A stretch of 64,000 bases of DNA from the NCBI GenBank assembly GCA_022843585.1, contig JALHNJ010000001.1:558001-622000 (forward strand), read 5' to 3'. The notes below the pieces were generated by a model. That model had not been told where the DNA came from and made no database searches. It worked only from the letters and a program-made list of their open reading frames with translations. Source of the stretch: Chitinophagaceae bacterium. Lineage in GTDB: Bacteria > Bacteroidota > Bacteroidia > Chitinophagales > Chitinophagaceae. The translations under genes and the position numbers were made by a program. Below, one piece after another: positions 1 through 64,000 of this stretch (its first letter is position 1; every line of letters begins with the position of its first letter).

Positions 1-300
1 ATACACCGCCAGCAGGCTAAAGGGATATGCAACCCCATACATATAATTGGCCGTAGTGGGAGGAAAAACTGCTGAAAGTAACTCTTGTATCAACTCTGCA
101 TGTGGCGTTAATACCGAAAGGTCTGTAATCGTACGCATCAACTCAGGATGCTGTTCCAGTTCCCGAACAACTTGTCCATACAGTTTTTGCATGCCAGGGT
201 TGCCCTCAGCAATATTCTTTTTAAGTGCATCAGCTAAGGGGCGAAAAGAAAGTGAGCTATTAAGTGATGACTTGGCCTTATGTAAAACTCCGTCTTGCAT
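1..300 (-). CDS. N-terminal fragment of an unknown protein, cut by the window edge
   Basis: Reading the minus strand from the ATG at 298-300 gives 100 codons without a stop up to the first base of the window, so this is the beginning of a gene whose remainder lies outside. The visible part starts MQDGVLHKAKSSLNSSLSF. It continues as a helical, soluble-looking segment (GMQKLYGQVVRELEQHPEL) followed by a more hydrophobic stretch ending YGVAYPFSLLAVY. It has no signal peptide. I do not recognise the family. The composition and the long open frame look like real coding sequence, and the plus-strand frame over the same bases is Ser/Cys-rich and looks like its shadow. Confidence 0.6.
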   Translation of the reverse strand, partial: MQDGVLHKAKSSLNSSLSFRPLADALKKNIAEGNPGMQKLYGQVVRELEQHPELMRTITDLSVLTPHAELIQELLSAVFPPTTANYMYGVAYPFSLLAVY

Positions 301-478
301 AATAAAATTAGTTTTGCTGGAATTTCAACAGGCCGGACTTTCATTAGATGAGGTATACACAAAACTACTGATAAGCTTTGTATGATGCAAGTATAAGAAT
401 AACCTGTTTTACCTGCGGATAAATATGCGTTTTACAAAGGCAAATACATGATCTCTAAAAAAATCCCCGATTACTCAT
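301..478. other. Intergenic region upstream of the truncated gene
   Basis: This AT-rich gap lies between the start of the edge-truncated minus-strand gene and the 3' end of the outer-membrane protein gene. It should contain the promoter of the truncated gene. I see no convincing hairpin terminator, tRNA or small gene in it. Confidence 0.4.
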
Positions 479-1399
479 TTATCTTCTTTGGCGGCCTATT
501 ACTATCCCAACTTTAAGTTGAATTGAAAAAAATGCATCATTATCTTTTGAGTCGCCCCGTTGATCGCCGGAAGACGGAGGAACATCGCTGGGATTTAATT
601 CCCCTCTTCTGCTATATAATTGTTGTGCAATGGCTGCCCTGTTTGCCGGAAGGTAGTTATAGAATAAAGCCGGATCAATATAGGTCGTACTTACATCATC
701 CAGATAGTCGGTAAATAAAACACGGTGAACCGCTTCTAACCGGGCATTAATCATTGAATTTACTTCATACTTAACTCCCAATCCCAGAGCTACATTGATT
801 TGGTTAAGCTTATACGGTTCTCTTTCACGATACTCTCTGAAGCCCTGGCCTTCAGTACGCAAAGGTTGTAATGCATACCACTGTCCTCTTAAATTGGCTT
901 CCGGGTTGAAGGAGTAATAGCCAAGTCCTGCTACTCCATAAGGAGAAAATACAGGGGGATCGTCATCAGAATAATTTTTAAAGAACAAGGGGTGTATTTC
1001 AAATGCCAGTTGCACATCGGTGATTTTACTTCTGAAACTAAGATTTCTTTCATAGCGGCCTGAAGTAGAAGCGGCTACATTTTTTAAAATGCTATCATAA
1101 CCAACTACTGAACCAAACGTACCCTCTAAGCGAACCCCAATCATATTTTGATACATACCGATTGCATAAATACTATAGCTGGGCTTTGCTGTTTTCCAAT
1201 TCAGGTCTTTGATGAAATTTTTCCCAATACCTTTTTTTCCACCAAGGTCAGTTAGAGAGTTCATTATTCCAAAGGAACCGCCTAGCTCAACCACAATAGC
1301 ATTCTCGTAATATTTATTGTTGTAATAATAGTATTGTGCTTCCAATGTTTGGTGTAGCAAAATGTTGAGTACCAATAATGCGAAAAGGTTTTTTTTCAT
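479..1399 (-). CDS. Outer-membrane beta-barrel protein, function unknown
   Basis: The 306-residue product begins with a clear Sec signal peptide (MKKNLFALLVLNILLHQTLEA, residues 1-21) and continues as alternating amphipathic strands rich in Tyr, Phe and Gly. These are typical of small outer-membrane barrels in Bacteroidota (for example the segments VVELGGSFGIMNSL and YGVAGLGYYSF). A polar, Ser/Asp-rich loop near residues 270-290 precedes the last strand. There is no plug domain or TonB box, so it is not a TonB receptor. It is separated from the DUF1501 gene by a terminator and is probably transcribed alone. Family membership (PorT-like or general barrel) is an inference from strand pattern only. 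Confidence 0.7.
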   Translation of the reverse strand: MKKNLFALLVLNILLHQTLEAQYYYYNNKYYENAIVVELGGSFGIMNSLTDLGGKKGIGKNFIKDLNWKTAKPSYSIYAIGMYQNMIGVRLEGTFGSVVGYDSILKNVAASTSGRYERNLSFRSKITDVQLAFEIHPLFFKNYSDDDPPVFSPYGVAGLGYYSFNPEANLRGQWYALQPLRTEGQGFREYREREPYKLNQINVALGLGVKYEVNSMINARLEAVHRVLFTDYLDDVSTTYIDPALFYNYLPANRAAIAQQLYSRRGELNPSDVPPSSGDQRGDSKDNDAFFSIQLKVGIVIGRQRR

Positions 1400-1516
1400 C
1401 CTCCAACAAATTTATTCTTGCAATTGACTAGTGGTTTTTAGCAGCGGGTTGGATTTCGAAAGAGAGATAAATGTATTGAATTATCAGATTTAATAAAGTG
1501 TAAAGTATTCCACAAT

Positions 1517-1539
1517 TTAAAAAACCGGCAGAGCCGGTT
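1517..1539 (-). terminator. Rho-independent terminator after the DUF1501 gene
   Basis: AACCGGC-AGA-GCCGGTT (1523-1539) is a perfect 7-bp stem with a 3-base loop. Read on the minus strand it is followed by a run of T, a classic intrinsic terminator about 28 bases after the stop codon of the DUF1501 gene. Confidence 0.8.
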
Positions 1540-1566
1540 CGGGTTAGGGTAGTATAAAATTTCTAG

Positions 1567-3168
1567 TTATTGAACCTTCAGCACACTGAGCACTTTTTGA
1601 AGAGATTGATTTTGAAGTCGAATAAAATAGGCACCTGTTGGCAGGCCATCGTTGTAAATATCAAGATTGTAAGTCCCGGCTGTATAATCGGCATTAGCAA
1701 GCACTTTTACAACTTGCCCGAGTGAATTGAGTTGTTGTATCATCGTATTACCGCCCATTGTTGAAAACTGGATAGTAGCATTAATGGTATAAGGACTCGG
1801 CCACATTTTCAGAATCAATTTATCTGCATTGTTATTATTGGTATCGGGATCATCTGCTACACCACAAGGCCCCGTTATAAGTGGCAGCGACTGGTAGTTT
1901 TGTAATAGAATTGATTGCAATGCTGGTTGTTTTACACAAAACCATTGCTCTAACACTGATGCATACACACTGCGAAAATCATACTGGAAAGGAATATTGT
2001 TCACTACTTGTATATCAGCAGGAATATCCGGACTGGTTCCTAATATACCCTTCTTGGCATGTTTGCCAAACATGATCAATGGAGCCGCAGCACCATGGTC
2101 GGTACCCAGACTTGCATTTGATTTGATACGGCGGCCAAATTCAGAATAGGTCATACCCATTACACGGTCATCCAATCCCATCAATTCTAAATCTTCCTGA
2201 AAAGCACTGATGCCGGATGAAAGATCTTTCAAAAGTCTTGCATGAAGACCAGTTGTTGTGTCGCTGGCGTTTACTTGCCTTTTATGCGTATCAAATTGAC
2301 CCATTGAAACGGTGTACACTCTTGTTTTTAATCCACCTTTTATTAAACGGGCAACAATTTTTAATTGCTCCGCTAAACCATTGTCGCTTGGATAAGCAGC
2401 CATTGTAGATGCGTTTTGATAGGCAGCTCTTATGATGTCTGAATAGATCTTTGTTTTCTCTGAAATGACCCGTAAGAATTTTAATTCTTTATTGGCTGGG
2501 GCGGAGTTTAATGGGTAATCAGAAAACGGATTGACAAAGGAATATATTTTTTCAGGATCAGTAATAGATAAACCCATGGAGTAGATAGAACCTTGCACAG
2601 CCAATGTTGGAAAATTACTTATTTGTATCGCCAGCGGATCGGGCATTTCAGGATTAGGAAAAGCATCAGGATAACCCGGATATTCACTTTCTAAATAGCG
2701 ACCCATCCATCCGGTTTTCACTCTTTCTCTACGGTTTCTAGTGGTATCACCACTATTCCATACATCCGTATCACGGAAATGAGAGAAGCTTGGGTTTTCA
2801 TATCCTACCGATTGAACAATGCTCATCTTTCCTTCATTGAACATATTCTGCATGGCTGTCATTGCAGGATGCAAACCAGATTTATCTGAACCATCTAACC
2901 GCAACACCTGGCTTTGCGGTATTGCGACATTCGTTCTTGCATTGTAATAATTACCGTAGATATCTATTGGTATTACCATATTCAATCCGTCATTACCACC
3001 GGCTAACTGTACTAATACAAAAACATGATCTGTGTCGGTCAATGTCTCTTCTAACAAACGGGCAAGGCTGCTTTCTGCGCCTTGTGCAGTAAACGAAAAT
3101 CCATTTAATAAAGCAGGCATGGTAACTGCTACCGGAACTGTATTGCGTAAAAATTTTCTTCTGTCCAT
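1567..3168 (-). CDS. DUF1501 protein with Tat-like signal and T9SS sorting domain
   Basis: The 533-residue protein carries the DUF1501 (sulfatase/alkaline-phosphatase-fold) signatures: QLAGGNDGLNMVIP near residues 54-67, a YSEFGRR motif, and GTDHGAAAP followed by a conserved Gly-rich FGKHAKKG. The N-terminus MDRRKFLRNTVPVAV has a twin-arginine motif and a short hydrophobic core, as expected for Tat export. From about residue 450 it ends in a type A T9SS sorting domain (MWPSPYTINATIQF to the C-terminal KVLSVLKVQ). It lies 30 bp downstream of the DUF1800 gene in the same orientation, the usual pairing. Function in this family is not established. A secreted or surface-attached hydrolase or scaffold is inferred. 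Confidence 0.85.
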   Translation of the reverse strand: MDRRKFLRNTVPVAVTMPALLNGFSFTAQGAESSLARLLEETLTDTDHVFVLVQLAGGNDGLNMVIPIDIYGNYYNARTNVAIPQSQVLRLDGSDKSGLHPAMTAMQNMFNEGKMSIVQSVGYENPSFSHFRDTDVWNSGDTTRNRRERVKTGWMGRYLESEYPGYPDAFPNPEMPDPLAIQISNFPTLAVQGSIYSMGLSITDPEKIYSFVNPFSDYPLNSAPANKELKFLRVISEKTKIYSDIIRAAYQNASTMAAYPSDNGLAEQLKIVARLIKGGLKTRVYTVSMGQFDTHKRQVNASDTTTGLHARLLKDLSSGISAFQEDLELMGLDDRVMGMTYSEFGRRIKSNASLGTDHGAAAPLIMFGKHAKKGILGTSPDIPADIQVVNNIPFQYDFRSVYASVLEQWFCVKQPALQSILLQNYQSLPLITGPCGVADDPDTNNNNADKLILKMWPSPYTINATIQFSTMGGNTMIQQLNSLGQVVKVLANADYTAGTYNLDIYNDGLPTGAYFIRLQNQSLQKVLSVLKVQ

Positions 3169-3198
3169 ACTGTTGGTTTTACATAGCTTTTATAGGCC

Positions 3199-4833
3199 TT
3201 AGCATAAATGAAACTCAGGAAGGTTCATCAGGAATTTGAACATTTCATTTAGCGAAGTATTAATAACGGGATTGTTGTTACTGTTCCAGGCATTGGTCCA
3301 CACCGTATCATCCGGTGTATTGTTCAGTAAAAAATTTCTTTTTACATAATTTTTGGAATTAGCTGATAAAGGATATCGTAACAATAAGGCTGTTACATCA
3401 TCTATCAATTGATCAGGATTAGCAGGATTGGTTGAATAAGCAGCAAATGTTCTCACATCAATTACCGCATCATTTACTAATGCATCTGTAAAATCTGCTC
3501 TCTTGGGTAATGAATTGCTGTTTACCCATAGTTCATAATGCATGGGTTCCTGGTAATAGGAGGGCCATCCCGAAACATCCGGTGGTTGAAATAATTCCTG
3601 CTGCATATCTGCCGCATTACGGAAAATGGAGAAGAACAACGGATAACCAGTTGTATAATTTGTATAAGGTGGAAAATTCACGTTAAACTCCCGAAGCGTA
3701 CCCACAATAATATCATACGGGTTTTTGATATAGCAAGCCTGGTTGATTGCATCAAAAAAGTGTTCACTCTTAAATAAAACTTCCAGTGCTGGTTTTACAT
3801 CGTAGTTGTTAGTGCGCAGTAGCTCTGCCATTGGAATAATTACATCAGTTTCTGTAGCATCATCAATTTCATAATACACAAACCACTTGTATAGTTTGCG
3901 GCAAATAAATCTGGCTGCTTCTGTTGTATTGAACAGCATATCCATCAACGCATCTAGCTCCTGGTTGGGATCGGTACTTCCGCTAATGGTTGTATTGTTA
4001 TAAAATGCCGAAAATGATTTTGCGCCAATATCATGAGCACCGGTATCTAAATAAGAAGCTAATGGGTTTTCATTGATACGCCAGCCTGTTAGAACCCTGG
4101 CCGCTGCGATTACATCATTTTCAGTGTACTGTGAGTCATTGCCTTTGCCGATTGCAAATAATTCTTGTAATTCTCTTGCATAGTTTTCGTCTGGCGCCTG
4201 TCTTGAATTTAAAAAACCATTCAAGTGCACCAGCATGGCCGGGTCAATTGTTACTTCTCTTACTAAAGTTTTAAAATTGCCCAATGCATTTGTACGTAAT
4301 AAATTATGGTGACGGTATAGAAACGCCGCATTATCAATTTCTGATTGCTGTATAGAAAAATGATGATGCCAGAACAGCACCATTTTTTCCTGGATACTTC
4401 TTTGCTGGTTAATAATAAGACCTGCCCACCATTTTTTTAAGCTATCATTACGGCGGCTGTTTATCTGTCCTCTTATTTCTGCGGCACTGGCTGTGTTGGG
4501 ATCGTTTACCCATGTTTGTCCGATTGCTACGCCCAGGTCATCATAGAGTTCACCATCATCTTCTAATAATCCATAATCTCTTAGCGGTGGACTTGGAACG
4601 GAAGTAGTATTGAGCAACTCATCTACAGCATCTGCAGGAGACAAGGAAAGAAAATGATCTACGTCTGCTTTTTTAGCACCGAACATTGTACGTTTCAACA
4701 GGTGAGTTACTTCATTAACAGTCCAGCTCCCTGCATACGGAGCAAGCCCTGCAAATTCCGGTCTTGTTGTTTTCTTTTTCGTAGAAGTATTGACTCTTCT
4801 TCCGGCTCGTTTAAAAAAATCTCTTCTGTCCAT
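3199..4833 (-). CDS. DUF1800 domain protein
   Basis: The 544-residue product has the DUF1800 hallmarks: LLKRTMFGAKKADVDHF near the N-terminus, a KWWAGLIINQQ / EKMVLFWHHHFS block, and NYARELQELFAIGKG followed by ENDVIAAARVLTGW. It begins MDRRDFFKRAGRR, resembling a twin-arginine motif, but no hydrophobic core follows. A stand-alone Tat signal is therefore incomplete. It is immediately upstream of the DUF1501 gene and 25 bp downstream of the T9SS-B repeat protein, so the three probably form one transcript. DUF1800 and DUF1501 genes are a well-known pair in Bacteroidota and Planctomycetes with no settled biochemical role. Confidence 0.85.
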   Translation of the reverse strand: MDRRDFFKRAGRRVNTSTKKKTTRPEFAGLAPYAGSWTVNEVTHLLKRTMFGAKKADVDHFLSLSPADAVDELLNTTSVPSPPLRDYGLLEDDGELYDDLGVAIGQTWVNDPNTASAAEIRGQINSRRNDSLKKWWAGLIINQQRSIQEKMVLFWHHHFSIQQSEIDNAAFLYRHHNLLRTNALGNFKTLVREVTIDPAMLVHLNGFLNSRQAPDENYARELQELFAIGKGNDSQYTENDVIAAARVLTGWRINENPLASYLDTGAHDIGAKSFSAFYNNTTISGSTDPNQELDALMDMLFNTTEAARFICRKLYKWFVYYEIDDATETDVIIPMAELLRTNNYDVKPALEVLFKSEHFFDAINQACYIKNPYDIIVGTLREFNVNFPPYTNYTTGYPLFFSIFRNAADMQQELFQPPDVSGWPSYYQEPMHYELWVNSNSLPKRADFTDALVNDAVIDVRTFAAYSTNPANPDQLIDDVTALLLRYPLSANSKNYVKRNFLLNNTPDDTVWTNAWNSNNNPVINTSLNEMFKFLMNLPEFHLC

Positions 4834-4858
4834 AATAAAAATTTTCCGTGATAAATAA

Positions 4859-6805
4859 TTATCTGATCAATACAAAAGTTCCTTTCTGCTGGTGAAATTT
4901 ATTTTCAATGTCTTTGTACTCTACTACATAAATAAAAACAGATGATGGCTGAAGCACTCCTTTGAAATAGCCATTCCATCGTTGGTTCATTTCAGAGCTT
5001 CTAAAAACCATTTCACCATTTCTATTAAAGATCTGTAAGCGATAGCCGTCGGGCACTTTGCCCAATGGACCGAAATGATCATTTCTTCCATCTCCGTTCG
5101 GTGTGAAGCCGGTAGGAATATTTACCAGTGCATCATTTAACACTACTACTCTGAACTGATCGGACACCTGGCAACCTTCGGTAGAGTAATTAGTAGCGAT
5201 ATAAACAGTGGTTGTTAGTGGTGATGCGACTGGATCTTTACAATTATTACAACTAAGTGAAGAATGGTCAACCCACATTATATTAGCATTACCACTTGCA
5301 TGAAGTACAACACTTTGTCCTACGAAAATGGTATCTGCTTTTCGTGTATTGTCAAAAGGGCCACTAACGGGAATGGGTAAATAGTCTACTATTACGGAGT
5401 CATAACCACAAGCATCTTGTAATGTGTCCCTAAATGGAATAAATGTATTTATATTACATACAACAGAATCCTGTGTAGTGATCTGTGGTATTTTTAATTT
5501 GATAACTGCGAAGTCTGCATCGCCCCGTGAATTATTAAAATCACCATCACCAGATTCTGAATCACCGGCGAGATAGTATTCATCTCTTTCGGGGTCTCTT
5601 ACCATAAAACGCATATGGTCGTTGCTGCTGCCGCCCCAGTTTTGCTTCCATATTATAGTGCCGGTGGAGCTCAACTTTACTGTCCAGAAATCACCATCAC
5701 CAAGGGAACCGGTTACATCTCCATTATTGGAATAGGTAACACCGCCAACTATATAACCACTATCTCTATCGGTAATTATTGTTTTCGCATATTCTGCATC
5801 GGTGCCTCCTAATACTTTTTGCCAGTTCAGTTTTCCCCGCAGGTCAACATTTATAATCCAATAATCCTGGCTGCCTTTTGCGCCGCTTATATCGCCATCG
5901 GTTGAAGTGGTATAACCTGCTAGGGTTAATGAAGCATCGGCGCCTTTCGTCATGGTATAGGCTACATCATTTTGTGAACCGCCATAAATCTTACTGAATA
6001 TTTTATTGCCATTGCCATCAATGGCCAGCAGCCACATGTCGTAGTTTTTTTGACTGGGCGGAATATCACCATCAACAGAGTTAGTAAAACCAGCGGCGAA
6101 TATGGTGCCGTTAATAATTTCAATATCGAACAACTCTTCATTTTTGCTACCACCATAGCATCTGCTCCATTGCAATACACCAGATGCATTTATTTTTAGC
6201 AGCACTCCATCGGTATAAGTACCGGTGCTATGATTGCCTCTTATATCGCCATCATTAGAAGAAGAAGATGCAGCAATCAAAAAGCTTCCATCGGGAGTTA
6301 AGGTAATATGGTTACCAATATCAAGACCAGAGCCGCCAAATCTTTTTTGCCATTGCAGGTTGCCATCGGCCGTTAATTTCAATAACCAAATATCTTTTGT
6401 GCCACCAAAGCCAACCACTACTCCACCATCGGTAGAGTTAGTTTCGCCAAGCACCATATAACCGCCATCACTTGTTTGCACTACATCTCTTGCACTTTCA
6501 TAACCAGTGCCACCAAAGGATCTTTCCCATTGAATGATACCGCATTTATCAAGTTTTAAAACCCAAAGATCCCAATAGTCACGATTAGGCTGTGCACTTA
6601 TATCACCATTTCTTGAATCGGTATAGCCTACTACAATAGTGCCGCCATCAGTAGTGATTTTTATTGCGAAAGGAACATCTACATTGCCGCCGCCATACTG
6701 CATTGCCCAATGGCGGGGAGGTAATTGTGCATATAATAAATAGCTGTTGCAGAAGAGTGCAGCAAAAAATAGTAGTAAAGATTTTCTCACAAGTTGGCGA
6801 TTCAT
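4859..6805 (-). CDS. Secreted repeat protein with T9SS type B (gliding-associated) C-terminus
   Basis: The 648-residue protein starts with a Sec signal peptide (LLLFFAALFCNSYLLYA). It then shows about seven tandem copies of a 55-65 residue unit with consensus W-x-GGS-x-x-D, DGGYIVxGxT and GDI. The copies are marked by GGGNVD, GGTGYE, GGSGLD, GGSKNE, GGSQND, GGTDAE and GGSSND, and probably form a beta-propeller-like array. The C-terminal ~90 residues (IPTGFTPNGDGRNDHF to GTFVLIR) match the gliding-motility-associated type B sorting domain. The protein is predicted to be exported through T9SS and held on the surface. It heads the cluster containing DUF1800 and DUF1501. Ligand or enzymatic role is unknown. 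Confidence 0.85.
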   Translation of the reverse strand: MNRQLVRKSLLLFFAALFCNSYLLYAQLPPRHWAMQYGGGNVDVPFAIKITTDGGTIVVGYTDSRNGDISAQPNRDYWDLWVLKLDKCGIIQWERSFGGTGYESARDVVQTSDGGYMVLGETNSTDGGVVVGFGGTKDIWLLKLTADGNLQWQKRFGGSGLDIGNHITLTPDGSFLIAASSSSNDGDIRGNHSTGTYTDGVLLKINASGVLQWSRCYGGSKNEELFDIEIINGTIFAAGFTNSVDGDIPPSQKNYDMWLLAIDGNGNKIFSKIYGGSQNDVAYTMTKGADASLTLAGYTTSTDGDISGAKGSQDYWIINVDLRGKLNWQKVLGGTDAEYAKTIITDRDSGYIVGGVTYSNNGDVTGSLGDGDFWTVKLSSTGTIIWKQNWGGSSNDHMRFMVRDPERDEYYLAGDSESGDGDFNNSRGDADFAVIKLKIPQITTQDSVVCNINTFIPFRDTLQDACGYDSVIVDYLPIPVSGPFDNTRKADTIFVGQSVVLHASGNANIMWVDHSSLSCNNCKDPVASPLTTTVYIATNYSTEGCQVSDQFRVVVLNDALVNIPTGFTPNGDGRNDHFGPLGKVPDGYRLQIFNRNGEMVFRSSEMNQRWNGYFKGVLQPSSVFIYVVEYKDIENKFHQQKGTFVLIR

Positions 6806-6918
6806 AGAATAATTGATCTGCCAGTAGTTGCAAGTATTATGCTAAAACTTTATTTATAAAGACAGGTAGAACATTTTCATTACTCTTTGCGGAGAAAAAG
6901 TTTTGCCGTAGTATTTTA

Positions 6919-7575
6919 CTAAGAATTGTACTGGGATTTTTTCTGTTGAAAGTACCTGCATCCTTCCCGTAATCCGCATTTATTGCATTTTGGATTGCGG
7001 GCAATACATACATAACGGCCATGGAGTATTAACCAATGATGTGCTTTATGAACCAATGATTGCGGAATATTTTTTATCAGTTCTTTTTCTACAGCCAGTG
7101 GAGTGGAAGCTGTTTGTGGTACGAGGCCAATTCGTTTGCTTACCCGAAACACATGTGTATCAACCGCCATGTTAGGTTGCTGGTCAATTACTGATGTAAT
7201 TACATTGGCTGTTTTTCTTCCAACGCCGGGGAGTTCAATTAATTCATCCACCGTCATGGGTATTTCACCATTAAATTTCTCCATCACCTTATTGGCCATG
7301 CCAATAAGATGTTTGGTTTTATTGTTGGGATAGGAAATACTTTTGATGAAGGGAAACAGATCATCGAAGCTGGCTTTGCTAAGTGCCTGCACAGTTGGAT
7401 ATTTTCTGAAAATATCCGGGGTGGTCATGTTCACTCTTTTATCGGTGCATTGAGCAGAAAGAATAACGGCTACCAGTAATTCGTACGGATTATCGAAAGT
7501 GAGTTCGGTTTCCGCCACCGGCATATTTTTTTCGAAATAATCAATGGTGAATTGGTAACGTTCTTTGCGGGTCAT
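6919..7575 (-). CDS. nth: Endonuclease III (DNA glycosylase/AP lyase)
   Basis: The 218-residue length and motifs match the Nth base-excision repair enzyme, which removes oxidised pyrimidines and nicks abasic sites. The helix-hairpin-helix LPGVGRKTANVI holds the catalytic Lys, and the catalytic Asp follows in AVDTHVFRVSKRIG. The C-terminal [4Fe-4S] cluster ligands are spaced C-X6-C-X2-C-X5-C (CIARNPKCNKCGLREGC). All key residues are present. The gene stands alone, in the same orientation as the T9SS cluster behind it. Confidence 0.95.
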   Translation of the reverse strand: MTRKERYQFTIDYFEKNMPVAETELTFDNPYELLVAVILSAQCTDKRVNMTTPDIFRKYPTVQALSKASFDDLFPFIKSISYPNNKTKHLIGMANKVMEKFNGEIPMTVDELIELPGVGRKTANVITSVIDQQPNMAVDTHVFRVSKRIGLVPQTASTPLAVEKELIKNIPQSLVHKAHHWLILHGRYVCIARNPKCNKCGLREGCRYFQQKKSQYNS

Positions 7576-7625
7576 TTTATTTTCCTGCTCTTAAAGATGA
7601 ATTTGGAAAAGCAAGATAAGGAAAG

Positions 7626-7823
7626 ATGTTACTCTTCAGTAGAGTACTTAACGGTGATGGAAAGAAAAATGAAAGATGTTCAATAGAATTGCCGGACGAT
7701 GAAGAGTGGCTCTCACCAATTCTTTCACTGGAAGAATTTGTTGCGAACAATCCGCCACAGGCGGATGCAACAGACGATGATAGTAGCAATGCAGCTCGTA
7801 TCAAAATAAAAAAAGCATCCTGA
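7626..7823 (+). CDS. Small acidic unknown protein, possibly frameshifted
   Basis: This 65-codon frame encodes an acidic central stretch (LPDDEEWLSPILSLEEFV) and a basic tail (ARIKIKKAS). It overlaps, in another frame, a second short reading frame starting at the ATG at 7597 (MNLEKQDKERCYSSVEYL...) that stops at about 7684. The upstream frame has a more natural start and composition and the downstream frame a more natural body. One gene broken by a frameshift is as likely as two small genes. The opposite strand frame is Ser-rich and looks like a shadow. I do not recognise any family. Confidence 0.35.
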   Translation: MLLFSRVLNGDGKKNERCSIELPDDEEWLSPILSLEEFVANNPPQADATDDDSSNAARIKIKKAS

Positions 7824-7862
7824 ATTTCAGAATGCCAGTAATTTTTAAGCCTTGTTGGTTAA

Positions 7863-8096
7863 TTATACTTCCTCTGTCAAATGTTCTTTGGCATGATTCA
7901 GTACATTCAATACTACTTCGGTGCGGGGCGACTCAGTAAGCTTATCCAGCCTGTGCATGGAAGCTTTAAGAACGGCCAGTTTTTCACGAAGCGTCCAATC
8001 ACTTTCCAAAGCGGCTTTAATTGCTGCTGATTTTTTCAGCGAGGTTTCTTTGTACAAATACAATAATAAATCCTCAGGTGTAAAATTTTTTGTCAT
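7863..8096 (-). CDS. Small unknown protein
   Basis: This 77-residue, highly helical protein (MTKNFTPEDLLLYLYKETS, then a charged helix ending HLTEEV) has no signal peptide, membrane segment or cysteine. The opening resembles the short N-terminal helical pieces found in anti-sigma-factor-like proteins of Bacteroidota, but there is no sigma gene next to it, so that is only a loose resemblance. It is flanked by the small ORF region and by a 150-bp gap before the divIC-like gene. Coding status is supported by its composition and natural start. Function is unknown. Confidence 0.6.
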   Translation of the reverse strand: MTKNFTPEDLLLYLYKETSLKKSAAIKAALESDWTLREKLAVLKASMHRLDKLTESPRTEVVLNVLNHAKEHLTEEV

Positions 8097-8246
8097 TTTA
8101 GCAAACCGGTTAGTGTGTCCAATATATGTGTGTGTGTCCAGAGTGTAGCTGGAATTTAAAACGTCCGTTCTATTAACGGGGGCTTGCTTTGGCTTATTGT
8201 GTGCTTGCTGGTAATTCTTTATTGCGCAGTAAGTGTAATAGGAATT

Positions 8247-8537
8247 TTACGGTATGATGAAGATCTCTTCATTATCTCTTTTCATGAAATACTTTTCCCG
8301 GGCATATTTTTCCAGTGTAGCAGGATTGTTCTTAAGTGCCTCTAATTCTTTACGTTCGGTAGCTATTTCTGATGTGTAATGGATTTTGCTTTGCTGTAAA
8401 CTTCTTAACTCTTTACGGCGTTCCATCTGTGTTAAAAAATCGTTTTTATCCAGGAAAAGGATTACTACGCAAAAAGCTGCAAAGGCAATAAAGTACTTGT
8501 TCTTAAGAAATGCGGGGATATGGGTTAGTAATCTCAT
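8247..8537 (-). CDS. FtsB/DivIC-family septum formation initiator
   Basis: With the start at 8537 (MRLLTHIPAFLKNKYFIAF) the product is 96 residues. It has a short cytoplasmic tail, one transmembrane helix (YFIAFAAFCVVILFL), then a periplasmic coiled coil and the conserved YAREKYFMKRDNEEIFII end typical of DivIC/FtsB. These bitopic proteins form the FtsB-FtsL-FtsQ complex that activates septal peptidoglycan synthesis. A longer frame begins at 8588, but its extra 17 residues precede the natural start and have no family support. It lies downstream of eno, separated by a palindrome, as is common in Bacteroidota. Confidence 0.85.
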   Translation of the reverse strand: MRLLTHIPAFLKNKYFIAFAAFCVVILFLDKNDFLTQMERRKELRSLQQSKIHYTSEIATERKELEALKNNPATLEKYAREKYFMKRDNEEIFIIP

Positions 8538-8554
8538 AAATGGATATTTGATAA

Positions 8555-8598
8555 CCGATGACCGTTGGCCGGCATAAACGACGAGCAACGATCATCGG
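8555..8598. repeat. Palindrome between eno and the divIC-like gene
   Basis: Arms CCGATGACCGTTG (8555-8567) and CAACGATCATCGG (8586-8598) are inverted repeats matching at 12 of 13 positions, with an 18-base loop. The stem is GC-rich compared with the surroundings and has no T-run, so it is not a typical terminator. It could be a transcript-processing or stability hairpin between the two co-oriented genes, or a dispersed palindromic element. Confidence 0.6.
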
Positions 8599-8612
8599 AA
8601 TTCGGTCAACTT

Positions 8613-10105
<1,493 letters not shown>

Positions 10106-12061
10106 ATGGGAACAGGGGTATTCTATAAATTTTCTTTGCTTTTATTTCTATGCACCTCCTTTTTATTAGTGAGATCGCAACCTGTTACCTGCCCTCCGAA
10201 TATTGATTTTGAATTTGGAGATTTTAACGGATGGGAATGTAACGCAGGGACTGTTAGTGTTGCCACAGGCGGAATTAATGTATCACAATGGAATTTATCG
10301 GGGCAAATGGATGGCCGTCATACTATAATTCCAGCGAGTAATAAGGAACTTGATCCGTATGGCCTCTTCCCTAAAAGCTGCCCCAACGGAAGCGGGTATA
10401 GCATTCAATTAGGCAATGATAATAACGGCTCGGAATCGGAAGGGATATCGTTTACTTACCTCGTTCCTGCTAACGCTACTAAATTTTCACTAATTTATCA
10501 TTATGCTATTGTGCTGCAAAATCCGGGTCATGCTGCTGAAGAACAGCCCCGGTTTAGGGCAAAAATATTTGATGTATTAACGAACCAGGAAATCAATTGT
10601 GTATCGTTTGATTTTACAGCCTCTTCCAACTTGCCGGGTTTTTTACCATCACCTACATTAGACCAGGTTGTGTATAAAGACTGGACCCCAATAACTGTTG
10701 ACCTTGGTGCTTATGCAGGAAGAGAAGTTCGGTTGGAATTTATATCCAGCGATTGTACCCGCAACGGTCATTTTGGATATGCTTATGTAGATGTTGGTTC
10801 AAGTTGCAATGGTGCTATTGCTGGTTCATATCAATGTGCAGGCGACAACTTTGTTAATTTAAATGCTCCTTACGGATTTCAAAGCTATAGTTGGTATTCG
10901 GATAATACTTTTTCTCAGGTAATCGGCACTTCACAAAGTTTGTTACTTGACCCCACACCGCCATCTGGATCAGTTATTCCTGTTATTATAACGCCTTTTC
11001 CAACTTTTGGATGTGCTGATACTTTGTATGCGACAATTTCCGGAGCACCTAAACCTGTTTCTCATGCTGGTGCAGACCGTATTGTTTGCAGTAAAGACAG
11101 AACTCAACTTGGTAAGGTCAGTACTTCTGATGACTATCTATATACCTGGACTCCTGCAAGTGCCTTAAATAATCCCACACTTGCAAATCCATTTATACAA
11201 GTCAACTTAACGGCACCCACGCAGTTTATTGTAAAAACAATAGATAAAATTACAACCTGCTTTTCAGAAGACACGGTACTCATTACACCAATAGTTGTTG
11301 ATACCTCCAGTGCTATAGTTGGAAAATTGGAGTATTGCCCGGAAGATATATTGAATAATCAACTAACTGTATTGAACACTTCCTCAACCGTGCAATGGAG
11401 ATTAAATAATACGGTGATTCCAGGTGCTACCGGATTAAGTTTTAGCCCGGCAAAAGCTGGTAGTTACTGGGGAGAAATAAAACAGAATGGATGTATTGAT
11501 ACAACCAGGATTTACAATATTGAGCTGTCAGAAATGCCAAAGTTAAATTTTAGTATAAACAGACCCACTCAATGTTTGAATGTTCCTGTTGATTTTTTGA
11601 ATACCACTACTTATTCAGGCAATGGTTTAATATATAACTGGGTATTTGGAGATGGAACAGTTTCAAACGATATGAGCCCGACAAAAGTACTTACAAGCAT
11701 AGGTAATAATTCTGCAAAGCTTATAGTTACAACTCCGCAGGGATGTAAGGATAGTTTGCAAAAGATCTTTTATGTTATGAATGATTGTGGCGTACTGATG
11801 CCATCTGCTTTTACACCAAACAGGGATGGGGTAAATGATATTATACGGCCCAATTTATCTGGTGTAAAAGCACTTAAGAGATTTGCTGTTTACAATCGTA
11901 ATGGCCAAATAGTTTTTACTACCACAAAAGAAAATGAAGGTTGGGATGGCACTTATAATGGGGTGAACTTAGAAACAGCTGTATTTGTATGGGTAGTGGA
12001 ATATACTACAAGCGACGATAAGTCGCATTTGCAAAAAGGAATATTTACATTGATACGATAG
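10106..12061 (+). CDS. Secreted PKD-domain protein with T9SS type B C-terminus
   Basis: The ATG at 10106 (a GTG lies two codons earlier) starts a 651-residue protein with a Sec signal peptide (FSLLLFLCTSFLLVRS). The N-terminal half looks like a jelly-roll lectin-like fold (FEFGDFNGWEC; VRLEFISSDCTRNGHFGYAYVDVG). Immunoglobulin/PKD-like segments follow (YNWVFGDGTVSNDMSPT), and the end is a type B T9SS sorting domain (MPSAFTPNRDGVNDIIRP to GIFTLIR). This is the usual layout of large gliding-associated surface proteins. It converges on gldA 13 bp away. Adhesin or carbohydrate-binding function is inferred. Confidence 0.85.
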   Translation: MGTGVFYKFSLLLFLCTSFLLVRSQPVTCPPNIDFEFGDFNGWECNAGTVSVATGGINVSQWNLSGQMDGRHTIIPASNKELDPYGLFPKSCPNGSGYSIQLGNDNNGSESEGISFTYLVPANATKFSLIYHYAIVLQNPGHAAEEQPRFRAKIFDVLTNQEINCVSFDFTASSNLPGFLPSPTLDQVVYKDWTPITVDLGAYAGREVRLEFISSDCTRNGHFGYAYVDVGSSCNGAIAGSYQCAGDNFVNLNAPYGFQSYSWYSDNTFSQVIGTSQSLLLDPTPPSGSVIPVIITPFPTFGCADTLYATISGAPKPVSHAGADRIVCSKDRTQLGKVSTSDDYLYTWTPASALNNPTLANPFIQVNLTAPTQFIVKTIDKITTCFSEDTVLITPIVVDTSSAIVGKLEYCPEDILNNQLTVLNTSSTVQWRLNNTVIPGATGLSFSPAKAGSYWGEIKQNGCIDTTRIYNIELSEMPKLNFSINRPTQCLNVPVDFLNTTTYSGNGLIYNWVFGDGTVSNDMSPTKVLTSIGNNSAKLIVTTPQGCKDSLQKIFYVMNDCGVLMPSAFTPNRDGVNDIIRPNLSGVKALKRFAVYNRNGQIVFTTTKENEGWDGTYNGVNLETAVFVWVVEYTTSDDKSHLQKGIFTLIR

Positions 12062-12074
12062 TAAAACGTGGTGC

Positions 12075-12986
12075 TTATTTTTTTTCTCCGGTCAGTGTTC
12101 TGAATACTTCTTCCAAACTTCGATTGCCGGTTTGCAGCGAAACAATATTTAATTTTTTTTCTAATGACAGCTCTAAGAGTTGTTTTCGGAGTTGCTCCGG
12201 GTTGGTAGTAGTTATTTTCCAGCTATTACTGTCCATTTTAGTTACACCTGCTGAAACCGGTAAGCTTTCAAGTAATTGTATATCTATAGCTTCATTAAAG
12301 CTCACACTTATAACATCTGCTGTAGAAGCTTTTTGCAGATTAATTAATGAGTCATCTGCTACAATGCTTCCTTTATTAATAATAATTACCCGGTCGCAAA
12401 TAGCTTCTACTTCCTGTAAAATATGCGAAGAGAACAATACGGTTTTATTTTGCCCCTGCTTTTTTATTACATCTCTTATTTCTATAATCTGGTTAGGGTC
12501 CAGGCCGGATGTAGGTTCATCTAAAATCAATACTTCGGGATCATGAATTAATGCTGCTGCTAACCCTACTCTTTGTTTATATCCTTTGGATAGTTGCCCA
12601 ATTTTCTTTTTGCTTTCTACTGTTAATCCGGTTAATGCAATTACATCTTCGATTTTTGATTTTTGATTTTTGACTTTGTGAACTTCTGCAACAAACCCTA
12701 AAAACTCTCTCACATACATATCATAATACAAAGCATTCAATTCCGGCAGGTAGCCAATCTTCTTTTTTGTTTCCAACGGTTGCTCAGCTACATTGATGCC
12801 ACTTACCCAGGCTTCTCCACCGGATTGTTGCAGGTAGCCTGTAATGATTTTCATGGTTGTTGATTTGCCAGCCCCGTTCGGTCCAAGGAAACCAACGATC
12901 TCTCCCTTGTTCACTTTAAAGGAAATATTATTCACGGCCTTTTGTTCGCCGTATTCCTTCAACAGATTTTTTACTTCAATTGACAT
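12075..12986 (-). CDS. gldA: GldA-type ABC transporter ATPase
   Basis: The 303-residue protein is an ABC ATP-binding subunit of the gliding-associated family. It has Walker A GPNGAGKSTTMK, signature LSKGYKQRVGLAAAL, Walker B VLILDEPTSGLDP and the switch His in FSSHILQEVEAICDRV. The C-terminal ~80 residues (DVISVSFNEAID, LEEVFRTLTGEKK) match the GldA/CcmA-NosF-like regulatory extension. Its membrane partners GldF and GldG are not adjacent. Between the Walker A and signature regions the coding DNA contains a tandem GATTTTT repeat (12651-12673), encoding Lys/Asn/Gln/Ser-rich residues. All catalytic residues appear intact. Confidence 0.85.
   Translation of the reverse strand: MSIEVKNLLKEYGEQKAVNNISFKVNKGEIVGFLGPNGAGKSTTMKIITGYLQQSGGEAWVSGINVAEQPLETKKKIGYLPELNALYYDMYVREFLGFVAEVHKVKNQKSKIEDVIALTGLTVESKKKIGQLSKGYKQRVGLAAALIHDPEVLILDEPTSGLDPNQIIEIRDVIKKQGQNKTVLFSSHILQEVEAICDRVIIINKGSIVADDSLINLQKASTADVISVSFNEAIDIQLLESLPVSAGVTKMDSNSWKITTTNPEQLRKQLLELSLEKKLNIVSLQTGNRSLEEVFRTLTGEKK
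12651..12673. repeat. Heptamer tandem repeat inside gldA
   Basis: Three perfect copies of GATTTTT followed by GA lie within the gldA coding region. A 7-base unit shifts the reading frame when one copy is gained or lost. Confidence 0.9.
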
Positions 12987-13070
12987 ATAGCGAAATTAAC
13001 ACCCCAGCTTCATATATAGCAAAGCGTATTTAATTAAAGGTTTCGGGATGCCTGTTTCGGGAAATTAGAA

Positions 13071-13078
13071 TACTTTTG
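13071..13078 (+). promoter_or_regulatory. Candidate -7 box of the SLC4-type transporter gene
   Basis: TACTTTTG matches the Bacteroidota TANNTTTG consensus, 20 bases before the start codon. No TTG is visible at the expected -33 spacing. Confidence 0.4.
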
Positions 13079-13098
13079 ACCGAATCGAAATAAGAAAA

Positions 13099-14652
13099 AT
13101 GGCAGATAAGAAAAAAGCACTTAAGGAATTAGAATGGAGCGGAAAATTGTTTGGTGGATTTCTGGCCGATATACGTAGAAAAGCACCTCACTATATCAGT
13201 GACTTTAAAGATGGAATGCATTCAAGTGTAGCAGGTGCTACACTATTCTTATTTTTTGCCGCATTAGCAAACGCTATTGCCTTTGGTGCATTGACGGGAG
13301 TTTTGACCGGTAATGAAATCGGCATTATTGAAATGATTGTGATTTCGGCAGTAGGCGGAATTATTTTTGCTCTTTTTTCCGGCCAACCCCTCACTATACT
13401 GGGTGGCACGGGTCCAATTGTAATTTTTACCGGGCTTCTTTATACCATATGCCAGCAAATGAATATACCCTTTCTGGCAACCTATGCCTGGGTTGGTATA
13501 TGGTCAGGTATTATATTAATGATTTCGGCTTTTACCGATGCCAGTGTCTTGATGAAATATTTTACCCGGTTTACAGACGAAATTTTTGCAGCCCTTATCT
13601 CAGTAATTTTTATAGTAGAGGCGGTAAGTGAAATAACAAAATCTTTTAAAGGAGAATCTAGTGATATTTCAGGTGCATTCTTAACGCTTATTTTGGCATT
13701 AGGTACCTTTATGCTTTCCCGGACATTTAAAAACTTTACTAAAACACCCTATCTCCGCAGTGGAATCAGGAATTTTATTAGTGATTTTGGTCCCGCACTG
13801 GCCATTCTGCTCATGACCGCTATTGCGTTGAATTTCCCGCAGGTGACACTTAATACGCCTAAGGTGCCAGATACGATCGGAACTACGTCGGGCAGACCCT
13901 GGATGGTTGACCTCTTTAACTTGCCGACATGGGCCATTTTTGCATCGATAGGGCCTGCATTACTGGCTTCAATTTTACTGTTTCTAGATCAAAATATTAC
14001 TACAAGACTTGTTAACTCACCTGATTATAAACTGAAGAAAGGCGGTGGTTATCATTTGGATATGGCTCTTGTGGGTTTGCTTGTATTAATGAGCAGTTTG
14101 TTTGCCCTTCCCTGGATAGTAGCGGCAACTGTTCATTCGCTAAACCATCTAAAGAGCCTTGCTAAAACTAAAGTTTTGGAGATTGAGGGTATAAAAAAAG
14201 AAATTATTACCGGAATCAGGGAAAATCGTTTGTCCGCATTAGCAATTCATTTTATGATAGCAGGCTCGATATTCTTTCTTCCCTATTTTGGATATATTCC
14301 AATGGCTGTACTGTTTGGTTTATTCCTGTATATGGGTTTTGCATCGTTGGGTGGCAATCAGTTTTTTGAAAGATTAATGCTTTGGGTCACAGATCCGCGG
14401 CTTAGTCCCCAAACAAACTATATTAAGACTGTTCCCCTGCGGACTATCCATAAGTTTACATTGATTCAGTTAGCCTGCTTCGTAATATTGTGGTTTTTAA
14501 AAGCATCCAAATTTGGCATACTCTTTCCACTTTTTATAGCTGCGCTGGTACCTATAAATCTTTTTATTAAACGTTACTTTTCTGAAGAGCATATGGAAGC
14601 GCTGCTTGCAGAAAATGATGATGAAGATGATGATGAGCATTTATTAGATTAA
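13099..14652 (+). CDS. SLC4-family (band 3-like) bicarbonate transporter
   Basis: The 517-residue polytopic membrane protein carries features diagnostic of the anion exchanger / Na+-bicarbonate cotransporter family better known in eukaryotes: FFAALANAIAFGALTG, FSGQPLTILGGTGPIVIF, and LDQNITTRLVN followed by KLKKGGGYHLD. The large cytoplasmic N-domain of the animal proteins is absent; only ~35 residues precede the first membrane segment. It ends in an acidic tail (DDEDDDEH). It is followed 13 bp later by nhaD in the same orientation, which suggests sodium-coupled bicarbonate uptake with the antiporter maintaining the Na+ gradient. Substrate and coupling are inferred. Confidence 0.85.
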   Translation: MADKKKALKELEWSGKLFGGFLADIRRKAPHYISDFKDGMHSSVAGATLFLFFAALANAIAFGALTGVLTGNEIGIIEMIVISAVGGIIFALFSGQPLTILGGTGPIVIFTGLLYTICQQMNIPFLATYAWVGIWSGIILMISAFTDASVLMKYFTRFTDEIFAALISVIFIVEAVSEITKSFKGESSDISGAFLTLILALGTFMLSRTFKNFTKTPYLRSGIRNFISDFGPALAILLMTAIALNFPQVTLNTPKVPDTIGTTSGRPWMVDLFNLPTWAIFASIGPALLASILLFLDQNITTRLVNSPDYKLKKGGGYHLDMALVGLLVLMSSLFALPWIVAATVHSLNHLKSLAKTKVLEIEGIKKEIITGIRENRLSALAIHFMIAGSIFFLPYFGYIPMAVLFGLFLYMGFASLGGNQFFERLMLWVTDPRLSPQTNYIKTVPLRTIHKFTLIQLACFVILWFLKASKFGILFPLFIAALVPINLFIKRYFSEEHMEALLAENDDEDDDEHLLD

Positions 14653-14665
14653 TTAGAATCAGGTT

Positions 14666-15946
14666 ATGGTCGTAATTATTTCCATCATTTTTATCGTTGG
14701 TTACCTCGCAATAGCACTGGAGCATCCATTGAGAGTGAATAAGGCAGCTTCTGCACTTATTACCGGTGTTCTTTGCTGGACTGTATTTGCATTGATGGGT
14801 GCTGGCGATCATTCCCCATCACACCAACTTACAGAATACCTGGGCGAAGTAGCCGGTATTTTATTTTTTTTGATGGGAGCCATGACGATTGTAGAATTAG
14901 TAGATGCACATGATGGATTTGAAATTATCACCAGCCGTATTCAAACAACCAGCAAGAAAAAATTAGTTTGGATCGTTGGTTTTATTACTTTTTTTCTTTC
15001 TGCAGTATTAGATAATCTTACCACTACAATTGTAATGGTATCGTTATTGCGAATAATCGCACCCGACAAAAAGGACAGGCTGTTATTTGCAGGTCTTGTA
15101 ATAATAGCTGCGAATGCTGGTGGAGCCTGGAGTCCTATTGGCGATGTTACCACTACGATGCTGTGGATAGGAGGGCAAATAACTGCGGGAAATATTATCA
15201 TTCAAACAATCATCCCCAGCCTTGTGTGCTTTTTGTTGCCGGCATTTATTATTAGCCGACAGGTAAAAGGAAATGCAATACGTAGAGAAGATGTAGAAAA
15301 AAGTAGAAATTACACCAGTAACAGTAGTGAACGCAATACCGTTTTTTGGTTAGGTATAGGTAGTTTATTATTTGTACCCATTTTTAAAACGGTTACTCAT
15401 TTACCACCCTATATGGGTGTTTTACTAGGCTTGGGTGTAATGTGGGTGATAACGGAATTGATACATAGCAAAAAGGACGAAGCAGAAAAAGGATTATATT
15501 CTGTTAATCATGCATTGCGAAAAATTGATACACCAAGTATTTTATTTTTCCTGGGTATTTTAATAAGTATTTCAGCTTTGCAGGCTACGGGTATTCTTAC
15601 AGACCTTGCCACCAAAATGGATAATTCAATAGGGAATATAAAAGTTATTACTATGTCTATTGGATTATTATCTGCTGTTGTTGATAATGTACCCCTGGTT
15701 GCTGCGGCACAAGGCATGTATAGCTTAGAGCAATATCCAACAGATCATTTCTTTTGGGAATTTTTAGCGTATTGCGCCGGCACCGGTGGAAGTTGTTTGA
15801 TCATTGGTTCTGCAGCAGGAGTAGCGGCAATGGGATTAGAAAAAATTGAATTTTTCTGGTATATGAAAAAAATTGGCTGGCTTGCATTGATTGGTTACCT
15901 CACTGGCGCAGCCACATTTCTTTTACAACATTATTTAGTTGCATAA
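14666..15946 (+). CDS. nhaD: NhaD-type Na+/H+ antiporter
   Basis: The 426-residue polytopic protein has the NhaD motifs: SAVLDNLTTTIVMVSLL near residue 115, and NAGGAWSPIGDVTTTMLW with the conserved polar cluster. A second inverted-repeat half holds SAVVDNVPLVAAAQGMY and GTGGSCLIIGSAAGVAAMG. Members exchange cytoplasmic Na+ or Li+ for protons in the inner membrane. It is 13 bp downstream of the SLC4-type gene, almost certainly co-transcribed, and converges on a carbonic anhydrase gene 4 bp away. A sodium-circulation role alongside bicarbonate transport is the simplest inference. Confidence 0.9.
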   Translation: MVVIISIIFIVGYLAIALEHPLRVNKAASALITGVLCWTVFALMGAGDHSPSHQLTEYLGEVAGILFFLMGAMTIVELVDAHDGFEIITSRIQTTSKKKLVWIVGFITFFLSAVLDNLTTTIVMVSLLRIIAPDKKDRLLFAGLVIIAANAGGAWSPIGDVTTTMLWIGGQITAGNIIIQTIIPSLVCFLLPAFIISRQVKGNAIRREDVEKSRNYTSNSSERNTVFWLGIGSLLFVPIFKTVTHLPPYMGVLLGLGVMWVITELIHSKKDEAEKGLYSVNHALRKIDTPSILFFLGILISISALQATGILTDLATKMDNSIGNIKVITMSIGLLSAVVDNVPLVAAAQGMYSLEQYPTDHFFWEFLAYCAGTGGSCLIIGSAAGVAAMGLEKIEFFWYMKKIGWLALIGYLTGAATFLLQHYLVA

Positions 15947-15950
15947 TCTT

Positions 15951-16586
15951 TTACAAATTATCATATTCATATAGTTCGTCAATATGTGTTCCGGCTTTCA
16001 TTTCATAAACAGGTTTGATTAAACCATCTTTAAGGCCGTACACCCATCCATGCAAATCAGGACGCTGTTCATTTTTCCAGGCTCGTTGTATGATGGAAGT
16101 TTTGGCTAAATTAAAAACTTGCTCCATTACGTTTAATTCAACTAGCCGATTAGTTTTTTTATCATCGTCTTGAAGTAAGTCGAGTTCTGACCGGTGAATA
16201 CGATATACATCTTTGATATTGCGCAGCCACATATTCAGTACTGGCTTAAAATCGTTATTGCTGATGGCAGCTTTTATACCGCCACAACCATAGTGGCCGC
16301 AAACAATTACATGTTTTACTTTTAAATGATTAACTGCATAATCTAATACACTTAAAACATTCACATCCGTATTTACAACAAGGTTGGCCACATTACGGTG
16401 CACAAAAATCTCTCCCGGCATGGTGCCGGTAATTTGGTTGGCTGGTACCCGGCTATCACTACACCCAATCCATAAATATTCGGGTGTCTGGAGTTCGGAG
16501 AGTTTATTAAAAAAATCGGGGTCTGCTTTCAACATATCAGCAGCCCATGTTTTGTTTTCTTGTAATAATAATTCGTAATTCAGCAT
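15951..16586 (-). CDS. can: Beta-class carbonic anhydrase (Can-like)
   Basis: The 211-residue enzyme interconverts CO2 and bicarbonate. The zinc ligands and catalytic dyad are all visible at the positions known for E. coli Can: Cys42, Asp44 and Arg46 in GCSDSRVPANQ, and His98 and Cys101 in GHYGCGG. It has no signal peptide, so it should be cytoplasmic. It converges with nhaD and lies between the two transporter operons. It is distinct from the other two carbonic anhydrases in the window, which share a different CMDSR/CIDSR and HTxCGA type. The surroundings suggest it hydrates or equilibrates imported inorganic carbon. Confidence 0.95.
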   Translation of the reverse strand: MLNYELLLQENKTWAADMLKADPDFFNKLSELQTPEYLWIGCSDSRVPANQITGTMPGEIFVHRNVANLVVNTDVNVLSVLDYAVNHLKVKHVIVCGHYGCGGIKAAISNNDFKPVLNMWLRNIKDVYRIHRSELDLLQDDDKKTNRLVELNVMEQVFNLAKTSIIQRAWKNEQRPDLHGWVYGLKDGLIKPVYEMKAGTHIDELYEYDNL

Positions 16587-16718
16587 AAGGCCTTGATTTT
16601 GGTCTCAAAAATAGCGTTAAACAGGTAGTGAAATACAAACAAGTGTTCGCTTTGGACAGATTAGAATGTTTTAATGAAAAAATGACACTAGAATTGAACT
16701 AATAGCAGCTTTCCATGT

Positions 16719-16726
16719 TATTTTTG
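16719..16726 (+). promoter_or_regulatory. Candidate -7 box upstream of the carbon-uptake cluster
   Basis: TATTTTTG fits TANNTTTG. TTG at 16694-16696 lies 22 bases upstream, slightly longer than the usual 19-20. The start codon of the small secreted protein is 65 bases downstream. Confidence 0.35.
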
Positions 16727-16791
16727 CAGCCCAACCTATCCAGAAGCGGTTTGGATTAAAAAATGCAAAGCCTTATTTTGCAGTACTTTCA

Positions 16792-17163
16792 ATGAAGAAT
16801 AAAATATATACCACACTTCAGCTAGGTTCTGCCGTATTGATGATACTGGCATTGCTGTGGCTAACAGTAAGTGCTCCTTTTGTGCAGGCAAGTCAACAAG
16901 CATTAGCGGAGCATGTGGCTACTTCATTTGAAACGGCATTACCCCTTTCTGATAATGAGGATGAAAATTCCAACCCTTTTGGAAATAATACAGAAGAAAA
17001 AGCACCAACCAGCAACACTTCTTTTTCTGAAGAGTATTTGCATGATAGTCACAAATCGGATTATTTGCTCTCTATAATATCCCTGTACCACAAATGTGAG
17101 AACGCAGGCATATACGTAGCCTTTCATGGGGAGTTGCTCGTTCCTCCGCCCAACCAGGCATAA
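16792..17163 (+). CDS. Unknown single-helix exported protein at the head of the dab cluster
   Basis: The 123-residue product has a basic start and one hydrophobic helix (LGSAVLMILALLWLTVSAPFV) that could be a signal peptide or an anchor. An acidic, Asn/Ser/Thr-rich linker (DNEDENSNPFGNNTEE) follows. A short C-terminal part contains LHDSHKSDYLLSII, HKCENAGIYVAFHG and a VPPPNQA end. I do not recognise the family. It lies 114 bp upstream of the carbonic anhydrase-SulP-dabA-dabB operon in the same orientation and has a promoter-like box of its own. Its His/Cys-containing tail would face the periplasm. A role in the carbon-uptake system is a guess from position. Confidence 0.7.
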   Translation: MKNKIYTTLQLGSAVLMILALLWLTVSAPFVQASQQALAEHVATSFETALPLSDNEDENSNPFGNNTEEKAPTSNTSFSEEYLHDSHKSDYLLSIISLYHKCENAGIYVAFHGELLVPPPNQA

Positions 17164-17253
17164 TTATTTTCTATTTAAAGGATAATGGCGCATTACAACG
17201 TCGTTCAATTACCTGTTTAATTTATTAATCAATCCTGCTGTCATTTTTTTAAT

Positions 17254-17264
17254 GATAGTCACTA
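17254..17264. promoter_or_regulatory. Possible operator half-palindrome before the first CA-SulP module
   Basis: GATAGT-C-ACTA, 13 bases before the carbonic anhydrase start codon, resembles the GATAGTATTACTATC palindrome in front of the second SulP-CA module, with a spacer of 1 rather than 3. It is short and AT-rich, so chance is possible. Confidence 0.3.
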
Positions 17265-17277
17265 AACTTATAATAAA

Positions 17278-17946
17278 ATGAGAAAGCATTCTAAAGAATT
17301 TTTGGCAAATATGACTCCCTATCAGGGTTATGAATTATTAGTAGAAGGCAATAAGCGATTCCTCAATAATTTAAGCAAAGACCATGACCATCTGGAGATG
17401 ATAAACGAAACAAGAGAAGGTCAGTATCCTTTTGCTGTTGTGCTAAGTTGTATGGACTCCCGTGCTTCTGCCGAATTAGTATTTGACCAGGGACTCGGAG
17501 ATCTGTTCAGTATTCGGGTAGCTGGTAATATAGTTAATAATGATATACTTGCAAGTATTGAGTATGCAGTAAAATATATTGGTTCAAAAGTATTAATGGT
17601 ATTGGGTCATACAGAATGTGGAGCTATTAAAAGTGCAAAAGCAGGAGTGGAAGATGGACATATTACAGAATTGCTTAGCAGAATACAGCCTTCCATTAGC
17701 AAAGCGATGCTTAAAGATGATGGGGATTATTTATTCCATGATAGCGTTGCTTATACCAATGTAGAAAATAGCCTGGAGGAAATTTTAACCCGTAGCGAAA
17801 TAGTAAAGCAAATGTTTAAGAAAGGAGAAATCGGTCTTGTAGGCGGTGTATATAATATCAAAACCGGGGAGGTTGATTTCTTTAAGAACCTTACCAAAAA
17901 GAAAAAAGAAGACAAAAAGCAAGTAGCAGCTTTAAACAATAATTAA
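17278..17946 (+). CDS. Beta-class carbonic anhydrase, first CA-SulP module
   Basis: The 222-residue protein has the beta-carbonic anhydrase active site: Cys58, Asp60, Arg62 (SCMDSR) and His111, Cys114 (GHTECGA). Its first 120 residues align without gaps with the carbonic anhydrase at 29747-30397, showing that the two are paralogues. It begins without a signal peptide and ends in a Lys-rich tail. The gene is the first of a tight operon with SulP (34-bp gap), dabA (6 bp) and dabB (18 bp). It would equilibrate CO2 and bicarbonate at the cytoplasmic face of those transporters. That coupling is inferred from the operon and from known CA-SulP pairings. Confidence 0.95.
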   Translation: MRKHSKEFLANMTPYQGYELLVEGNKRFLNNLSKDHDHLEMINETREGQYPFAVVLSCMDSRASAELVFDQGLGDLFSIRVAGNIVNNDILASIEYAVKYIGSKVLMVLGHTECGAIKSAKAGVEDGHITELLSRIQPSISKAMLKDDGDYLFHDSVAYTNVENSLEEILTRSEIVKQMFKKGEIGLVGGVYNIKTGEVDFFKNLTKKKKEDKKQVAALNNN

Positions 17947-17980
17947 TTAAGGCTATAGCAGATAAAAACCGAACCACAAC

Positions 17981-19603
17981 ATGAGTATTAGTACGAAGCA
18001 TCTCAAATCAGATTTACCAGCAGGTCTTGTAGTTTTTTTAGTAGCACTGCCTTTGTGCCTTGGCATTTCCATTGCCAGTGGGGCCACTCCCTTTAGCGGT
18101 TTAATAGCCGGTATTGTTGGTGGCATAGTTGTAGGTGCATTGAGTAATTCACCCTTAAGTGTAAGTGGCCCTGCGGCAGGACTTGCTACATTGGTAGCCG
18201 GTGCTATCACTGCTATTGGTGGCTTACAGAATTACAACCTGTTTTTATGTGCCGTTGTATTGGCCGGTGTAATACAAATTGGTCTGGGTGCACTTAAACT
18301 GGGTGGTATTGCCAATTATATTCCCGGAAGTGTTATCAAAGGGATGCTTACGAGTATTGGTATTCTCATTATTGCTAAACAGATTCCGCATGCATTCGGA
18401 AAGGATACAGATAAGCAAGGGCATATTACAGAACTATTCCCGTACGGTAATGAAGACTGGCATGAATTATTGATACCCCTTCAACAAATCGAAGTAGGAG
18501 TGGTCATAATTTCGATTGTATCGATTTTAATAATGATATTTTGGGATCGTTCCTCATTAAAAAAGAAAATCCCTTTTATTCCAAGTGCTTTGGTAGCGGT
18601 GGTTGCCGCTGTAATAATTAATCAGATTTGGATTTCGTCTGGCAGTAAAATGCAGATCGTAGAAGCACCCCATCTGGTTAATTTGCCAGTAGCACAAAGT
18701 GCTGGTGATTTTTTTAGTTTTTTTACCCTTCCGGATTTTAGCGGGTTTACCAATGGGACAGTTATTATGTATGCATTTATTATTGCCTTAATTGCATCGT
18801 TAGAAACATTGTTAAGTATTGAAGCGATTGATAATCTTGATCCGCAACGAAGAGTTACCAATACCAACAGGGAGCTATTTGCTCAAGGAGTAGGTAATAC
18901 AGTATCGGGTATGATTGGAGGTTTACCTATCACTAGTGTAATTGTTCGAAGCAGTGCCAATGTTAACGCAGGGGGAAGAACAAAGTTATCCACTATCTTT
19001 CATGCATCGTTATTACTTGTAAGCGTAATATCAATACCGCTGATATTAAATAAAATTCCGTTGGCCGCTCTGGCAGCTATTCTTATTCTAACTGGGTGGA
19101 AACTGGCAAAGCCAGCTGTATTTAAAGGCTTTTGGAAAGCGGGGAAATACCAGTTTATTCCATTTATTGTAACCGTTATTGTTATTATTGCAATTGATCT
19201 TTTCCAGGTGGCTCCGGTTTTAAGCGGAAAGGGTTTAATTATTGGTGTATTTGCGGGTATTATTGCTGCAACAGGCGCTATTTTACATGGAAATCTTAAA
19301 AATTCCTATTATTTCCATAGCGCAAAACATAAGCAAGGCGATACCATTACTGTACGCCTTTCAGAAGAAGTATCCTTTTTAAATAAAGCAGCCATACGGC
19401 AAACACTGGACCATATGCCGGAGAATTCTTCTGTTGTAATTGATGCATCTAATACCAAGTATATCGACTATGATGTATTGGAACTGATTAAAGAATTTAG
19501 CAGTATCAAGGCCCCTTTGAAAAATATTTCGCTGGAATTGAAAGGATTTAAAGAAGTTTATAAAATAGAAAACACATCTATGGTTCAATCTGGCACTAAA
19601 TAA
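17981..19603 (+). CDS. SulP-family anion (probably bicarbonate) transporter
   Basis: The 540-residue protein has the SulP membrane core (LPAGLVVFLVALPLCLGISIASG near residue 11, SVSGPAAGLATLV, and GMIGGLPITSVIVRSSANVNAG). A C-terminal STAS domain follows from about residue 445 (RLSEEVSFLNKAAIRQTL, VVIDASNTKYIDYDVLELI). SulP proteins move sulfate, bicarbonate or dicarboxylates. The cyanobacterial BicA is a Na+-dependent bicarbonate member. Placement directly between a carbonic anhydrase and dabA favours bicarbonate here, by inference. It is paralogous to the SulP at 30416-31972. Confidence 0.9.
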   Translation: MSISTKHLKSDLPAGLVVFLVALPLCLGISIASGATPFSGLIAGIVGGIVVGALSNSPLSVSGPAAGLATLVAGAITAIGGLQNYNLFLCAVVLAGVIQIGLGALKLGGIANYIPGSVIKGMLTSIGILIIAKQIPHAFGKDTDKQGHITELFPYGNEDWHELLIPLQQIEVGVVIISIVSILIMIFWDRSSLKKKIPFIPSALVAVVAAVIINQIWISSGSKMQIVEAPHLVNLPVAQSAGDFFSFFTLPDFSGFTNGTVIMYAFIIALIASLETLLSIEAIDNLDPQRRVTNTNRELFAQGVGNTVSGMIGGLPITSVIVRSSANVNAGGRTKLSTIFHASLLLVSVISIPLILNKIPLAALAAILILTGWKLAKPAVFKGFWKAGKYQFIPFIVTVIVIIAIDLFQVAPVLSGKGLIIGVFAGIIAATGAILHGNLKNSYYFHSAKHKQGDTITVRLSEEVSFLNKAAIRQTLDHMPENSSVVIDASNTKYIDYDVLELIKEFSSIKAPLKNISLELKGFKEVYKIENTSMVQSGTK

Positions 19604-19609
19604 CGTTAA

Positions 19610-22177
19610 ATGGGTTCAAACTTTGATGAAGACCATATACTGCATGAATTAAAACATTATTTGCCTTCGCAGCAGGCATTGAAGGATTTTATCCATCACA
19701 ATTCGTTGCATGCTTTCCAGCATATGAAATTTTATGACGCCATTTTTAAGGCGTCTAAAATTTTTGGATTCCAGGTGCATTTGCAATTGCCGGAATACCG
19801 TGCCATGTTCACAACCGGAAGAATACGGGAAGATGTGCTTCATATGGTGATTGCAAATAAGAAGGGCAAAGATGCTGTACAAGAATGGAAACAGAAGCTT
19901 ATCAAGCAGGATTTCGATACGATGAATCATCCAAGAATAGGACAATTAAGAAAATACTGGAAAGAGGTATATCACTTCGATTTAGATAATAACGTTCACC
20001 CACTCCTTTTTCGCATCCTTTGTGCTTTTTTAGATCAGGGCATTGCAATTGATAGTTTTCCGGTAGTGAATAAGCCTTTTATTGAAAGTGTAAGGGAGTT
20101 GGAACAAAATAGTTTTGTCAGTTTCTTTAAAACAAAAACTGTACGACAAAAATTTCTATCCGGTAATTATTCTATCCTGGAGTTATTAAAAACAATTGTT
20201 GGTAAAGAAGAGTACTTCGAACAATACATATTCGACCAGCAATTTGCGCATCATGGATGGAGCGGTTTTGTAAGTGCGGTGGAAGACAATCCACATACTT
20301 TGCTTGACAGGAAGCAGATAACTTTGAAAGAATTACTGGAGTTTGAGTTGTTGATGGAACTGGATGCACTCCATCATGCATTGGGGAATAAATGGCAACC
20401 GTTAACTAATCATGTTACGGTACCGCCGGTTAATTTATTTGCTGATGTTCCTAAAACAGAATTGGCAGAAGTAATAGAACTCTGGCAAGATGCTTTTGAA
20501 TGGAGTTACTATGACTCGGTGTTGAAAGGAATCAGCATGTCTGATGAAAAAAGAATGGCCGTAAATGGCCAGGGCCTTATCAGTACATCTTCAACCGAAC
20601 AGGCCGGCCCTTCGCTTCAGGCTATTTTTTGTATTGACGAAAGAGAAGATTCAATCCGACGCCACATTGAAGCTGTAGATAAAAAATCGGAAACATTTGG
20701 CGCACCGGGTTTCTTTGGTGTTGAATTTTACTTTCAACAAGAAGGCGGTAAGTTTTACGATAAGCTTTGCCCGGCACCCGTTACACCAAAATACCTGATC
20801 AAAGAATCTGATGCCAAATCAATACGAAAAGGTGAATTGATCTATACAAAGCTTACACATGGAATTTTATCAGGATTTCTTTTAAGCATCAGTTTTGGTT
20901 TTTGGGCACTTGTAAAAAAGATACAGTTATTGTTTAGCCCTAAAATGAGCCCGGCTATTTCGGATGCTTATGCGCATATGGATAAGCTGTCAACACTCAC
21001 AATCGAAAATAAAAATCCGGCCAATATTGAAAACGGATTACAGGTAGGCTATACTCTGGATGAAATGGTAACCAGAGGGGAAAATTTTTTACGGGGTATT
21101 GGCCTGATCAAAAATTTTGCACCTATTGTTTATTTTGTGGCACATGGCAGTAGTAGTGCCAATAATCCGCATCACGGCGCACATGATTGTGGTGCCTGCA
21201 GCGGACGACCTGGAGCAACCAATGCAAGAGTACAGTCCTTTATTTTAAATCATAAAAAAGTAAGAGAAGTATTAGCAACAAAAGGAATTGTTATTCCTGC
21301 TACTACACAGTTCATCGGTAGTATGCATGATACAGCGGCAGATGTGTGGGGTTATTATGATGAAGATATACTCACTCCTGCAAATGCTCAATTGCATTTA
21401 ATCAACAAACAAAACTTCGAAACAGCTTTGAACCTTAATGCAAAGGAAAGAAGCCGCCGTTTTGCTTCCATCAATACAAAACAGGAATTAGAACAGGTAC
21501 GCAAAGCCATTCACAGCCGGTCGGTTTCTTTGTTTGAGCCAAGACCTGAACTGGGACATGGCACCAACACTTTAGCTATTATCGGTCGCCGACAAACAAC
21601 TAAAGGTTTATTTCTCGACAGAAGAGCTTTCTTAAATAGTTATGATTATACAACAGATCCAGACGGAGCAATTTTAACAGCGGTAATGCGGCCGATCGGT
21701 TTGGTTTGTGGTGGTATTAATCTGGAATATTATTTCTCCAGGGTTGATAACATAAAAATGGGAGCTGGTACTAAACTGCCGCATAATGTAGTGGGTTTGT
21801 TTGGTGTGGCTAATAGCAGTGATGGTGATTTGCGCCCTGGCCTTCCCTGGCAAATGATTGAAGTACATGATCCTGTTCGCTTGTTGGTGATTGTGGAGCA
21901 CCAGCCGGACATTGTTTTGAAAGCTATTCAATCATCACCAGAAGTGTTTGAATGGTATAATAATGAGTGGGTGCATATCGTAGCATTGCACCCGGTAGAA
22001 AAACAATTTTACTATTTTAAGAAAGGTTCCTTTGTAAAATATGATCCCATTACTAATGCCAGTGAGATAAAAACAATTCACAACATGGAAGAGTTTATTG
22101 AAGGGGCAAAGGAGATGGAAACAAATCAAATTGTACATGCCACGGAAGAGAATTTGCCAGTGTATTTGCTCGATTAG
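19610..22177 (+). CDS. dabA: DabA, zinc-containing subunit of the CO2-uptake complex (DUF2309)
   Basis: The 855-residue protein is a full-length member of the family once called DUF2309, now DabA. DabA forms an energy-coupled CO2 hydration complex with DabB. The zinc-site residues defined in Halothiobacillus DabA (Cys351, Asp353, His524, Cys539) have counterparts here at Cys341 and Asp343 (CIDEREDS), His512 (AHGSSS) and Cys527 (HDCGACSG), with nearly identical spacing. It is a carbonic-anhydrase-like peripheral membrane protein on the cytoplasmic side. It sits 6 bp after SulP and 18 bp before dabB. Gene order is dabA-dabB, opposite to the well-studied dabB-dabA arrangement. Confidence 0.93.
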   Translation: MGSNFDEDHILHELKHYLPSQQALKDFIHHNSLHAFQHMKFYDAIFKASKIFGFQVHLQLPEYRAMFTTGRIREDVLHMVIANKKGKDAVQEWKQKLIKQDFDTMNHPRIGQLRKYWKEVYHFDLDNNVHPLLFRILCAFLDQGIAIDSFPVVNKPFIESVRELEQNSFVSFFKTKTVRQKFLSGNYSILELLKTIVGKEEYFEQYIFDQQFAHHGWSGFVSAVEDNPHTLLDRKQITLKELLEFELLMELDALHHALGNKWQPLTNHVTVPPVNLFADVPKTELAEVIELWQDAFEWSYYDSVLKGISMSDEKRMAVNGQGLISTSSTEQAGPSLQAIFCIDEREDSIRRHIEAVDKKSETFGAPGFFGVEFYFQQEGGKFYDKLCPAPVTPKYLIKESDAKSIRKGELIYTKLTHGILSGFLLSISFGFWALVKKIQLLFSPKMSPAISDAYAHMDKLSTLTIENKNPANIENGLQVGYTLDEMVTRGENFLRGIGLIKNFAPIVYFVAHGSSSANNPHHGAHDCGACSGRPGATNARVQSFILNHKKVREVLATKGIVIPATTQFIGSMHDTAADVWGYYDEDILTPANAQLHLINKQNFETALNLNAKERSRRFASINTKQELEQVRKAIHSRSVSLFEPRPELGHGTNTLAIIGRRQTTKGLFLDRRAFLNSYDYTTDPDGAILTAVMRPIGLVCGGINLEYYFSRVDNIKMGAGTKLPHNVVGLFGVANSSDGDLRPGLPWQMIEVHDPVRLLVIVEHQPDIVLKAIQSSPEVFEWYNNEWVHIVALHPVEKQFYYFKKGSFVKYDPITNASEIKTIHNMEEFIEGAKEMETNQIVHATEENLPVYLLD

Positions 22178-22195
22178 ATAAAGAATAAAAACTAC

Positions 22196-24052
22196 ATGAA
22201 CCAGTTACTTATTTTATTTATCGCCATACCGCTGCTGGCTTTCTTTGCTACTTTGCTATGGCAAAATAAAAGTGAAAAAGCGATTGGTACAATTGTGCGG
22301 TTCGCCAAGGTTGCTAACATTTTAATTGCACTTGTATTTCTGGGCTGGTGGATAGTGAATGGTTTCGACTCTTTGGCTTATAGAGCGGTCACTCTTTACC
22401 AAACTGACAATTTTGTTTTTGCTATTCAGTTATATTATGATGAGGTAACAGCTGTTTTCAGCATTGTCGGTGCTTTCTTATTCTTTTTAGTAGCAACCTT
22501 CAGTAAGTATTATATGCATCGGGATGAAGGCTACAAACGTTTCTTCAACACAATATTGTTGTTTGCAACAGCGTATAACTTTATTATACTGGCAGGCAAC
22601 TTTGAAACCTTATTTATCGGTTGGGAGATTAAAGGTGTATGCTCTTTTATTCTAATCGCTTTTTATCGCAACCGCTATTTGCCGGTAAAAAATGCTTTCA
22701 AAGCAGTTTCCAACTATCGTATCAGTGATGTGGCTTTAATGCTTGCCATGTGGATGATGCACCATCTTACGCATCAAAATATCAATTTCTCTCAATTGGG
22801 CGAAGCCAAGGAAATTGCTATCGCTGCAAACCATGCTGGCATGGCCATCTTTATAGTTTGTATGATCATATTACCGGCAACTATCAAATCGGCGCAGTTT
22901 CCTTTCACTACCTGGTTACCACGAGCAATGGAAGGTCCCACTGCGTCCTCAGCAATTTTTTATGGTTCACTAAGTGTACATATTGGTGTTTTCTTATTAT
23001 TACGTACCCATCCTTTCTGGGAAGATATGTTGTTGGCAAAAATCGTCATTATCGTTATTGGTGCAATAACAGCTATCATGGCAACTATGATTGCAAGAGT
23101 GCAGCCTACGGTTAAAACGCAAATTGCTTATTCATCTGCGGCGCAAATTGGGTTGATGTTTATCGAAATAGCATTAGGCTTTCATTGGCTGGTATTGGTG
23201 CATTTTGCAGGCAACGCATTTTTAAGAACCTACCAGCTGCTGGTTTCACCTTCGGTATTAAACTATCTGGTGCATCACCAGTTTTTTCATTACGTCAAGC
23301 CAACCCAAAAGCTTTTATCTAAAGTAAAGACGTCTTTCTATATGCTTGGGATTAAAGAATGGAATCTGGATACAGTTATGTTTAGATTCCTGTGGAGTCC
23401 TTTTAAATGGATTGGCAGAAGATTACAATTTTTACAGTCTAATATTTTCATTGCTATGCTGGGTATTGCCGGTGTAGCACTTTTGATTATCGGGTATATG
23501 AACAAGGAAACTATTCCATCATTGAATGGTGCCTTGCCTATTATTTTAATGAGTATTGCATTATTAGTTATTCTTTTTGCATTTTCTTACCGGCAGTCTG
23601 CATTAAAGGCCTGGATATACCTGCTGACAGGACATTTGTTTATCATGGCAGCCGTATTGTTCAATGCGCCTCATATCTACCTGGTAGAAATAATATTTTA
23701 TGCCAGCGGTGTGTTGGTCGCTTTTCTGTTGGGCTATTTTTGCCTGCAAAAAATTAAGGGTATTGATAATGATATTTCACTAAACCAGTTTCATGGTTAT
23801 GTGTATGAAGAAAATACAACAGGATTTTTATTTTTAGTAGCAGCAATGGGGATGCTGGGGTTCCCGCTAACTGCGGCCTTTATAGGCATTGACGTACTGT
23901 TTACTTATGTTGGCACTAATCAAATTGTGTTGATAGTGCTGATGGCACTCTGTTTCATCTTTATTGAGTTGTCGGCTTTTCGTATTTTACTACGTATCTT
24001 TTTTGGTCCACATAAAAAGCTTAATCATCCGGTAGCATTCAGAAGTTCGTAA
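22196..24052 (+). CDS. dabB: DabB, NuoL-like proton-channel subunit of the CO2-uptake complex
   Basis: The 618-residue polytopic protein belongs to the proton-conducting NADH-quinone oxidoreductase subunit 5 / Mrp A family. Core segments are LFIGWEIKGVCSFILIAFY, the TM7-type lysine region KSAQFPFTTWLPRAMEGPT, and AQIGLMFIEIALGFHWL. No other complex I or Mrp genes are nearby, and the partner dabA is directly upstream. This identifies it as DabB, which supplies proton motive force to drive CO2 hydration by DabA. It ends 8 bp from the convergent terC-family gene. Confidence 0.9.
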   Translation: MNQLLILFIAIPLLAFFATLLWQNKSEKAIGTIVRFAKVANILIALVFLGWWIVNGFDSLAYRAVTLYQTDNFVFAIQLYYDEVTAVFSIVGAFLFFLVATFSKYYMHRDEGYKRFFNTILLFATAYNFIILAGNFETLFIGWEIKGVCSFILIAFYRNRYLPVKNAFKAVSNYRISDVALMLAMWMMHHLTHQNINFSQLGEAKEIAIAANHAGMAIFIVCMIILPATIKSAQFPFTTWLPRAMEGPTASSAIFYGSLSVHIGVFLLLRTHPFWEDMLLAKIVIIVIGAITAIMATMIARVQPTVKTQIAYSSAAQIGLMFIEIALGFHWLVLVHFAGNAFLRTYQLLVSPSVLNYLVHHQFFHYVKPTQKLLSKVKTSFYMLGIKEWNLDTVMFRFLWSPFKWIGRRLQFLQSNIFIAMLGIAGVALLIIGYMNKETIPSLNGALPIILMSIALLVILFAFSYRQSALKAWIYLLTGHLFIMAAVLFNAPHIYLVEIIFYASGVLVAFLLGYFCLQKIKGIDNDISLNQFHGYVYEENTTGFLFLVAAMGMLGFPLTAAFIGIDVLFTYVGTNQIVLIVLMALCFIFIELSAFRILLRIFFGPHKKLNHPVAFRSS

Positions 24053-24060
24053 TGAATTTA

Positions 24061-24807
24061 TTAAGGTTTAGCATCTTCTTCTGAAAAATGCTCATTTAAT
24101 TTAACGGGAGTTGATTTTTTACCTGCCACTTTCATTTGTATCACATCTACAAGTAATGAAAAAGCCATGGCGAAATAGATATAGCCTTTTGGTATATGCA
24201 CCCCAAAGCCTTCCACCAGCAGTGTAAAACCAATTAACATTAGGAAGCTCAAAGCAAGAATCTTAAATGCCGGATGTTTGTTTACAAAATTGCTGATAGG
24301 TGCTGCTGCAATGAGCATAATAATTACGGTAACAATAACTGCCACATACATTACCCATAATTCATTGGCCAGGCCAACAGCCGTAATTATTGAATCAACG
24401 GAAAAAACCAAGTCCAGTAAAAGTATTTGCCCGATAATACTTGCAAAACTGGCCGTGGTTATTTTCTTCTCGCCATCTTCATGCTCCCCTTCAATTTTAT
24501 GATACATCTCTTTTACACTTTTATATAGTAGAAATAGACCTCCTAGTATCAATATCAGGTCTTTCCCACTAAAGCTGTTGTTGAACAACAAAAACAACTC
24601 ATTATCCAGCTTCATAATTACGGAGATAACTGCCAGCAATCCTAGTCGCATAACCATGGCCAGCAGAATACCCACATTTCTTGCTTTTCGCTGCTGTTCT
24701 GGTGGTAGTTTACCTGCAAGAATAGAAATGAAAATAATATTGTCTATACCCAGCACTACTTCCAAAGCAATAAGTGTAAGAAGCGAAATAATGAGTTGGT
24801 AGTCCAT
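24061..24807 (-). CDS. TerC-family integral membrane protein
   Basis: The 248-residue protein has the TerC/YkoY pattern: ALEVVLGIDNIIFISILAGKLP near residue 14 and LLDLVFSVDSIITAVGLA near residue 130. These are two inverted repeats, each with an acidic residue in the membrane, plus seven or so helices. Characterised relatives export manganese or protect against tellurite and metal stress. It is the last gene of a co-oriented run (ABC, HlyD, TolC, zinc-ribbon protein) with a 20-bp gap from the preceding gene. The role here is uncertain, perhaps divalent cation or pH homeostasis. Confidence 0.85.
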   Translation of the reverse strand: MDYQLIISLLTLIALEVVLGIDNIIFISILAGKLPPEQQRKARNVGILLAMVMRLGLLAVISVIMKLDNELFLLFNNSFSGKDLILILGGLFLLYKSVKEMYHKIEGEHEDGEKKITTASFASIIGQILLLDLVFSVDSIITAVGLANELWVMYVAVIVTVIIMLIAAAPISNFVNKHPAFKILALSFLMLIGFTLLVEGFGVHIPKGYIYFAMAFSLLVDVIQMKVAGKKSTPVKLNEHFSEEDAKP

Positions 24808-24827
24808 AATAAAATAATTAATCTTTT

Positions 24828-25133
24828 TTAATCAAAGTCAAACAAGTTACTTAAAAATCCGCCTCGTCTGCGATTTGGGTTATCATTGTTATTGTTTCTT
24901 CTGCCTTGGCTAAAGAACCCTTCATCATCGTCGTCATCGTCATCATCCAATTGGTTTCTTTTTTTATCATTTTGTTTCAACTGTTGGTTTGATTCCGCAG
25001 TCGCCGACTTTTCAATTATTTTATCTAGCTCGCCTTTATCGAGCCAAACACCCCGGCACTTCGGGCAGTAGTCGATTTCTACTCCTTGTCTTTCTGCCAT
25101 TACCAATAACTCTTCGCAAGATGGACATTTCAT
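24828..25133 (-). CDS. Small zinc-ribbon (TFIIB-type) protein
   Basis: The 101-residue protein starts with a zf-TFIIB-like ribbon: MKCPSCEELLVMAERQGVEI then DYCPKCRGVWLDKGELD, giving two CxxC pairs. The remainder is low-complexity: a run of Asp residues (DDDDDDDD), then Asn/Arg-rich sequence and a final LSNLFDFD. Such proteins are common and uncharacterised, and are thought to bind zinc. It lies between TolC (28-bp gap) and the TerC-family gene, so it is probably co-transcribed with a possible metal transporter. That may hint at a metal link. Confidence 0.8.
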   Translation of the reverse strand: MKCPSCEELLVMAERQGVEIDYCPKCRGVWLDKGELDKIIEKSATAESNQQLKQNDKKRNQLDDDDDDDDEGFFSQGRRNNNNDNPNRRRGGFLSNLFDFD

Positions 25134-25161
25134 GATTTTGATTTTTAGGGTTATGAAATTA

Positions 25162-26640
25162 TTATAATAAATTTCCTGCTGCCCATTGCAGCATATTTTC
25201 TGTTTTAAAAAATTTGGCTTTCAGCTCTTGTAATTTTTGCAAGGCCTCCAATGTTTTATTTTCCCTCGCATTGATAAGGAATAAAGAACTTTCCCCCGCC
25301 TGGAAACGAATTTCTTCGCCCCGCTGCAAGGCATAATAATTCTTGTAAGCCTTCTCTTGTAATACAATCTGTGATTTTAATGTCAATAATTCATTATAGT
25401 AGCTTTTCACTTTGTTTTCTATTTGCAATTGCTTCTGACTTTGTTGCAATCGGGTTTCTGTGATTTTTAATTTTGCTTTTCGGTATTCACCCCTTCCTTC
25501 AGATAGCCGTAGTGGTATCCCTACTGATAATCCATATTGAAAATTATTTTCAAATAAAGGGCCAGTTGCTGTTTTCAGCACATTATATCCTTTGCCTAGT
25601 TGATTGTAACGAAAATTTGCAACCGGTAATAAGTTCTGGAATTTTAATTTCTTTTCAATTCCCAATGCAGCCAACGCATAATTGTATAGCAACAGTTCCG
25701 GATGATTGATGCGGGCAGCAGACAATAAACTATTTAAGTCGGGTATGATTGCTGTATTAAGGTTGATAGTTTGTAAATCAGCATCCGGTACTACTGTTTC
25801 CGGTAAATCATAAGGTTGTGAATCGGCTGTCCATAAATAAATGGATAAATCCAAGCCTGCATTTTGAAAATCTAACCAGGCCTGGCTTTGTAACAACTCA
25901 AAATTTTGTAATTGGGTTAATGCTTCTGTTGTATCAATAGCGGGTCGGTCGCCTAGTTGAAAAGCTGTTTTTACTAATTGCACCCTTTTTTCATTTATCG
26001 CTACCGCATCGGTTAGTATTTTAAAAGCCTGGTATTGCTGTGTCCACGTCCAATAGCTTTTCATTGCATCCAGCAGCAAGTTGTTCAGCATATTTCTTTT
26101 TTCTGCTTCTGAAGCAGTACGATAAATTTTTGCTGTTTGTAATGATGCCCTTCTTTTATCCATCAGCAAATTTTTTGCTAATGGTATGCTGATGCCGAAA
26201 TAGCTGGTTTCTCCCAAAGTTTCCTCTGGGGATGTGCGGCTGCCGGATAATTTTTCTAATCCCGTGCTTACTTCCACGCCAAACCAGGTGGGAATGGTTA
26301 ATTCCGGACGGTTATACAGATAATAGTCACTGCCATCAAATGTTTTTTGTGCGGATTCAATTTTTAGAACCGGGTCAAACATTCCGTTGGCAATAGTTAC
26401 ATCGGCTTTTGCTTTTTCAATAAATATATCGGCTTGCTTTGCAACCGGATGAAATTGTTTTACAATTTCCATTACCTGTTGTGGCGAAAGTGTTTTTTTA
26501 TTTTGATTATTTTGTGCAGCCGAGAATAGAGATAACACTAGCAGTGTAATTATCAGGAAGCAAATAATAAGCAACATCTTGCGCCGGTTATTTCTTCTAC
26601 GTAGCCATTTATACGTTCTGTGTTTTTTATGCGTAATCAT
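25162..26640 (-). CDS. TolC-family outer-membrane efflux protein
   Basis: The 492-residue protein has an N-terminal membrane/signal segment after a basic stretch (MLLIICFLIITLLVLSLF). The long alpha-helical coiled-coil repeats of TolC channel-tunnel proteins follow (for example MEIVKQFHPVAKQADIFIEK and the LLQSQAWLDFQNAGLDL half-repeat). It would form the outer-membrane conduit for the HlyD and ABC proteins encoded just upstream. Its start codon overlaps the hlyD-like stop by 4 bases, indicating translational coupling. The exported substrate is unknown; no small toxin or bacteriocin gene is adjacent. Confidence 0.88.
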   Translation of the reverse strand: MITHKKHRTYKWLRRRNNRRKMLLIICFLIITLLVLSLFSAAQNNQNKKTLSPQQVMEIVKQFHPVAKQADIFIEKAKADVTIANGMFDPVLKIESAQKTFDGSDYYLYNRPELTIPTWFGVEVSTGLEKLSGSRTSPEETLGETSYFGISIPLAKNLLMDKRRASLQTAKIYRTASEAEKRNMLNNLLLDAMKSYWTWTQQYQAFKILTDAVAINEKRVQLVKTAFQLGDRPAIDTTEALTQLQNFELLQSQAWLDFQNAGLDLSIYLWTADSQPYDLPETVVPDADLQTINLNTAIIPDLNSLLSAARINHPELLLYNYALAALGIEKKLKFQNLLPVANFRYNQLGKGYNVLKTATGPLFENNFQYGLSVGIPLRLSEGRGEYRKAKLKITETRLQQSQKQLQIENKVKSYYNELLTLKSQIVLQEKAYKNYYALQRGEEIRFQAGESSLFLINARENKTLEALQKLQELKAKFFKTENMLQWAAGNLL

Positions 26641-27944
26641 TTTATTTGTTTATTTGCATCCAGGAATGGTTTATAATAATCTGGCGGAAAACCATTGATA
26701 TTCCGCCATAGTTCATACCACACCGGTACATCTTTTAATAATGCAATGCCCTGTGCGCCGGCACCAATTTTTAATTGCTTTGGCCAGGGTTTATCTGTTG
26801 GATCTTCTTGTACCAGTACCCTGAATTTTCCATTTATACTTACATTACTTTCTACTGCTACTATCACCCCGCCAAATGTGCCGGATGATGCATTGGGCCA
26901 TCCGCTAAAGACGATTGCCGGAAAACCATCAAAAAGAAAGCGAACTTTTTGTCCGGAAGCTAATAGTGGTAAATCCAGCGGACGAACAAATAGTTCTACT
27001 GCATACTGAATTTTATCGGGTACTATTTCGGCAATCATATCACCCTCTTTTACAAATTCACCAATGCCGGCTTTTTGAGCTTTTACTACTTGTCCGCTTT
27101 GCGATGCCAATACATAATACATACCGTTACGGATATTATAACTGGCGTATTGGTTTTCCAGCTTGGCTATATCTGCCTGTCCGCTGGCGATTTGTGTCAG
27201 TGATTGAAACTGTTCTCCCTGTGCCTTGGTTACTTTTTCAATGTTCTCCTGCTGCAGGGCATTCATTTCGATTTTTGTTATAGTAAGATCCTGTTTGCTA
27301 TTCGCTAATTTATTTTCAGCACTTATTTTTTTAGCCAAGGCATTTTGGTATTGCTGGTTCCTTATTTCTAATTGCGTTAAGGAAACAAGTCCGCTATCAT
27401 ACATGGCTTTTTGGCGGTTGTATTGTTTGGTACCAATTAAAAAATCATTGTTGGCGGCAGCAGCTTCAGCACTGTCGGCCTGCACTTTCAAGTTTAATTG
27501 GTTCAGTTTATTCAGTAACTGGTTTAATTTTAATTGCAAACCAGTATTGATAGCGCCGATCTGCTGGTTGGCTACACCTACTTTGCTTTTATAATATTCA
27601 ACTGATAATTGTTTGCCGGCCAACTGCTCTTGTGTTCGTTGCAACAGATTTGGGTCGAGGTAATCTACTTTTACCTCTGACAACTGTATTAAAGTGTCAC
27701 CAGCTTTTACATAGTCGCCTTCTTTGATATGCCATTTCATTACCCGCCCACCGATAATCGTATTGACTTGTTGAGGCCGCTGATCCTGGTACAAAGTGGT
27801 AACTGAACCCGTTGCTCTTATGTTTTGTGTCCACGGTAGAAATAGGAAAATAATAAAGATGCCTATGCAGAGATAAAACCAAAGCCTTACTTTACTTTTT
27901 TTATCATGCTGATAAATTCGTGTATATGATTTAAAGTCGTTCAT
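26637..27944 (-). CDS. HlyD-family membrane fusion protein
   Basis: The 435-residue adaptor has one N-terminal transmembrane helix (VRLWFYLCIGIFIIFLFLPW). A biotinyl-lipoyl half-domain follows (GGRVMKWHIKEGDYVKAGDTLIQLS), then a long coiled-coil hairpin (about residues 100-260), the second lipoyl half (SGQVVKAQKAGIGEFVKEGD) and a beta-barrel. It bridges the inner-membrane ABC protein and TolC. The gene is 11 bp after the ABC gene and overlaps the tolC-like gene by 4 bases. Length and layout are normal for the family. Confidence 0.88.
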   Translation of the reverse strand: MNDFKSYTRIYQHDKKSKVRLWFYLCIGIFIIFLFLPWTQNIRATGSVTTLYQDQRPQQVNTIIGGRVMKWHIKEGDYVKAGDTLIQLSEVKVDYLDPNLLQRTQEQLAGKQLSVEYYKSKVGVANQQIGAINTGLQLKLNQLLNKLNQLNLKVQADSAEAAAANNDFLIGTKQYNRQKAMYDSGLVSLTQLEIRNQQYQNALAKKISAENKLANSKQDLTITKIEMNALQQENIEKVTKAQGEQFQSLTQIASGQADIAKLENQYASYNIRNGMYYVLASQSGQVVKAQKAGIGEFVKEGDMIAEIVPDKIQYAVELFVRPLDLPLLASGQKVRFLFDGFPAIVFSGWPNASSGTFGGVIVAVESNVSINGKFRVLVQEDPTDKPWPKQLKIGAGAQGIALLKDVPVWYELWRNINGFPPDYYKPFLDANKQIK

Positions 27945-27955
27945 ATTTATTTAGT

Positions 27956-29611
27956 TTAATTTTTGAGACTACCATTTTCATTCATCACTAGCTGCTTAGT
28001 ACATTGTTTGGCAAAATCATCATCATTGCTTACTACCACCACAGTTGTATTTTTCAAACTCAGGAGTAATTGAACAATTTGTTGGCGGTGGCTATTTTGA
28101 AAATTCATCCACGGCTCTTCTAATAAGAGCAGGCTAGGCTTGGCCGCCAGTGCCCTTACCAATAAAATCTTATGCACTACACTTCGGGATAATCGCTTTC
28201 CAGTTGGGTCGAGCAACGTGTCGTATCCATTCTTAAGGGTGGCGATAAAATCATTTAGTCCGGTTTTTGCAGCCAGATCCTTCACGGTTTCTACATTTAC
28301 CTTTTCATTACCTAGTGAAATGTTTTCCCAAAGTGTACCCTGGAAAATATCCTGTTGGCTAAGAAGCACACCAGTTTGTGCCCGTAAAGAATCGAGATTG
28401 TAATTACCGACCGGCATATCATTTAGAAGAAAAGCTCCGGTAAAATCAGTGTAAGCACCAGTCATAAACTTTAATAAAGTTGATTTGCCTGAACTGTCCT
28501 TGCCGGTGATACAAATTTTTTCGTTAGCATTTATTTCCAGGGAAATATTTTCTAGAATTTTTTTCTCATCGTTATAACTAAAACTAACATCCTTCATTTC
28601 GATCTTAAGACCCTTTTCAGTTGTCTGTAAAAAGATTGACCCATTTTGTTCAACTGGTTTATCCGTTATTTCCGAAATTTTTTCTACGGCAGTAAGCGTA
28701 TCATACACACTGGTGAGGTTGATGATGAGTTTTTCAACCGAGTTCAGTACCAGCAGTATTACTATTTCGCCGGCGATAAACTGGCCAACGGTTAGTTGTT
28801 GATTTACCATGAGTAAAGTACCTACAATCAGCATGGCTGCTGTAATGAGGGTTTTAAAAATCACCAGTATATTAAATTGGAAAAGCAATACCTGAAAGTG
28901 TTTATTTCGGGCATCGAGGTAATTACTTACTTCGTCATCAGCTTTTCGCATATGCATGGAATTGTTTTTACCGAGCTTTACTGATAACAGGATGCGAGCC
29001 ATTTCTTCCAGCCATGCTGCTACTTTGTATTTGTATTTACTTTTTTCCAGGCTGGTTTGCAATCCCTTACCGCCAGTAAATCGGAGAATTAGTATAAGTA
29101 CTGTTATCAGAATAATCCCAAATAAAATAAATGCCGGGTGATAGGAAGAAAGTAGTATCAGACCAAATAGAATTTGTATTACCGCTGTAGGAATTTCAAG
29201 CAAAATTTTTGACAGGCTTTTTTGTAGCAATGGCACATCAAAAAAACGGTTAACCAATTCGGGAAGGTAAACAGTATCATTTTTTTTCAGATCCAGATTT
29301 GGCAAATGATTGGCAAACGCAAAGGAATATCTTACAAAAAGTTTTTGCTGAATTTTTTCAATAATCTTCATCTGGTTTACCTGCATAATGCCTGCAATGA
29401 GTACCCCGACTACTACCAAAATTATAAGTACCACTAATGATGCCCGCATAGAAGCACCCAGTACATAACCAATAATGGCCTGTACTCCTACAGGCAGTGA
29501 AAGTTGTATTAGCCCATTCAGGATTGCATAAAAATAGATTGCAGTTATTTCTTTTCGCTCCAGTCGCAGCAGGTTTAATATCCTGGCAACCGGGCTTGCT
29601 TTTGTTGGCAT
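27956..29611 (-). CDS. Type I-secretion-like ABC transporter with degenerate ATPase motifs
   Basis: The 551-residue half-transporter has about six membrane helices (residues ~20-310) and a C-terminal nucleotide-binding domain. There is no peptidase C39 domain. Walker A (GKDSSGKST) and a Q-loop (LLSQQDIFQGT) are present. The signature reads LSRSV instead of LSGGQ, Walker B reads LLLLEEP (Asp replaced by Glu, catalytic Glu kept), and the switch-His region is VVVVSNDDD with no His. ATP hydrolysis may therefore be weak or lost, or the partner site may be adapted. It opens the ABC-HlyD-TolC run and lies 100 bp after a strong terminator that separates it from the carbonic anhydrase gene. Confidence 0.88.
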   Translation of the reverse strand: MPTKASPVARILNLLRLERKEITAIYFYAILNGLIQLSLPVGVQAIIGYVLGASMRASLVVLIILVVVGVLIAGIMQVNQMKIIEKIQQKLFVRYSFAFANHLPNLDLKKNDTVYLPELVNRFFDVPLLQKSLSKILLEIPTAVIQILFGLILLSSYHPAFILFGIILITVLILILRFTGGKGLQTSLEKSKYKYKVAAWLEEMARILLSVKLGKNNSMHMRKADDEVSNYLDARNKHFQVLLFQFNILVIFKTLITAAMLIVGTLLMVNQQLTVGQFIAGEIVILLVLNSVEKLIINLTSVYDTLTAVEKISEITDKPVEQNGSIFLQTTEKGLKIEMKDVSFSYNDEKKILENISLEINANEKICITGKDSSGKSTLLKFMTGAYTDFTGAFLLNDMPVGNYNLDSLRAQTGVLLSQQDIFQGTLWENISLGNEKVNVETVKDLAAKTGLNDFIATLKNGYDTLLDPTGKRLSRSVVHKILLVRALAAKPSLLLLEEPWMNFQNSHRQQIVQLLLSLKNTTVVVVSNDDDFAKQCTKQLVMNENGSLKN

Positions 29612-29702
29612 TGGTTGGAATTTAGTACTTACTACTTTTATTTATCAATTTTTAGAGATCTCTTTGAGGAGGACGAGATAATTGTAATATGATACATAAT
29701 AT

Positions 29703-29741
29703 AAAAAAATACTTCAGGCAGGTTGCTAACGCTGCCTGAAG
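29703..29741 (-). terminator. Terminator after the second CA-SulP module
   Basis: CTTCAGGCAG (29712-29721) and CTGCCTGAAG (29732-29741) form a perfect 10-bp stem, with an inner GTT/AAC pairing. Read on the minus strand it is followed by TATTTTTTTAT. It ends the SulP-CA transcript before the ABC gene. Confidence 0.85.
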
Positions 29742-29746
29742 TGGTT

Positions 29747-30397
29747 TTACTTAGGACTGTTAATAATTAAAGTATCCTCATAAAAATTTACAGCACCTGA
29801 TGCAATGTCATGTGTGCCTCCAGCAATCCCAATGGCACCGCTTTCAATCAGTTCTTTTAAAATAGGGCTACGCTCCATTATGGCATGTACTGTTCTTTTT
29901 ACATTAATGGTGGCAACTTTTTCTACAAAATCATTGTTGCTGGAATTTCGGTTTTCTGCTACTGTTTTTTCATCGTACACAGCAGGTTGGATTTTACTTA
30001 GTAAAGCTGTAAGGTTACCCATTTCCACATGGTCACAGGCGCCTTTTACAGCACCGCATTTTGTGTGGCCAAGCACGACTATAATTTTTGCACCGGCCAC
30101 TTTGCAACCAAATTCCATGCTTCCTAATATATCTTCATTAATGATATTGCCTGCAATGCGAACACTGAATACATCGCCCAATCCCTGGTCAAAAATTAAT
30201 TCAGCAGATGTACGGGAATCAATGCAACTTAAAATAACAGCAAAAGGATGTTGCCCATCTGATGTTTCATTTGCTTGTTGCAAAAGGTTCCGGTTAGCTT
30301 TCAGGTTATTTATAAACCTGTCGTTTCCTTTTTTTAAAATTTCCAGAGCCATGGTGGGAGTTATGGCTTCTTGCATTTCTTTCGTTAATGTTTTCAT
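29747..30397 (-). CDS. Beta-class carbonic anhydrase, second CA-SulP module
   Basis: The 216-residue enzyme has Cys58, Asp60, Arg62 (SCIDSR) and His111, Cys114 (GHTKCGA). The numbering is identical to the paralogue at 17278-17946, which it resembles along its whole length. It is cytoplasmic by lack of a signal peptide. It lies 18 bp downstream of the SulP gene, so here the order is SulP then carbonic anhydrase, the reverse of the other module. A terminator follows directly. Likely role: interconversion of CO2 and bicarbonate moved by the neighbouring transporter. Confidence 0.95.
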   Translation of the reverse strand: MKTLTKEMQEAITPTMALEILKKGNDRFINNLKANRNLLQQANETSDGQHPFAVILSCIDSRTSAELIFDQGLGDVFSVRIAGNIINEDILGSMEFGCKVAGAKIIVVLGHTKCGAVKGACDHVEMGNLTALLSKIQPAVYDEKTVAENRNSSNNDFVEKVATINVKRTVHAIMERSPILKELIESGAIGIAGGTHDIASGAVNFYEDTLIINSPK

Positions 30398-30415
30398 TAT
30401 ACTTTTTTTAATTGT

Positions 30416-31972
30416 TTATAAATAGGCTGTTTCAATAAATTTTATTTTTTCAACAGTAATGTTTTTTGTTTTAGCATTAACTTCATAGTTTTTTATTAAT
30501 TCAATTACATCGTATGCGACGGATTTTGAATTGGAAAAATCAATAATCACTTTTGAATTGGCCGGAATTTCTTCCAGTTCCTTTATTACACTGGCTTTAT
30601 TAAAAAACGAAACTTCCTCTGCTAAAACAAGATGATAAGTTTGTATGCCACCTACAGTGGTAACAGTTTCTTTCATGTAGTGTGAGTTTCGATAGCTGTG
30701 AAGCAATGCATAAAAACCACCCACTATCAATCCTGCAGTAATTCCTTTTAGTAAGTCGGTTAATATAATGGCCACTACAGTAACAATAAATGGTACAAAT
30801 TGCTCCCAACCGAGTTTATACATCTGCTTAAAAAGAACAGGCTTCGCTAATTTAAAACCTACAATAATTAATATAGCAGCTAAACTGGCAAGCGGAATCA
30901 TATTAAGCAGACCGGCAATAGTAATGGCACTGATTAATAAAAATACACCGTGCAGTATGGCCGACAATTTTGTTTTACCGCCAAATGAAATATTTGCAGA
31001 ACTGCGGACAATTACCTGTGTAAGAGGTAAACCACCAATGAGACCTGAAATAACATTTCCTAGCCCCTGTGCTTTCAGCTCTCTGTTAGTAGGTGTAACT
31101 CTTTTTTGAGGGTCCATTTTGTCTGTAGCTTCAACACATAATAATGTTTCCAAACTTGCCACAATGGCTAACACAACCGCTACTTCCAAAACTTTTAGAT
31201 TGGAAATGGCAGAAAAATCAGGGAAAGTAAAAAAACTAAAGAACTCGGTTAAGTTATTAGCTACAGGCAGCCTTACTACCTGGTCTTCGGCTAAGCTAAA
31301 GTTTAAAGTGCCTGACTGATATAGCGAATTCATTACAATACCCAGCACAACTACTACAATAGGCCCTTGCAGTAATTGAAAAATACGGTGCTTTTTCGTG
31401 AGCACTTTGTCCCATAATATCAATAATGCTATTGAAATTGCCGCAATTAAAAAAGCTCCGGGTGTAATAGCATTTAAAGCATTGCTAAGGGCTGAGAATG
31501 TAGTGCCTCCGTCCGCTTGTAAAAATGAAAGATCACCTCCGGCATCCTTATCATATCCAACAGCATGAGGTATTTGTTTTAAAATAATCAAGAGCCCAAT
31601 ACCGGTAAGCATACCTTTTATTACCGAGGAAGGAAAGAAATAGGCAATAAACCCGGCTTTCGCAAAGCCCATGATAAGCTGTATAATTCCGGCCAGCACA
31701 ACTGCTAATAAAAAAGCAGGCCAAGAGCCTAGGGCAGTTATAGAAGTTAATACAATAACGGCTAAACCGGCTGCGGGGCCACTAACACCGAGGGGCGAAC
31801 CGCTGGCAATACCCACAACAATACCACCAACTATTCCAGCAATAATACCTGCAAAAAGCGGTGCACCCGAAGCGAGGGCAATGCCTAAGCATAAGGGGAC
31901 AGCTACAAAAAAAACGACTATACTCGCCGGGAGGTCGTTTTTAATTTCCTTGAAGACGTTTTTTGTAACCAT
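30416..31972 (-). CDS. SulP-family anion (probably bicarbonate) transporter, second copy
   Basis: The 518-residue protein mirrors the SulP at 17981-19603: LPASIVVFFVAVPLCLGIALASG near residue 14, GVSGPAAGLAVIVL, and LIGGLPLTQVIVRSSANISFGG. A C-terminal STAS domain contains AEEVSFFNKASVIKELEEI and VIIDFSNSKSVAYDVIELI. Substrate is inferred as bicarbonate from pairing with a carbonic anhydrase 18 bp downstream. It is divergent from a TetR gene. Its promoter region holds a TANNTTTG-type box overlapped by operator-like repeats, suggesting repression by that regulator. Confidence 0.9.
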   Translation of the reverse strand: MVTKNVFKEIKNDLPASIVVFFVAVPLCLGIALASGAPLFAGIIAGIVGGIVVGIASGSPLGVSGPAAGLAVIVLTSITALGSWPAFLLAVVLAGIIQLIMGFAKAGFIAYFFPSSVIKGMLTGIGLLIILKQIPHAVGYDKDAGGDLSFLQADGGTTFSALSNALNAITPGAFLIAAISIALLILWDKVLTKKHRIFQLLQGPIVVVVLGIVMNSLYQSGTLNFSLAEDQVVRLPVANNLTEFFSFFTFPDFSAISNLKVLEVAVVLAIVASLETLLCVEATDKMDPQKRVTPTNRELKAQGLGNVISGLIGGLPLTQVIVRSSANISFGGKTKLSAILHGVFLLISAITIAGLLNMIPLASLAAILIIVGFKLAKPVLFKQMYKLGWEQFVPFIVTVVAIILTDLLKGITAGLIVGGFYALLHSYRNSHYMKETVTTVGGIQTYHLVLAEEVSFFNKASVIKELEEIPANSKVIIDFSNSKSVAYDVIELIKNYEVNAKTKNITVEKIKFIETAYL

Positions 31973-31998
31973 AATCAGTAGTTTTTAAGTTAAGATGG

Positions 31999-32006
31999 CA
32001 AAGATA
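31999..32006 (-). promoter_or_regulatory. Candidate -7 box of the SulP-CA operon
   Basis: Read on the minus strand this is TATCTTTG, an exact TANNTTTG match, 26 bases before the SulP start codon. It overlaps the first of two operator-like direct repeats. Confidence 0.5.
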
Positions 32007-32038
32007 GTATAATTATTTTAAAAGATAGTATTACTATC
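32001..32038. promoter_or_regulatory. Operator-like repeats between the SulP-CA operon and the TetR gene
   Basis: AAGATAGTAT occurs at 32001-32010 and again at 32022-32031, exactly 21 bases apart (two helical turns). The second copy is part of a perfect 15-base palindrome, GATAGTATTACTATC (32024-32038). The arrangement lies between divergent genes, overlaps the SulP -7 box, and suits binding of a dimeric TetR-type repressor. Confidence 0.55.
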
Positions 32039-32061
32039 ATTTAAAATTGTAAAACTTTTCT

Positions 32062-32069
32062 TAGTTTTG
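32062..32069 (+). promoter_or_regulatory. Candidate -7 box of the TetR gene
   Basis: TAGTTTTG fits TANNTTTG and sits 65 bases before the chosen ATG at 32135. Confidence 0.4.
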
Positions 32070-32134
32070 ACGTTTAAAAGTGTAGAACCGCTATTTTATT
32101 GGAGTTGAAGACCATTTACATAAAACTGAAAGTC

Positions 32135-32821
32135 ATGGAAATAGAGTTGCAGATAAAAATGAATGAAAAATTGTTTTTGCGAAACCCTGAGCATTCCGAA
32201 TTGGGCAAGAAAATCATCCGGCACAGCATACAGCTCATTTATAAAAATGGGTTTGAGTCTTTCACTTTTAAAAAACTGGCAGAAGATATTGGCACAACTG
32301 AGGCAGGTATTTACCGGTATTTTGAAAATAAACACCGGCTGTTAATATATATCGCAGCCTGGTACTGGAGTTGGCTAGAATACAGAGTTTCTGTAAATAC
32401 TAACAATCTTAAAGACCCCGCAGTTAAGCTAAAAAAAGTAATTAAACTATTGGCAACTGCTGTTGAAGATGATATTAAAACCACTCATGTAAATGAAAAT
32501 ATTCTTCATCAGATAATCATTGCAGAAGGGAGTAAAGCGTATTTAACCAAACATGTTTCTGAAGATAATAAGGACCAACTTTTTAAACCCTATAAAGATC
32601 TTTGTGCTGCTATTGGTGAAATCATTCTTGCTTGTAATCCCAAATACAAATATCCAAAATCAATGGCAAGCACCATTATTGAAATGGCGCATTTTCAGAA
32701 TTTTTTTATGAATAACCTGCCTGCGTTAACTGATTTTGGAAAAGAGAAAGATGAATTAAAGATTGTTTCTTTTTTAGAGGAGCTGGTATTTAGTAGTATA
32801 AAAAAAGGATACCCTGGTTAA
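32135..32821 (+). CDS. TetR/AcrR-family transcriptional regulator
   Basis: From the ATG at 32135 the product is 228 residues; a TTG 12 codons earlier is possible. The N-terminal helix-turn-helix reads IIRHSIQLIYKNGFESFTF, then KKLAEDIGTTEAGIYRYFENK with the typical recognition helix and YF-xx-K end. The C-terminal ligand domain is unassigned. It is divergent from the second SulP-CA operon and the gap contains palindromic operator-like repeats. It probably controls that operon and possibly the ABC-HlyD-TolC genes beyond. The inducing signal is unknown. Confidence 0.88.
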   Translation: MEIELQIKMNEKLFLRNPEHSELGKKIIRHSIQLIYKNGFESFTFKKLAEDIGTTEAGIYRYFENKHRLLIYIAAWYWSWLEYRVSVNTNNLKDPAVKLKKVIKLLATAVEDDIKTTHVNENILHQIIIAEGSKAYLTKHVSEDNKDQLFKPYKDLCAAIGEIILACNPKYKYPKSMASTIIEMAHFQNFFMNNLPALTDFGKEKDELKIVSFLEELVFSSIKKGYPG

Positions 32822-32824
32822 GGA

Positions 32825-33070
32825 TTACAATTCTTTGGATTTGGTTGGCAGATAGTCGTATTCCCCCCTAAAAGCATACCAGCCAAAAATTACCAGCCCG
32901 ATAGCAATGGGAGTGAAGATGGTGATAATGATAACCCAGATAACGGGGTTATTAATGTCTTTTGTTCCGTTTGCATCAATATTATTAATAGCCCCAACGA
33001 TCAATTCATAAATAAGCAGCGGGCCAATTATTAAGAGGAGTAACCCGAAATATCTTTTAAAAGCATTCAT
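32825..33070 (-). CDS. Small two-helix membrane protein next to the MHS transporter
   Basis: The 81-residue product has two hydrophobic helices (YFGLLLLIIGPLLIYELIVG and VIWVIIITIFTPIAIGLVIFG) joined by a short Asn/Asp-rich loop. It ends in a charged tail. It starts 3 bp after the stop codon of the carboxylate-type MFS transporter, so it is translated from the same message and may be an accessory subunit. I do not recognise a characterised family. Confidence 0.75.
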   Translation of the reverse strand: MNAFKRYFGLLLLIIGPLLIYELIVGAINNIDANGTKDINNPVIWVIIITIFTPIAIGLVIFGWYAFRGEYDYLPTKSKEL

Positions 33071-33073
33071 AGT

Positions 33074-34615
33074 TTAATCTTTTATATTTCTATCAATCTT
33101 ATTGGTGAGGTATAATAAACCAATTATCAGGCACAAGGCAGCTACCCCAATCGGATACCAAAGGCCTACCAGTGGGTCGGCGGGAAAGGTAGTAGTGAGT
33201 AACAAACCAATAAACGGAACCAAACCACCAAATACGCCATTGCCAATATGATAAGGTAACGACATTGATGTATAACGGATCTTTGTGGGGAACATTTCAA
33301 CTAAGAAAGCAGCGATAGGTCCGTACACCATCGTTACGTATAATATTAATAAGAAAACAAGGCCGATGAATTTCCAGTATTTAGAGGTGGATAGACTTTT
33401 ATTTACGTAAGTAATTTTTGGTTCACTAGCTTGTTTGTTTTTGTCAGAGTAGACAGTGTCAATGGAAACCTTATGTAAAAAAGGTATCCCTGTACTTTTG
33501 TAGTCTTCGGTTTTTGTTCTTAACGAGTCGCCAGTGTTGTTAATTTTTTTAAATGTTACATTTGCGATTGATTGAACTAGATCTCCTTTGAAAAAATATT
33601 CAGGATTTGTCACTTTAGTTTCACTTAGGAATTCTTTAAATATCGGCCGATAAGTAAATATCGCCAACGCCATCCCCGCCATCATAATCCATTTTCTGCC
33701 GATCTTATCACTTAGCCAACCAAAAAATAAAAAGAACGGTGTGGCAAATGCAATAGCCCACAGCATAATGGTGCGGCTCTGTTCAAATTCTAAAAAGCAT
33801 TTTGTTTCTAAAAAACTTTGCGCATAAAACTGGCCGGTGTACCAAACCACTCCTTGTCCCATAACTGCCCCAAATAATGCCAGCAACACCATTTTAAAAT
33901 TGGCTTTGTTCCTAAAACTTTCTTTTAAAGGGTTAGTAGAGGTTTTTCCTTCGGCTTTTAGTTTTGAAAATATCGGCGATTCGGCCATCTTCATCCGTAT
34001 GTAAATAGATACACCAACTAATACAATAGATATCCAAAACGGATAACGCCAACCGCCCCATTCCGAAGTAAAGGCTGCATCACTCATATTTGATTTTACT
34101 AAGAGGATTACACCCAAAGCAACAAACAAACCTAAAGTGGCAGTTGTTTGTATCCAGCTGGTATAATATCCTCTTTTGCCAACAGGTGCATGTTCAGCTA
34201 CATACGTAGCTGCTCCACCATACTCGCCACCCAAGGCAAGACCTTGTAATAAACGTAATAGTAACACTAATATCGGCGCAGCAATACCAATGCTTGTATA
34301 ACTCGGTACACAACCAATTAAAAAAGTAGAGCCGCCCATCAATACCAGCGTAAGCAGAAATGTATATTTTCTGCCGATCAAATCTCCTAGTCTGCCAAAT
34401 ACCAATGCGCCAAACGGACGAACAATAAAACCTGCTGCAAAAATGGCCAGTGTACTAAGTAATGCCGCCGTAGGATTTCCTTCCGGAAAAAATTGTGTGG
34501 AGATAGTTTTGGCAAGCATGCCGAAAATGTAAAAATCGTACCACTCAATCATAGTGCCTAGAGAAGAAGCGGTAATTACAGAGCGGACTGTTTTTGCTGA
34601 ACTTGGTTGATTCAT
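33074..34615 (-). CDS. MFS transporter, metabolite:H+ symporter (MHS) type, with a large loop insertion
   Basis: The 513-residue transporter has MHS-family marks: SLGTMIEWYDFYIFGM at residues 18-33, RPFGALVFGRLGDLIGRK near 66-83 and RLLQGLALGGEYGGAATY. Such proteins import carboxylates or osmolytes with protons. An extra segment of roughly 88 hydrophilic residues (about 325-412) is inserted between two late membrane helices, beyond the usual ~430-residue length. Next to it, divergently, is acetyl-CoA synthetase, so acetate, propionate or a related acid is a sensible substrate guess. A two-helix protein follows at 3 bp. Confidence 0.85.
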   Translation of the reverse strand: MNQPSSAKTVRSVITASSLGTMIEWYDFYIFGMLAKTISTQFFPEGNPTAALLSTLAIFAAGFIVRPFGALVFGRLGDLIGRKYTFLLTLVLMGGSTFLIGCVPSYTSIGIAAPILVLLLRLLQGLALGGEYGGAATYVAEHAPVGKRGYYTSWIQTTATLGLFVALGVILLVKSNMSDAAFTSEWGGWRYPFWISIVLVGVSIYIRMKMAESPIFSKLKAEGKTSTNPLKESFRNKANFKMVLLALFGAVMGQGVVWYTGQFYAQSFLETKCFLEFEQSRTIMLWAIAFATPFFLFFGWLSDKIGRKWIMMAGMALAIFTYRPIFKEFLSETKVTNPEYFFKGDLVQSIANVTFKKINNTGDSLRTKTEDYKSTGIPFLHKVSIDTVYSDKNKQASEPKITYVNKSLSTSKYWKFIGLVFLLILYVTMVYGPIAAFLVEMFPTKIRYTSMSLPYHIGNGVFGGLVPFIGLLLTTTFPADPLVGLWYPIGVAALCLIIGLLYLTNKIDRNIKD

Positions 34616-34639
34616 GCGATTAAGATATGAAAAACTCTC

Positions 34640-34686
34640 TAAGAGTTAGTTCTAATGAAGGAGAGATTTTTAACATCTAACTCTTA
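34640..34686. repeat. Inverted repeat upstream of the MHS transporter gene
   Basis: TAAGAGTTAG (34640-34649) and CTAACTCTTA (34677-34686) are perfect 10-base arms, with partial pairing extending outward into CTCTC/AAGAG sequence. They lie 25-71 bases upstream of the MHS start codon, in its leader or promoter. Confidence 0.6.
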
Positions 34687-34760
34687 AAAGAGGGTGTAAA
34701 CTAGAATTGACTTTTACGATAACGTTGCCGGAGTGATAAATTTTTAAAAAAACTCTGGAC

Positions 34761-34824
34761 AGAGATAAAAGAGAACAAGAGATACAGTGAATTAATTGTG
34801 AAGTAATTCTCCTCTTTTATCTCT
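34761..34824. repeat. Inverted repeat upstream of acs
   Basis: AGAGATAAAAGAG (34761-34773) and CTCTTTTATCTCT (34812-34824) are perfect 13-base arms separated by 38 bases, ending 67 bases before the acs start. No T-run suggests termination. A regulator site or a leader hairpin is possible. Confidence 0.65.
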
Positions 34825-34891
34825 TTGCGATATTTCTTTTGTATTCAGTAAATTTAGCCTCTCAAATAAACAAGCCTTTTATCTATAACGT

Positions 34892-36829
34892 ATGTCATAT
34901 CCATTTCAAATAAAATCACTAGAGCAATATCATCTAGATTACAAGAAGAGTATCGAAGAACCTGATGTATTCTGGGGAGCTATTGCAGAAAATTTTCAGT
35001 GGAGAAAAAAGTGGGATAAAGTATTGGAATGGAATTTTAAGGAACCTAAAATAGAATGGTTTAAAGGTGGTAAGCTCAACATTACAGAAAATTGTATTGA
35101 CCGTCACCTTACAACAATGGGCGATAAACCCGCCATCATCTGGGAGCCTAACAATCCCGATGAAAGAACAAGAATAGTAACGTACAGTCGTTTGCACAAA
35201 CGAGTTTGCCAATTTGCACAAGTATTAATAAACAATGGTGTAAAAAAAGGCGACCGTGTTTGTATTTACATGGGCATGGTGCCTGAATTGGCATATGCAG
35301 TATTGGGTTGTGCAAGAATTGGTGCTATACATAGTGTCATCTTCGGTGGTTTCTCTGCACAAAGTATTGCTGACAGGTTAGAGGACGCCAAAGCAGAATT
35401 TATTGTAACCTGCGATGGTGCCTATCGGGGCGGAAAAGATATTCCGTTAAAGAGTGTAATTGATGATGCATTGATAGGAAATAAAACCGTGAAGAGAGTA
35501 ATTGTTTACACCAGAACAAGAACTCCGGTATCAATGATAAAAGGAAGAGATGTGTGGTGGGAAGATGAAATGGAACATGCGGAAACGCAAATTGAAAAAG
35601 ATGGAGTAGTTACTTTTCCGGCAGAAGAGATGGATGCAGAAGACCCGTTGTTCATATTATACACATCTGGTAGTACGGGCAAACCAAAAGGGGTAGTGCA
35701 TAGTGTGGCGGGTTACATGGTGTGGACGACTTATACTTTTGTAAACGTATTTCAATACAATCCCGGCGATATACATTTTTGCACGGCTGATATCGGTTGG
35801 ATAACGGGCCATAGTTATATTGTTTATGGTCCGCTGAGTGCAGGTGCCACTTCAGTTATGTTTGAAGGGATTCCTACATGGCCTGATGCTGGAAGGTTTT
35901 GGGATATTGTTGATAAACACAAAGTAAATATTTTATACACCGCCCCAACTGCTATCAGAAGTTTGATGGGCTTTGGAGTAGAACCATTAAAAGGTAAAGA
36001 TCTTTCTTCCTTAAAAACATTAGGAACAGTTGGTGAACCCATCAACGAAGAAGCATGGCATTGGTATGATGAAAACATTGGAAAAAAGAAATGCCCGATC
36101 GTTGATACTTGGTGGCAAACCGAAACTGGGGCTTGTTTAATTTCCAATTTAGCAGGTGTAACTCCAGCCAAACCATCATGGGCTACGTTGCCAATGCCGG
36201 GTGTACAACCATTATTAGTGGATGAGAATGGCAAAGAGGTAATCGAAAAAGATGAACATGGATTGTTGAAAGGTAATCTCTGCATCAAAGCTCCATGGCC
36301 GGGAATACTACGAACAACTTATGGCGACCATGAACGCTGCCGTACTAATTATTTTGCTACCTATGAGAATTTATATTTCACCGGTGATGGTGCATTAAAA
36401 GATGAGAATGGAAATTATCGCATCACTGGAAGAGTGGATGACGTATTAAATGTTAGCGGCCATCGCATTGGCACTGCGGAAGTAGAAAATGCAATTAACA
36501 TGCATGCAGGTGTTGTAGAAAGTGCGGTAGTAGGTTATCCGCATGATATAAAAGGCCAGGGAATTTATGCCTACGTTATTTTCAATGGCTCTCATGGGGA
36601 TGAAAATTCAAGACGACAAGATATTCTGCAAACAGTAACAAGGGTAATTGGTCCCATTGCCAAGCCGGATAAAATTCAATTTGTTGTTGGTCTCCCAAAA
36701 ACAAGAAGCGGAAAAATTATGCGCCGCATATTGCGAAAAATTGCGGAAGGGGAAATAGCTAATCTTGGTGATACTTCCACTTTGCTTGATCCGGGAGTGG
36801 TGGAAGAGATAAAAAATGGGAAGTTGTAG
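34892..36829 (+). CDS. acs: Acetyl-CoA synthetase
   Basis: The 645-residue protein is a full-length AMP-forming acetate:CoA ligase. It has the ATP/AMP loop YTSGSTGKPKGVVHS near residue 258 and TVGEPINEEAWHWY. The C-terminal regulatory and catalytic lysine motif is PKTRSGKIMRRILRKIA, whose Lys is acetylated in studied Acs proteins. Length and start agree with the family. It is divergent from the MHS-type transporter and its small partner, suggesting acetate uptake and activation as a unit. The shared upstream region carries two inverted repeats. Confidence 0.97.
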   Translation: MSYPFQIKSLEQYHLDYKKSIEEPDVFWGAIAENFQWRKKWDKVLEWNFKEPKIEWFKGGKLNITENCIDRHLTTMGDKPAIIWEPNNPDERTRIVTYSRLHKRVCQFAQVLINNGVKKGDRVCIYMGMVPELAYAVLGCARIGAIHSVIFGGFSAQSIADRLEDAKAEFIVTCDGAYRGGKDIPLKSVIDDALIGNKTVKRVIVYTRTRTPVSMIKGRDVWWEDEMEHAETQIEKDGVVTFPAEEMDAEDPLFILYTSGSTGKPKGVVHSVAGYMVWTTYTFVNVFQYNPGDIHFCTADIGWITGHSYIVYGPLSAGATSVMFEGIPTWPDAGRFWDIVDKHKVNILYTAPTAIRSLMGFGVEPLKGKDLSSLKTLGTVGEPINEEAWHWYDENIGKKKCPIVDTWWQTETGACLISNLAGVTPAKPSWATLPMPGVQPLLVDENGKEVIEKDEHGLLKGNLCIKAPWPGILRTTYGDHERCRTNYFATYENLYFTGDGALKDENGNYRITGRVDDVLNVSGHRIGTAEVENAINMHAGVVESAVVGYPHDIKGQGIYAYVIFNGSHGDENSRRQDILQTVTRVIGPIAKPDKIQFVVGLPKTRSGKIMRRILRKIAEGEIANLGDTSTLLDPGVVEEIKNGKL

Positions 36830-36892
36830 ATATACCCGTTCAACGGTATTTCAAATTTTCAGTTCTTACTTATCTTGAATGAAAAATATTTC

Positions 36893-37978
36893 ATGCGCCG
36901 CATACTATTCTTACTATTTATTCTTGCTCCTGCTTTTGCAGGTGCGCAGGAACTATCTATAGAAAAATTAGGACTTAAACCACCATCAACTTCCAATTGC
37001 ACTCCTGTTAAAGATCAATACCGATCCTCCACCTGCTGGAGCTTTTCAAGCACTTCTTTACTCGAAAGTGAGTTACTAAAAAAAGGAAAAGGGAAAGTTG
37101 ATCTGAGTGAAATGTTTATTGCCCGTTTTTCCATGCTTAGAAAAATAGAACGTCACCTCCAACTAAAAGGAGGAAATTTTTTTACACCCGGTGGTCAATT
37201 TCATGATGTGATATGGGTGATGAAGAATTATGGCATCGTTCCGGAAGATGTATATACTGGAAAACCTTACGGTGAAAACAATCATGACCATGCAGAATTG
37301 GATACGCTACTCAGCCATTTTGTAAAAGAACAGGTAAGTCGTGGTGTAAAGATATTAGGTAAGCAACAACGATCTTTTATAGATAGTGTTTTAGATTATT
37401 ATATGGGCGAACTTCCCGAAACATTTATTTACAAAAGCAAATCTTATACAGCAAAGAGTTTTTTACAACAGGCACTCCAACTCAATCCTGATGATTATGT
37501 AGAAATAACTTCATACACCCATCATCCATTTTATTCCAAATTTATTTTAGAAGATAAATATAACTGGACGGGTGATGAATACTGGAATGTTCCTTTAGCA
37601 GATTTTTCCCGCATCACAAATTTGGCATTGGATAATGGTTACACCGTAGGTTGGGATGGTGATGCTACCGATGCGGGATTTAAATTCTACGATGGACTGG
37701 CTTATATTCCAACTGAAATCAAGAATAGCAGTTCTACACAGCGACAAGTAGATTTTGAAAACCAAACCACCTTGCTAGACCATATGATGCATATAGTTGG
37801 AAGAACAAAAGAATTAGGCGATAAATGGTATTACGTTAAAAATTCATGGGGCGATTATTCTAATTCACTTGGCGGCTTTCTGTATATGCGGGAAGATTAT
37901 TTTAAATTGAGAACCGTTGCCATTATCGTAAATAAAGCTGCAATACCATTAGATATCCGCAAGAAACTGGGGATATAA
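36893..37978 (+). CDS. Exported papain-like C1 peptidase (bleomycin hydrolase-like)
   Basis: The ATG at 36893 gives 361 residues beginning with a Sec signal peptide (MRRILFLLFILAPAFAGA). The catalytic residues of clan CA family C1 are visible: Gln42 and Cys48 (PVKDQYRSSTCWSF), the His in LLDHMMHIVGRTKE and the Asn in YYVKNSWGDY. The layout resembles bleomycin hydrolase/aminopeptidase C, but here it is secreted and has no propeptide of usual length. An upstream TTG at 36875 adds six residues before the signal and is less likely. It is followed by a clear terminator, so it is monocistronic. Confidence 0.9.
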   Translation: MRRILFLLFILAPAFAGAQELSIEKLGLKPPSTSNCTPVKDQYRSSTCWSFSSTSLLESELLKKGKGKVDLSEMFIARFSMLRKIERHLQLKGGNFFTPGGQFHDVIWVMKNYGIVPEDVYTGKPYGENNHDHAELDTLLSHFVKEQVSRGVKILGKQQRSFIDSVLDYYMGELPETFIYKSKSYTAKSFLQQALQLNPDDYVEITSYTHHPFYSKFILEDKYNWTGDEYWNVPLADFSRITNLALDNGYTVGWDGDATDAGFKFYDGLAYIPTEIKNSSSTQRQVDFENQTTLLDHMMHIVGRTKELGDKWYYVKNSWGDYSNSLGGFLYMREDYFKLRTVAIIVNKAAIPLDIRKKLGI

Positions 37979-37990
37979 CTACTTAAAAAA

Positions 37991-38027
37991 TAAAGCAGCA
38001 CGGATAGGCTGCTTTAAATGGTTTTTT
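37991..38027 (+). terminator. Terminator after the C1 peptidase gene
   Basis: TAAAGCAGC (37991-37999) and GCTGCTTTA (38008-38016) form a perfect 9-bp stem with an 8-base loop, followed by TTTTTT at 38022-38027. Confidence 0.8.
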
Positions 38028-38204
38028 CTAAATCTTTTTATTGCTAGAGCAATGATGCAAAATAAGTAACAAAAATTATACCTGACATCTTTTGCGGAAA
38101 TTTATTTTCTACACTTGCCAAAAAATTTGGCTATTCATTAGCTGGTATGCCTCCGAAAAATTACTTTTGGCCACTTGCCTGCCTCGCCGAACGGCTATAA
38201 GTTG

Positions 38205-39191
38205 ATGGAAAAACAAAGTATAAAACAAAAAATCTTCTCTTCGCTCCGCTGGGTGGGCTGGGTGATATTGGTTCAGTTTGTACTGCTTAATATTAGTGCA
38301 GCAATGTATGCTCACCGGTTCACTCATTTTTATAATGACCCTTCGGTAGAGGAAACAGACGACAATCCCAACGTATTTAAAAAAACCTGGCGGCTCTTTG
38401 CCGGTCAGCGATACGCCAAATCCGTTGTAACCAACGAACCAGATTTTCCGGTTGATACAGTTCATTTAACTACCAAAAAAGATATGCTCATTGATTGCTG
38501 GTACAGCAAGCTTGATTCGGGCGCAAAGGGAACCGTAATACTTTATCATCCTCTTTCAACAAGTAAAATTAGAATAGTTGCGGAAGCAGAAGAATTCAGG
38601 AACTGGGGGTATAATGTTTTTATGATTGATTTTCGGGCACATGGAAATAGCGAAGGCAATAATACTACCATTGGCTACCGGGAGGCAGAAGAAGTAAAGC
38701 TTGCCTATGATTATGTGACAGCCCTTGGCGAAAAAAATATTTTGTTATGGGGTGCTTCAATGGGTGCAGTAGCTATTATTAAAGCAGTGGCCGATTATAA
38801 TATTCAACCAGCAGGTATTATTGCCGAAATGCCTTTCGAAACATTACAAACTCATATTAGTGGCCGTGCAAGAAATATTGGCTTTCGGGGTTTTCCGGAA
38901 AAACCATTTGGTGTGCTTGTTACTGCGTGGATTGGTATTGAACGGGGCTTTAATGGTTTCAAGTTCAAAACCACCAACTATGCAAAAAAAGTAACCTGCC
39001 CTATTTTACTACAGTGGGGAGCATTGGACCGGTTGGTAGAAAAATCTGAAACCGATAATATATTTGAAGCATTGGCTTCTCCGCAAAAGAAACTGGTAGT
39101 GTATAATAATATTGATCATGAAAATTTTCTGCAGCGGGATCCGTTGAAATGGAGAATTGAAGTTGAACGTTTTCTTGCCAGTATAAAGTAA
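38205..39191 (+). CDS. Membrane-anchored alpha/beta hydrolase
   Basis: Starting at the ATG at 38205 (MEKQSIKQKIFSSLRW) the product is 328 residues. A single hydrophobic helix (VGWVILVQFVLLNISAAMYA) is followed by an alpha/beta-hydrolase domain. The domain holds an oxyanion region (VILYHPLSTSK), the DFRAHGNSEG loop, the nucleophile elbow LLWGASMGAVAI, a late Asp (GALDRLVE) and the final His (NIDHENFL). It probably faces the periplasm as a carboxylesterase or peptidase-like enzyme. Substrate is unknown. A longer TTG-started frame is less likely. Confidence 0.85.
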   Translation: MEKQSIKQKIFSSLRWVGWVILVQFVLLNISAAMYAHRFTHFYNDPSVEETDDNPNVFKKTWRLFAGQRYAKSVVTNEPDFPVDTVHLTTKKDMLIDCWYSKLDSGAKGTVILYHPLSTSKIRIVAEAEEFRNWGYNVFMIDFRAHGNSEGNNTTIGYREAEEVKLAYDYVTALGEKNILLWGASMGAVAIIKAVADYNIQPAGIIAEMPFETLQTHISGRARNIGFRGFPEKPFGVLVTAWIGIERGFNGFKFKTTNYAKKVTCPILLQWGALDRLVEKSETDNIFEALASPQKKLVVYNNIDHENFLQRDPLKWRIEVERFLASIK

Positions 39192-39349
39192 AAAATTTTT
39201 TGTTTGCCAGCTAAATTGCTACTAGCATCTTTAGTTGCGTCGCACTATTCATCTTTAGGTAATCCTACTCACCATTATCAACATCTCTGATAAATAGCTT
39301 ATTCTACGATTATTAAGGCTTCTTCTTTACGCCTTGTCTCTTTTTAATC

Positions 39350-39934
39350 TCACTTACGAATAGTCACTTTTGTTCCTGCAGGAATAAACCCATATACTTC
39401 TTTTACATCTTCATTCTTCATGGAAATACAACCCAGCGTCCAGTTTTTATACCGGTCAATTACAAATCCTTCATGTGGCCAGGTGCCATGTATGCCAATA
39501 CCTCCACCTATACTTGCATTCGCCGGAATTTCTCCCCGCTGTTTTCGCTGGTTAAATTTCTCCCGGCTTTCTGCTGTTGGATAATCGATACCAATAAAAC
39601 GAGACCATTTTTCATGTACTCTTTTGCTGGTAGTCCGAAAAGTTCCTTCGGGAGTATTTTTATCACCTTCCATTTTTTTATCAGCCAGGCTATTATTACC
39701 AAACACTACCGGGTAGGTAGCGTACCAGCCTTTATCATCATAGATACTTAATTCGTAATCCGATTTGTCAATGATAATGGAAACTGTTCCGATGGGGGTG
39801 CTGCTGCCCCAGCTAAACCTTTTATTGGATTTTGACCGCATACTGTTATTGGTAACAGTAGAGGCCAATAAACTGCTACCCAGCAATACAGAAGTAAGCA
39901 CAATTAGATTTTTCATCAGGTGTTTTGTTTTCAT
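39350..39934 (-). CDS. Exported L,D-transpeptidase (YkuD domain)
   Basis: From the ATG at 39934 (or 39916, six codons later) the product is about 190 residues, with a signal peptide (LIVLTSVLLGSSLLAS) and a YkuD catalytic domain. The domain has IIIDKSDYELSIYDDKGWYA near its start, the conserved His in GIGIHGTWPHEG and the nucleophile Cys in WTLGCISMKNEDV. These enzymes crosslink peptidoglycan at meso-DAP residues or attach proteins to it. The reading frame extends further upstream to 40114, but that portion has no family character. Confidence 0.9.
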   Translation of the reverse strand: MKTKHLMKNLIVLTSVLLGSSLLASTVTNNSMRSKSNKRFSWGSSTPIGTVSIIIDKSDYELSIYDDKGWYATYPVVFGNNSLADKKMEGDKNTPEGTFRTTSKRVHEKWSRFIGIDYPTAESREKFNQRKQRGEIPANASIGGGIGIHGTWPHEGFVIDRYKNWTLGCISMKNEDVKEVYGFIPAGTKVTIRK

Positions 39935-40114
39935 AACCGCCAATTGTATCCTGCTTGAAGGTGGGTAAGCATTTATATCATGGCTTAAAATCAGTCCGTC
40001 CAAACGTTCAAACGCAATGCCACAAAGTTTTATTTTGACCTGTGGATATGTTTTAACGGCTTGTTTAGAAAAGATACTTGATTCCACAGAAGTATTCTTG
40101 CGTAGCATCAACAA

Positions 40115-40145
40115 AAAAGCCGCTGGTAAAAAACCAACGGCTTTT
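40115..40145. terminator. Bidirectional-looking hairpin after the porin-like gene
   Basis: GCCGCTGGT and ACCAACGGC (40119-40141) pair with one mismatch around an A-rich loop, flanked by AAAAAA and TTTT. It lies 20 bases after the stop of the minus-strand outer-membrane gene. Confidence 0.7.
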
Positions 40146-40164
40146 ATCGGGAAAAAAATAAGTC

Positions 40165-41004
40165 TTACCAGTTACTCAAACGGAATCCAAAATTGTAAGG
40201 TGTCATGTCCAATCCTTTTTCCCACATATTCTTCATGGCATAGCTTCCGTAAAGGCGTACCGGGCCAAGCGACAATTCTCCGATATAAGATAGTTTGAAA
40301 CGTTCGAGGTTAAAATCATCTTTAACTTTATCTACATTATTGCCCTCTTTTGATTTGTAACGGGAAGAATATAAATACCCGCCACTAATACCAGCACTGA
40401 TGCCAAATCCTTTTCTTCTTTTCGGTGTAAAGTCAAAGTTCAACATAATTGGCACTGTAAGATAATCGGCAGCCAATTTTACTTTTTTAAATTCAGTAGC
40501 TCCCTGGGAAATAAAGGTTGGGTTTTTGGCCATTAATATAGTGCCGTCATCAAAATGATAATTATTCAACTCAAGACCTAAACCATACTTCAGGTTTACC
40601 ACATGCTTGGCTACATTTAGCTTTTGCATAAAGAACCATACATTCACATTTCTGGACCTTCCGGTTTTCAATTTCATTTCTTCTTTACCAATGCCCGGGG
40701 CTACAAAATTATTAAGTGTAGCAGCAGTATAGTTTGACTCATCATTGTAATTGGAAAAGCCAAGATCCACGATCCACCAGTTAGTGCTTAGGTTAGAGGG
40801 TTTATCGCCACGGCGGTTCTTCATTTTGTATTCCCTGTCCCGAACTACTTCTCTGTCTTTGCTACCCGGTTTGCGGATGATGATCATTCCACCGATCCGT
40901 ATGGTATCGCCTTCCGGTGCTTTGGTGCTGTCTGTTTGAGAAAATCCTGTGATAAAAGTGCATAAAGCAACGCACAGGGTAGAGATCCTTTTCATGTTCT
41001 TCAC
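40165..41004 (-). CDS. Outer-membrane beta-barrel protein of the ECF operon
   Basis: The 279-residue protein begins with a signal peptide (MKKMKRISTLCVALCTFITGFS, allowing for start choice). A charged linker (RKPGSKDREVVRDREYKMKN) follows, then barrel-type strands such as WWIVDLGFSNYNDES and GFGISAGISGGYLYSSRY. It ends at TPYNFGFRLSNW with an aromatic C-terminus. It lies 20 bp after the anti-sigma gene, so sigma, anti-sigma and this barrel probably form one operon controlling an envelope response. Specific function is unknown. Confidence 0.8.
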   Translation of the reverse strand: MKNMKRISTLCVALCTFITGFSQTDSTKAPEGDTIRIGGMIIIRKPGSKDREVVRDREYKMKNRRGDKPSNLSTNWWIVDLGFSNYNDESNYTAATLNNFVAPGIGKEEMKLKTGRSRNVNVWFFMQKLNVAKHVVNLKYGLGLELNNYHFDDGTILMAKNPTFISQGATEFKKVKLAADYLTVPIMLNFDFTPKRRKGFGISAGISGGYLYSSRYKSKEGNNVDKVKDDFNLERFKLSYIGELSLGPVRLYGSYAMKNMWEKGLDMTPYNFGFRLSNW

Positions 41005-41024
41005 ATTTAAAATTTAAAAAGAAA

Positions 41025-42146
41025 TTATTTTAGTTTGATGGCAAGACCAGCTACCAGTAATTTTCCATCATCATCAGTAGCTTCAATATTGGTTCTTTTT
41101 TCAAACGTCCGTGTAACTTTCCGGAAAAATCCACGGAGTTTATTTTTTTTGCCATCAGGTTCGTCTATTTGCTCATTATTATTAGCAAATTTTAGTTCCG
41201 CTTTGTCTAACGGTTGAGGATTCAGAGTTGTTACATTTGGATTTGTTAATACATCATTTCGTTGTGTATTTTTTGTAGGCACATCAACAGAAGCGATAGT
41301 GTTATTGTCAATAATATTCGGATTGTTTAATGGCTTCGGTAAATTATTGTCCTTATTATTAGTAGCTGCAATAGCAGTTTCCTCCTTCCTTGGTTGAATA
41401 ACTAAATCATCTTGTATTTTATTTTTAGGAGCAGTGTTGTTGTTTTTAACTGCAACAGCATTGTTAGTTTGCTTTACTGTTTCACTAGTTGTAGTTTTTT
41501 CTGGTGCAACAATATTTTTTTCTTCTACAACAGCTACTGGGTTTTCAGTAGAAGTTTGTTCTGGAAGTTGTTGTATAGGAGCTGTTGTTTTTTCTGTGCC
41601 GGGTATAGTAGTTGCAATATCATCAGCACTATTTTTAGATTTGTTGTTTACTAAAACCACAGTTGTTCCAATAATAACGATTAATACAGCAGCAGCCACT
41701 CTCCACCATACAGGTGTTATGCGGCGTACTTTTTCTTCTTTTCTGTATAATGACTGCTTATCAGCAAATACAATTGTTTCAGGTTGAAGCTTACTACGTT
41801 TATAAAGAGATAGTTCAATATTGATAGCAGGATTTTCAGCCAGAAATTTTTCTACGTTTCCTCTTTGCTCAGCAGTCAGTTCATTATCTATATACAAAGA
41901 CAACCATTCATCGTAATTGGTAAGTGTAACCGGGCTGCTGCCGTCTATCTTCATCAATTCTTCTTTGCCGGTATAAGTAACAGCAGTATCAGGCTCCAGT
42001 TTAAATTGCTGCAACAATTCCAACTCTTCTTTCAGGTCGGGGTGTTGTGCAATAAAAGCCTCCACCATGCGGCGGTCATCGCTGCTGAGTTCGTTATCCA
42101 TATACAGGATAAAATACTCTTCGTAATTATGGCGGTTAATACTCAT
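41025..42146 (-). CDS. Putative membrane anti-sigma factor with duplicated N-terminal domain
   Basis: The 373-residue protein has two copies of a ~53-residue helical unit at residues 7-59 and 77-129 (NYEEYFILYMDNELSSDDRR and NYDEWLSLYIDNELTAEQRG). They match an anti-sigma-domain layout without zinc ligands. A transmembrane helix follows (VAAAVLIVIIGTTVVLV, about 150-166), then a ~190-residue Asn/Thr/Lys-rich periplasmic region. It starts 2 bp after the ECF sigma stop codon. By position and topology it should hold the sigma factor inactive at the membrane. This is inference; no binding motif can be proven by eye. Confidence 0.75.
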   Translation of the reverse strand: MSINRHNYEEYFILYMDNELSSDDRRMVEAFIAQHPDLKEELELLQQFKLEPDTAVTYTGKEELMKIDGSSPVTLTNYDEWLSLYIDNELTAEQRGNVEKFLAENPAINIELSLYKRSKLQPETIVFADKQSLYRKEEKVRRITPVWWRVAAAVLIVIIGTTVVLVNNKSKNSADDIATTIPGTEKTTAPIQQLPEQTSTENPVAVVEEKNIVAPEKTTTSETVKQTNNAVAVKNNNTAPKNKIQDDLVIQPRKEETAIAATNNKDNNLPKPLNNPNIIDNNTIASVDVPTKNTQRNDVLTNPNVTTLNPQPLDKAELKFANNNEQIDEPDGKKNKLRGFFRKVTRTFEKRTNIEATDDDGKLLVAGLAIKLK

Positions 42147-42148
42147 TA

Positions 42149-42634
42149 TTAAATTACATTTTCCATTTTCACCAAATACTCTTTCAATTGCACCCTTGCC
42201 CGATGAAGATAAACTTTTACCTGGCTGGGGTTAAGGTTCATTATCTGTCCTATTTCTTCGTAACTATATCCTTCGTAATCTTTCAACAGCACCAGCGACT
42301 TTTGTGTTTCACTTAAACGGTTAAGCGCCTCATCTAAAATTTTCTTCAGGTTATTAGCCGGCCTATCCTGCACTTTTAATTCTTCGCTAAATTCATCTCT
42401 CAACTGTATTCTTTTCACTTTCCGTATATGATCGATCATTTGGTGATAAGCAACGGTAAAAAGATACGACTTACTTTTTTGTGCATCTACATCTTCCCGG
42501 TTTCGCCACATTTTTTCAAAAGCAGTCTGTACCACATCCCTTGCATCTTCTTCATGGCGAAGATTTTTCAGGATGAAACGGTACACATTATCTGCATACG
42601 TAGTAACACATTCGTTGTATTCTCGTTCAGTCAT
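42149..42634 (-). CDS. ECF-family RNA polymerase sigma factor
   Basis: The 161-residue protein has region 2 (YRFILKNLRHEEDARDVVQTAFEKMW with the typical DARDVVQ core) and region 4 (LSETQKSLVLLKDYEGYSYEEIG, then MNLNPSQVKVYLHRARVQLKEYL). That is the two-domain layout of extracytoplasmic-function sigma factors. The anti-sigma candidate follows at 2 bp and an outer-membrane barrel 20 bp after that. The three are likely one autoregulated operon; the inducing envelope signal is unknown. Confidence 0.93.
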   Translation of the reverse strand: MTEREYNECVTTYADNVYRFILKNLRHEEDARDVVQTAFEKMWRNREDVDAQKSKSYLFTVAYHQMIDHIRKVKRIQLRDEFSEELKVQDRPANNLKKILDEALNRLSETQKSLVLLKDYEGYSYEEIGQIMNLNPSQVKVYLHRARVQLKEYLVKMENVI

Positions 42635-42753
42635 AAACAGCCGGAAAGCAGAGGTAAAAGTAATTTAAATAGCCTGCTTTGGTATGTAGTACGGGCAACA
42701 AAGCAATAAGTTACAGAAATGGGCAATTTTTTTTTAAAAGTAGAGATTGAAAA

Positions 42754-42993
42754 TCAACGAATAAGGCTGGGAATGCTTAAAAACTGGCGGGAAAGGCTTT
42801 CAACGATCATTTCGCCGGGGGCATTGCTCTTTTGAATGGGGGTGCAGTTAGCAGTTTTTACTTCGGAACAAATGGGTTGTACTTGCTTTTTTGTTGGCGC
42901 TGGGTTGGTTGAAGCCGCTGACTGAAGAATAAAAAAACCAGCGACCACTATTACTGTAAGTACTGCCAGTGGTATCCAGGTATTTTTTCTCAT
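42754..42993 (-). CDS. Small exported or anchored unknown protein
   Basis: From the ATG at 42993 the 79-residue product has one hydrophobic helix (WIPLAVLTVIVVAGFFILQ). It then has a short Pro/Lys/Cys-containing region (PTKKQVQPICSEVKTANC) and an end (VESLSRQFLSIPSLIR). The two closely spaced Cys could form a disulfide in the periplasm. It is a stand-alone gene between the sigma operon and the divergent kbl gene. I do not recognise a family. The frame extends to 43032, but the later start fits the signal segment better. Confidence 0.6.
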   Translation of the reverse strand: MRKNTWIPLAVLTVIVVAGFFILQSAASTNPAPTKKQVQPICSEVKTANCTPIQKSNAPGEMIVESLSRQFLSIPSLIR

Positions 42994-43102
42994 GTTAGCC
43001 AATTTTATGATTTGACGAAAGTACTCTGCCAAATGTTACAGGAAGCATAAAATTTTCCCACAATGCCTTTTTTTAAAGCGAAGGCTTAAGAAATGGGCTT
43101 GT

Positions 43103-43110
43103 TATATTTG
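43103..43110 (+). promoter_or_regulatory. Candidate -7 box of kbl
   Basis: TATATTTG is an exact TANNTTTG match, 19 bases before the kbl start codon. No clear TTG at -33. Confidence 0.4.
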
Positions 43111-43129
43111 CGCATTAAATAATTGCTAT

Positions 43130-44317
43130 ATGAATGAAAAACTGGTACAACGCATTGCAACTGAACTGTCAGAAATAGAATCAGCCGGACTTTTTAAAAA
43201 GGAAAGAATTATTGCAAGCTCACAAGGGGCTGAAATAACGGTAGGTGGCAAAACGGTATTGAACTTTTGCGCCAATAATTATTTGGGTTTGTCTAGTCAC
43301 CCAAAAGTGATTGAAGCTGCACATAAAGCAATTGATAACAGAGGTTATGGGCTGAGTAGCGTTCGTTTTATTTGTGGTACACAGGATATTCATAAAGAAC
43401 TGGAAGAAAAAATATCCACCTTCCTCGGAACAGAAGATACTATTTTATATGCTGCTGCTTTTGATGCCAATGGGGGTGTGTTTGAACCTTTATTTAATGA
43501 ACAGGATGCGATTATTTCTGATGCATTAAATCATGCTTCTATTATTGATGGAGTAAGATTGTGTAAAGCACAGCGTTTCCGTTATGAGCATAACAATATG
43601 GCCGACCTGGAAGCGAAATTGCAGGAGTCGGCTAACCTGCGCAGCCGCATCATCGTTACCGATGGTTCATTTAGTATGGATGGAACCATTGCACAGTTAG
43701 ATAAAATATGTGACCTAGCCGATAAATATGATGCAATTGTAATGATCGATGAATGTCACTCCTCCGGCTTTTTAGGAAAAACAGGCAGAGGTACCCATGA
43801 ATACCGCGGTGTAATGGGACGAATAGATATTATCACCGGTACATTGGGTAAAGCTTTGGGCGGTGCATCCGGTGGTTTTACTTCTGGAAGAAAAGAAATT
43901 ATATCAATGCTGCGCCAAAAATCAAGACCTTATTTATTCAGCAATACCGTTGCTCCTTCTATTGTTGGTGCTTCTATTGCAGTATTGGATATGTTAAGTG
44001 AATCAACAGATCTACGGGATAAATTAGAGTTCAATACTAAATACTTCCGTACTAAGATGACAGAAGCTGGGTTTGATATTAAACCCGGCGACCATCCTAT
44101 TGTACCTATTATGTTGTACGATGCGGTGCTGGCACAAAACTTTGCAGCAAAATTATTGGAAGAAGGTATTTATGTAATTGGCTTCTTCTTCCCGGTGGTA
44201 GCAAAAGGACAGGCAAGAATTAGAGTACAATTAAGTGCCGGGCATGAGCAACAACATTTGGATAAAGCAATTGCGGCATTTACAAAAGTGGGAAAGGAGT
44301 TGGGGGTGTTGAAGTGA
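43130..44317 (+). CDS. kbl: Glycine C-acetyltransferase (2-amino-3-ketobutyrate CoA ligase)
   Basis: The 395-residue protein matches the length and motifs of Kbl, a PLP enzyme of the alpha-oxoamine synthase family that acts in threonine breakdown. Visible motifs are NFCANNYLGLSSHPKV, YGLSSVRFICGTQDIHKELE, the DECHSSGFLGKTGRGT region with the cofactor Asp/His, and the PLP-lysine motif GTLGKALGGASGG. Threonine dehydrogenase is not adjacent. It is monocistronic, followed by a bidirectional terminator. Some family members are serine palmitoyltransferase or KBL/AONS relatives, but length and motif order favour Kbl. Confidence 0.9.
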   Translation: MNEKLVQRIATELSEIESAGLFKKERIIASSQGAEITVGGKTVLNFCANNYLGLSSHPKVIEAAHKAIDNRGYGLSSVRFICGTQDIHKELEEKISTFLGTEDTILYAAAFDANGGVFEPLFNEQDAIISDALNHASIIDGVRLCKAQRFRYEHNNMADLEAKLQESANLRSRIIVTDGSFSMDGTIAQLDKICDLADKYDAIVMIDECHSSGFLGKTGRGTHEYRGVMGRIDIITGTLGKALGGASGGFTSGRKEIISMLRQKSRPYLFSNTVAPSIVGASIAVLDMLSESTDLRDKLEFNTKYFRTKMTEAGFDIKPGDHPIVPIMLYDAVLAQNFAAKLLEEGIYVIGFFFPVVAKGQARIRVQLSAGHEQQHLDKAIAAFTKVGKELGVLK

Positions 44318-44340
44318 TATAACAATTAGTGTGAAAATAA

Positions 44341-44373
44341 AAAACTGCGAAGCTTTTGGGTTCGCAGTTTTTT
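44341..44373. terminator. Bidirectional terminator between kbl and the lipoprotein gene
   Basis: AAAACTGCGAA (44341-44351) and TTCGCAGTTTT (44361-44371) are perfect 11-base arms with a 9-base loop and T-runs in both directions. It separates two converging genes. Confidence 0.85.
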
Positions 44374-44388
44374 ATTTTTAGAGATAAA

Positions 44389-44988
44389 TTATTTAGTCTT
44401 TAGAGTTTTGGCCACATCCTTCAACGTATTGATCCCTACATTATCTCCTTCCAACGAAATTAAAAGACGGCCACCGCTGAAATAGGTAAGGGTGCATTCA
44501 TTTCTATCTTTCCGGCAATTTTCAAATGCTTTGCCACCATTAAAGTCAATGGTTTTAGTGTATTCATCTTCATCTTCTTGCTGAATGTTCATCATACCCA
44601 GGTATTGCATACTGTAAATGCCTGCACCGCCGGGTCCGGCACAATCAATAATGCTTATTTTGATATCTGTGCTGTCGTTTACTTTGTATTTAGCTTCTGC
44701 AGTTGATGCACCCATAGCAGATGCAACTTCTACATCAGAAACTGCTGTGCCCATTACTTCTGCTGGAAATATTGCTTTTAATTCATCGGCAGTAAGCGGA
44801 GTTAATTTGCCCAGCTCATCTTTTGTCTTCTCCATTTCTTCTGCCACCTTCTGCATTTGATTAGCATCTGCAGTAACCTGTTCCGTTCCATCTTCGCTGG
44901 TAATCGTAACTGAATCTTTAGGTTTGTTATTATTACAAGCTGTAATAAAAAGGGCAGAAGCCATCAAAAGTGCAACAATTGTTTTCAT
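44389..44988 (-). CDS. Lipoprotein of unknown function
   Basis: The 199-residue protein has a lipoprotein signal (MKTIVALLMASALFITACNN, lipobox Cys18). A charged helical segment follows (QMQKVAEEMEKTKDELGKL), then a compact domain with VASAMGASTAEAKYKVNDS, ISIIDCAGPGGAGIYSMQYL and two later Cys (FENCRKDRNECTLTYF). No enzyme motif is recognisable. It converges with kbl and is separated from the next gene by ~235 bp containing a hairpin. Likely in the envelope. Confidence 0.75.
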   Translation of the reverse strand: MKTIVALLMASALFITACNNNKPKDSVTITSEDGTEQVTADANQMQKVAEEMEKTKDELGKLTPLTADELKAIFPAEVMGTAVSDVEVASAMGASTAEAKYKVNDSTDIKISIIDCAGPGGAGIYSMQYLGMMNIQQEDEDEYTKTIDFNGGKAFENCRKDRNECTLTYFSGGRLLISLEGDNVGINTLKDVAKTLKTK

Positions 44989-45058
44989 AATTAGCTATTT
45001 AGGTTTTAATGCTGTAAAGCTAAAGCAAATAGGGATTTTACGATAATTGAAATTCCCT

Positions 45059-45092
45059 TGGTATTTTTTTCCACTTATCAGGAAAAATACCA
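45059..45092. repeat. Hairpin in the gap upstream of the small lipoprotein
   Basis: TGGTATTTTTTTCC (45059-45072) and GGAAAAATACCA (45081-45092) pair over 12 bases apart from a two-T bulge, with an 8-base loop. It lies between divergent lipoprotein genes and may be a regulatory site. Confidence 0.5.
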
Positions 45093-45223
45093 TCAAAAGT
45101 TATGAAAAGCAATATATGGGTGTTACTTTCGTTTTCTACTTATCTGCATGGTCTAATTCTACCGAATCCCTACCTCTGAACTTCCTTAATTAATTTGTTG
45201 ACCCAATTATTTATTTAATCGGT

Positions 45224-45352
45224 ATGAAAAAGTTTTTTCTTTGTTTAGCTCTTGTAGCTACAGTTGCTTTTGTTATGAGTTCTTGCGCAGCCACTAAAAG
45301 GGATTGCCAGGGTAATAAGCATTATAAGCAAAAAGGCGGCTTTTATATGTAA
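45224..45352 (+). CDS. 42-residue lipoprotein of unknown function
   Basis: This short gene reads from ATG at 45224 to TAA at 45350. It has a Lys-rich start, a hydrophobic core (FFLCLALVATVAFVM) and a lipobox ending SSC, with Cys21 as the lipid anchor. The remaining 21 residues are polar (AATKRDCQGNKHYKQKGGFYM) apart from a final Gly-Gly-Phe-Tyr-Met. A perfect intrinsic terminator follows 20 bases later, strongly supporting a real, independently transcribed small gene. Function is unknown. A surface or periplasmic small lipoprotein is expected. Confidence 0.8.
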   Translation: MKKFFLCLALVATVAFVMSSCAATKRDCQGNKHYKQKGGFYM

Positions 45353-45372
45353 GACCTTATAAAAAATTATTG

Positions 45373-45405
45373 ATCCCGTTTCGTTTAATCGAGGCGGGAT
45401 TTTTT
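45373..45405 (+). terminator. Terminator after the small lipoprotein gene
   Basis: ATCCCGTTTCG (45373-45383) pairs with CGAGGCGGGAT (45390-45400) over 11 bases (two G-T pairs) around a 6-base loop and is followed by TTTTT. Confidence 0.88.
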
Positions 45406-45419
45406 ATTTTTATTAAAAG

Positions 45420-45950
45420 ATGTTTATGCGAGTTGTTTGGTTTTTTCTATTTCTACTTTCCTTTTCAGTTGCTGCAAATACCCAAGAATCATTCCCGCAA
45501 AGTTGGGAAGGCAAATGGCGGGGACAATTGAAATGGTATAAAACCGGGAAAGCAGAACCGCAGGAGGTAAATATGGAATTGCGCATTCATCCGACTGATA
45601 GTATTAACATCTGGACCTGGCAAATTATTTATGGGGATGCCACAAAAGATAACCGGCCTTATTTTTTGAGTTGCAAAGACAGTGCAGGAGTGCATTGGCA
45701 GATCAATGAGAACAATGGAATTATACTTGATCAGTTCTTCGTAGCTAATAAACTAAGTGGTGCCTTTACCGTGCAAAATTCAACCATCATCAATAATTAT
45801 TGGATGGAAGATGATAAATTAATGGTGGAATTTTATAGCATTAGTGCTAAGCCCATTGCTACAACAGGTAGTGGCACAAAAGATAGTCCATCTGTTGATA
45901 GTTATAAAGTAGGTAGCTATCAGAAAGCAGTGTTGTTGAAGCAGCAATGA
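45420..45950 (+). CDS. Exported protein of unknown function
   Basis: The 176-residue product starts with a signal peptide (MRVVWFFLFLLSFSVAANT, after an initial MF). It continues as a probable beta-rich, lipocalin-like domain: SWEGKWRGQLKWYKTGKAEP, ELRIHPTDSINIWTWQIIYG and LDQFFVANKLSGAFTVQNST. The early WxGxWxGxL pattern resembles small periplasmic lipocalin or avidin-like barrels, but no specific family is recognised. It follows the small lipoprotein's terminator by 15 bp, so it has its own promoter or relies on readthrough. Confidence 0.75.
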   Translation: MFMRVVWFFLFLLSFSVAANTQESFPQSWEGKWRGQLKWYKTGKAEPQEVNMELRIHPTDSINIWTWQIIYGDATKDNRPYFLSCKDSAGVHWQINENNGIILDQFFVANKLSGAFTVQNSTIINNYWMEDDKLMVEFYSISAKPIATTGSGTKDSPSVDSYKVGSYQKAVLLKQQ

Positions 45951-46003
45951 ATGTTTTATGATTAGCCTAAATGATTCAGCTAAGCAGAATAAAATCTGTG
46001 GTA

Positions 46004-46924
46004 TTATTTGATCTTCGGAATCATTCCCCGAATTCCCATGTCCACTACTCCTTCGCCTTTGCCCGGTTCCCATCTTCCATCTGCTACAACTTCAGTCCAT
46101 TCAAAACTTTTATTGGTGGAAAGTGATACTTCAATGACGATGTCGCTGGATTCGGTTCCCGTTATTTTTAATTTTCCCGGAGTAATGGCGGCAGTAACAA
46201 CACATGAACCTGCCGGAATGGGCGAGGTAGCAAAAATTGGATTAGGCACCGTGGTAGCACCCGCCGGAGCCTGGCCTGAGGATGTAAAAGGATAATTAGT
46301 TCCGAGATAATTAATGTTTGTTTCAAAAGCCCAAAAGCCCTGTGCTTTGTTTGCATTTACCGGGATAGTTTGATTTTTGATAGCGAGATTTTTGATATAG
46401 GTTCTGTAACCGATAAAGCCTGCAGCAGTTCCCGGAAATGATGATTTGATAGGGAAGCCACTGATAACCGTGTCTACATAATACTTAACATCAAAATTTT
46501 GGTAGGCCAATGATACCCGCAACCATTCGTACTCCCCGGGAGCAATATTTTTAAGGGGAATGGAATAAAAAGTTTCATCATTACCTGCAAAAAATGCTTT
46601 TTCAAAATCTATAGCCGTTGAACCACCTACAGATGTTTCGGTAGCATGGTATAAAACCGCACCAGCACCAAGTGCTGTTAATGCGGATGGCGCCAACTCC
46701 ACATAATGAGCACTCATTTTATTAAACACCGGACTCTGACCCGCATTGCCCGCAGGTATAGTGGATGGTTGACCAATATTATTAAGTCTTGCCTGTGTAG
46801 AATCAAACTTGAATTTGAAAACCAATTTGGCTTCACTGCTGTTATTGCCGACTTCTTTTTCGCAACTGGTAAAGAGAACAACAAATAGCATTGCAAGCAG
46901 GGTAGGGAAAATTACTTTTTTCAT
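46004..46924 (-). CDS. Lipoprotein of unknown function
   Basis: The 306-residue protein has a lipoprotein signal (ALLFVVLFTSCEKE, Cys near 21) and a long beta-rich body: AKLVFKFKFDSTQARLN, YVELAPSALTALGAGAVLYH, and VTAAITPGKLKITGTES. The C-terminal WTEVVADGRWEPGKGEGVVD and the IRGMIPKIK end follow. This looks like a substrate-binding or adhesion-type outer-membrane lipoprotein, but no family can be named by eye. It is divergent from a class D beta-lactamase-like gene. Confidence 0.75.
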   Translation of the reverse strand: MKKVIFPTLLAMLFVVLFTSCEKEVGNNSSEAKLVFKFKFDSTQARLNNIGQPSTIPAGNAGQSPVFNKMSAHYVELAPSALTALGAGAVLYHATETSVGGSTAIDFEKAFFAGNDETFYSIPLKNIAPGEYEWLRVSLAYQNFDVKYYVDTVISGFPIKSSFPGTAAGFIGYRTYIKNLAIKNQTIPVNANKAQGFWAFETNINYLGTNYPFTSSGQAPAGATTVPNPIFATSPIPAGSCVVTAAITPGKLKITGTESSDIVIEVSLSTNKSFEWTEVVADGRWEPGKGEGVVDMGIRGMIPKIK

Positions 46925-47018
46925 GAGGACATTATTAAGCCTTTATAAACGGATTTAGCGGCTAAAAATTGTCTTATTTATTATTTTTTAAAGGTCAAAA
47001 TGAAAAGACTTTAGCGGT

Positions 47019-47026
47019 TAACTTTG
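47019..47026 (+). promoter_or_regulatory. Candidate -7 box of the class D beta-lactamase-like gene
   Basis: TAACTTTG fits TANNTTTG and lies 17 bases before the ATG at 47044. Confidence 0.4.
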
Positions 47027-47043
47027 CACAAATTCTTACATCA

Positions 47044-47853
47044 ATGAGGCGTTTTTTCCATGTATTGCTTTTGCCGGTATTAATTGCAGCTTGTTCTCCC
47101 AACAATGTAAAGCAGGATAAAAAACTGAAAAAGTATTTTGATGAAAATAAAGTTGACGGATGCTTTGCATTAATGGACAATGGCACCGGAAAATTTACGG
47201 TGCACAATCTTGGGCGATATAGAGATAGCAGTTATCTGCCAGCTTCTACTTTTAAAATTGTAAACTCATTAATTGGTTTACAAACCGGCAAGATTAGCAA
47301 CGATAGTATGGTGATAAAATGGGATGGAGTAACACGCCGTATCGAAGATTGGAACCAGGATCTGAATATGTATAATGCTTTCAGAGCTTCATCAGTAAAT
47401 TATTACCAGGAAGTAGCGAGAAGAATTGGAAAAGATACGATGCAGTTTTGGTTAGACTCCTTGAAGTACGGTACCCAAAGAATTACCAGTGCAATTGATT
47501 CCTTCTGGTTAGATAATTCGCTAAAAGTTTCTTCAGATGAGCAATTGGGATTGGTAAAGCGTTTATACTTTAATCAATTACCTTTTTTCAAAAGCTACCA
47601 GGAAATGGTAAAAAGAGCCATGTTGTTTGAGAACAACAGCAACTATCGTCTTGGGTACAAAACCGGATGGGGTTTTACAGAAAACGGCCATTCTATCGGC
47701 TGGATCGTTGGCTGGATCGAAGAGAACAATCATCCCTACTTTTTTGTACTGAATATTGAATCACCAGATAAGGATTTTGATATGTGGGCGGTAAGGATGA
47801 AGATGCTAAAAGATATATTAAAGGAACTTGGCTTTTTTGAAGGAGAAATGTGA
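47044..47853 (+). CDS. Class D beta-lactamase-like lipoprotein
   Basis: The 269-residue protein starts at the ATG at 47044 with a lipobox (VLIAACSPN, Cys17). It shows the OXA-type serine site Ser68-Thr-Phe-Lys71 (PASTFK), the SxV motif at Ser116-Val118 (ASSVNYYQE), Tyr-Gly-Thr in place of the usual YGN near residue 142, and the KTG motif in GYKTGWGFTENG. The final domain follows the class D fold. The changed YGN element leaves it open whether it hydrolyses beta-lactams or is an intrinsic penicillin-recognising relative. It is not in a resistance-island context. Confidence 0.85.
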   Translation: MRRFFHVLLLPVLIAACSPNNVKQDKKLKKYFDENKVDGCFALMDNGTGKFTVHNLGRYRDSSYLPASTFKIVNSLIGLQTGKISNDSMVIKWDGVTRRIEDWNQDLNMYNAFRASSVNYYQEVARRIGKDTMQFWLDSLKYGTQRITSAIDSFWLDNSLKVSSDEQLGLVKRLYFNQLPFFKSYQEMVKRAMLFENNSNYRLGYKTGWGFTENGHSIGWIVGWIEENNHPYFFVLNIESPDKDFDMWAVRMKMLKDILKELGFFEGEM

Positions 47854-47984
47854 TTTGGAAAATTAGCCGGTGTGATGAGGTGAAAATGCCTTACTCTTTC
47901 AGGTTTAGCAATATTATGGCGTAATTCTTGGTTATTGAATGGCATGTTTTAATCATCAAATCAGCTAATCATCACATTTTCAAA

Positions 47985-48986
47985 TTGACTTTCCAGTTTC
48001 AATACAAAGATTTTGTTTTGCTTTTTGCCGCCATTGGTATTTTGGTGCTGCTCTTTCTTGCGTTGTTGCAATGGAAAAGAAAAGTAAAAAAAAGGATGGG
48101 TGATGAAAGATTAGTAAAAGTATTAACGGCTGGTTATTCTCCTGTAAAGTTTGCTATAAAATTTATTCTTGTTTGCATCGCATTTGCATTCGGTGTGGTG
48201 GCAGTAATGAATCCCCGCAAACCCGGCGCATCAGACAGTACAACTAGAAAAGGAATTGATGTAGCAATAGCATTGGATGTAAGTAAAAGTATGCTGGCTA
48301 CAGATCTGCAACCAAGTCGCTTAGAAAGAGCAAGACAGTTTATTGGAAAGCTGATGACGGAGATGCCGAACGACAGAATTGCATTAGTATTATTTGCAGG
48401 TAAAGCTTATTTACAAATGCCATTAACAGTTGATCATGGTGCTGCTAAAATGTTTGTTGCATCGGCTGGTCCTGATGCGGTACCGCAACAAGGCACTGTT
48501 ATTGGCGAAGCATTAACGATGAGTGCTAAAGTCTTTAATCCTGCTGAAAGAAGATACAAAGCAGTGATACTAATTTCTGATGGGGAAGGGCATGATGAAG
48601 AAGCAGTAAAAACGGCAACCAATCTTTCAGAAGAAGGTGTAATGATCAATACCATTGGCATCGGTTCTCCGGAAGGTACAACTATCTCTGACCCTGCAAC
48701 CGGCGATGTAAAAAAAGATGAGACGGGTACAACGGTAATTTCAAAATTGAATGAGCAAGTGCTAAAAGATATTGCACAACAAACAAATGGTGTTTACATT
48801 CGGTTAGAAGGTAGTGATGAAGCGGTTAAAGCCGTGAAATCACAATTATCACAAATTGAAACCAAAGCTTTCAGCGATGTATCCCAAATGAATTTTAAGA
48901 CGTACTATATGTGGTTGGCACTTGGCATGTTTGTATTTTTATTGGTTGAATTTTTCATTCCGGAAAGAAAAAAGGTGATTGCATGA
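47985..48986 (+). CDS. BatB-like von Willebrand factor A membrane protein
   Basis: Taking the TTG at 47985 as start gives 333 residues; the frame opens earlier at another TTG (47928), but those residues are unlike coding sequence. An N-terminal helix (FVLLFAAIGILVLLFLALL) and a second helix near 60 precede a VWA domain with the metal-site DVSKSML (DxSxS) and the conserved LERARQFIGKLM. A C-terminal helix (YYMWLALGMFVFLLVEFF) closes it. It overlaps the following TPR gene by 4 bases. Bat proteins are linked to aerotolerance and stress in Bacteroidota and spirochaetes. No batA is visible next to it. Confidence 0.85.
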   Translation: MTFQFQYKDFVLLFAAIGILVLLFLALLQWKRKVKKRMGDERLVKVLTAGYSPVKFAIKFILVCIAFAFGVVAVMNPRKPGASDSTTRKGIDVAIALDVSKSMLATDLQPSRLERARQFIGKLMTEMPNDRIALVLFAGKAYLQMPLTVDHGAAKMFVASAGPDAVPQQGTVIGEALTMSAKVFNPAERRYKAVILISDGEGHDEEAVKTATNLSEEGVMINTIGIGSPEGTTISDPATGDVKKDETGTTVISKLNEQVLKDIAQQTNGVYIRLEGSDEAVKAVKSQLSQIETKAFSDVSQMNFKTYYMWLALGMFVFLLVEFFIPERKKVIA

Positions 48987-49615
48987 AGTACTTAATAATC
49001 ATAGTATTATTTGTTGCAAGTTTGCAAACTGTATTTGGGCAATCAGAAATTGCACAAAAAGCTATACAGGCGGGAAATGATTTATACAAACAGCAAAAGT
49101 TTGACGAAGCTTCCTCCGAATATGAAAAAGCATTAAAAGCTGACCCGGCAAATGCAACCGCTAAATTCAACAGGGCTAATGCATTAGCTAAGCAAAATAA
49201 AAGTGGTGAAGCCCTTAAAGCATTTACCCAAATAGCAGTAGATGCAAAAGAGGCTGGTTTGAAATCTAAATCTTACTATAACAAAGGGGCGGTACTAAGT
49301 CAGCAGAAAAAGCTGGAAGAAAGTATTGAAGCGTATAAAAATGCCTTGCGTCAAGACCCCAACGATAAAGAAGCCCGGGAAAATCTTCAAAAAGCATTGC
49401 TTGAATTAAAAAAGAAAACCCCTCCTCCAAAAAAACAGGACGATAAACAAAAAAAGAAAAATGAGCAGCAACAGAAAAAGCAGCAGCAATCTAAGTTAAG
49501 TCCCAAAGAAGCTGAACAACGCCTTAAATTGCTGGAACAAAAAGAGAAAGAAGCCCAGCAGAGATTGCAGAAATTAAAGTCTAAAAGCGGCGGGTCTCAA
49601 ACTAAAGATTGGTAA
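48983..49615 (+). CDS. BatC-like TPR protein
   Basis: The 210-residue product has a signal peptide (YLIIIVLFVASLQTVFG), several tetratricopeptide repeats (AGNDLYKQQKFDEASSEYEK, YNKGAVLSQQKKLEESIEAY) and a long Lys/Gln/Glu-rich coiled tail (KKNEQQQKKQQQSKL). TPR proteins with such tails follow BatB in the bat operon. The ATG overlaps the BatB stop by 4 bases, so the two are translationally coupled. Periplasmic scaffold role is inferred. Confidence 0.85.
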   Translation: MKYLIIIVLFVASLQTVFGQSEIAQKAIQAGNDLYKQQKFDEASSEYEKALKADPANATAKFNRANALAKQNKSGEALKAFTQIAVDAKEAGLKSKSYYNKGAVLSQQKKLEESIEAYKNALRQDPNDKEARENLQKALLELKKKTPPPKKQDDKQKKKNEQQQKKQQQSKLSPKEAEQRLKLLEQKEKEAQQRLQKLKSKSGGSQTKDW

Positions 49616-49636
49616 ACTTTGCTGCCTCATCTTTGT

Positions 49637-49644
49637 TAGTTTTG
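49637..49644 (+). promoter_or_regulatory. Candidate -7 box directly before ispG
   Basis: TAGTTTTG fits TANNTTTG and ends only 5 bases before the ispG ATG. If it is used, the transcript would be leaderless or nearly so. Confidence 0.35.
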
Positions 49645-49649
49645 CAGCT

Positions 49650-51683
49650 ATGCAATTGTACTTCGAATCTCTTACACAATATAAGCGTCTTCATACCAAA
49701 GAAGTCAGTATCGGCGATCTAAAGCTCGGTAATTTTCATCCTATTCGTATTCAAACAATGACCACAACAGATACGATGGATACCATTGCCACCGTAGAGC
49801 AAAGTATCCGATGCATAGAAGCTGGCTCGGAGTTGATCCGCATTACAGCCCCCTCTAAAAATGAAGCAGAAAATTTACTGAATATAAAAAATGAGCTTCG
49901 GAAAAGAGGGTATACTACACCGATTGTAGCCGATATACATTTTACTCCCAATGCTGCAGAGATAGCTGCAAGAATTATTGAAAAAGTAAGAGTGAATCCC
50001 GGCAACTATGTTGACAAGAAAAAATTTGAACAGATCGAATACACTAATGCAGAATATGCAGAAGAGATAGATAGAATAAGAGAACGTTTTACGCCTCTGG
50101 TAAAAATTTGCAAAGAATATGGTACTGCTATGCGAATTGGTACCAATCACGGTTCGCTTAGCGACCGAATCATGAGCCGCTATGGCGACACACCCATGGG
50201 CATGGTAGAAAGTGCAATGGAGTTTTTGCGTATTGCTAGAGCGGAAACCTATCACAATATTGTGCTGAGCATGAAGAGCAGTAATCCGCAAGTGATGGTG
50301 CAGGCTTATCGATTATTAATTAAAACAATGTTTGATGAATTCGGTGAAATTTATCCATTGCATTTAGGTGTTACAGAAGCTGGCGATGGGGAAGATGGAA
50401 GAATAAAATCTGCTGTTGGTATTGGTACATTATTAGAAGACGGCATAGGCGATACAATAAGAGTATCATTAACTGAAGACCCGGAATTTGAAATACCGGT
50501 GTGTAAGGATTTAGTGAAAAGATATAGTCGGGAAGACTTAAAGACAGGAAGTCTGAAAGAAAACTCAGGAAATAGTGAACAATCTCACGGACTTTCGGAC
50601 TCACGGACTTCCGGACTTTCCTATAATCCATTTGAATACAAAAGAAGAGAAACATTTGCAGTTGATAATATCGGTGGCAAACATGTGCCTGTTGTTGTTG
50701 CTGATTTAAGTAAAATAGAAAAAATAACTCCATCTCATTTGCAAAGTATAGGTTACACATATGATGTAGCCACTGATAAATGGACAATTGGTGATGCAGC
50801 GGCAGATTATATTTTTACCGGGAATCAATTAGTAGATTTTGCCTTGCCCGGTACGTTGAAAGTGATTGTATATCCGGCTGCATGGGCAGATGCTGCTGAT
50901 AAAACAAAATACTTCCCCATATTTAGCGATAGCGGTTATGCAGAAGCTAAACAAAAAAGTGAAATACTGAATTTTGTAATGGTTGATTGTTATAATAACG
51001 ATGCAACTGTTAGTTCTTATATGGATCAACTGGCGAATGATCCTACAGTGGTTATTTGTCTTAGTTCAACCAACAGCAATGCTATGCAATCTGTTCGGCA
51101 GATGTTTACAGAACTAATGACCAGGCAAATAAAAAACCCGGTTGTATTAATAACAGATAGTAACTGGCAAACACCTGATGAGCACTTGATTCATTTTGCA
51201 ACAGAAACAGGTGCATTGTTCTTAGAAGGTATGGGTGATGGAATTTGTTTGGGCTACAGCGGTGATTCAAAATTAGAAAACATTAAAGCCAGCGGCAGAA
51301 CATATTTAGAAGTAAAAGATATTTATCAATTCACTAATAATACAGCGTTCAGTATTTTACAAGCAACCCGGACAAGGATATCCAAAACAGAATATATCAG
51401 TTGCCCTAGTTGCGGCAGAACTTTATTTGACTTACAGGAAACCACCGCTAAGATCCGTGCCGTTACCAATCACCTCAAAGGAGTGAAGATTGCCATTATG
51501 GGCTGTATAGTAAATGGTCCTGGTGAAATGGCAGATGCCGACTTCGGTTATGTGGGCAGCGGTCCTGGAAAAATAACCTTGTACAAAGGCAAAGAAGTAA
51601 TGAAGAGAAATGTAAACAGTGAAGTAGCCGTAGAGGAGTTGATTAATTTGATTAAGGAAAATAATGCGTGGGTGCAAGTATAA
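49650..51683 (+). CDS. ispG: 4-hydroxy-3-methylbut-2-enyl diphosphate synthase (flavodoxin-type), long form
   Basis: The 677-residue protein is the long three-domain IspG/GcpE of Bacteroidota, plants and some other groups, catalysing the [4Fe-4S]-dependent step of the MEP isoprenoid pathway. The TIM-barrel part holds QTMTTTDTMDT, VADIHFTPNAA and VRVNPGNYVD. The large insert domain follows, and the cluster Cys residues are in SCPSCGRTLFDLQ and IMGCIVNGPGEMADAD near the C-terminus. At about residues 294-324 the linker to the insert domain is encoded by a repetitive palindromic DNA element (50531-50621), giving an odd Ser/Gly-rich peptide. The frame is maintained across it. Confidence 0.95.
   Translation: MQLYFESLTQYKRLHTKEVSIGDLKLGNFHPIRIQTMTTTDTMDTIATVEQSIRCIEAGSELIRITAPSKNEAENLLNIKNELRKRGYTTPIVADIHFTPNAAEIAARIIEKVRVNPGNYVDKKKFEQIEYTNAEYAEEIDRIRERFTPLVKICKEYGTAMRIGTNHGSLSDRIMSRYGDTPMGMVESAMEFLRIARAETYHNIVLSMKSSNPQVMVQAYRLLIKTMFDEFGEIYPLHLGVTEAGDGEDGRIKSAVGIGTLLEDGIGDTIRVSLTEDPEFEIPVCKDLVKRYSREDLKTGSLKENSGNSEQSHGLSDSRTSGLSYNPFEYKRRETFAVDNIGGKHVPVVVADLSKIEKITPSHLQSIGYTYDVATDKWTIGDAAADYIFTGNQLVDFALPGTLKVIVYPAAWADAADKTKYFPIFSDSGYAEAKQKSEILNFVMVDCYNNDATVSSYMDQLANDPTVVICLSSTNSNAMQSVRQMFTELMTRQIKNPVVLITDSNWQTPDEHLIHFATETGALFLEGMGDGICLGYSGDSKLENIKASGRTYLEVKDIYQFTNNTAFSILQATRTRISKTEYISCPSCGRTLFDLQETTAKIRAVTNHLKGVKIAIMGCIVNGPGEMADADFGYVGSGPGKITLYKGKEVMKRNVNSEVAVEELINLIKENNAWVQV
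50531..50621. repeat. Palindromic octamer-repeat element inside ispG
   Basis: Four perfectly spaced copies of CGGACTNN (CGGACTTT, CGGACTCA, CGGACTTC, CGGACTTT) run from 50588 to 50619. About 35 bases upstream GGAAGTCTGAAAG provides the inverted counterpart. The element is more GC-rich and repetitive than the flanking coding sequence. Confidence 0.7.
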
Positions 51684-51688
51684 ATTTG
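51681..51688 (+). promoter_or_regulatory. Candidate -7 box directly before the YhhN gene
   Basis: TAAATTTG fits TANNTTTG and ends 4 bases before the ATG, overlapping the ispG stop codon. A short-leader or leaderless transcript is implied if it is real. Confidence 0.3.
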
Positions 51689-51692
51689 TAGT

Positions 51693-52373
51693 ATGAAAAA
51701 AGAATTCTGGTTCATTGCTTTTATTGTTGTTCTTGTTGCTCATATTACAGGCATTCAATTAAATTATGAATTGATGCAATCCATTTCTAAGCCGTTGTTG
51801 ATTCCGTTATTGATAGCCTATTTTCTTTCTAAAACAAATACCGTTGCAAGTGATCTGAAGAAATGGATATTACTAGCCCTATTTTTTTCGTGGGGTGGTG
51901 ATGTGCTGTTGATGTTTGTTTCTAAAAATGAAATATTTTTTTTACTGGGTCTCGTTTCTTTTTTACTGGCTCATATTTTTTATGGATTATGTTTTACACG
52001 AATTATAAAAAGGAATAAAATTGATAGAAACAATTTTTTCTTTATTCTATCCATAGGGTATGTTATTTTCTTATTAAGATGGCTTACTCCACACTTAGGA
52101 GAAATGAAATGGCCGGTAGTTATATACGGCAGTGTTCTTGGTGGAATGTTTTGCAGCTCTTTACATTTGGAAGCGTTAGCAAATAAAAAAGCAGGCTATT
52201 TTATTATTTTCGGTGCCTTGTTATTTGTCATCTCTGATTCTGTATTGGCCATCAATAAATTTTACCAGCCATTTGAGTTAGCAGGAGTAGTGATAATGAT
52301 CACTTACGGGCTTGCTCAATTATTTATAGTGGAAGGCGCAAGCCGTTATATCCGTTCTAAAGACAATCAATAA
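51693..52373 (+). CDS. YhhN-family lysoplasmalogenase
   Basis: The 226-residue polytopic protein has about eight helices and the YhhN/TMEM86 pattern: WILLALFFSWGGDVLLMF with the conserved Gly-Gly-Asp, then FLLGLVSFLLAHIFYGLCF and FGALLFVISDSVLAIN with a conserved Asp-Ser. Known members cleave lysoplasmalogens in the membrane. It lies 9 bp after ispG. Co-transcription with the isoprenoid gene is possible but there is a TANNTTTG box of its own. Confidence 0.85.
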   Translation: MKKEFWFIAFIVVLVAHITGIQLNYELMQSISKPLLIPLLIAYFLSKTNTVASDLKKWILLALFFSWGGDVLLMFVSKNEIFFLLGLVSFLLAHIFYGLCFTRIIKRNKIDRNNFFFILSIGYVIFLLRWLTPHLGEMKWPVVIYGSVLGGMFCSSLHLEALANKKAGYFIIFGALLFVISDSVLAINKFYQPFELAGVVIMITYGLAQLFIVEGASRYIRSKDNQ

Positions 52374-52419
52374 TACTAATCTTGCCGCTGTATCTTAGCA
52401 GCCACAAAAATTATTTTTC

Positions 52420-53367
52420 GTGAACAGGGTTGACCGACTTCATGCTATACTCGTACACTTGCAGGGAAAGAAAAGAGTAACTGCACAAGAGCTTGCCGAT
52501 AGATTCAATTTGAGTCTGCGAACCGTTTACCGTGATATAAAAGCATTAGATGAAAGTGGTATTCCCGTTATCGGCGAAGCAGGAATTGGCTATTCCATCA
52601 TGGAAGGTTATCGTTTGCCACCGGTAATGTTCACACAGGAAGAAGCCTCTTCTTTACTATTAGGCAGTAAATTTATTCAGCATTTTACAGACGAAGCAGA
52701 AATGCGGCAGTTTGATTCTGCGATGTATAAAATAAAAGCAGTGTTGCGGTCAACTGATAAAGATTATGTAGAAGAATTAGATGAAAAAATTGCTATACAT
52801 ACCGGGCCAGTTCCTGTTGACGAAGCATTGCAGCTACATTTATCAGCCATGAGGCAAGCAGCGGTTGATAGAAGAGTAATTAGTTTGGAATATTATTCTG
52901 CTTATAAGGAAGAAACTACCGTAAGAGATGCGGAGCCAATCGGTTTATTCTATTACGCCAACACCTGGCATTTTATAGGTTGGTGCCGTTTAAGAAAAGA
53001 TTACCGGGATTTTCGCCTCGATAGAATTCGCAAACTGATTATAAAAGAGGAGCGGTTTGATGATACACCACATCCTTCTTTAAATGAATATATACAACAG
53101 TTGCAACAGGAAAGAGAGTTGCAGGAAGCCGTAGTTAGTTTTGAAAAAAATATTGGCAAGTACATACAGGCACAAAAATTTTATCATGGTTTTGTGTCGC
53201 AGGAGGAAAGAGGCGACCGCATTTATATGAAATTTCTGGTAGCCCATCCGGAATATTTTTGCCGTTGGTTGCTCATGTACACTGATAAAGTAAAAATAGA
53301 ATCTCCCTCCTCATTTCTTTCTATTATGCAGCAATTGGTTAAACTATTGGGCGAACAGTACAACTAA
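52420..53367 (+). CDS. YafY-type WYL-domain transcriptional regulator
   Basis: The 315-residue protein starts with GTG at 52420. The N-terminal HTH is VNRVDRLHAILVHLQGK, then ELADRFNLSLRTVYRDIKAL (HTH_11/DeoR-like). From about residue 140 a WYL domain contains LFYYANTWHFIGWCRLRKDY and FRLDRI. A C-terminal WCX-type region ends near LGEQYN. These regulators respond to small ligands or DNA stress cues. The GyrI-like gene follows 78 bp downstream, with an inverted repeat TGACA-N6-TGTCA in the gap. Confidence 0.9.
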   Translation: MNRVDRLHAILVHLQGKKRVTAQELADRFNLSLRTVYRDIKALDESGIPVIGEAGIGYSIMEGYRLPPVMFTQEEASSLLLGSKFIQHFTDEAEMRQFDSAMYKIKAVLRSTDKDYVEELDEKIAIHTGPVPVDEALQLHLSAMRQAAVDRRVISLEYYSAYKEETTVRDAEPIGLFYYANTWHFIGWCRLRKDYRDFRLDRIRKLIIKEERFDDTPHPSLNEYIQQLQQERELQEAVVSFEKNIGKYIQAQKFYHGFVSQEERGDRIYMKFLVAHPEYFCRWLLMYTDKVKIESPSSFLSIMQQLVKLLGEQYN

Positions 53368-53389
53368 TTTTTTGCTGCTAAAAACTTGC

Positions 53390-53405
53390 TGACACAGGGT
53401 TGTCA
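53390..53405. promoter_or_regulatory. Possible operator upstream of the GyrI-like gene
   Basis: TGACA (53390-53394) and TGTCA (53401-53405) form an inverted repeat with a 6-base spacer, 41 bases before the GyrI-like start codon. A plausible binding site for the WYL regulator encoded just upstream. Confidence 0.5.
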
Positions 53406-53445
53406 ATACCCGGTTGTTGTTTTGAGATATAAAAAACAAACAGCT

Positions 53446-53895
53446 ATGGTAATCAGATCAATCCCCGCTATTCCGGTACTATTTTTCACCACCCGAACTG
53501 CATTAAAAGACATTGCGCAGTATGTAGGCACAGTTGCCAAACAATTATTTGCTGTTGCAGCAAAGCAAGAGCTGTTGCCTACCGGCCCCCTTCAATGGAT
53601 CTATTTGGGTGCTGATGAAAAACCTGACACAGTATTTACATTAGAAATTGCTTTACCTGTTGACGGACTGCCAAAAGAAGAGTCCTTGTTTCTTTACAAA
53701 GAATTACCGCCGTTTGAGTGTGTAACTGCACTGCATCATGGAGCATGGGAGCATTTGTATGAAACCTACGACCGGGTAATTGGCGATGTATATGCTAATG
53801 GAAAACAACTTTCCGGCTTTTGCCGGGAGCAATATCTCTACATGGATTTTAATGATCCTGCTAACAATCTTACTGAAGTACAAATTGGTATTTAA
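53446..53895 (+). CDS. GyrI-like small-molecule-binding protein
   Basis: The ATG at 53446 gives 149 residues with the GyrI-like/SOUL-type effector-binding fold: VIRSIPAIPVLFFTTRT near the start, WIYLGADEKPDTVFTLEIAL in the middle, and the domain end FCREQYLYMDFNDPANN. Such proteins bind drugs or small ligands, or act as GyrI-type inhibitors. It follows the WYL regulator and precedes a VOC protein 10 bp later, so the last two probably share a transcript. The longer frame from 53386 starts inside the operator-like repeat and is unlikely. Confidence 0.8.
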   Translation: MVIRSIPAIPVLFFTTRTALKDIAQYVGTVAKQLFAVAAKQELLPTGPLQWIYLGADEKPDTVFTLEIALPVDGLPKEESLFLYKELPPFECVTALHHGAWEHLYETYDRVIGDVYANGKQLSGFCREQYLYMDFNDPANNLTEVQIGI

Positions 53896-53905
53896 ATAAA
53901 ATGTT

Positions 53906-54367
53906 ATGGCAAAAACCTATGCCGCTCTAATTATAATTGCATTTCTCACAGACATGCAAATAAATTCAGCTACTCTAAATTCAACAGAAATGAAATTGAA
54001 TGCCGGAATCATTACTACTAAACTGCAGGAAACAAAACAGTTTTACCTGCAAACATTAAACTTTACTGTAAAGTTTGAAAATGAATGGTTCATTCTTTTT
54101 CAAACACCCAATGGAAGCGACCAGCTTGCATTTATGCAGCCAAATCATCCATCTCAGCAGAAAATATTTCAATCTGCATTTCCAGGCAATGGTGTTTTTA
54201 TTACCATTGAAGTTGATGATGTAGATACGGAATTCAAACGGATCAAAAAATCCGGAATTTCTGTTGAAGTAGAATTAAGAGACGAACCATGGGGTGACCG
54301 CCATTTTGCAATCGTTGATCCAAATGGCATTGGTGTTGATATTGTGAAGTATACGACTCCACAGTAA
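53906..54367 (+). CDS. VOC (glyoxalase/bleomycin-resistance fold) protein
   Basis: The 153-residue product contains a VOC module: AGIITTKLQETKQFYLQTLN, TIEVDDVDTEFKRIKKSG and the WGDRHFAIVDPNGIGVDIV end with the metal-type Asp/Glu positions. The N-terminal 28 residues (AKTYAALIIIAFLTD) are hydrophobic. The real start may be the internal ATG at 53990 (MKLNAGIITTK), giving a more usual cytoplasmic protein of 125 residues. It lies 10 bp after the GyrI-like gene. A detoxification or resistance role under WYL control is inferred. Confidence 0.8.
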   Translation: MAKTYAALIIIAFLTDMQINSATLNSTEMKLNAGIITTKLQETKQFYLQTLNFTVKFENEWFILFQTPNGSDQLAFMQPNHPSQQKIFQSAFPGNGVFITIEVDDVDTEFKRIKKSGISVEVELRDEPWGDRHFAIVDPNGIGVDIVKYTTPQ

Positions 54368-54384
54368 ATAGTGTCCCATACATC

Positions 54385-54414
54385 TTGTCATCAATCGGCG
54401 ATGCAGTACATTTG
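54385..54414 (+). promoter_or_regulatory. Promoter of nadB
   Basis: TTG (54385-54387) and TACATTTG (54407-54414) match the Bacteroidota -33/-7 pair with the standard 19-base spacing. The nadB start codon lies 17 bases downstream. Confidence 0.6.
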
Positions 54415-54431
54415 GGATTACAAAAAGTAGT

Positions 54432-56030
54432 ATGCAAACAGATTTTTTAGTGATAGGCTCAGGTATTGCAGGTTTAACATATGCGTTAAAAATTGCGGAA
54501 CAATTTCCCGATAAAAAAGTGGTGGTAATGACGAAGGCCGCAGCAGACGAGACTAATACCAAGTATGCACAAGGCGGTATTGCGGTTGTAAATGACCTGG
54601 AGAATGATAGTTTCGAAAAACATATCGACGATACATTGATCGCTGGTGATGGATTATGCAATAAAGAAGTAGTAGAAATAGTAGTAAAAGAAGGACCGGA
54701 AAGAGTGAGAGAGTTAATTGAATGGGGAGCAAGATTTGACAAAGAAGAAGACGGCGATTATAAACGAGGCAAAGAAGGCGGACACTCAGAATTTCGCATT
54801 CTGCATCATAAAGATGTTACAGGAAAAGAAATGGAAAGAGCATTGATTGATGCGGTGAACAATCAAAAGAATATTGAGTTCATCAAACATTGTTTTGTAG
54901 TTGATATTCTTACACAACACCATTTCGGTTATTTGGTGAATAAAGCAACACCGGATGTTGAATGTTATGGTGTATATGTGCTCAATTTGGAAACTAACAA
55001 GATCGAAAAAATTCTTGCTAAAATAACATTGCTGGCAACAGGTGGCAACGGGCAAGTATATCGCACTACCACCAATCCTGCCATTGCAACTGGTGATGGG
55101 GTGGCAATGGTGTACCGTGCTAAAGGACGAATCGAAAATATGGAGTTCATACAATTTCATCCTACAGCATTGTATGAGCCAGGTGTAAGAGGCCATGCAT
55201 TTTTAATTACTGAAGCGGTAAGAGGCGATGGTGGTATTCTTCGCAATTTGGATGGTGAAGCTTTTATGGAAAAGTATGACGAACGAAAAGACCTTGCACC
55301 AAGAGATATTGTAGCAAGGGCAATCGATAGTGAAATGAAAAGAACAGGTACAGAACATGTGTGGTTAGATTGCCGGCATTTCACCAAAGAAAAATTCATA
55401 GAGCATTTTCCCAATATTTATGAAAAGTGTTTATCGATTGGTATCGACATTACAAAGAGCATGATACCCGTTGCACCAGCAGCACATTACAGTTGTGGTG
55501 GTATTAAAACCGACGAGTGGGGAAGAAGCAGCATCAGAAATTTGTATGCTTGCGGGGAATGTGCCAGTACTGGCCTGCATGGTGCAAACCGGTTAGCCAG
55601 CAACTCATTATTGGAAGCAATGGTTTTTGCGCATCGTTGTTTTGTAGATGCTGCGGAAAAAATTAATTCTCTATCATTCTCTAATAATATTCCCGACTGG
55701 AATGCAAGAGGTACTACAGAACCAAAAGAAATGATCCTTATTACTCAAAGCCTGAAAGAATTGCAACAGGTAATGAGTGATTATGTGGGTATTGTGCGAA
55801 ACGATGTTCGTTTGCAAAGAGCTATGCGCCGTCTCGATCTGCTATGGGAAGAAACAGAACAATTATACGAAAGCAGTTCTTTATCACCACAGTTATTACA
55901 GTTGCGCAATATGATCACCGTAGGCTATCTTATTGTAAAAGGTGCCAGTTTCCGCAAAGAAAGCCGTGGCCTGCATTTCAATACCGATTATCCAAACAAA
56001 AGCAATCTTGTGCAGAATATTGTATTATAA
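54432..56030 (+). CDS. nadB: L-aspartate oxidase
   Basis: The 532-residue flavoprotein matches NadB, the first enzyme of de novo NAD synthesis (aspartate to iminoaspartate). Visible are the FAD-binding FLVIGSGIAGLTYALKIAE, the TNTKYAQGGIAVV loop, TGGNGQVYRTTTNP, IQFHPTALY, and the active-site region TGLHGANRLASNSLLEAMVF. The start at 54432 gives the expected N-terminus, and a good promoter precedes it. nadA and nadC are not adjacent. A GC-rich palindrome lies after the stop codon. Confidence 0.95.
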   Translation: MQTDFLVIGSGIAGLTYALKIAEQFPDKKVVVMTKAAADETNTKYAQGGIAVVNDLENDSFEKHIDDTLIAGDGLCNKEVVEIVVKEGPERVRELIEWGARFDKEEDGDYKRGKEGGHSEFRILHHKDVTGKEMERALIDAVNNQKNIEFIKHCFVVDILTQHHFGYLVNKATPDVECYGVYVLNLETNKIEKILAKITLLATGGNGQVYRTTTNPAIATGDGVAMVYRAKGRIENMEFIQFHPTALYEPGVRGHAFLITEAVRGDGGILRNLDGEAFMEKYDERKDLAPRDIVARAIDSEMKRTGTEHVWLDCRHFTKEKFIEHFPNIYEKCLSIGIDITKSMIPVAPAAHYSCGGIKTDEWGRSSIRNLYACGECASTGLHGANRLASNSLLEAMVFAHRCFVDAAEKINSLSFSNNIPDWNARGTTEPKEMILITQSLKELQQVMSDYVGIVRNDVRLQRAMRRLDLLWEETEQLYESSSLSPQLLQLRNMITVGYLIVKGASFRKESRGLHFNTDYPNKSNLVQNIVL

Positions 56031-56070
56031 TTTTTATTGGCCCGGCTGCAGTACTACTATCATCGTTCCT

Positions 56071-56111
56071 TGTGCCTGCCCGCCGCACTGCTAAGGCAGG
56101 CGGGTCGCACA
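56071..56111. repeat. GC-rich REP-like palindrome after nadB
   Basis: TGTGC (56071-56075) and GCACA (56107-56111) bracket GCCTGCC (56074-56080) paired with GGCAGGC (56095-56101). CCCGCC (56079-56084) can alternatively pair with GGCGGG (56099-56104). The block is far richer in G+C than its surroundings, like dispersed palindromic repeats. There is no T-run. Confidence 0.65.
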
Positions 56112-56251
56112 CTTGTGCTGATGTAATTCTAATCATCATTTGCGAACACTCTGTATGAAAGGAGAATTTCCGTAATGCGAAGTCTATTCCCGACTAACAC
56201 TCCCAACTCCTGGCTCAAATCCTCATTCTCTGATTGTATCTTTGGCCTCTT

Positions 56252-57130
56252 ATGTATTATTTAATTTACGGTTTTCTCTGGCTTATTTCATTACTTCCAT
56301 GGCGGGTCATGCATTTTTTGGCGGATTGTATTTATGGATTTGTGTTTTACATGCTGAAATATCGACGAGCTATTGTAATGAGCAATCTCGCAATTGCATT
56401 CCCCGAAAAAACAGAAAAGGAGCGGTTACAAATTGCAAAAAAATTCTATCATAATCTTATTGATACTTTTTTAGAAGCTATAAAATTTATTTCCATTACC
56501 AAAAAGGAAATTCAAAAAAGAGCTTCGGGAGAGTTTGACTTAATTAATAACTTAACTGATAACGGATATAATGTGCATATAATGGCGGGACACCAGTTCA
56601 ACTGGGAGTTTGCTAATACATTAACCGCTATGAGCCTGAAGGCGCCTTTTGTTGGTATCTATATGCCCATTAGTAATAAACATCTCGATCGCATTTTTTT
56701 TAATTTCAGAAAAAAGTACGGAACGGTATTGATTTCAGCTCCTGATTTTAAAAATAAAATGCACCAGGTTTTTTCCATGCAATACACCATGGGATTAGCA
56801 GCAGATCAAAATCCCGGTGACCCTCGAAATGCATATTGGATGAAATTTTTTGGGCGACCTGTTCCATTTGTTACAGGACCCGCAAAGGGAGCGGTAAAAA
56901 ACAATACAGCCGTGGTAATGGTTGGCTTTAATAAAATCAAAAGAGGTTACTATCATTTTTCTTCTAAACTATTAGTAGAAAACGGTGCTGCATCTACTCC
57001 GGAAGAATTAACGATACTCTATCGAAATGCGCTGGAAGAAGTTGTTCGAAATGATCCTTCCAATTATTTATGGAGTCACCGTCGTTTTAAATACGAATGG
57101 AAACCAGAGTATGGCAAAATTATAGGATAA
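56252..57130 (+). CDS. LpxL/HtrB-family lysophospholipid/lipid A acyltransferase
   Basis: The ATG at 56252 (a TTG lies six codons earlier) starts a 292-residue protein with an N-terminal membrane helix (YLIYGFLWLISLLPW). The acyltransferase core follows: IMAGHQFNWEFANT (the H-x4-E catalytic motif), IYMPISNKHLD, and LAADQNPGDPRNAYWM. Members add acyl chains to lipid A or related lipids from acyl-ACP at the inner membrane. It is followed by a perfect bidirectional terminator. The lipid product is inferred, as Bacteroidota lipid A acylation differs from that of E. coli. Confidence 0.85.
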   Translation: MYYLIYGFLWLISLLPWRVMHFLADCIYGFVFYMLKYRRAIVMSNLAIAFPEKTEKERLQIAKKFYHNLIDTFLEAIKFISITKKEIQKRASGEFDLINNLTDNGYNVHIMAGHQFNWEFANTLTAMSLKAPFVGIYMPISNKHLDRIFFNFRKKYGTVLISAPDFKNKMHQVFSMQYTMGLAADQNPGDPRNAYWMKFFGRPVPFVTGPAKGAVKNNTAVVMVGFNKIKRGYYHFSSKLLVENGAASTPEELTILYRNALEEVVRNDPSNYLWSHRRFKYEWKPEYGKIIG

Positions 57131-57162
57131 AATAAAAGACCGGATTTCCGGTCTTTTATTTT
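57129..57162. terminator. Bidirectional terminator after the acyltransferase gene
   Basis: AAAATAAAAGACCGGA (57129-57144) and TCCGGTCTTTTATTTT (57147-57162) are perfect 16-base arms. They serve the acyltransferase gene on the plus strand and the DUF5916 gene on the minus strand. Confidence 0.9.
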
Positions 57163-57178
57163 AAAGAAAGGAAATTAA

Positions 57179-59662
57179 TTAAACTATTTTCTTTTTCTTC
57201 TTGTTCTTTATTTGCAAGTAATCCAGAAAGTAAATTACTTTCATCGATAAGTTATTTATCTGATCTGCCTCGAGAGTGTTACTAAAGTTTTTTATATAAT
57301 TTTTTTCAACAATATTATTGCCTTCTTCAACGGAGCTTTTCCAAACCAGGTTTAAGAAGCTCCCCGGAGCAAACTGCCAGGTATAAACCATGTCAATATT
57401 AAACAGGTTCAGGTTGCGGTTTACATTCTTATTGAATGTGGGATTAGGATTCAGCTTGCCATCGCTGCGTAATGTAAAATACTCCTTATTGTCTACTGAA
57501 CTATAGTAGTGGCGCAGCCTGAATGTTAATCCCATTCTATTCGTAAAATTATATTTAGAACTTAATACATTCTCAACGGTTCTTCTATTACGACGGGCAA
57601 AAATGATTTCACTATTGTTTTCTGAGTAAGCATACCCAACATTGTTGAAACGAGGTTGTATACTGATACGGTAGGTCAAAGAAAGCTTACTGTTGAACCG
57701 ATAATTCTGCTGTAAAAAATAATCGAATCCAATTCCATCATAAAAATTGAATAGTTTTCTTCCGAATAATTCTGCATAGAAAGAATATTTTTTGGCACTG
57801 TTACTTTCAAACCAACCGCCAAAACCAAGGCTTGCATTACGGCGGAAAAAATGCCCTATCCAGCGAGGTTCGTAGAAATCGTTTTCTCTAAATGTCATTC
57901 CCAAATAACCACCTGCCCACCAAAGCTTTTTACTTTGCATATTTACATTAATGTTCAGGTTAGATGTTTGATAGCTTTGATCAATAGGGTTTATTTTAGT
58001 GAGCAATTTGCTATATCTGGTATTTACATTTATAAAAATTCTGTTATACCAGCCTTTGGGTTCGGTCCATCGATATCCCACCCATAAACCATGAATTAAA
58101 AAGTTATTGTTGGTAAAGAAACCAAGATCCCGGTGTGTATATTTTGTATCTGTAATATCCTGGAAAACATTAAAATTAAAACGGCCACTGGTTTTCCCAA
58201 ACGATAAGTTTTGGCTATACCCGGTTAATGTTTTCCCGTCAGGCAGATAGCCTATTTGGTTACTTAATGAAGCTTTGCCCGACACATTCCACATATTCTT
58301 TTTGTCATTCAAGCTAAAAAGGGCTGCTGTTACATTTGCATCATAAGCAGTACCATTTCTCCAAACATTTGTATTAACTAATGATATACTTGAATTATTC
58401 TTTAGTGTTTGATCAAGTACCAGTACATTATAATTTGTCAGCGGTTCAACCTCTACTGTTCTGTGTTCTTTGCTAATTGTATGTTCCAACGTGGCATATC
58501 TTGGTTTGGTAACTGCATTTAATAAACCAATACCTAAACCTTTTTGTGTTCTGCCGGAAATTTTAGTGGCATTAATAAGTTTCGACTCCCGGGGTTGTTT
58601 TATCACTTGTTCATCTGTTCCTATGGAAAGCTGATTATAAACTGGTTCTACTCCAATTCTTCTGGAGTAAAATAAATCTCCTTTGCTAAACAACTCGGTA
58701 CCTTCTGTAAAAAAGGCTCTGTTTTCATTAAACTGTACATCAAATGGAGTAAGATTAAGAATTCGGTTATCACTTTGTACTTGTCCAAAATCCGGAATCA
58801 ATGTGGCGTCTAATGTAAAAGCAGGTGTAATCCCATACTTTACATCTAATCCACCATTAACCTGGCTTGTCCAATTACTTACACCGGCAATATTTGCAGG
58901 AAAATGATTGGCATACGTAGAAAAATAAGGAGAGAATTGTAAACGTAGCGGGGCTTTAATATTTGTTATACCTGTCCAGTAACCTTCTTGTGTAAGAAAT
59001 CCATTTACATTGGGATCAACAGGGTTCCACATATATTGCTGACCTGTTTTTTGCCGACGACGGGTGATATTCAAACCCCAGTCCTGTACATTTTTGTTTC
59101 CGAAGCGAATAGCAGCGTAAGGAATAAATATTTCAAACGACCATCCATCAGCATGAATAACTGCACCACTTTCCCATACAGCATTCCAGCTAAAATCTTC
59201 TCCACCATTATCATTGTTGCCCGGAGAAACTTTTGCATCCATTTGTTCATTTAGCGGGGTAATGAAATACTCAAAACCATTTTGATGATCCTTGTATGTA
59301 TCGAAAATAATTCCAATGAAATCATTATTGCCAAATCCATCACGGCCTCTTAATTCAGTAGATATGCTGTCCTTTGTTCTTTCATATAAATAACCACCAA
59401 AATAAATCCCTTCGTCATCATACATCAGATATGTTTCACTTCGGGTACTATTTTCTTCGGGAGCACCAACTTTGGGTCTGAATTCAATCAATCCTGTAGC
59501 CACGGTAGCATCTTTCCAGGCTGAATCGGTAATTAATCCGTCAATCTTTACCTTTTGGTTTGTCCTTTTTGCAGGCAATGTTTTAGGTGCAGGTGCCTGG
59601 CAAAAGCTGGCTACCGACAGGAGCATAAATAGCCCTGTCATCAAATTGGTTTTGATTCTCAT
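57179..59662 (-). CDS. CBM9-like/DUF5916 outer-membrane protein
   Basis: The 827-residue protein has a signal peptide (LMTGLFMLLSVASFCQA). A CBM9-like domain follows at about residues 30-215 (KVKIDGLITDSAWKDATVA; YLMYDDEGIYFGGYLYE; FEIFIPYAAIRFG). The large C-terminal DUF5916 barrel runs to the Lys-rich end KNKKKKKIV, with strands such as LGFGGWFESNSAKKYSFYA and YRISIQPRFNNVGYAYSEN. It is common in Bacteroidota and of uncertain function. It is suggested to bind glycans or act in an outer-membrane process. It converges with the acyltransferase gene across a terminator. Confidence 0.85.
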   Translation of the reverse strand: MRIKTNLMTGLFMLLSVASFCQAPAPKTLPAKRTNQKVKIDGLITDSAWKDATVATGLIEFRPKVGAPEENSTRSETYLMYDDEGIYFGGYLYERTKDSISTELRGRDGFGNNDFIGIIFDTYKDHQNGFEYFITPLNEQMDAKVSPGNNDNGGEDFSWNAVWESGAVIHADGWSFEIFIPYAAIRFGNKNVQDWGLNITRRRQKTGQQYMWNPVDPNVNGFLTQEGYWTGITNIKAPLRLQFSPYFSTYANHFPANIAGVSNWTSQVNGGLDVKYGITPAFTLDATLIPDFGQVQSDNRILNLTPFDVQFNENRAFFTEGTELFSKGDLFYSRRIGVEPVYNQLSIGTDEQVIKQPRESKLINATKISGRTQKGLGIGLLNAVTKPRYATLEHTISKEHRTVEVEPLTNYNVLVLDQTLKNNSSISLVNTNVWRNGTAYDANVTAALFSLNDKKNMWNVSGKASLSNQIGYLPDGKTLTGYSQNLSFGKTSGRFNFNVFQDITDTKYTHRDLGFFTNNNFLIHGLWVGYRWTEPKGWYNRIFINVNTRYSKLLTKINPIDQSYQTSNLNINVNMQSKKLWWAGGYLGMTFRENDFYEPRWIGHFFRRNASLGFGGWFESNSAKKYSFYAELFGRKLFNFYDGIGFDYFLQQNYRFNSKLSLTYRISIQPRFNNVGYAYSENNSEIIFARRNRRTVENVLSSKYNFTNRMGLTFRLRHYYSSVDNKEYFTLRSDGKLNPNPTFNKNVNRNLNLFNIDMVYTWQFAPGSFLNLVWKSSVEEGNNIVEKNYIKNFSNTLEADQINNLSMKVIYFLDYLQIKNKKKKKIV

Positions 59663-60002
59663 GGTTATACTTTACTTTAACGTGGTTGTGTAACGCAGCA
59701 AGCGAAATACTGTTACAGCTTAATTGGTTTGATTAAGGGCACAACTACTAAAAAATTCGTATTTCAAATATAGTAGCGCATCGAGGCCGTAAATACTCTA
59801 TTTATTTGAAAGGAAACAATTTCCTGACGAATGGTTAAAAACAAGTGGCGTTAACTTTTCATTTGGAAATGAAATAATGCAAATGAGATAACATCATTTT
59901 TTGTTTATCTGATATTTGCTACTTTAGTGCTTCTTTTACTAAAGTGAAAATAAAAGCAGACTTTTGGGTTTGTAGAAATATTCACCTTTTAATTTATAAA
60001 GT
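59663..60002. other. Divergent intergenic region, DUF5916 / 2OG-oxygenase gene
   Basis: The 340-bp AT-rich gap between two divergent genes contains small palindromes (CTTAAT/ATTAAG around 59719-59737; GGAAA-CAA-TTTCC at 59812-59824) but no exact TANNTTTG promoter. I see no RNA gene or reading frame with coding character. Confidence 0.45.
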
Positions 60003-60710
60003 ATGTCATCTCAAGCACCTGCCATATTCTGGCCACATAGCGAACACTGGTCTGTAAAAATCCCTTTAAAAACATCACACTATCGAATGCCAAGTGTTGA
60101 TGAAAAAGGATATGTAATTCTAAAAACATTGAACCTTGCTCATATTCCTGCCAGTGAGTGGGAAAATCTTACTTACATGGATTGGAAAAGTGGAGGGGAT
60201 ACCAACTTTGCACCATTAGCTTCCTGCGATGGTACGAATGAGTGTAAAGGATTTTGGGAAAATGGTAAAACGGATAAGGATGCCATTTTTACGCCTAATT
60301 CTGAGTTGTGTCCGAACCTGATGGAATACATTAAATCTATTCCTGCAAACTTTGGCCGGGTAAGGATTATTCGGTTGGAACCACAAACACATGATCAGGC
60401 AATTCGCTCTGTACATCGGGATGACAACAATCGTTTAAACCCGGAAGATGAAGGCTGGGTTGTAAGAATGTGGATTGAATTAACGGATAATCCGGATAGC
60501 TATATGCTGTTGTATGATAGTGATGAAAATAATTTGCCGATTAAAGAATCAGAAGCAAGAGTACCCATGCCTAAAGGAGCACATTTTATTGTTGACTCAC
60601 AAAGGCTATGGCATGTAGGTGTACACAATGGAACTAAATCCAGATACGCCGCTATTATTAGTGTAGAAAGTAGCCCGGAGTTGGAGGAGTGGGTACATTC
60701 AAAAAAATAA
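60003..60710 (+). CDS. Putative 2-oxoglutarate/Fe(II)-type oxygenase
   Basis: The 235-residue soluble protein has no signal peptide. An HxD-type metal motif (SVHRDDNNRLN) is followed about 60 residues later by FIVDSQRLWHVGVHNGTKSR, which offers the second His and an Arg as in aspartyl/asparaginyl beta-hydroxylase-like cupins. In between is VVRMWIELTDNPDSYMLLY. The N-terminal ~90 residues are unassigned. Family placement is by motif only. The fold could also be a non-catalytic cupin. A bidirectional terminator follows, and the gene has its own upstream gap, so it is monocistronic. Confidence 0.5.
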   Translation: MSSQAPAIFWPHSEHWSVKIPLKTSHYRMPSVDEKGYVILKTLNLAHIPASEWENLTYMDWKSGGDTNFAPLASCDGTNECKGFWENGKTDKDAIFTPNSELCPNLMEYIKSIPANFGRVRIIRLEPQTHDQAIRSVHRDDNNRLNPEDEGWVVRMWIELTDNPDSYMLLYDSDENNLPIKESEARVPMPKGAHFIVDSQRLWHVGVHNGTKSRYAAIISVESSPELEEWVHSKK

Positions 60711-60712
60711 TT

Positions 60713-60748
60713 TAAAAAAAATCCTCACTATTTGTGAGGATTTTTTTT
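60713..60748. terminator. Bidirectional terminator between the oxygenase and MBL-rhodanese genes
   Basis: ATCCTCAC (60721-60728) and GTGAGGAT (60734-60741) form a perfect stem with a 5-base loop, flanked by eight A and eight T. Confidence 0.9.
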
Positions 60749-62156
60749 AGTTCAATACACTTGTTTCTTTTACTATTTCTGCTTTCTCTTGTTCTTTTAT
60801 TTTGCCCCAGCCTCCTACTATATTTCTAAGATTATGAATGCCCTGGCGTTTTAGCATAGAAGAAGCAATCACACTTCTGTAACCGCCGGCGCAATGCACA
60901 TATAAATTTTGATCTTCTTCCAGATTGGCCATTGATGCGGGATCTGTCATCTCATTTAATGGAATATTTACCGCATCTTTTAAATGTCCATCAGCAAACT
61001 CAGGTGTGCGGCGAACATCTACCACAACTAATCTATCATCATGTGGAATATCCATCATCAATTCATCTGCTTCCACGTCAATGATCATATCAACTTCTTC
61101 GCCTGCATTTTTCCATGCCTCAAAACCACCATCCAGATAGCCTTTCACTTTATCAAAACCAACTCTTGCTAACCGTACAATGGTTTCTTTTTCTTGCCCT
61201 GCTTCTGTTACTAATATCATAGGCACATCAAAAGGTAAAAGACTGCCAGCCCATTCTGCAAAACGACCTTCTAGTCCAATGCTGATCGAAGTTGGTACAA
61301 AACCCTGTGTAAACACATCAGCTCTTCTGGTATCTAGTACAACTACATCATCACTAATAAGTTGTTTGAACTCGTCAATTGATAATGGTTTCATTCCTTG
61401 TGTTAATACCTGATCAAGACTATCATATCCTTCTTTATTTATTTTGGCATTGATAGGGAAATAAGATGGCGGTGCCGCAATACCATTAGTAACTTCTTTG
61501 ATAAAATCTTCTCTACTGGCAGCTTTCATAGCATAGTTTGTTTGTTTTTCTTCACCTATGGTGCTGTGTGTATTCGGACCAAGATTTTTTCCGCAAGAGC
61601 TGCCGGGTCCATGTGCAGGATATACGATTACATCATCTGCTAACGGAAAAAGTTTTGCATGCAAACTATCATACAACATGCCTGCCAGATCATTCATTGT
61701 TATTTCTGCACCTTTTTGTGCCAGGTCAGGACGACCTACATCTCCAACAAATAACGTATCACCAGTAAAAATGCAATGGTTTTTCCCAGTTTCATCTTTC
61801 AATAAATAACAAGAAGATTCTAAAGTATGTCCAGGAGTGTGTAATACCTCAATAGTAAGAGCACCTACTTTAAAAACTTCTCCATCGGCTGCCACATGCA
61901 CAGGAAATTTTGTGTCTGTTCCTGGTCCATATACTATTGGCGCACCAGTGACTTTACTCAAATCAAGATGGCCGCTTACAAAATCAGCATGAAAATGAGT
62001 TTCAAAAATATATTTGATTTTAGCTTTTCTCTCATTGGCCAGTTCAAGGTATGCATCAATATCACGCAACGGGTCAATAACAGCAGCTTCGCCGTTGCTT
62101 TCAATATAATAAGCGGCTTCGCTAAGGCAGCCGGTATAGAGTTGCTTAATGAACAT
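60747..62156 (-). CDS. Metallo-beta-lactamase/double-rhodanese sulfur-metabolism enzyme
   Basis: With the start at 62156 (MFIKQLYTGCLSEAAYYIES) the product is 469 residues. The MBL-fold part is of persulfide-dioxygenase type (FETHFHADFVSGHLDL, VLHTPGHTLESSCYLLKD, PAHGPGSSCGKNLG). Two rhodanese domains follow. The first (VVLDTRRADVFTQGFVPTS) has no active-site Cys, having TEAGQEK at that spot. The second has a normal loop, LYVHCAGGYRSVIASS. It resembles CstB-like enzymes handling persulfides. An ArsR regulator lies upstream, and nested palindromes overlap its promoter. Confidence 0.88.
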   Translation of the reverse strand: MFIKQLYTGCLSEAAYYIESNGEAAVIDPLRDIDAYLELANERKAKIKYIFETHFHADFVSGHLDLSKVTGAPIVYGPGTDTKFPVHVAADGEVFKVGALTIEVLHTPGHTLESSCYLLKDETGKNHCIFTGDTLFVGDVGRPDLAQKGAEITMNDLAGMLYDSLHAKLFPLADDVIVYPAHGPGSSCGKNLGPNTHSTIGEEKQTNYAMKAASREDFIKEVTNGIAAPPSYFPINAKINKEGYDSLDQVLTQGMKPLSIDEFKQLISDDVVVLDTRRADVFTQGFVPTSISIGLEGRFAEWAGSLLPFDVPMILVTEAGQEKETIVRLARVGFDKVKGYLDGGFEAWKNAGEEVDMIIDVEADELMMDIPHDDRLVVVDVRRTPEFADGHLKDAVNIPLNEMTDPASMANLEEDQNLYVHCAGGYRSVIASSMLKRQGIHNLRNIVGGWGKIKEQEKAEIVKETSVLN

Positions 62157-62159
62157 AAA

Positions 62160-62208
62160 AAATGATTTAATCTTACACTTGTAGTAAAAGTGCAAAATTA
62201 AATCATTT
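62160..62208 (-). promoter_or_regulatory. Nested palindromes and -7 box before the MBL-rhodanese gene
   Basis: AAATGATTTAAT (62160-62171) and ATTAAATCATTT (62197-62208) are perfect 12-base arms. Between them CACTT (62176-62180) and AAGTG (62188-62192) form an inner inverted repeat. On the minus strand TAATTTTG (62193-62200), a TANNTTTG match, overlaps the outer arm. Likely an ArsR-type operator covering the promoter. Confidence 0.55.
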
Positions 62209-62253
62209 ACCGCCAATCTTTCGGAGAAAGGCTAAGGGTAAAAAACGATGTAA

Positions 62254-62634
62254 TTAGTTTAACAACTCCGCTAGAAACTTATTTAGCTCCTCCATCCGGT
62301 TGATGTTTACAGAGTAATAAATAAACTTTCCGTCCCGGTCCGTGTTTACAAAGCCAGCTTTCCGCAAAATGGCTAAGTGTTGGGACGCAACTGATTGCTC
62401 AAGTCTTAGCTTGAGATATAATTCAGTTACCGTCATCCTGCCGTTTTCATCAATCAGGCGAAGAATTTGCTGGCGTAGTTTGTGATTAAGGGCTCTTAAA
62501 ATGAGAGCCGCTTTTTTTACACCCAAAAGATCTACCTGCAAATCTGCCGTGCTACTTTCGGCAGGGTTGTTCAATGTTAGGGAATAATTGTTCATAGATT
62601 GACTGGTTGGTGATAAAAAATCAGAGGTTGACAT
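62254..62634 (-). CDS. ArsR-family winged-helix regulator without cysteines
   Basis: The 126-residue product (or 113 from the ATG at 62595) has the ArsR fold: LRALNHKLRQQILRLIDENG, then VTELYLKLRLEQSVASQHLAIL as the DNA-binding helix-turn-helix, and the wing DRDGKFIYYSVN. It contains no Cys at all, so it cannot use the thiol switch of BigR/SqrR or the CxC metal site of ArsR/SmtB. Its location 97 bp upstream of the MBL-rhodanese gene, with palindromes in the gap, suggests control of that sulfur gene by another kind of ligand. Confidence 0.85.
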   Translation of the reverse strand: MSTSDFLSPTSQSMNNYSLTLNNPAESSTADLQVDLLGVKKAALILRALNHKLRQQILRLIDENGRMTVTELYLKLRLEQSVASQHLAILRKAGFVNTDRDGKFIYYSVNINRMEELNKFLAELLN

Positions 62635-62709
62635 TACCTGTTTAAAATTTTGATATAAAACGTACGATTTCTGAGAGCCTTAACACCGTATGAGACGAAT
62701 TTTTTGAAA

Positions 62710-63378
62710 TTACCTTGTGGCAGGATTATAAAATTCTTTTATATAGAGTGGTTCTGTATAGGCCAAATCTGCAAAATCATTTTTGTGGAAGGAAATTGCG
62801 GCTAAATTGGCCAGGTGGGCGGCGTTGGCCACTGTATTACTGTAAGTTGTAAACGGGTTCGTGTAGTAAGCTTGCAGTTTCTTGCTACCATTCCCGCAAA
62901 AGATTATTTTTTCATTAGAACCCAAGAGCTGGCTAAAATTTTCATCAACAATTACGGCTTTAGGTGCTATTTTTTCAATTAACAGTTGGTCGTAAACAGC
63001 CGTAAAAACTTCCATCCGGCGGGCATCGATCATAGGACAAATAACTGCATCCGGCACTTCATCTTTTACTGCAAAAGCCATCATCTTTAAAGTGCCGATT
63101 GCAATAAGCGGAATATTTAAAGCATAGCACAATCCCTTTGCGGAAGCAAGGCCAACCCGTAAACCTGTATAAGAACCCGGGCCAATGCTTACCGCTACCG
63201 CCTTTAAATCTGTAGGGGAGAAATTATTTTTTTTCAACAAAGAATCTATTGTTTCATGCAGCCAGCCGGCATGATCCTTTTGATTATTATTCACCAGCAT
63301 ATCTTCTAACCCTTCATTATTCTTGAGGCAAATAGAAGCAGTGCTGATTGAAGTTTCTATATTTAATATAAGACTCAT
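62710..63378 (-). CDS. tsaB: TsaB, tRNA threonylcarbamoyladenosine biosynthesis protein
   Basis: The 222-residue protein matches TsaB (YeaZ), the ASKHA-fold partner of TsaD in making the universal t6A modification of tRNA. Visible motifs are LILNIETSISTASICLK at the start, VAVSIGPGSYTGLRVGLASAKGLCYAL, and ICPMIDARRMEVFTAVYD. Its start codon overlaps the end of the upstream dehydrogenase gene by 4 bases, so the two are translationally coupled. TsaB is usually conserved and essential. Length and motifs are normal. Confidence 0.93.
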   Translation of the reverse strand: MSLILNIETSISTASICLKNNEGLEDMLVNNNQKDHAGWLHETIDSLLKKNNFSPTDLKAVAVSIGPGSYTGLRVGLASAKGLCYALNIPLIAIGTLKMMAFAVKDEVPDAVICPMIDARRMEVFTAVYDQLLIEKIAPKAVIVDENFSQLLGSNEKIIFCGNGSKKLQAYYTNPFTTYSNTVANAAHLANLAAISFHKNDFADLAYTEPLYIKEFYNPATR

Positions 63379-64000
63379 TGTAAAATCGCCTCTTTTGTTA
63401 ATAACGCAGCTGGTTGATAACGAATATTTTTTTTACTTAGTGTTGCAAGCAACTCCTGCACATTCCGAAGCCCAATTTTTTGGCCCCATTCAAATGGTCC
63501 GAAAGGGTAGTTAGTGCCGAGTTTCATTGCGGTATCAATATCTTCTTTGCTACTTACTTGTTCGCCTACCGTAAAATATGCTTCATTTATAATCATGCTG
63601 ATTATGGTAGCAGTAACAAAGCCAACTTTGTCCGGCACCCATTCGGTGGATTTGTTAAAACAGGAAAATATTTTTTCAACTTCTTTTTTTATTGATTCAT
63701 TAGCAGCAGTTGCTTCTACAATTGCCCGCTGTAAAAATCCTGGCCATCCGTTAATGCGAATAAAATTTTGTGGCAATGTTTCCGATGTAATAGTTACAGC
63801 GTTTATAATTACAATATTGGCTTGTGTTTTTTGCAAAGCTTCAATTCTTTCATTAGTACAATTGAATAATAGGTCAATGCAACAGTCGGCTGATGTTGAA
63901 GAGGGGATAGTAGCTTTCCAGTCAATATCGATATCGTCCTGCAATCCTTGTGCAAGTAATTCTTGTTTTAAATCATTATCTGCTACCACTAAAATCTTCA
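63375..64000 (-). CDS. Short 3-hydroxyacyl-CoA dehydrogenase family protein, start just outside the window
   Basis: The frame continues to the window edge. Its N-terminus there reads K-I-L-V-V-A-D-N-D, and the last two bases (ca) would complete an ATG codon with a T just beyond the edge, giving about 209 residues. Recognisable is the C-terminal 3-hydroxyacyl-CoA dehydrogenase domain (PDKVGFVTATIISMIINEAYF and TAMKLGTNYPFGPFEW). The full Rossmann NAD domain and GxGxxG motif are missing or degenerate. It overlaps tsaB by 4 bases. Enzymatic activity is doubtful. Confidence 0.7.
   Translation of the reverse strand, partial: KILVVADNDLKQELLAQGLQDDIDIDWKATIPSSTSADCCIDLLFNCTNERIEALQKTQANIVIINAVTITSETLPQNFIRINGWPGFLQRAIVEATAANESIKKEVEKIFSCFNKSTEWVPDKVGFVTATIISMIINEAYFTVGEQVSSKEDIDTAMKLGTNYPFGPFEWGQKIGLRNVQELLATLSKKNIRYQPAALLTKEAILQ

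Follow-up and report, generated by a model that had tools for sequence, protein, structure and literature searches.

The stretch from 13099 to 31972 of a 64,000-nucleotide window (the whole piece of Chitinophagaceae DNA that we analysed) probably serves bicarbonate supply and pH homeostasis, and appears to have been built in a family hotspot that is conserved yet shuffles its genes. Heterotrophs require bicarbonate for carboxylations, and to our knowledge its acquisition by free-living Bacteroidota at low CO2 has been little studied. Between these ends we found every gene type named in an earlier note on this DNA, namely SLC4, NhaD, three beta-carbonic anhydrases (CAs), two SulPs and DabA/DabB. 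The three distinct transporter families (DAB, SulP and SLC4) bear out its count of at least three uptake mechanisms. Of its nineteen-kilobase "inorganic-carbon island", ≈5.5 kb (24061-29611) is unrelated cargo, and the locus bears no marks of a mobile island. The features are:

8613..12986, mixed strands: left flank, enolase (-), secreted CHU_C protein (+) and ABC ATPase (-); enolase and ABC ATPase conserved beside the hotspot in relatives
13099..14652, + strand: SLC4-family (HCO3_cotransp) transporter, 517 aa, transmembrane domain only (PF00955, 552 bits against a cut-off of 27, matched in two stretches)
14666..15946, + strand: NhaD-type Na+/H+ antiporter (NF038006, 151.6 bits, over its cut-off of 80; TIGR00775, 399.5 bits, under its cut-off of 577)
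15951..16586, - strand: beta-carbonic anhydrase 1 (CA1), E. coli Can/PRK10437-like (PF00484, 184.5 bits; motifs; NF007756, 247.5 bits, under its cut-off of 251)
16792..17163, + strand: uncharacterised single-pass membrane protein, 123 aa, heading the CA2-SulP1-DabA-DabB run (20 homologues; dN/dS)
17278..17946, + strand: beta-carbonic anhydrase 2 (CA2) (PF00484, 136.4 bits; motifs)
17981..19603, + strand: SulP transporter 1 (SulP1) (PF00916, 212.9 bits)
19610..22177, + strand: DabA (PF10070, 681 bits; zinc-site residues)
22196..24052, + strand: DabB, NuoL/Mrp-like membrane subunit (PF00361, 131 bits)
24061..29611, - strand: TerC, zinc-ribbon protein and TolC-HlyD-ABC export block; non-inorganic-carbon cargo (Pfam)
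29747..30397, - strand: beta-carbonic anhydrase 3 (CA3) (PF00484, 132.1 bits; motifs; NF011765, 257 bits, over its cut-off of 221)
30416..31972, - strand: SulP transporter 2 (SulP2) (PF00916, 198 bits)
32825..36829, mixed strands: right flank, DUF6814 (-), MFS transporter (-) (both by Pfam) and acetyl-CoA synthetase (+)

No RNA family scored over its gathering score within 8000-37000 of the window.

The DAB, SulP and carbonic anhydrase genes

CA2, SulP1, DabA and DabB are separated by operon-like gaps of 34, 6 and 18 bp, respectively. Alignment to DabA2 (9rd0) shows intact zinc-site residues in DabA (C341, D343, R345, H512 and C527), and the adjoining DabB (PF00361) matches DabB2 (9rd0_B, E 6.6e-28). 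The pair resembles Halothiobacillus DabA2-DabB2, as far as passages on that system describe it, in its adjoining NuoL-like DabB and in keeping all five of the DabA2 residues that were probed by mutagenesis. Driven by the protonmotive force, DabA/DabB would convert CO2 that enters the cytoplasm into bicarbonate. The passages concerned describe DAB2 as hydrating CO2 (PMC13144422), place mpsAB (DAB) homologues in Bacteroidetes (PMC6689103) and report DAB homologues from heterotrophs too (PMC13144422, PMC6689103). Unlike the DAB/MpsAB systems of Halothiobacillus and Staphylococcus, the genes here share a single run with both a CA and a SulP, and the genome holds three CAs, whereas DAB-type systems and CA are said, in a passage of PMC8567241, to occur rarely in one species, though they do so in some.

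SulP1 and SulP2 are 51% identical to each other. A solved relative of SulP1 (E 2.8e-26) is 6ki1, which is filed as a low affinity sulfate transporter and which we take to be BicA. With the BicA equivalog model the SulPs score 128.7 and 129.9 bits, far under the cut-off of 880, so that they are SulP family members and not BicA itself. Each adjoins a CA (CA3 lies 18 bp downstream of SulP2), and this adjacency, together with weak similarity to BicA, hints at bicarbonate as the substrate, which both SulPs would then import. SulP-CA clusters are known from many organisms and have been proposed to act in pH control in Acidithiobacillus (passages of PMC6458275). As in the Acidithiobacillus can2-sulP pair and in SulP-CA fusions described there, a SulP adjoins a beta-CA, here twice; in contrast to them, the present run is joined to DAB and headed by an unnamed small membrane protein.

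The gene for this 123-aa protein, at 16792-17163, is conserved and had been missed by the earlier note. No Pfam or NCBIfam family matched the protein, and its homologues stand before CA, SulP or DabA in all 20 cases found. The gene gave a dN/dS of 0.10-0.15 in five of six pairs, and its structure prediction (pLDDT 62) shows a single long helix followed by a loosely modelled tail. As an operon-leading small protein it presents a testable unknown.

The source genome, which is 100% complete and spans 4.49 Mb in 20 contigs, has three Pro_CA matches (E ≤ 0.001), all inside 14.2 kb at the locus; random placement would cluster all three beta-CAs in this way with a chance of ≈3e-5. Each keeps the C-x-D-x-R and H-x-x-C motifs, and we detected neither membrane segments nor an evident signal peptide in CA1, CA2 or CA3; all three are probably cytosolic. 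The RuBisCO large subunit (PF00016) had 0 matches in the whole genome, which extends the earlier remark that no Rubisco was in view, and PEP carboxylase, which that note had proposed to look for, is present. The earlier reading of a composite locus for inorganic carbon, in a genome with PEP carboxylase and without detected RuBisCO, is supported; its label "concentrating" is not. Free cytosolic CA brings CO2 and bicarbonate into equilibrium and is known to undo a concentrating mechanism. Because three apparently cytosolic CAs with the catalytic motif would equilibrate the CO2/bicarbonate pool and leak it as CO2, a concentrating mechanism is unsupported, and bicarbonate supply with pH control fits better. 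Three transporter families side by side and PEPC in the genome would suit an unusual true concentrating mechanism supplying a non-Rubisco carboxylase, but given the CAs and the absent RuBisCO match we consider this very improbable. Instead, the three CAs would keep CO2 and bicarbonate in balance to serve PEP carboxylase and further carboxylating enzymes.

The SLC4 transporter and its neighbour NhaD

The nearest solved structure to the SLC4 protein is NBCe1 (6caa, E 1.2e-108), and all 17 PDB sequences matched are SLC4 or borate transporters of the SLC4 family. With PDB chains as the eukaryotic comparison set, NBC, NDCBE and AE chains scored 316-368 bits versus 170-172 for Bor1; by these scores the protein is nearer animal SLC4s than borate transporters. 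It shares with NBCe1/NDCBE a full transmembrane domain and, in the printed alignments, six NDCBE Na+/carbonate-site residues (D297=D800, T301=T804, T344=T847, T104=T538, G105=G539 and K468=K970). By contrast, it is bacterial, lacks the N-terminal cytosolic domain, adjoins NhaD, and carries H346 at the AE1 Arg730/Leu849 place, where Na+-coupled SLC4s have Leu/Ile, and G103 at the Ser537 place, where they have Ser. The non-polar residue in place of AE1 Arg730 that marks Na+-coupled members is thus absent; since H346 is neither Leu/Ile nor Arg, we filed the protein under SLC4 and not under the Na+-coupled branch. Together, the two substitutions imply that Na+ coupling of this SLC4 is not certain. 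Its predicted structure was too poor for use (pLDDT 36).

NhaD lies 13 bp downstream of SLC4, and this spacing suggests a Na+-cycled bicarbonate importer. SLC4 would carry bicarbonate or carbonate inward together with Na+, which its neighbour NhaD would send back in exchange for H+; the membrane potential would then drive net bicarbonate uptake, and pH would be guarded in alkaline or low-CO2 water. However, NhaD is present without any SLC4 in 7 of 17 relatives' hotspots, which implies that NhaD need not serve SLC4.

Among 195 family genomes and among 395 phylum genomes, only the source genome has an SLC4 over the cut-off. A second bacterial SLC4 over the cut-off, 64% identical, occurs in one Flavobacteriaceae MAG and is the sole other among the genomes sampled; the wider contig scan used short peptide patterns and may have missed relatives. 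None was found on plasmids, nor on viral contigs by these patterns, whose sensitivity is low. The MAG protein also has His at the place of H346, and its score with AE1 falls little short of those with Na+-coupled SLC4s. It has no NhaD within 10 kb, a similar locus is ruled out for 10 kb on each side, and the MAG, of completeness not given, has no DabA match.

Eukaryotic contamination was rejected as a source of the present gene, which is a single open frame among bacterial genes on a contig extending past 1.2 Mb. Its codon composition is inside the neighbours' range (G+C 0.394, GC3 0.346). We conclude that SLC4 was probably acquired laterally and docked beside NhaD, although its rarity may reflect many losses rather than lateral gain. 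A fuller proposal, which we advance tentatively and hold short of an even chance, is that the bacterium captured an animal-type Na+-coupled SLC4, perhaps from a microbial-eukaryote donor, and paired it with its own NhaD in a two-gene sodium cycle that would pump bicarbonate, docked on a conserved DAB/SulP/CA locus; the small operon-leading membrane protein might have an unrecognised part in bicarbonate uptake, as an accessory or as a sensor. The earlier note knew of no description of the whole combination. Its parts (mpsAB, SulP-CA and anaplerotic uptake) are already published, but no bacterial SLC4 in a comparable locus appeared among the matches listed in our searches, and the passages concerned of PMC9542443, PMC5853954, PMC11194058 and PMC10219603 hold nothing bearing on bacterial SLC4.

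Conservation and exchange at the hotspot

Hotspot stretches were fetched with ACS as the landmark; 22 of 29 same-genus genomes, the source among them, carry it at full length and ≥75% identity. At least one of these genes occurs in the hotspot in 16 of the 17 readable same-genus genomes, and likewise in three relatives of other genera (G091, G086 and G167). CA1 was most frequent (15 of 17), followed by SulP (12), NhaD (7) and DAB (6); four same-genus hotspots, each with a single SulP and two CAs, have every gene type bar SLC4, and SulP adjoins CA or DabA in many. The neighbourhood is thus conserved in relatives, without SLC4, where the earlier note had named non-conservation as counting against its reading. 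Of the 17 same-genus stretches, 16 have enolase and the ABC ATPase next to the hotspot, and the remaining one is cut off before reaching them. The ABC2-HlyD-TolC block is optional cargo (8 of 17).

In gene trees, the DabA of this genome groups with that of G086 (0.998) and SulP1 with that of G576 (0.995), whereas the flanking enolase and ACS group with those of G608 (0.986 and 0.857). This discordance implies that parts of the locus were exchanged. A mobile island is unsupported: the flanks are conserved, G+C is within the window's range (0.35-0.40 throughout the locus in 2-kb steps), and no tRNA lies at the locus. One 21-nt direct repeat, 86% alike, flanks the genes, with copies at 13018-13038 and, within the TetR gene, at 32531-32551; we take it as chance, as short two-copy repeats often are.

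Alternative readings of the locus

The locus could serve mainly Na+/pH homeostasis, with SLC4, NhaD and the CAs controlling the pH of the cytoplasm where the water is alkaline or salty, and carbon supply secondary. The 13-bp SLC4-NhaD spacing, the constancy of CA1 (15/17 same-genus hotspots, against 7/17 for NhaD) and the pH role proposed for SulP-CA in passages of PMC6458275 are consistent with this reading, but the intact DabA zinc site, in a relative of a system described as hydrating CO2 (a passage of PMC13144422), argues against it, and we judge it rather unlikely. More doubtful still is that SLC4 and the SulPs carry other anions (borate, sulfate or chloride), leaving inorganic carbon to DAB and the CAs. 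The SulP scores of 129 and 130 bits against the BicA cut-off of 880, the His at the AE1 Arg730 place and the borate transporters within the SLC4 family would allow this. Opposed to it are the SLC4 scores (316-368 bits with NBC/NDCBE/AE, 170-172 with Bor1), the six retained Na+/carbonate residues and the placement of SulP beside CA or DabA in many hotspots.

Combined bicarbonate supply and pH homeostasis, the reading that we prefer, has a precedent in the anaplerotic bicarbonate uptake suggested from a Bacteroidetes genome (a passage of PMC4148732). Like the proteorhodopsin-bearing Schleiferia in the same source, the present bacterium is a probable heterotroph in which PEPC occurs together with CA and a candidate bicarbonate transporter; unlike it, more transporters are present, and no rhodopsin was found in the genome, in a search in which control genomes gave no match either. 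The DAB, CA and transporter genes look redundant with one another. The hotspot offers natural variants for comparison (CA alone, CA with SulP, and with DAB, NhaD or SLC4 added), and a bacterial SLC4 that lacks the regulatory domain would make a tractable system in which to study the human transporters and how Na+ coupling arose.

Composition and conservation of the hotspot

The locus at 13099-31972 is a real, conserved, mosaic inorganic-carbon hotspot, in which the carbon modules are each of a known kind and the new elements are the SLC4-NhaD pair and a small leading protein. Pfam and NCBIfam profile matches recovered, in place, every gene that the earlier note had named. Its description as an inorganic-carbon island held for the carbon genes, but not for ≈5.5 kb in mid-locus, which is other cargo. 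Two features of the locus are:

16792-17163, + strand: 123-aa membrane protein of an unnamed family (no Pfam or NCBIfam family matched)
24061-29611, mid-locus: TerC, an acidic-tailed zinc-ribbon protein and a TolC/HlyD/ABC export block

The SLC4 and NhaD genes are separated by 13 bp, both on the + strand. CA1 lies on the opposite strand between NhaD and the small gene, which leads the run small gene-CA2-SulP1-DabA-DabB with successive gaps of 114, 34, 6, and 18 bp. A second pair, SulP2 and CA3, is on the - strand with an 18-bp gap. Because CA2 and CA3 are 47% identical and SulP1 and SulP2 51%, this pair is an old relative and not a fresh copy. The three β-carbonic anhydrase matches in the whole genome (E ≤ 0.001; 4.49 Mb in 20 contigs, completeness 100%, contamination 0.62%) all fall inside the locus, and the computed chance that three random positions lie within so short a span is ≈3e-5. 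The reported absence of Rubisco extended to the genome, where the large-subunit profile gave 0 matches (5/14 control genomes positive), and PEP carboxylase, which the same note had suggested checking, is present as one open frame with two matched stretches. A CHU_C secretion signal and the named Flavobacteriaceae relative suggest that the genome belongs to Bacteroidota. Copies of a 21-nt direct repeat (86% alike) lie on both sides of the locus (13018-13038 and 32531-32551, the second within a TetR gene), probably by chance.

Hotspots of the same genus were fetched with the acetyl-CoA synthetase (ACS) gene as landmark, which is full length at ≥75% identity in 22 of 29 genomes and gives any match at E ≤ 0.001 in 27 of 29, this genome counted. 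Twenty other genomes (of 28), selected for a usable ACS match, supplied ACS-adjacent stretches; three (G581, G595, G602) were left out because no enolase/ABC side was seen, and 17 hotspots were kept, including that of G606, which is cut at CA1. Enolase and ABC ATPase genes flank 16 of the 17. CA1 is present in 15, SulP (≥45% identity) in 12, the small gene in 10, NhaD in 7, DabA/DabB in 6, and SLC4 in none. Co-occurrence of all gene types, as sought in relatives, was found for every type except SLC4 in G576, G584, G609, and G601, whose hotspots carry NhaD, two CAs, one SulP, and DAB, and thus fewer CAs and SulPs than the window. The G155 hotspot contains no gene of these types.

The export block (TolC/HlyD/ABC, ABC2-HlyD-TolC) recurs in 8 of the 17 hotspots. 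Two relatives (stretches L057 and L047) have a divergent SulP, 27-28% identical to the window's, close to the ABC ATPase. On the right flank, DUF6814 (81 aa, 32825-33070) adjoins an MFS gene, as it does in 15 other genomes scanned, and is perhaps a partner of that transporter; in G601, G606, and G609 the MFS protein is more distant (58-59%) and DUF6814 is lacking.

Across 195 family genomes, DabA exceeded its profile cut-off in 15, this one counted, and stretches around DabA, some of them short contigs, were fetched from all 14 others. The same hotspot holds DabA in three genomes of other genera (G091, G086, G167). DabA is near CA or SulP in four more (G159, G032, G120, and, weakly, G140), and in G191 the small gene stands before DabA. 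G030, G124, G039, G072, G013, and G187 have distant DabA relatives only (22-36% identity by stretch), beside which no CA or SulP was found in the fetched stretches, some of which are short contigs; this distant kind was located on L027, L028, L029, L031, L033, and L036. Unrooted single-gene trees, each covering 10 to 12 genomes, group the window's DabA and DabB with G086 (supports 0.998 and 0.888) and its SulP1 with G576 (0.995), the SulP1 tree having two deep groups that possibly mix paralogues. By contrast, enolase and ACS group with G608 (0.986 and 0.857), where the G021 entry of the ACS tree is a paralogue (38%). This discordance implies that parts of the locus seem to have been exchanged at one fixed site.

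The small membrane protein

Twenty homologues of the small protein were found in 19 other genomes among the loci scanned, and in all 20 the next recognised same-strand gene is CA2 (9), SulP (10, one only 24% like SulP2), or DabA (1). A locus-independent search, with a profile of 14 sequences (the window's counted) that is biased because they were picked near such loci, detected the protein in 6 of 395 phylum genomes, scoring at most 11 candidates per genome, so that misses are possible. Besides the window's genome these were five members of its family, each with the gene before CA2 or SulP. Lack of a homologue in G596 and G598, same-genus hotspots with SulP, counts against a strict link. Invariant residues include parts of the membrane helix, EEK, G-E, and a terminal PPP. 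Of 6 pairs, the 5 that were computable gave dN/dS of 0.10-0.15, three of them with dS >1.7, near saturation. The predicted model is a single helix with a loose tail. The protein may be an accessory subunit, an assembly factor, or a sensor of the operon.

Affinity and origin of the SLC4 transporter

The SLC4 protein scored 552 bits against PF00955 (curated cut-off 27 bits) and lacks the N-terminal cytosolic domain. Its sole named relative, 64% identical, is in a Flavobacteriaceae MAG (JAGLAZ010000001.1):

9992-11557 of MAG stretch L004: SLC4, with a gene for a DUF2306 membrane protein after it

Among solved structures, the window protein scored highest with NBCe1 (368 bits), followed by NDCBE and other Na+-coupled members (350-355), AE1-3 (316-321), SLC4A11 (257), and Bor1 (170-172), and a profile from both bacterial proteins left this group order unchanged. 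The MAG protein alone ranks AE1 (349 bits) nearly level with Na+-coupled members (357), so that assignment to a branch by score is tentative. In the cryo-EM report on NDCBE (PMC8478935), D800, T804, and T847 bind Na+, T538 and G539 bind carbonate, and K970 lies in a second site. All six residues are the same in the aligned window protein (D297, T301, T344, T104, G105, K468). In contrast, H346 replaces L849 of NDCBE, I803 of NBCe1, and R730 of AE1, and G103 replaces a Ser of NDCBE and NBCe1; both differences are common to the two bacterial proteins.

Apart from this genome, no SLC4 exceeded the cut-off in the 195 family genomes, in 395 phylum genomes (an overlapping sample), or in 18 relatives checked. 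Four genomes (G107, G221, G535, G634) gave sub-cut-off matches of 19-21 bits, three with internal stops. None of 14 control genomes was positive, the two carriers being the sole positive controls. Among 320 genomes of the MAG's family, only the MAG itself was positive; the absence of the window's genome from these matches places the two carriers in different families. The MAG gene has a chromosomal neighbourhood (gyrase/topoisomerase IV, ETF, and thiolase genes), with none of the window locus's other genes within 10 kb, and DabA gave 0 matches in the MAG genome. This scattered occurrence suggests that SLC4 was gained laterally; many losses could also account for it, and a microbial eukaryote as donor is only a guess.

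A 2026 review (PMC13263692) describes SLC4 in animal, plant, and fungal tissues; in the portion consulted, its bacterial passage concerns UraA and SLC26Dg, and 'prokaryot' does not occur. Literature searches found no description of a bacterial SLC4 in the titles and abstract starts of the papers listed. Older reviews mention bacterial SLC4-like genes, and we therefore claim no priority.

Proposed working of the locus

SLC4 and NhaD together would cycle Na+. CA1-CA3 keep their catalytic motifs, and neither membrane peaks nor an evident signal peptide is seen in them. The notion of a concentrating system was not supported, as these apparently cytosolic enzymes would be expected to prevent bicarbonate from departing far from equilibrium unless its uptake is faster than its leakage. 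The role of the locus, as read from its genes, is therefore probably bicarbonate supply and buffering. For SulP beside CA, import of bicarbonate or a role in pH control has been argued (PMC6458275), MpsAB is proposed to be a Na+/bicarbonate symporter (PMC6689103), and DAB2 is described as PMF-driven CO2 hydration using H+, not Na+ (PMC13144422). DabA residues C341, D343, R345, H512, and C527 align with DabA2 C351, D353, R355, H524, and C539, where mutation significantly altered growth yield relative to wild type (PMC13144422). MpsAB and CA are reported as interchangeable and seldom together, although species with both are also listed (PMC8567241); the window's genome has both DAB and CA.
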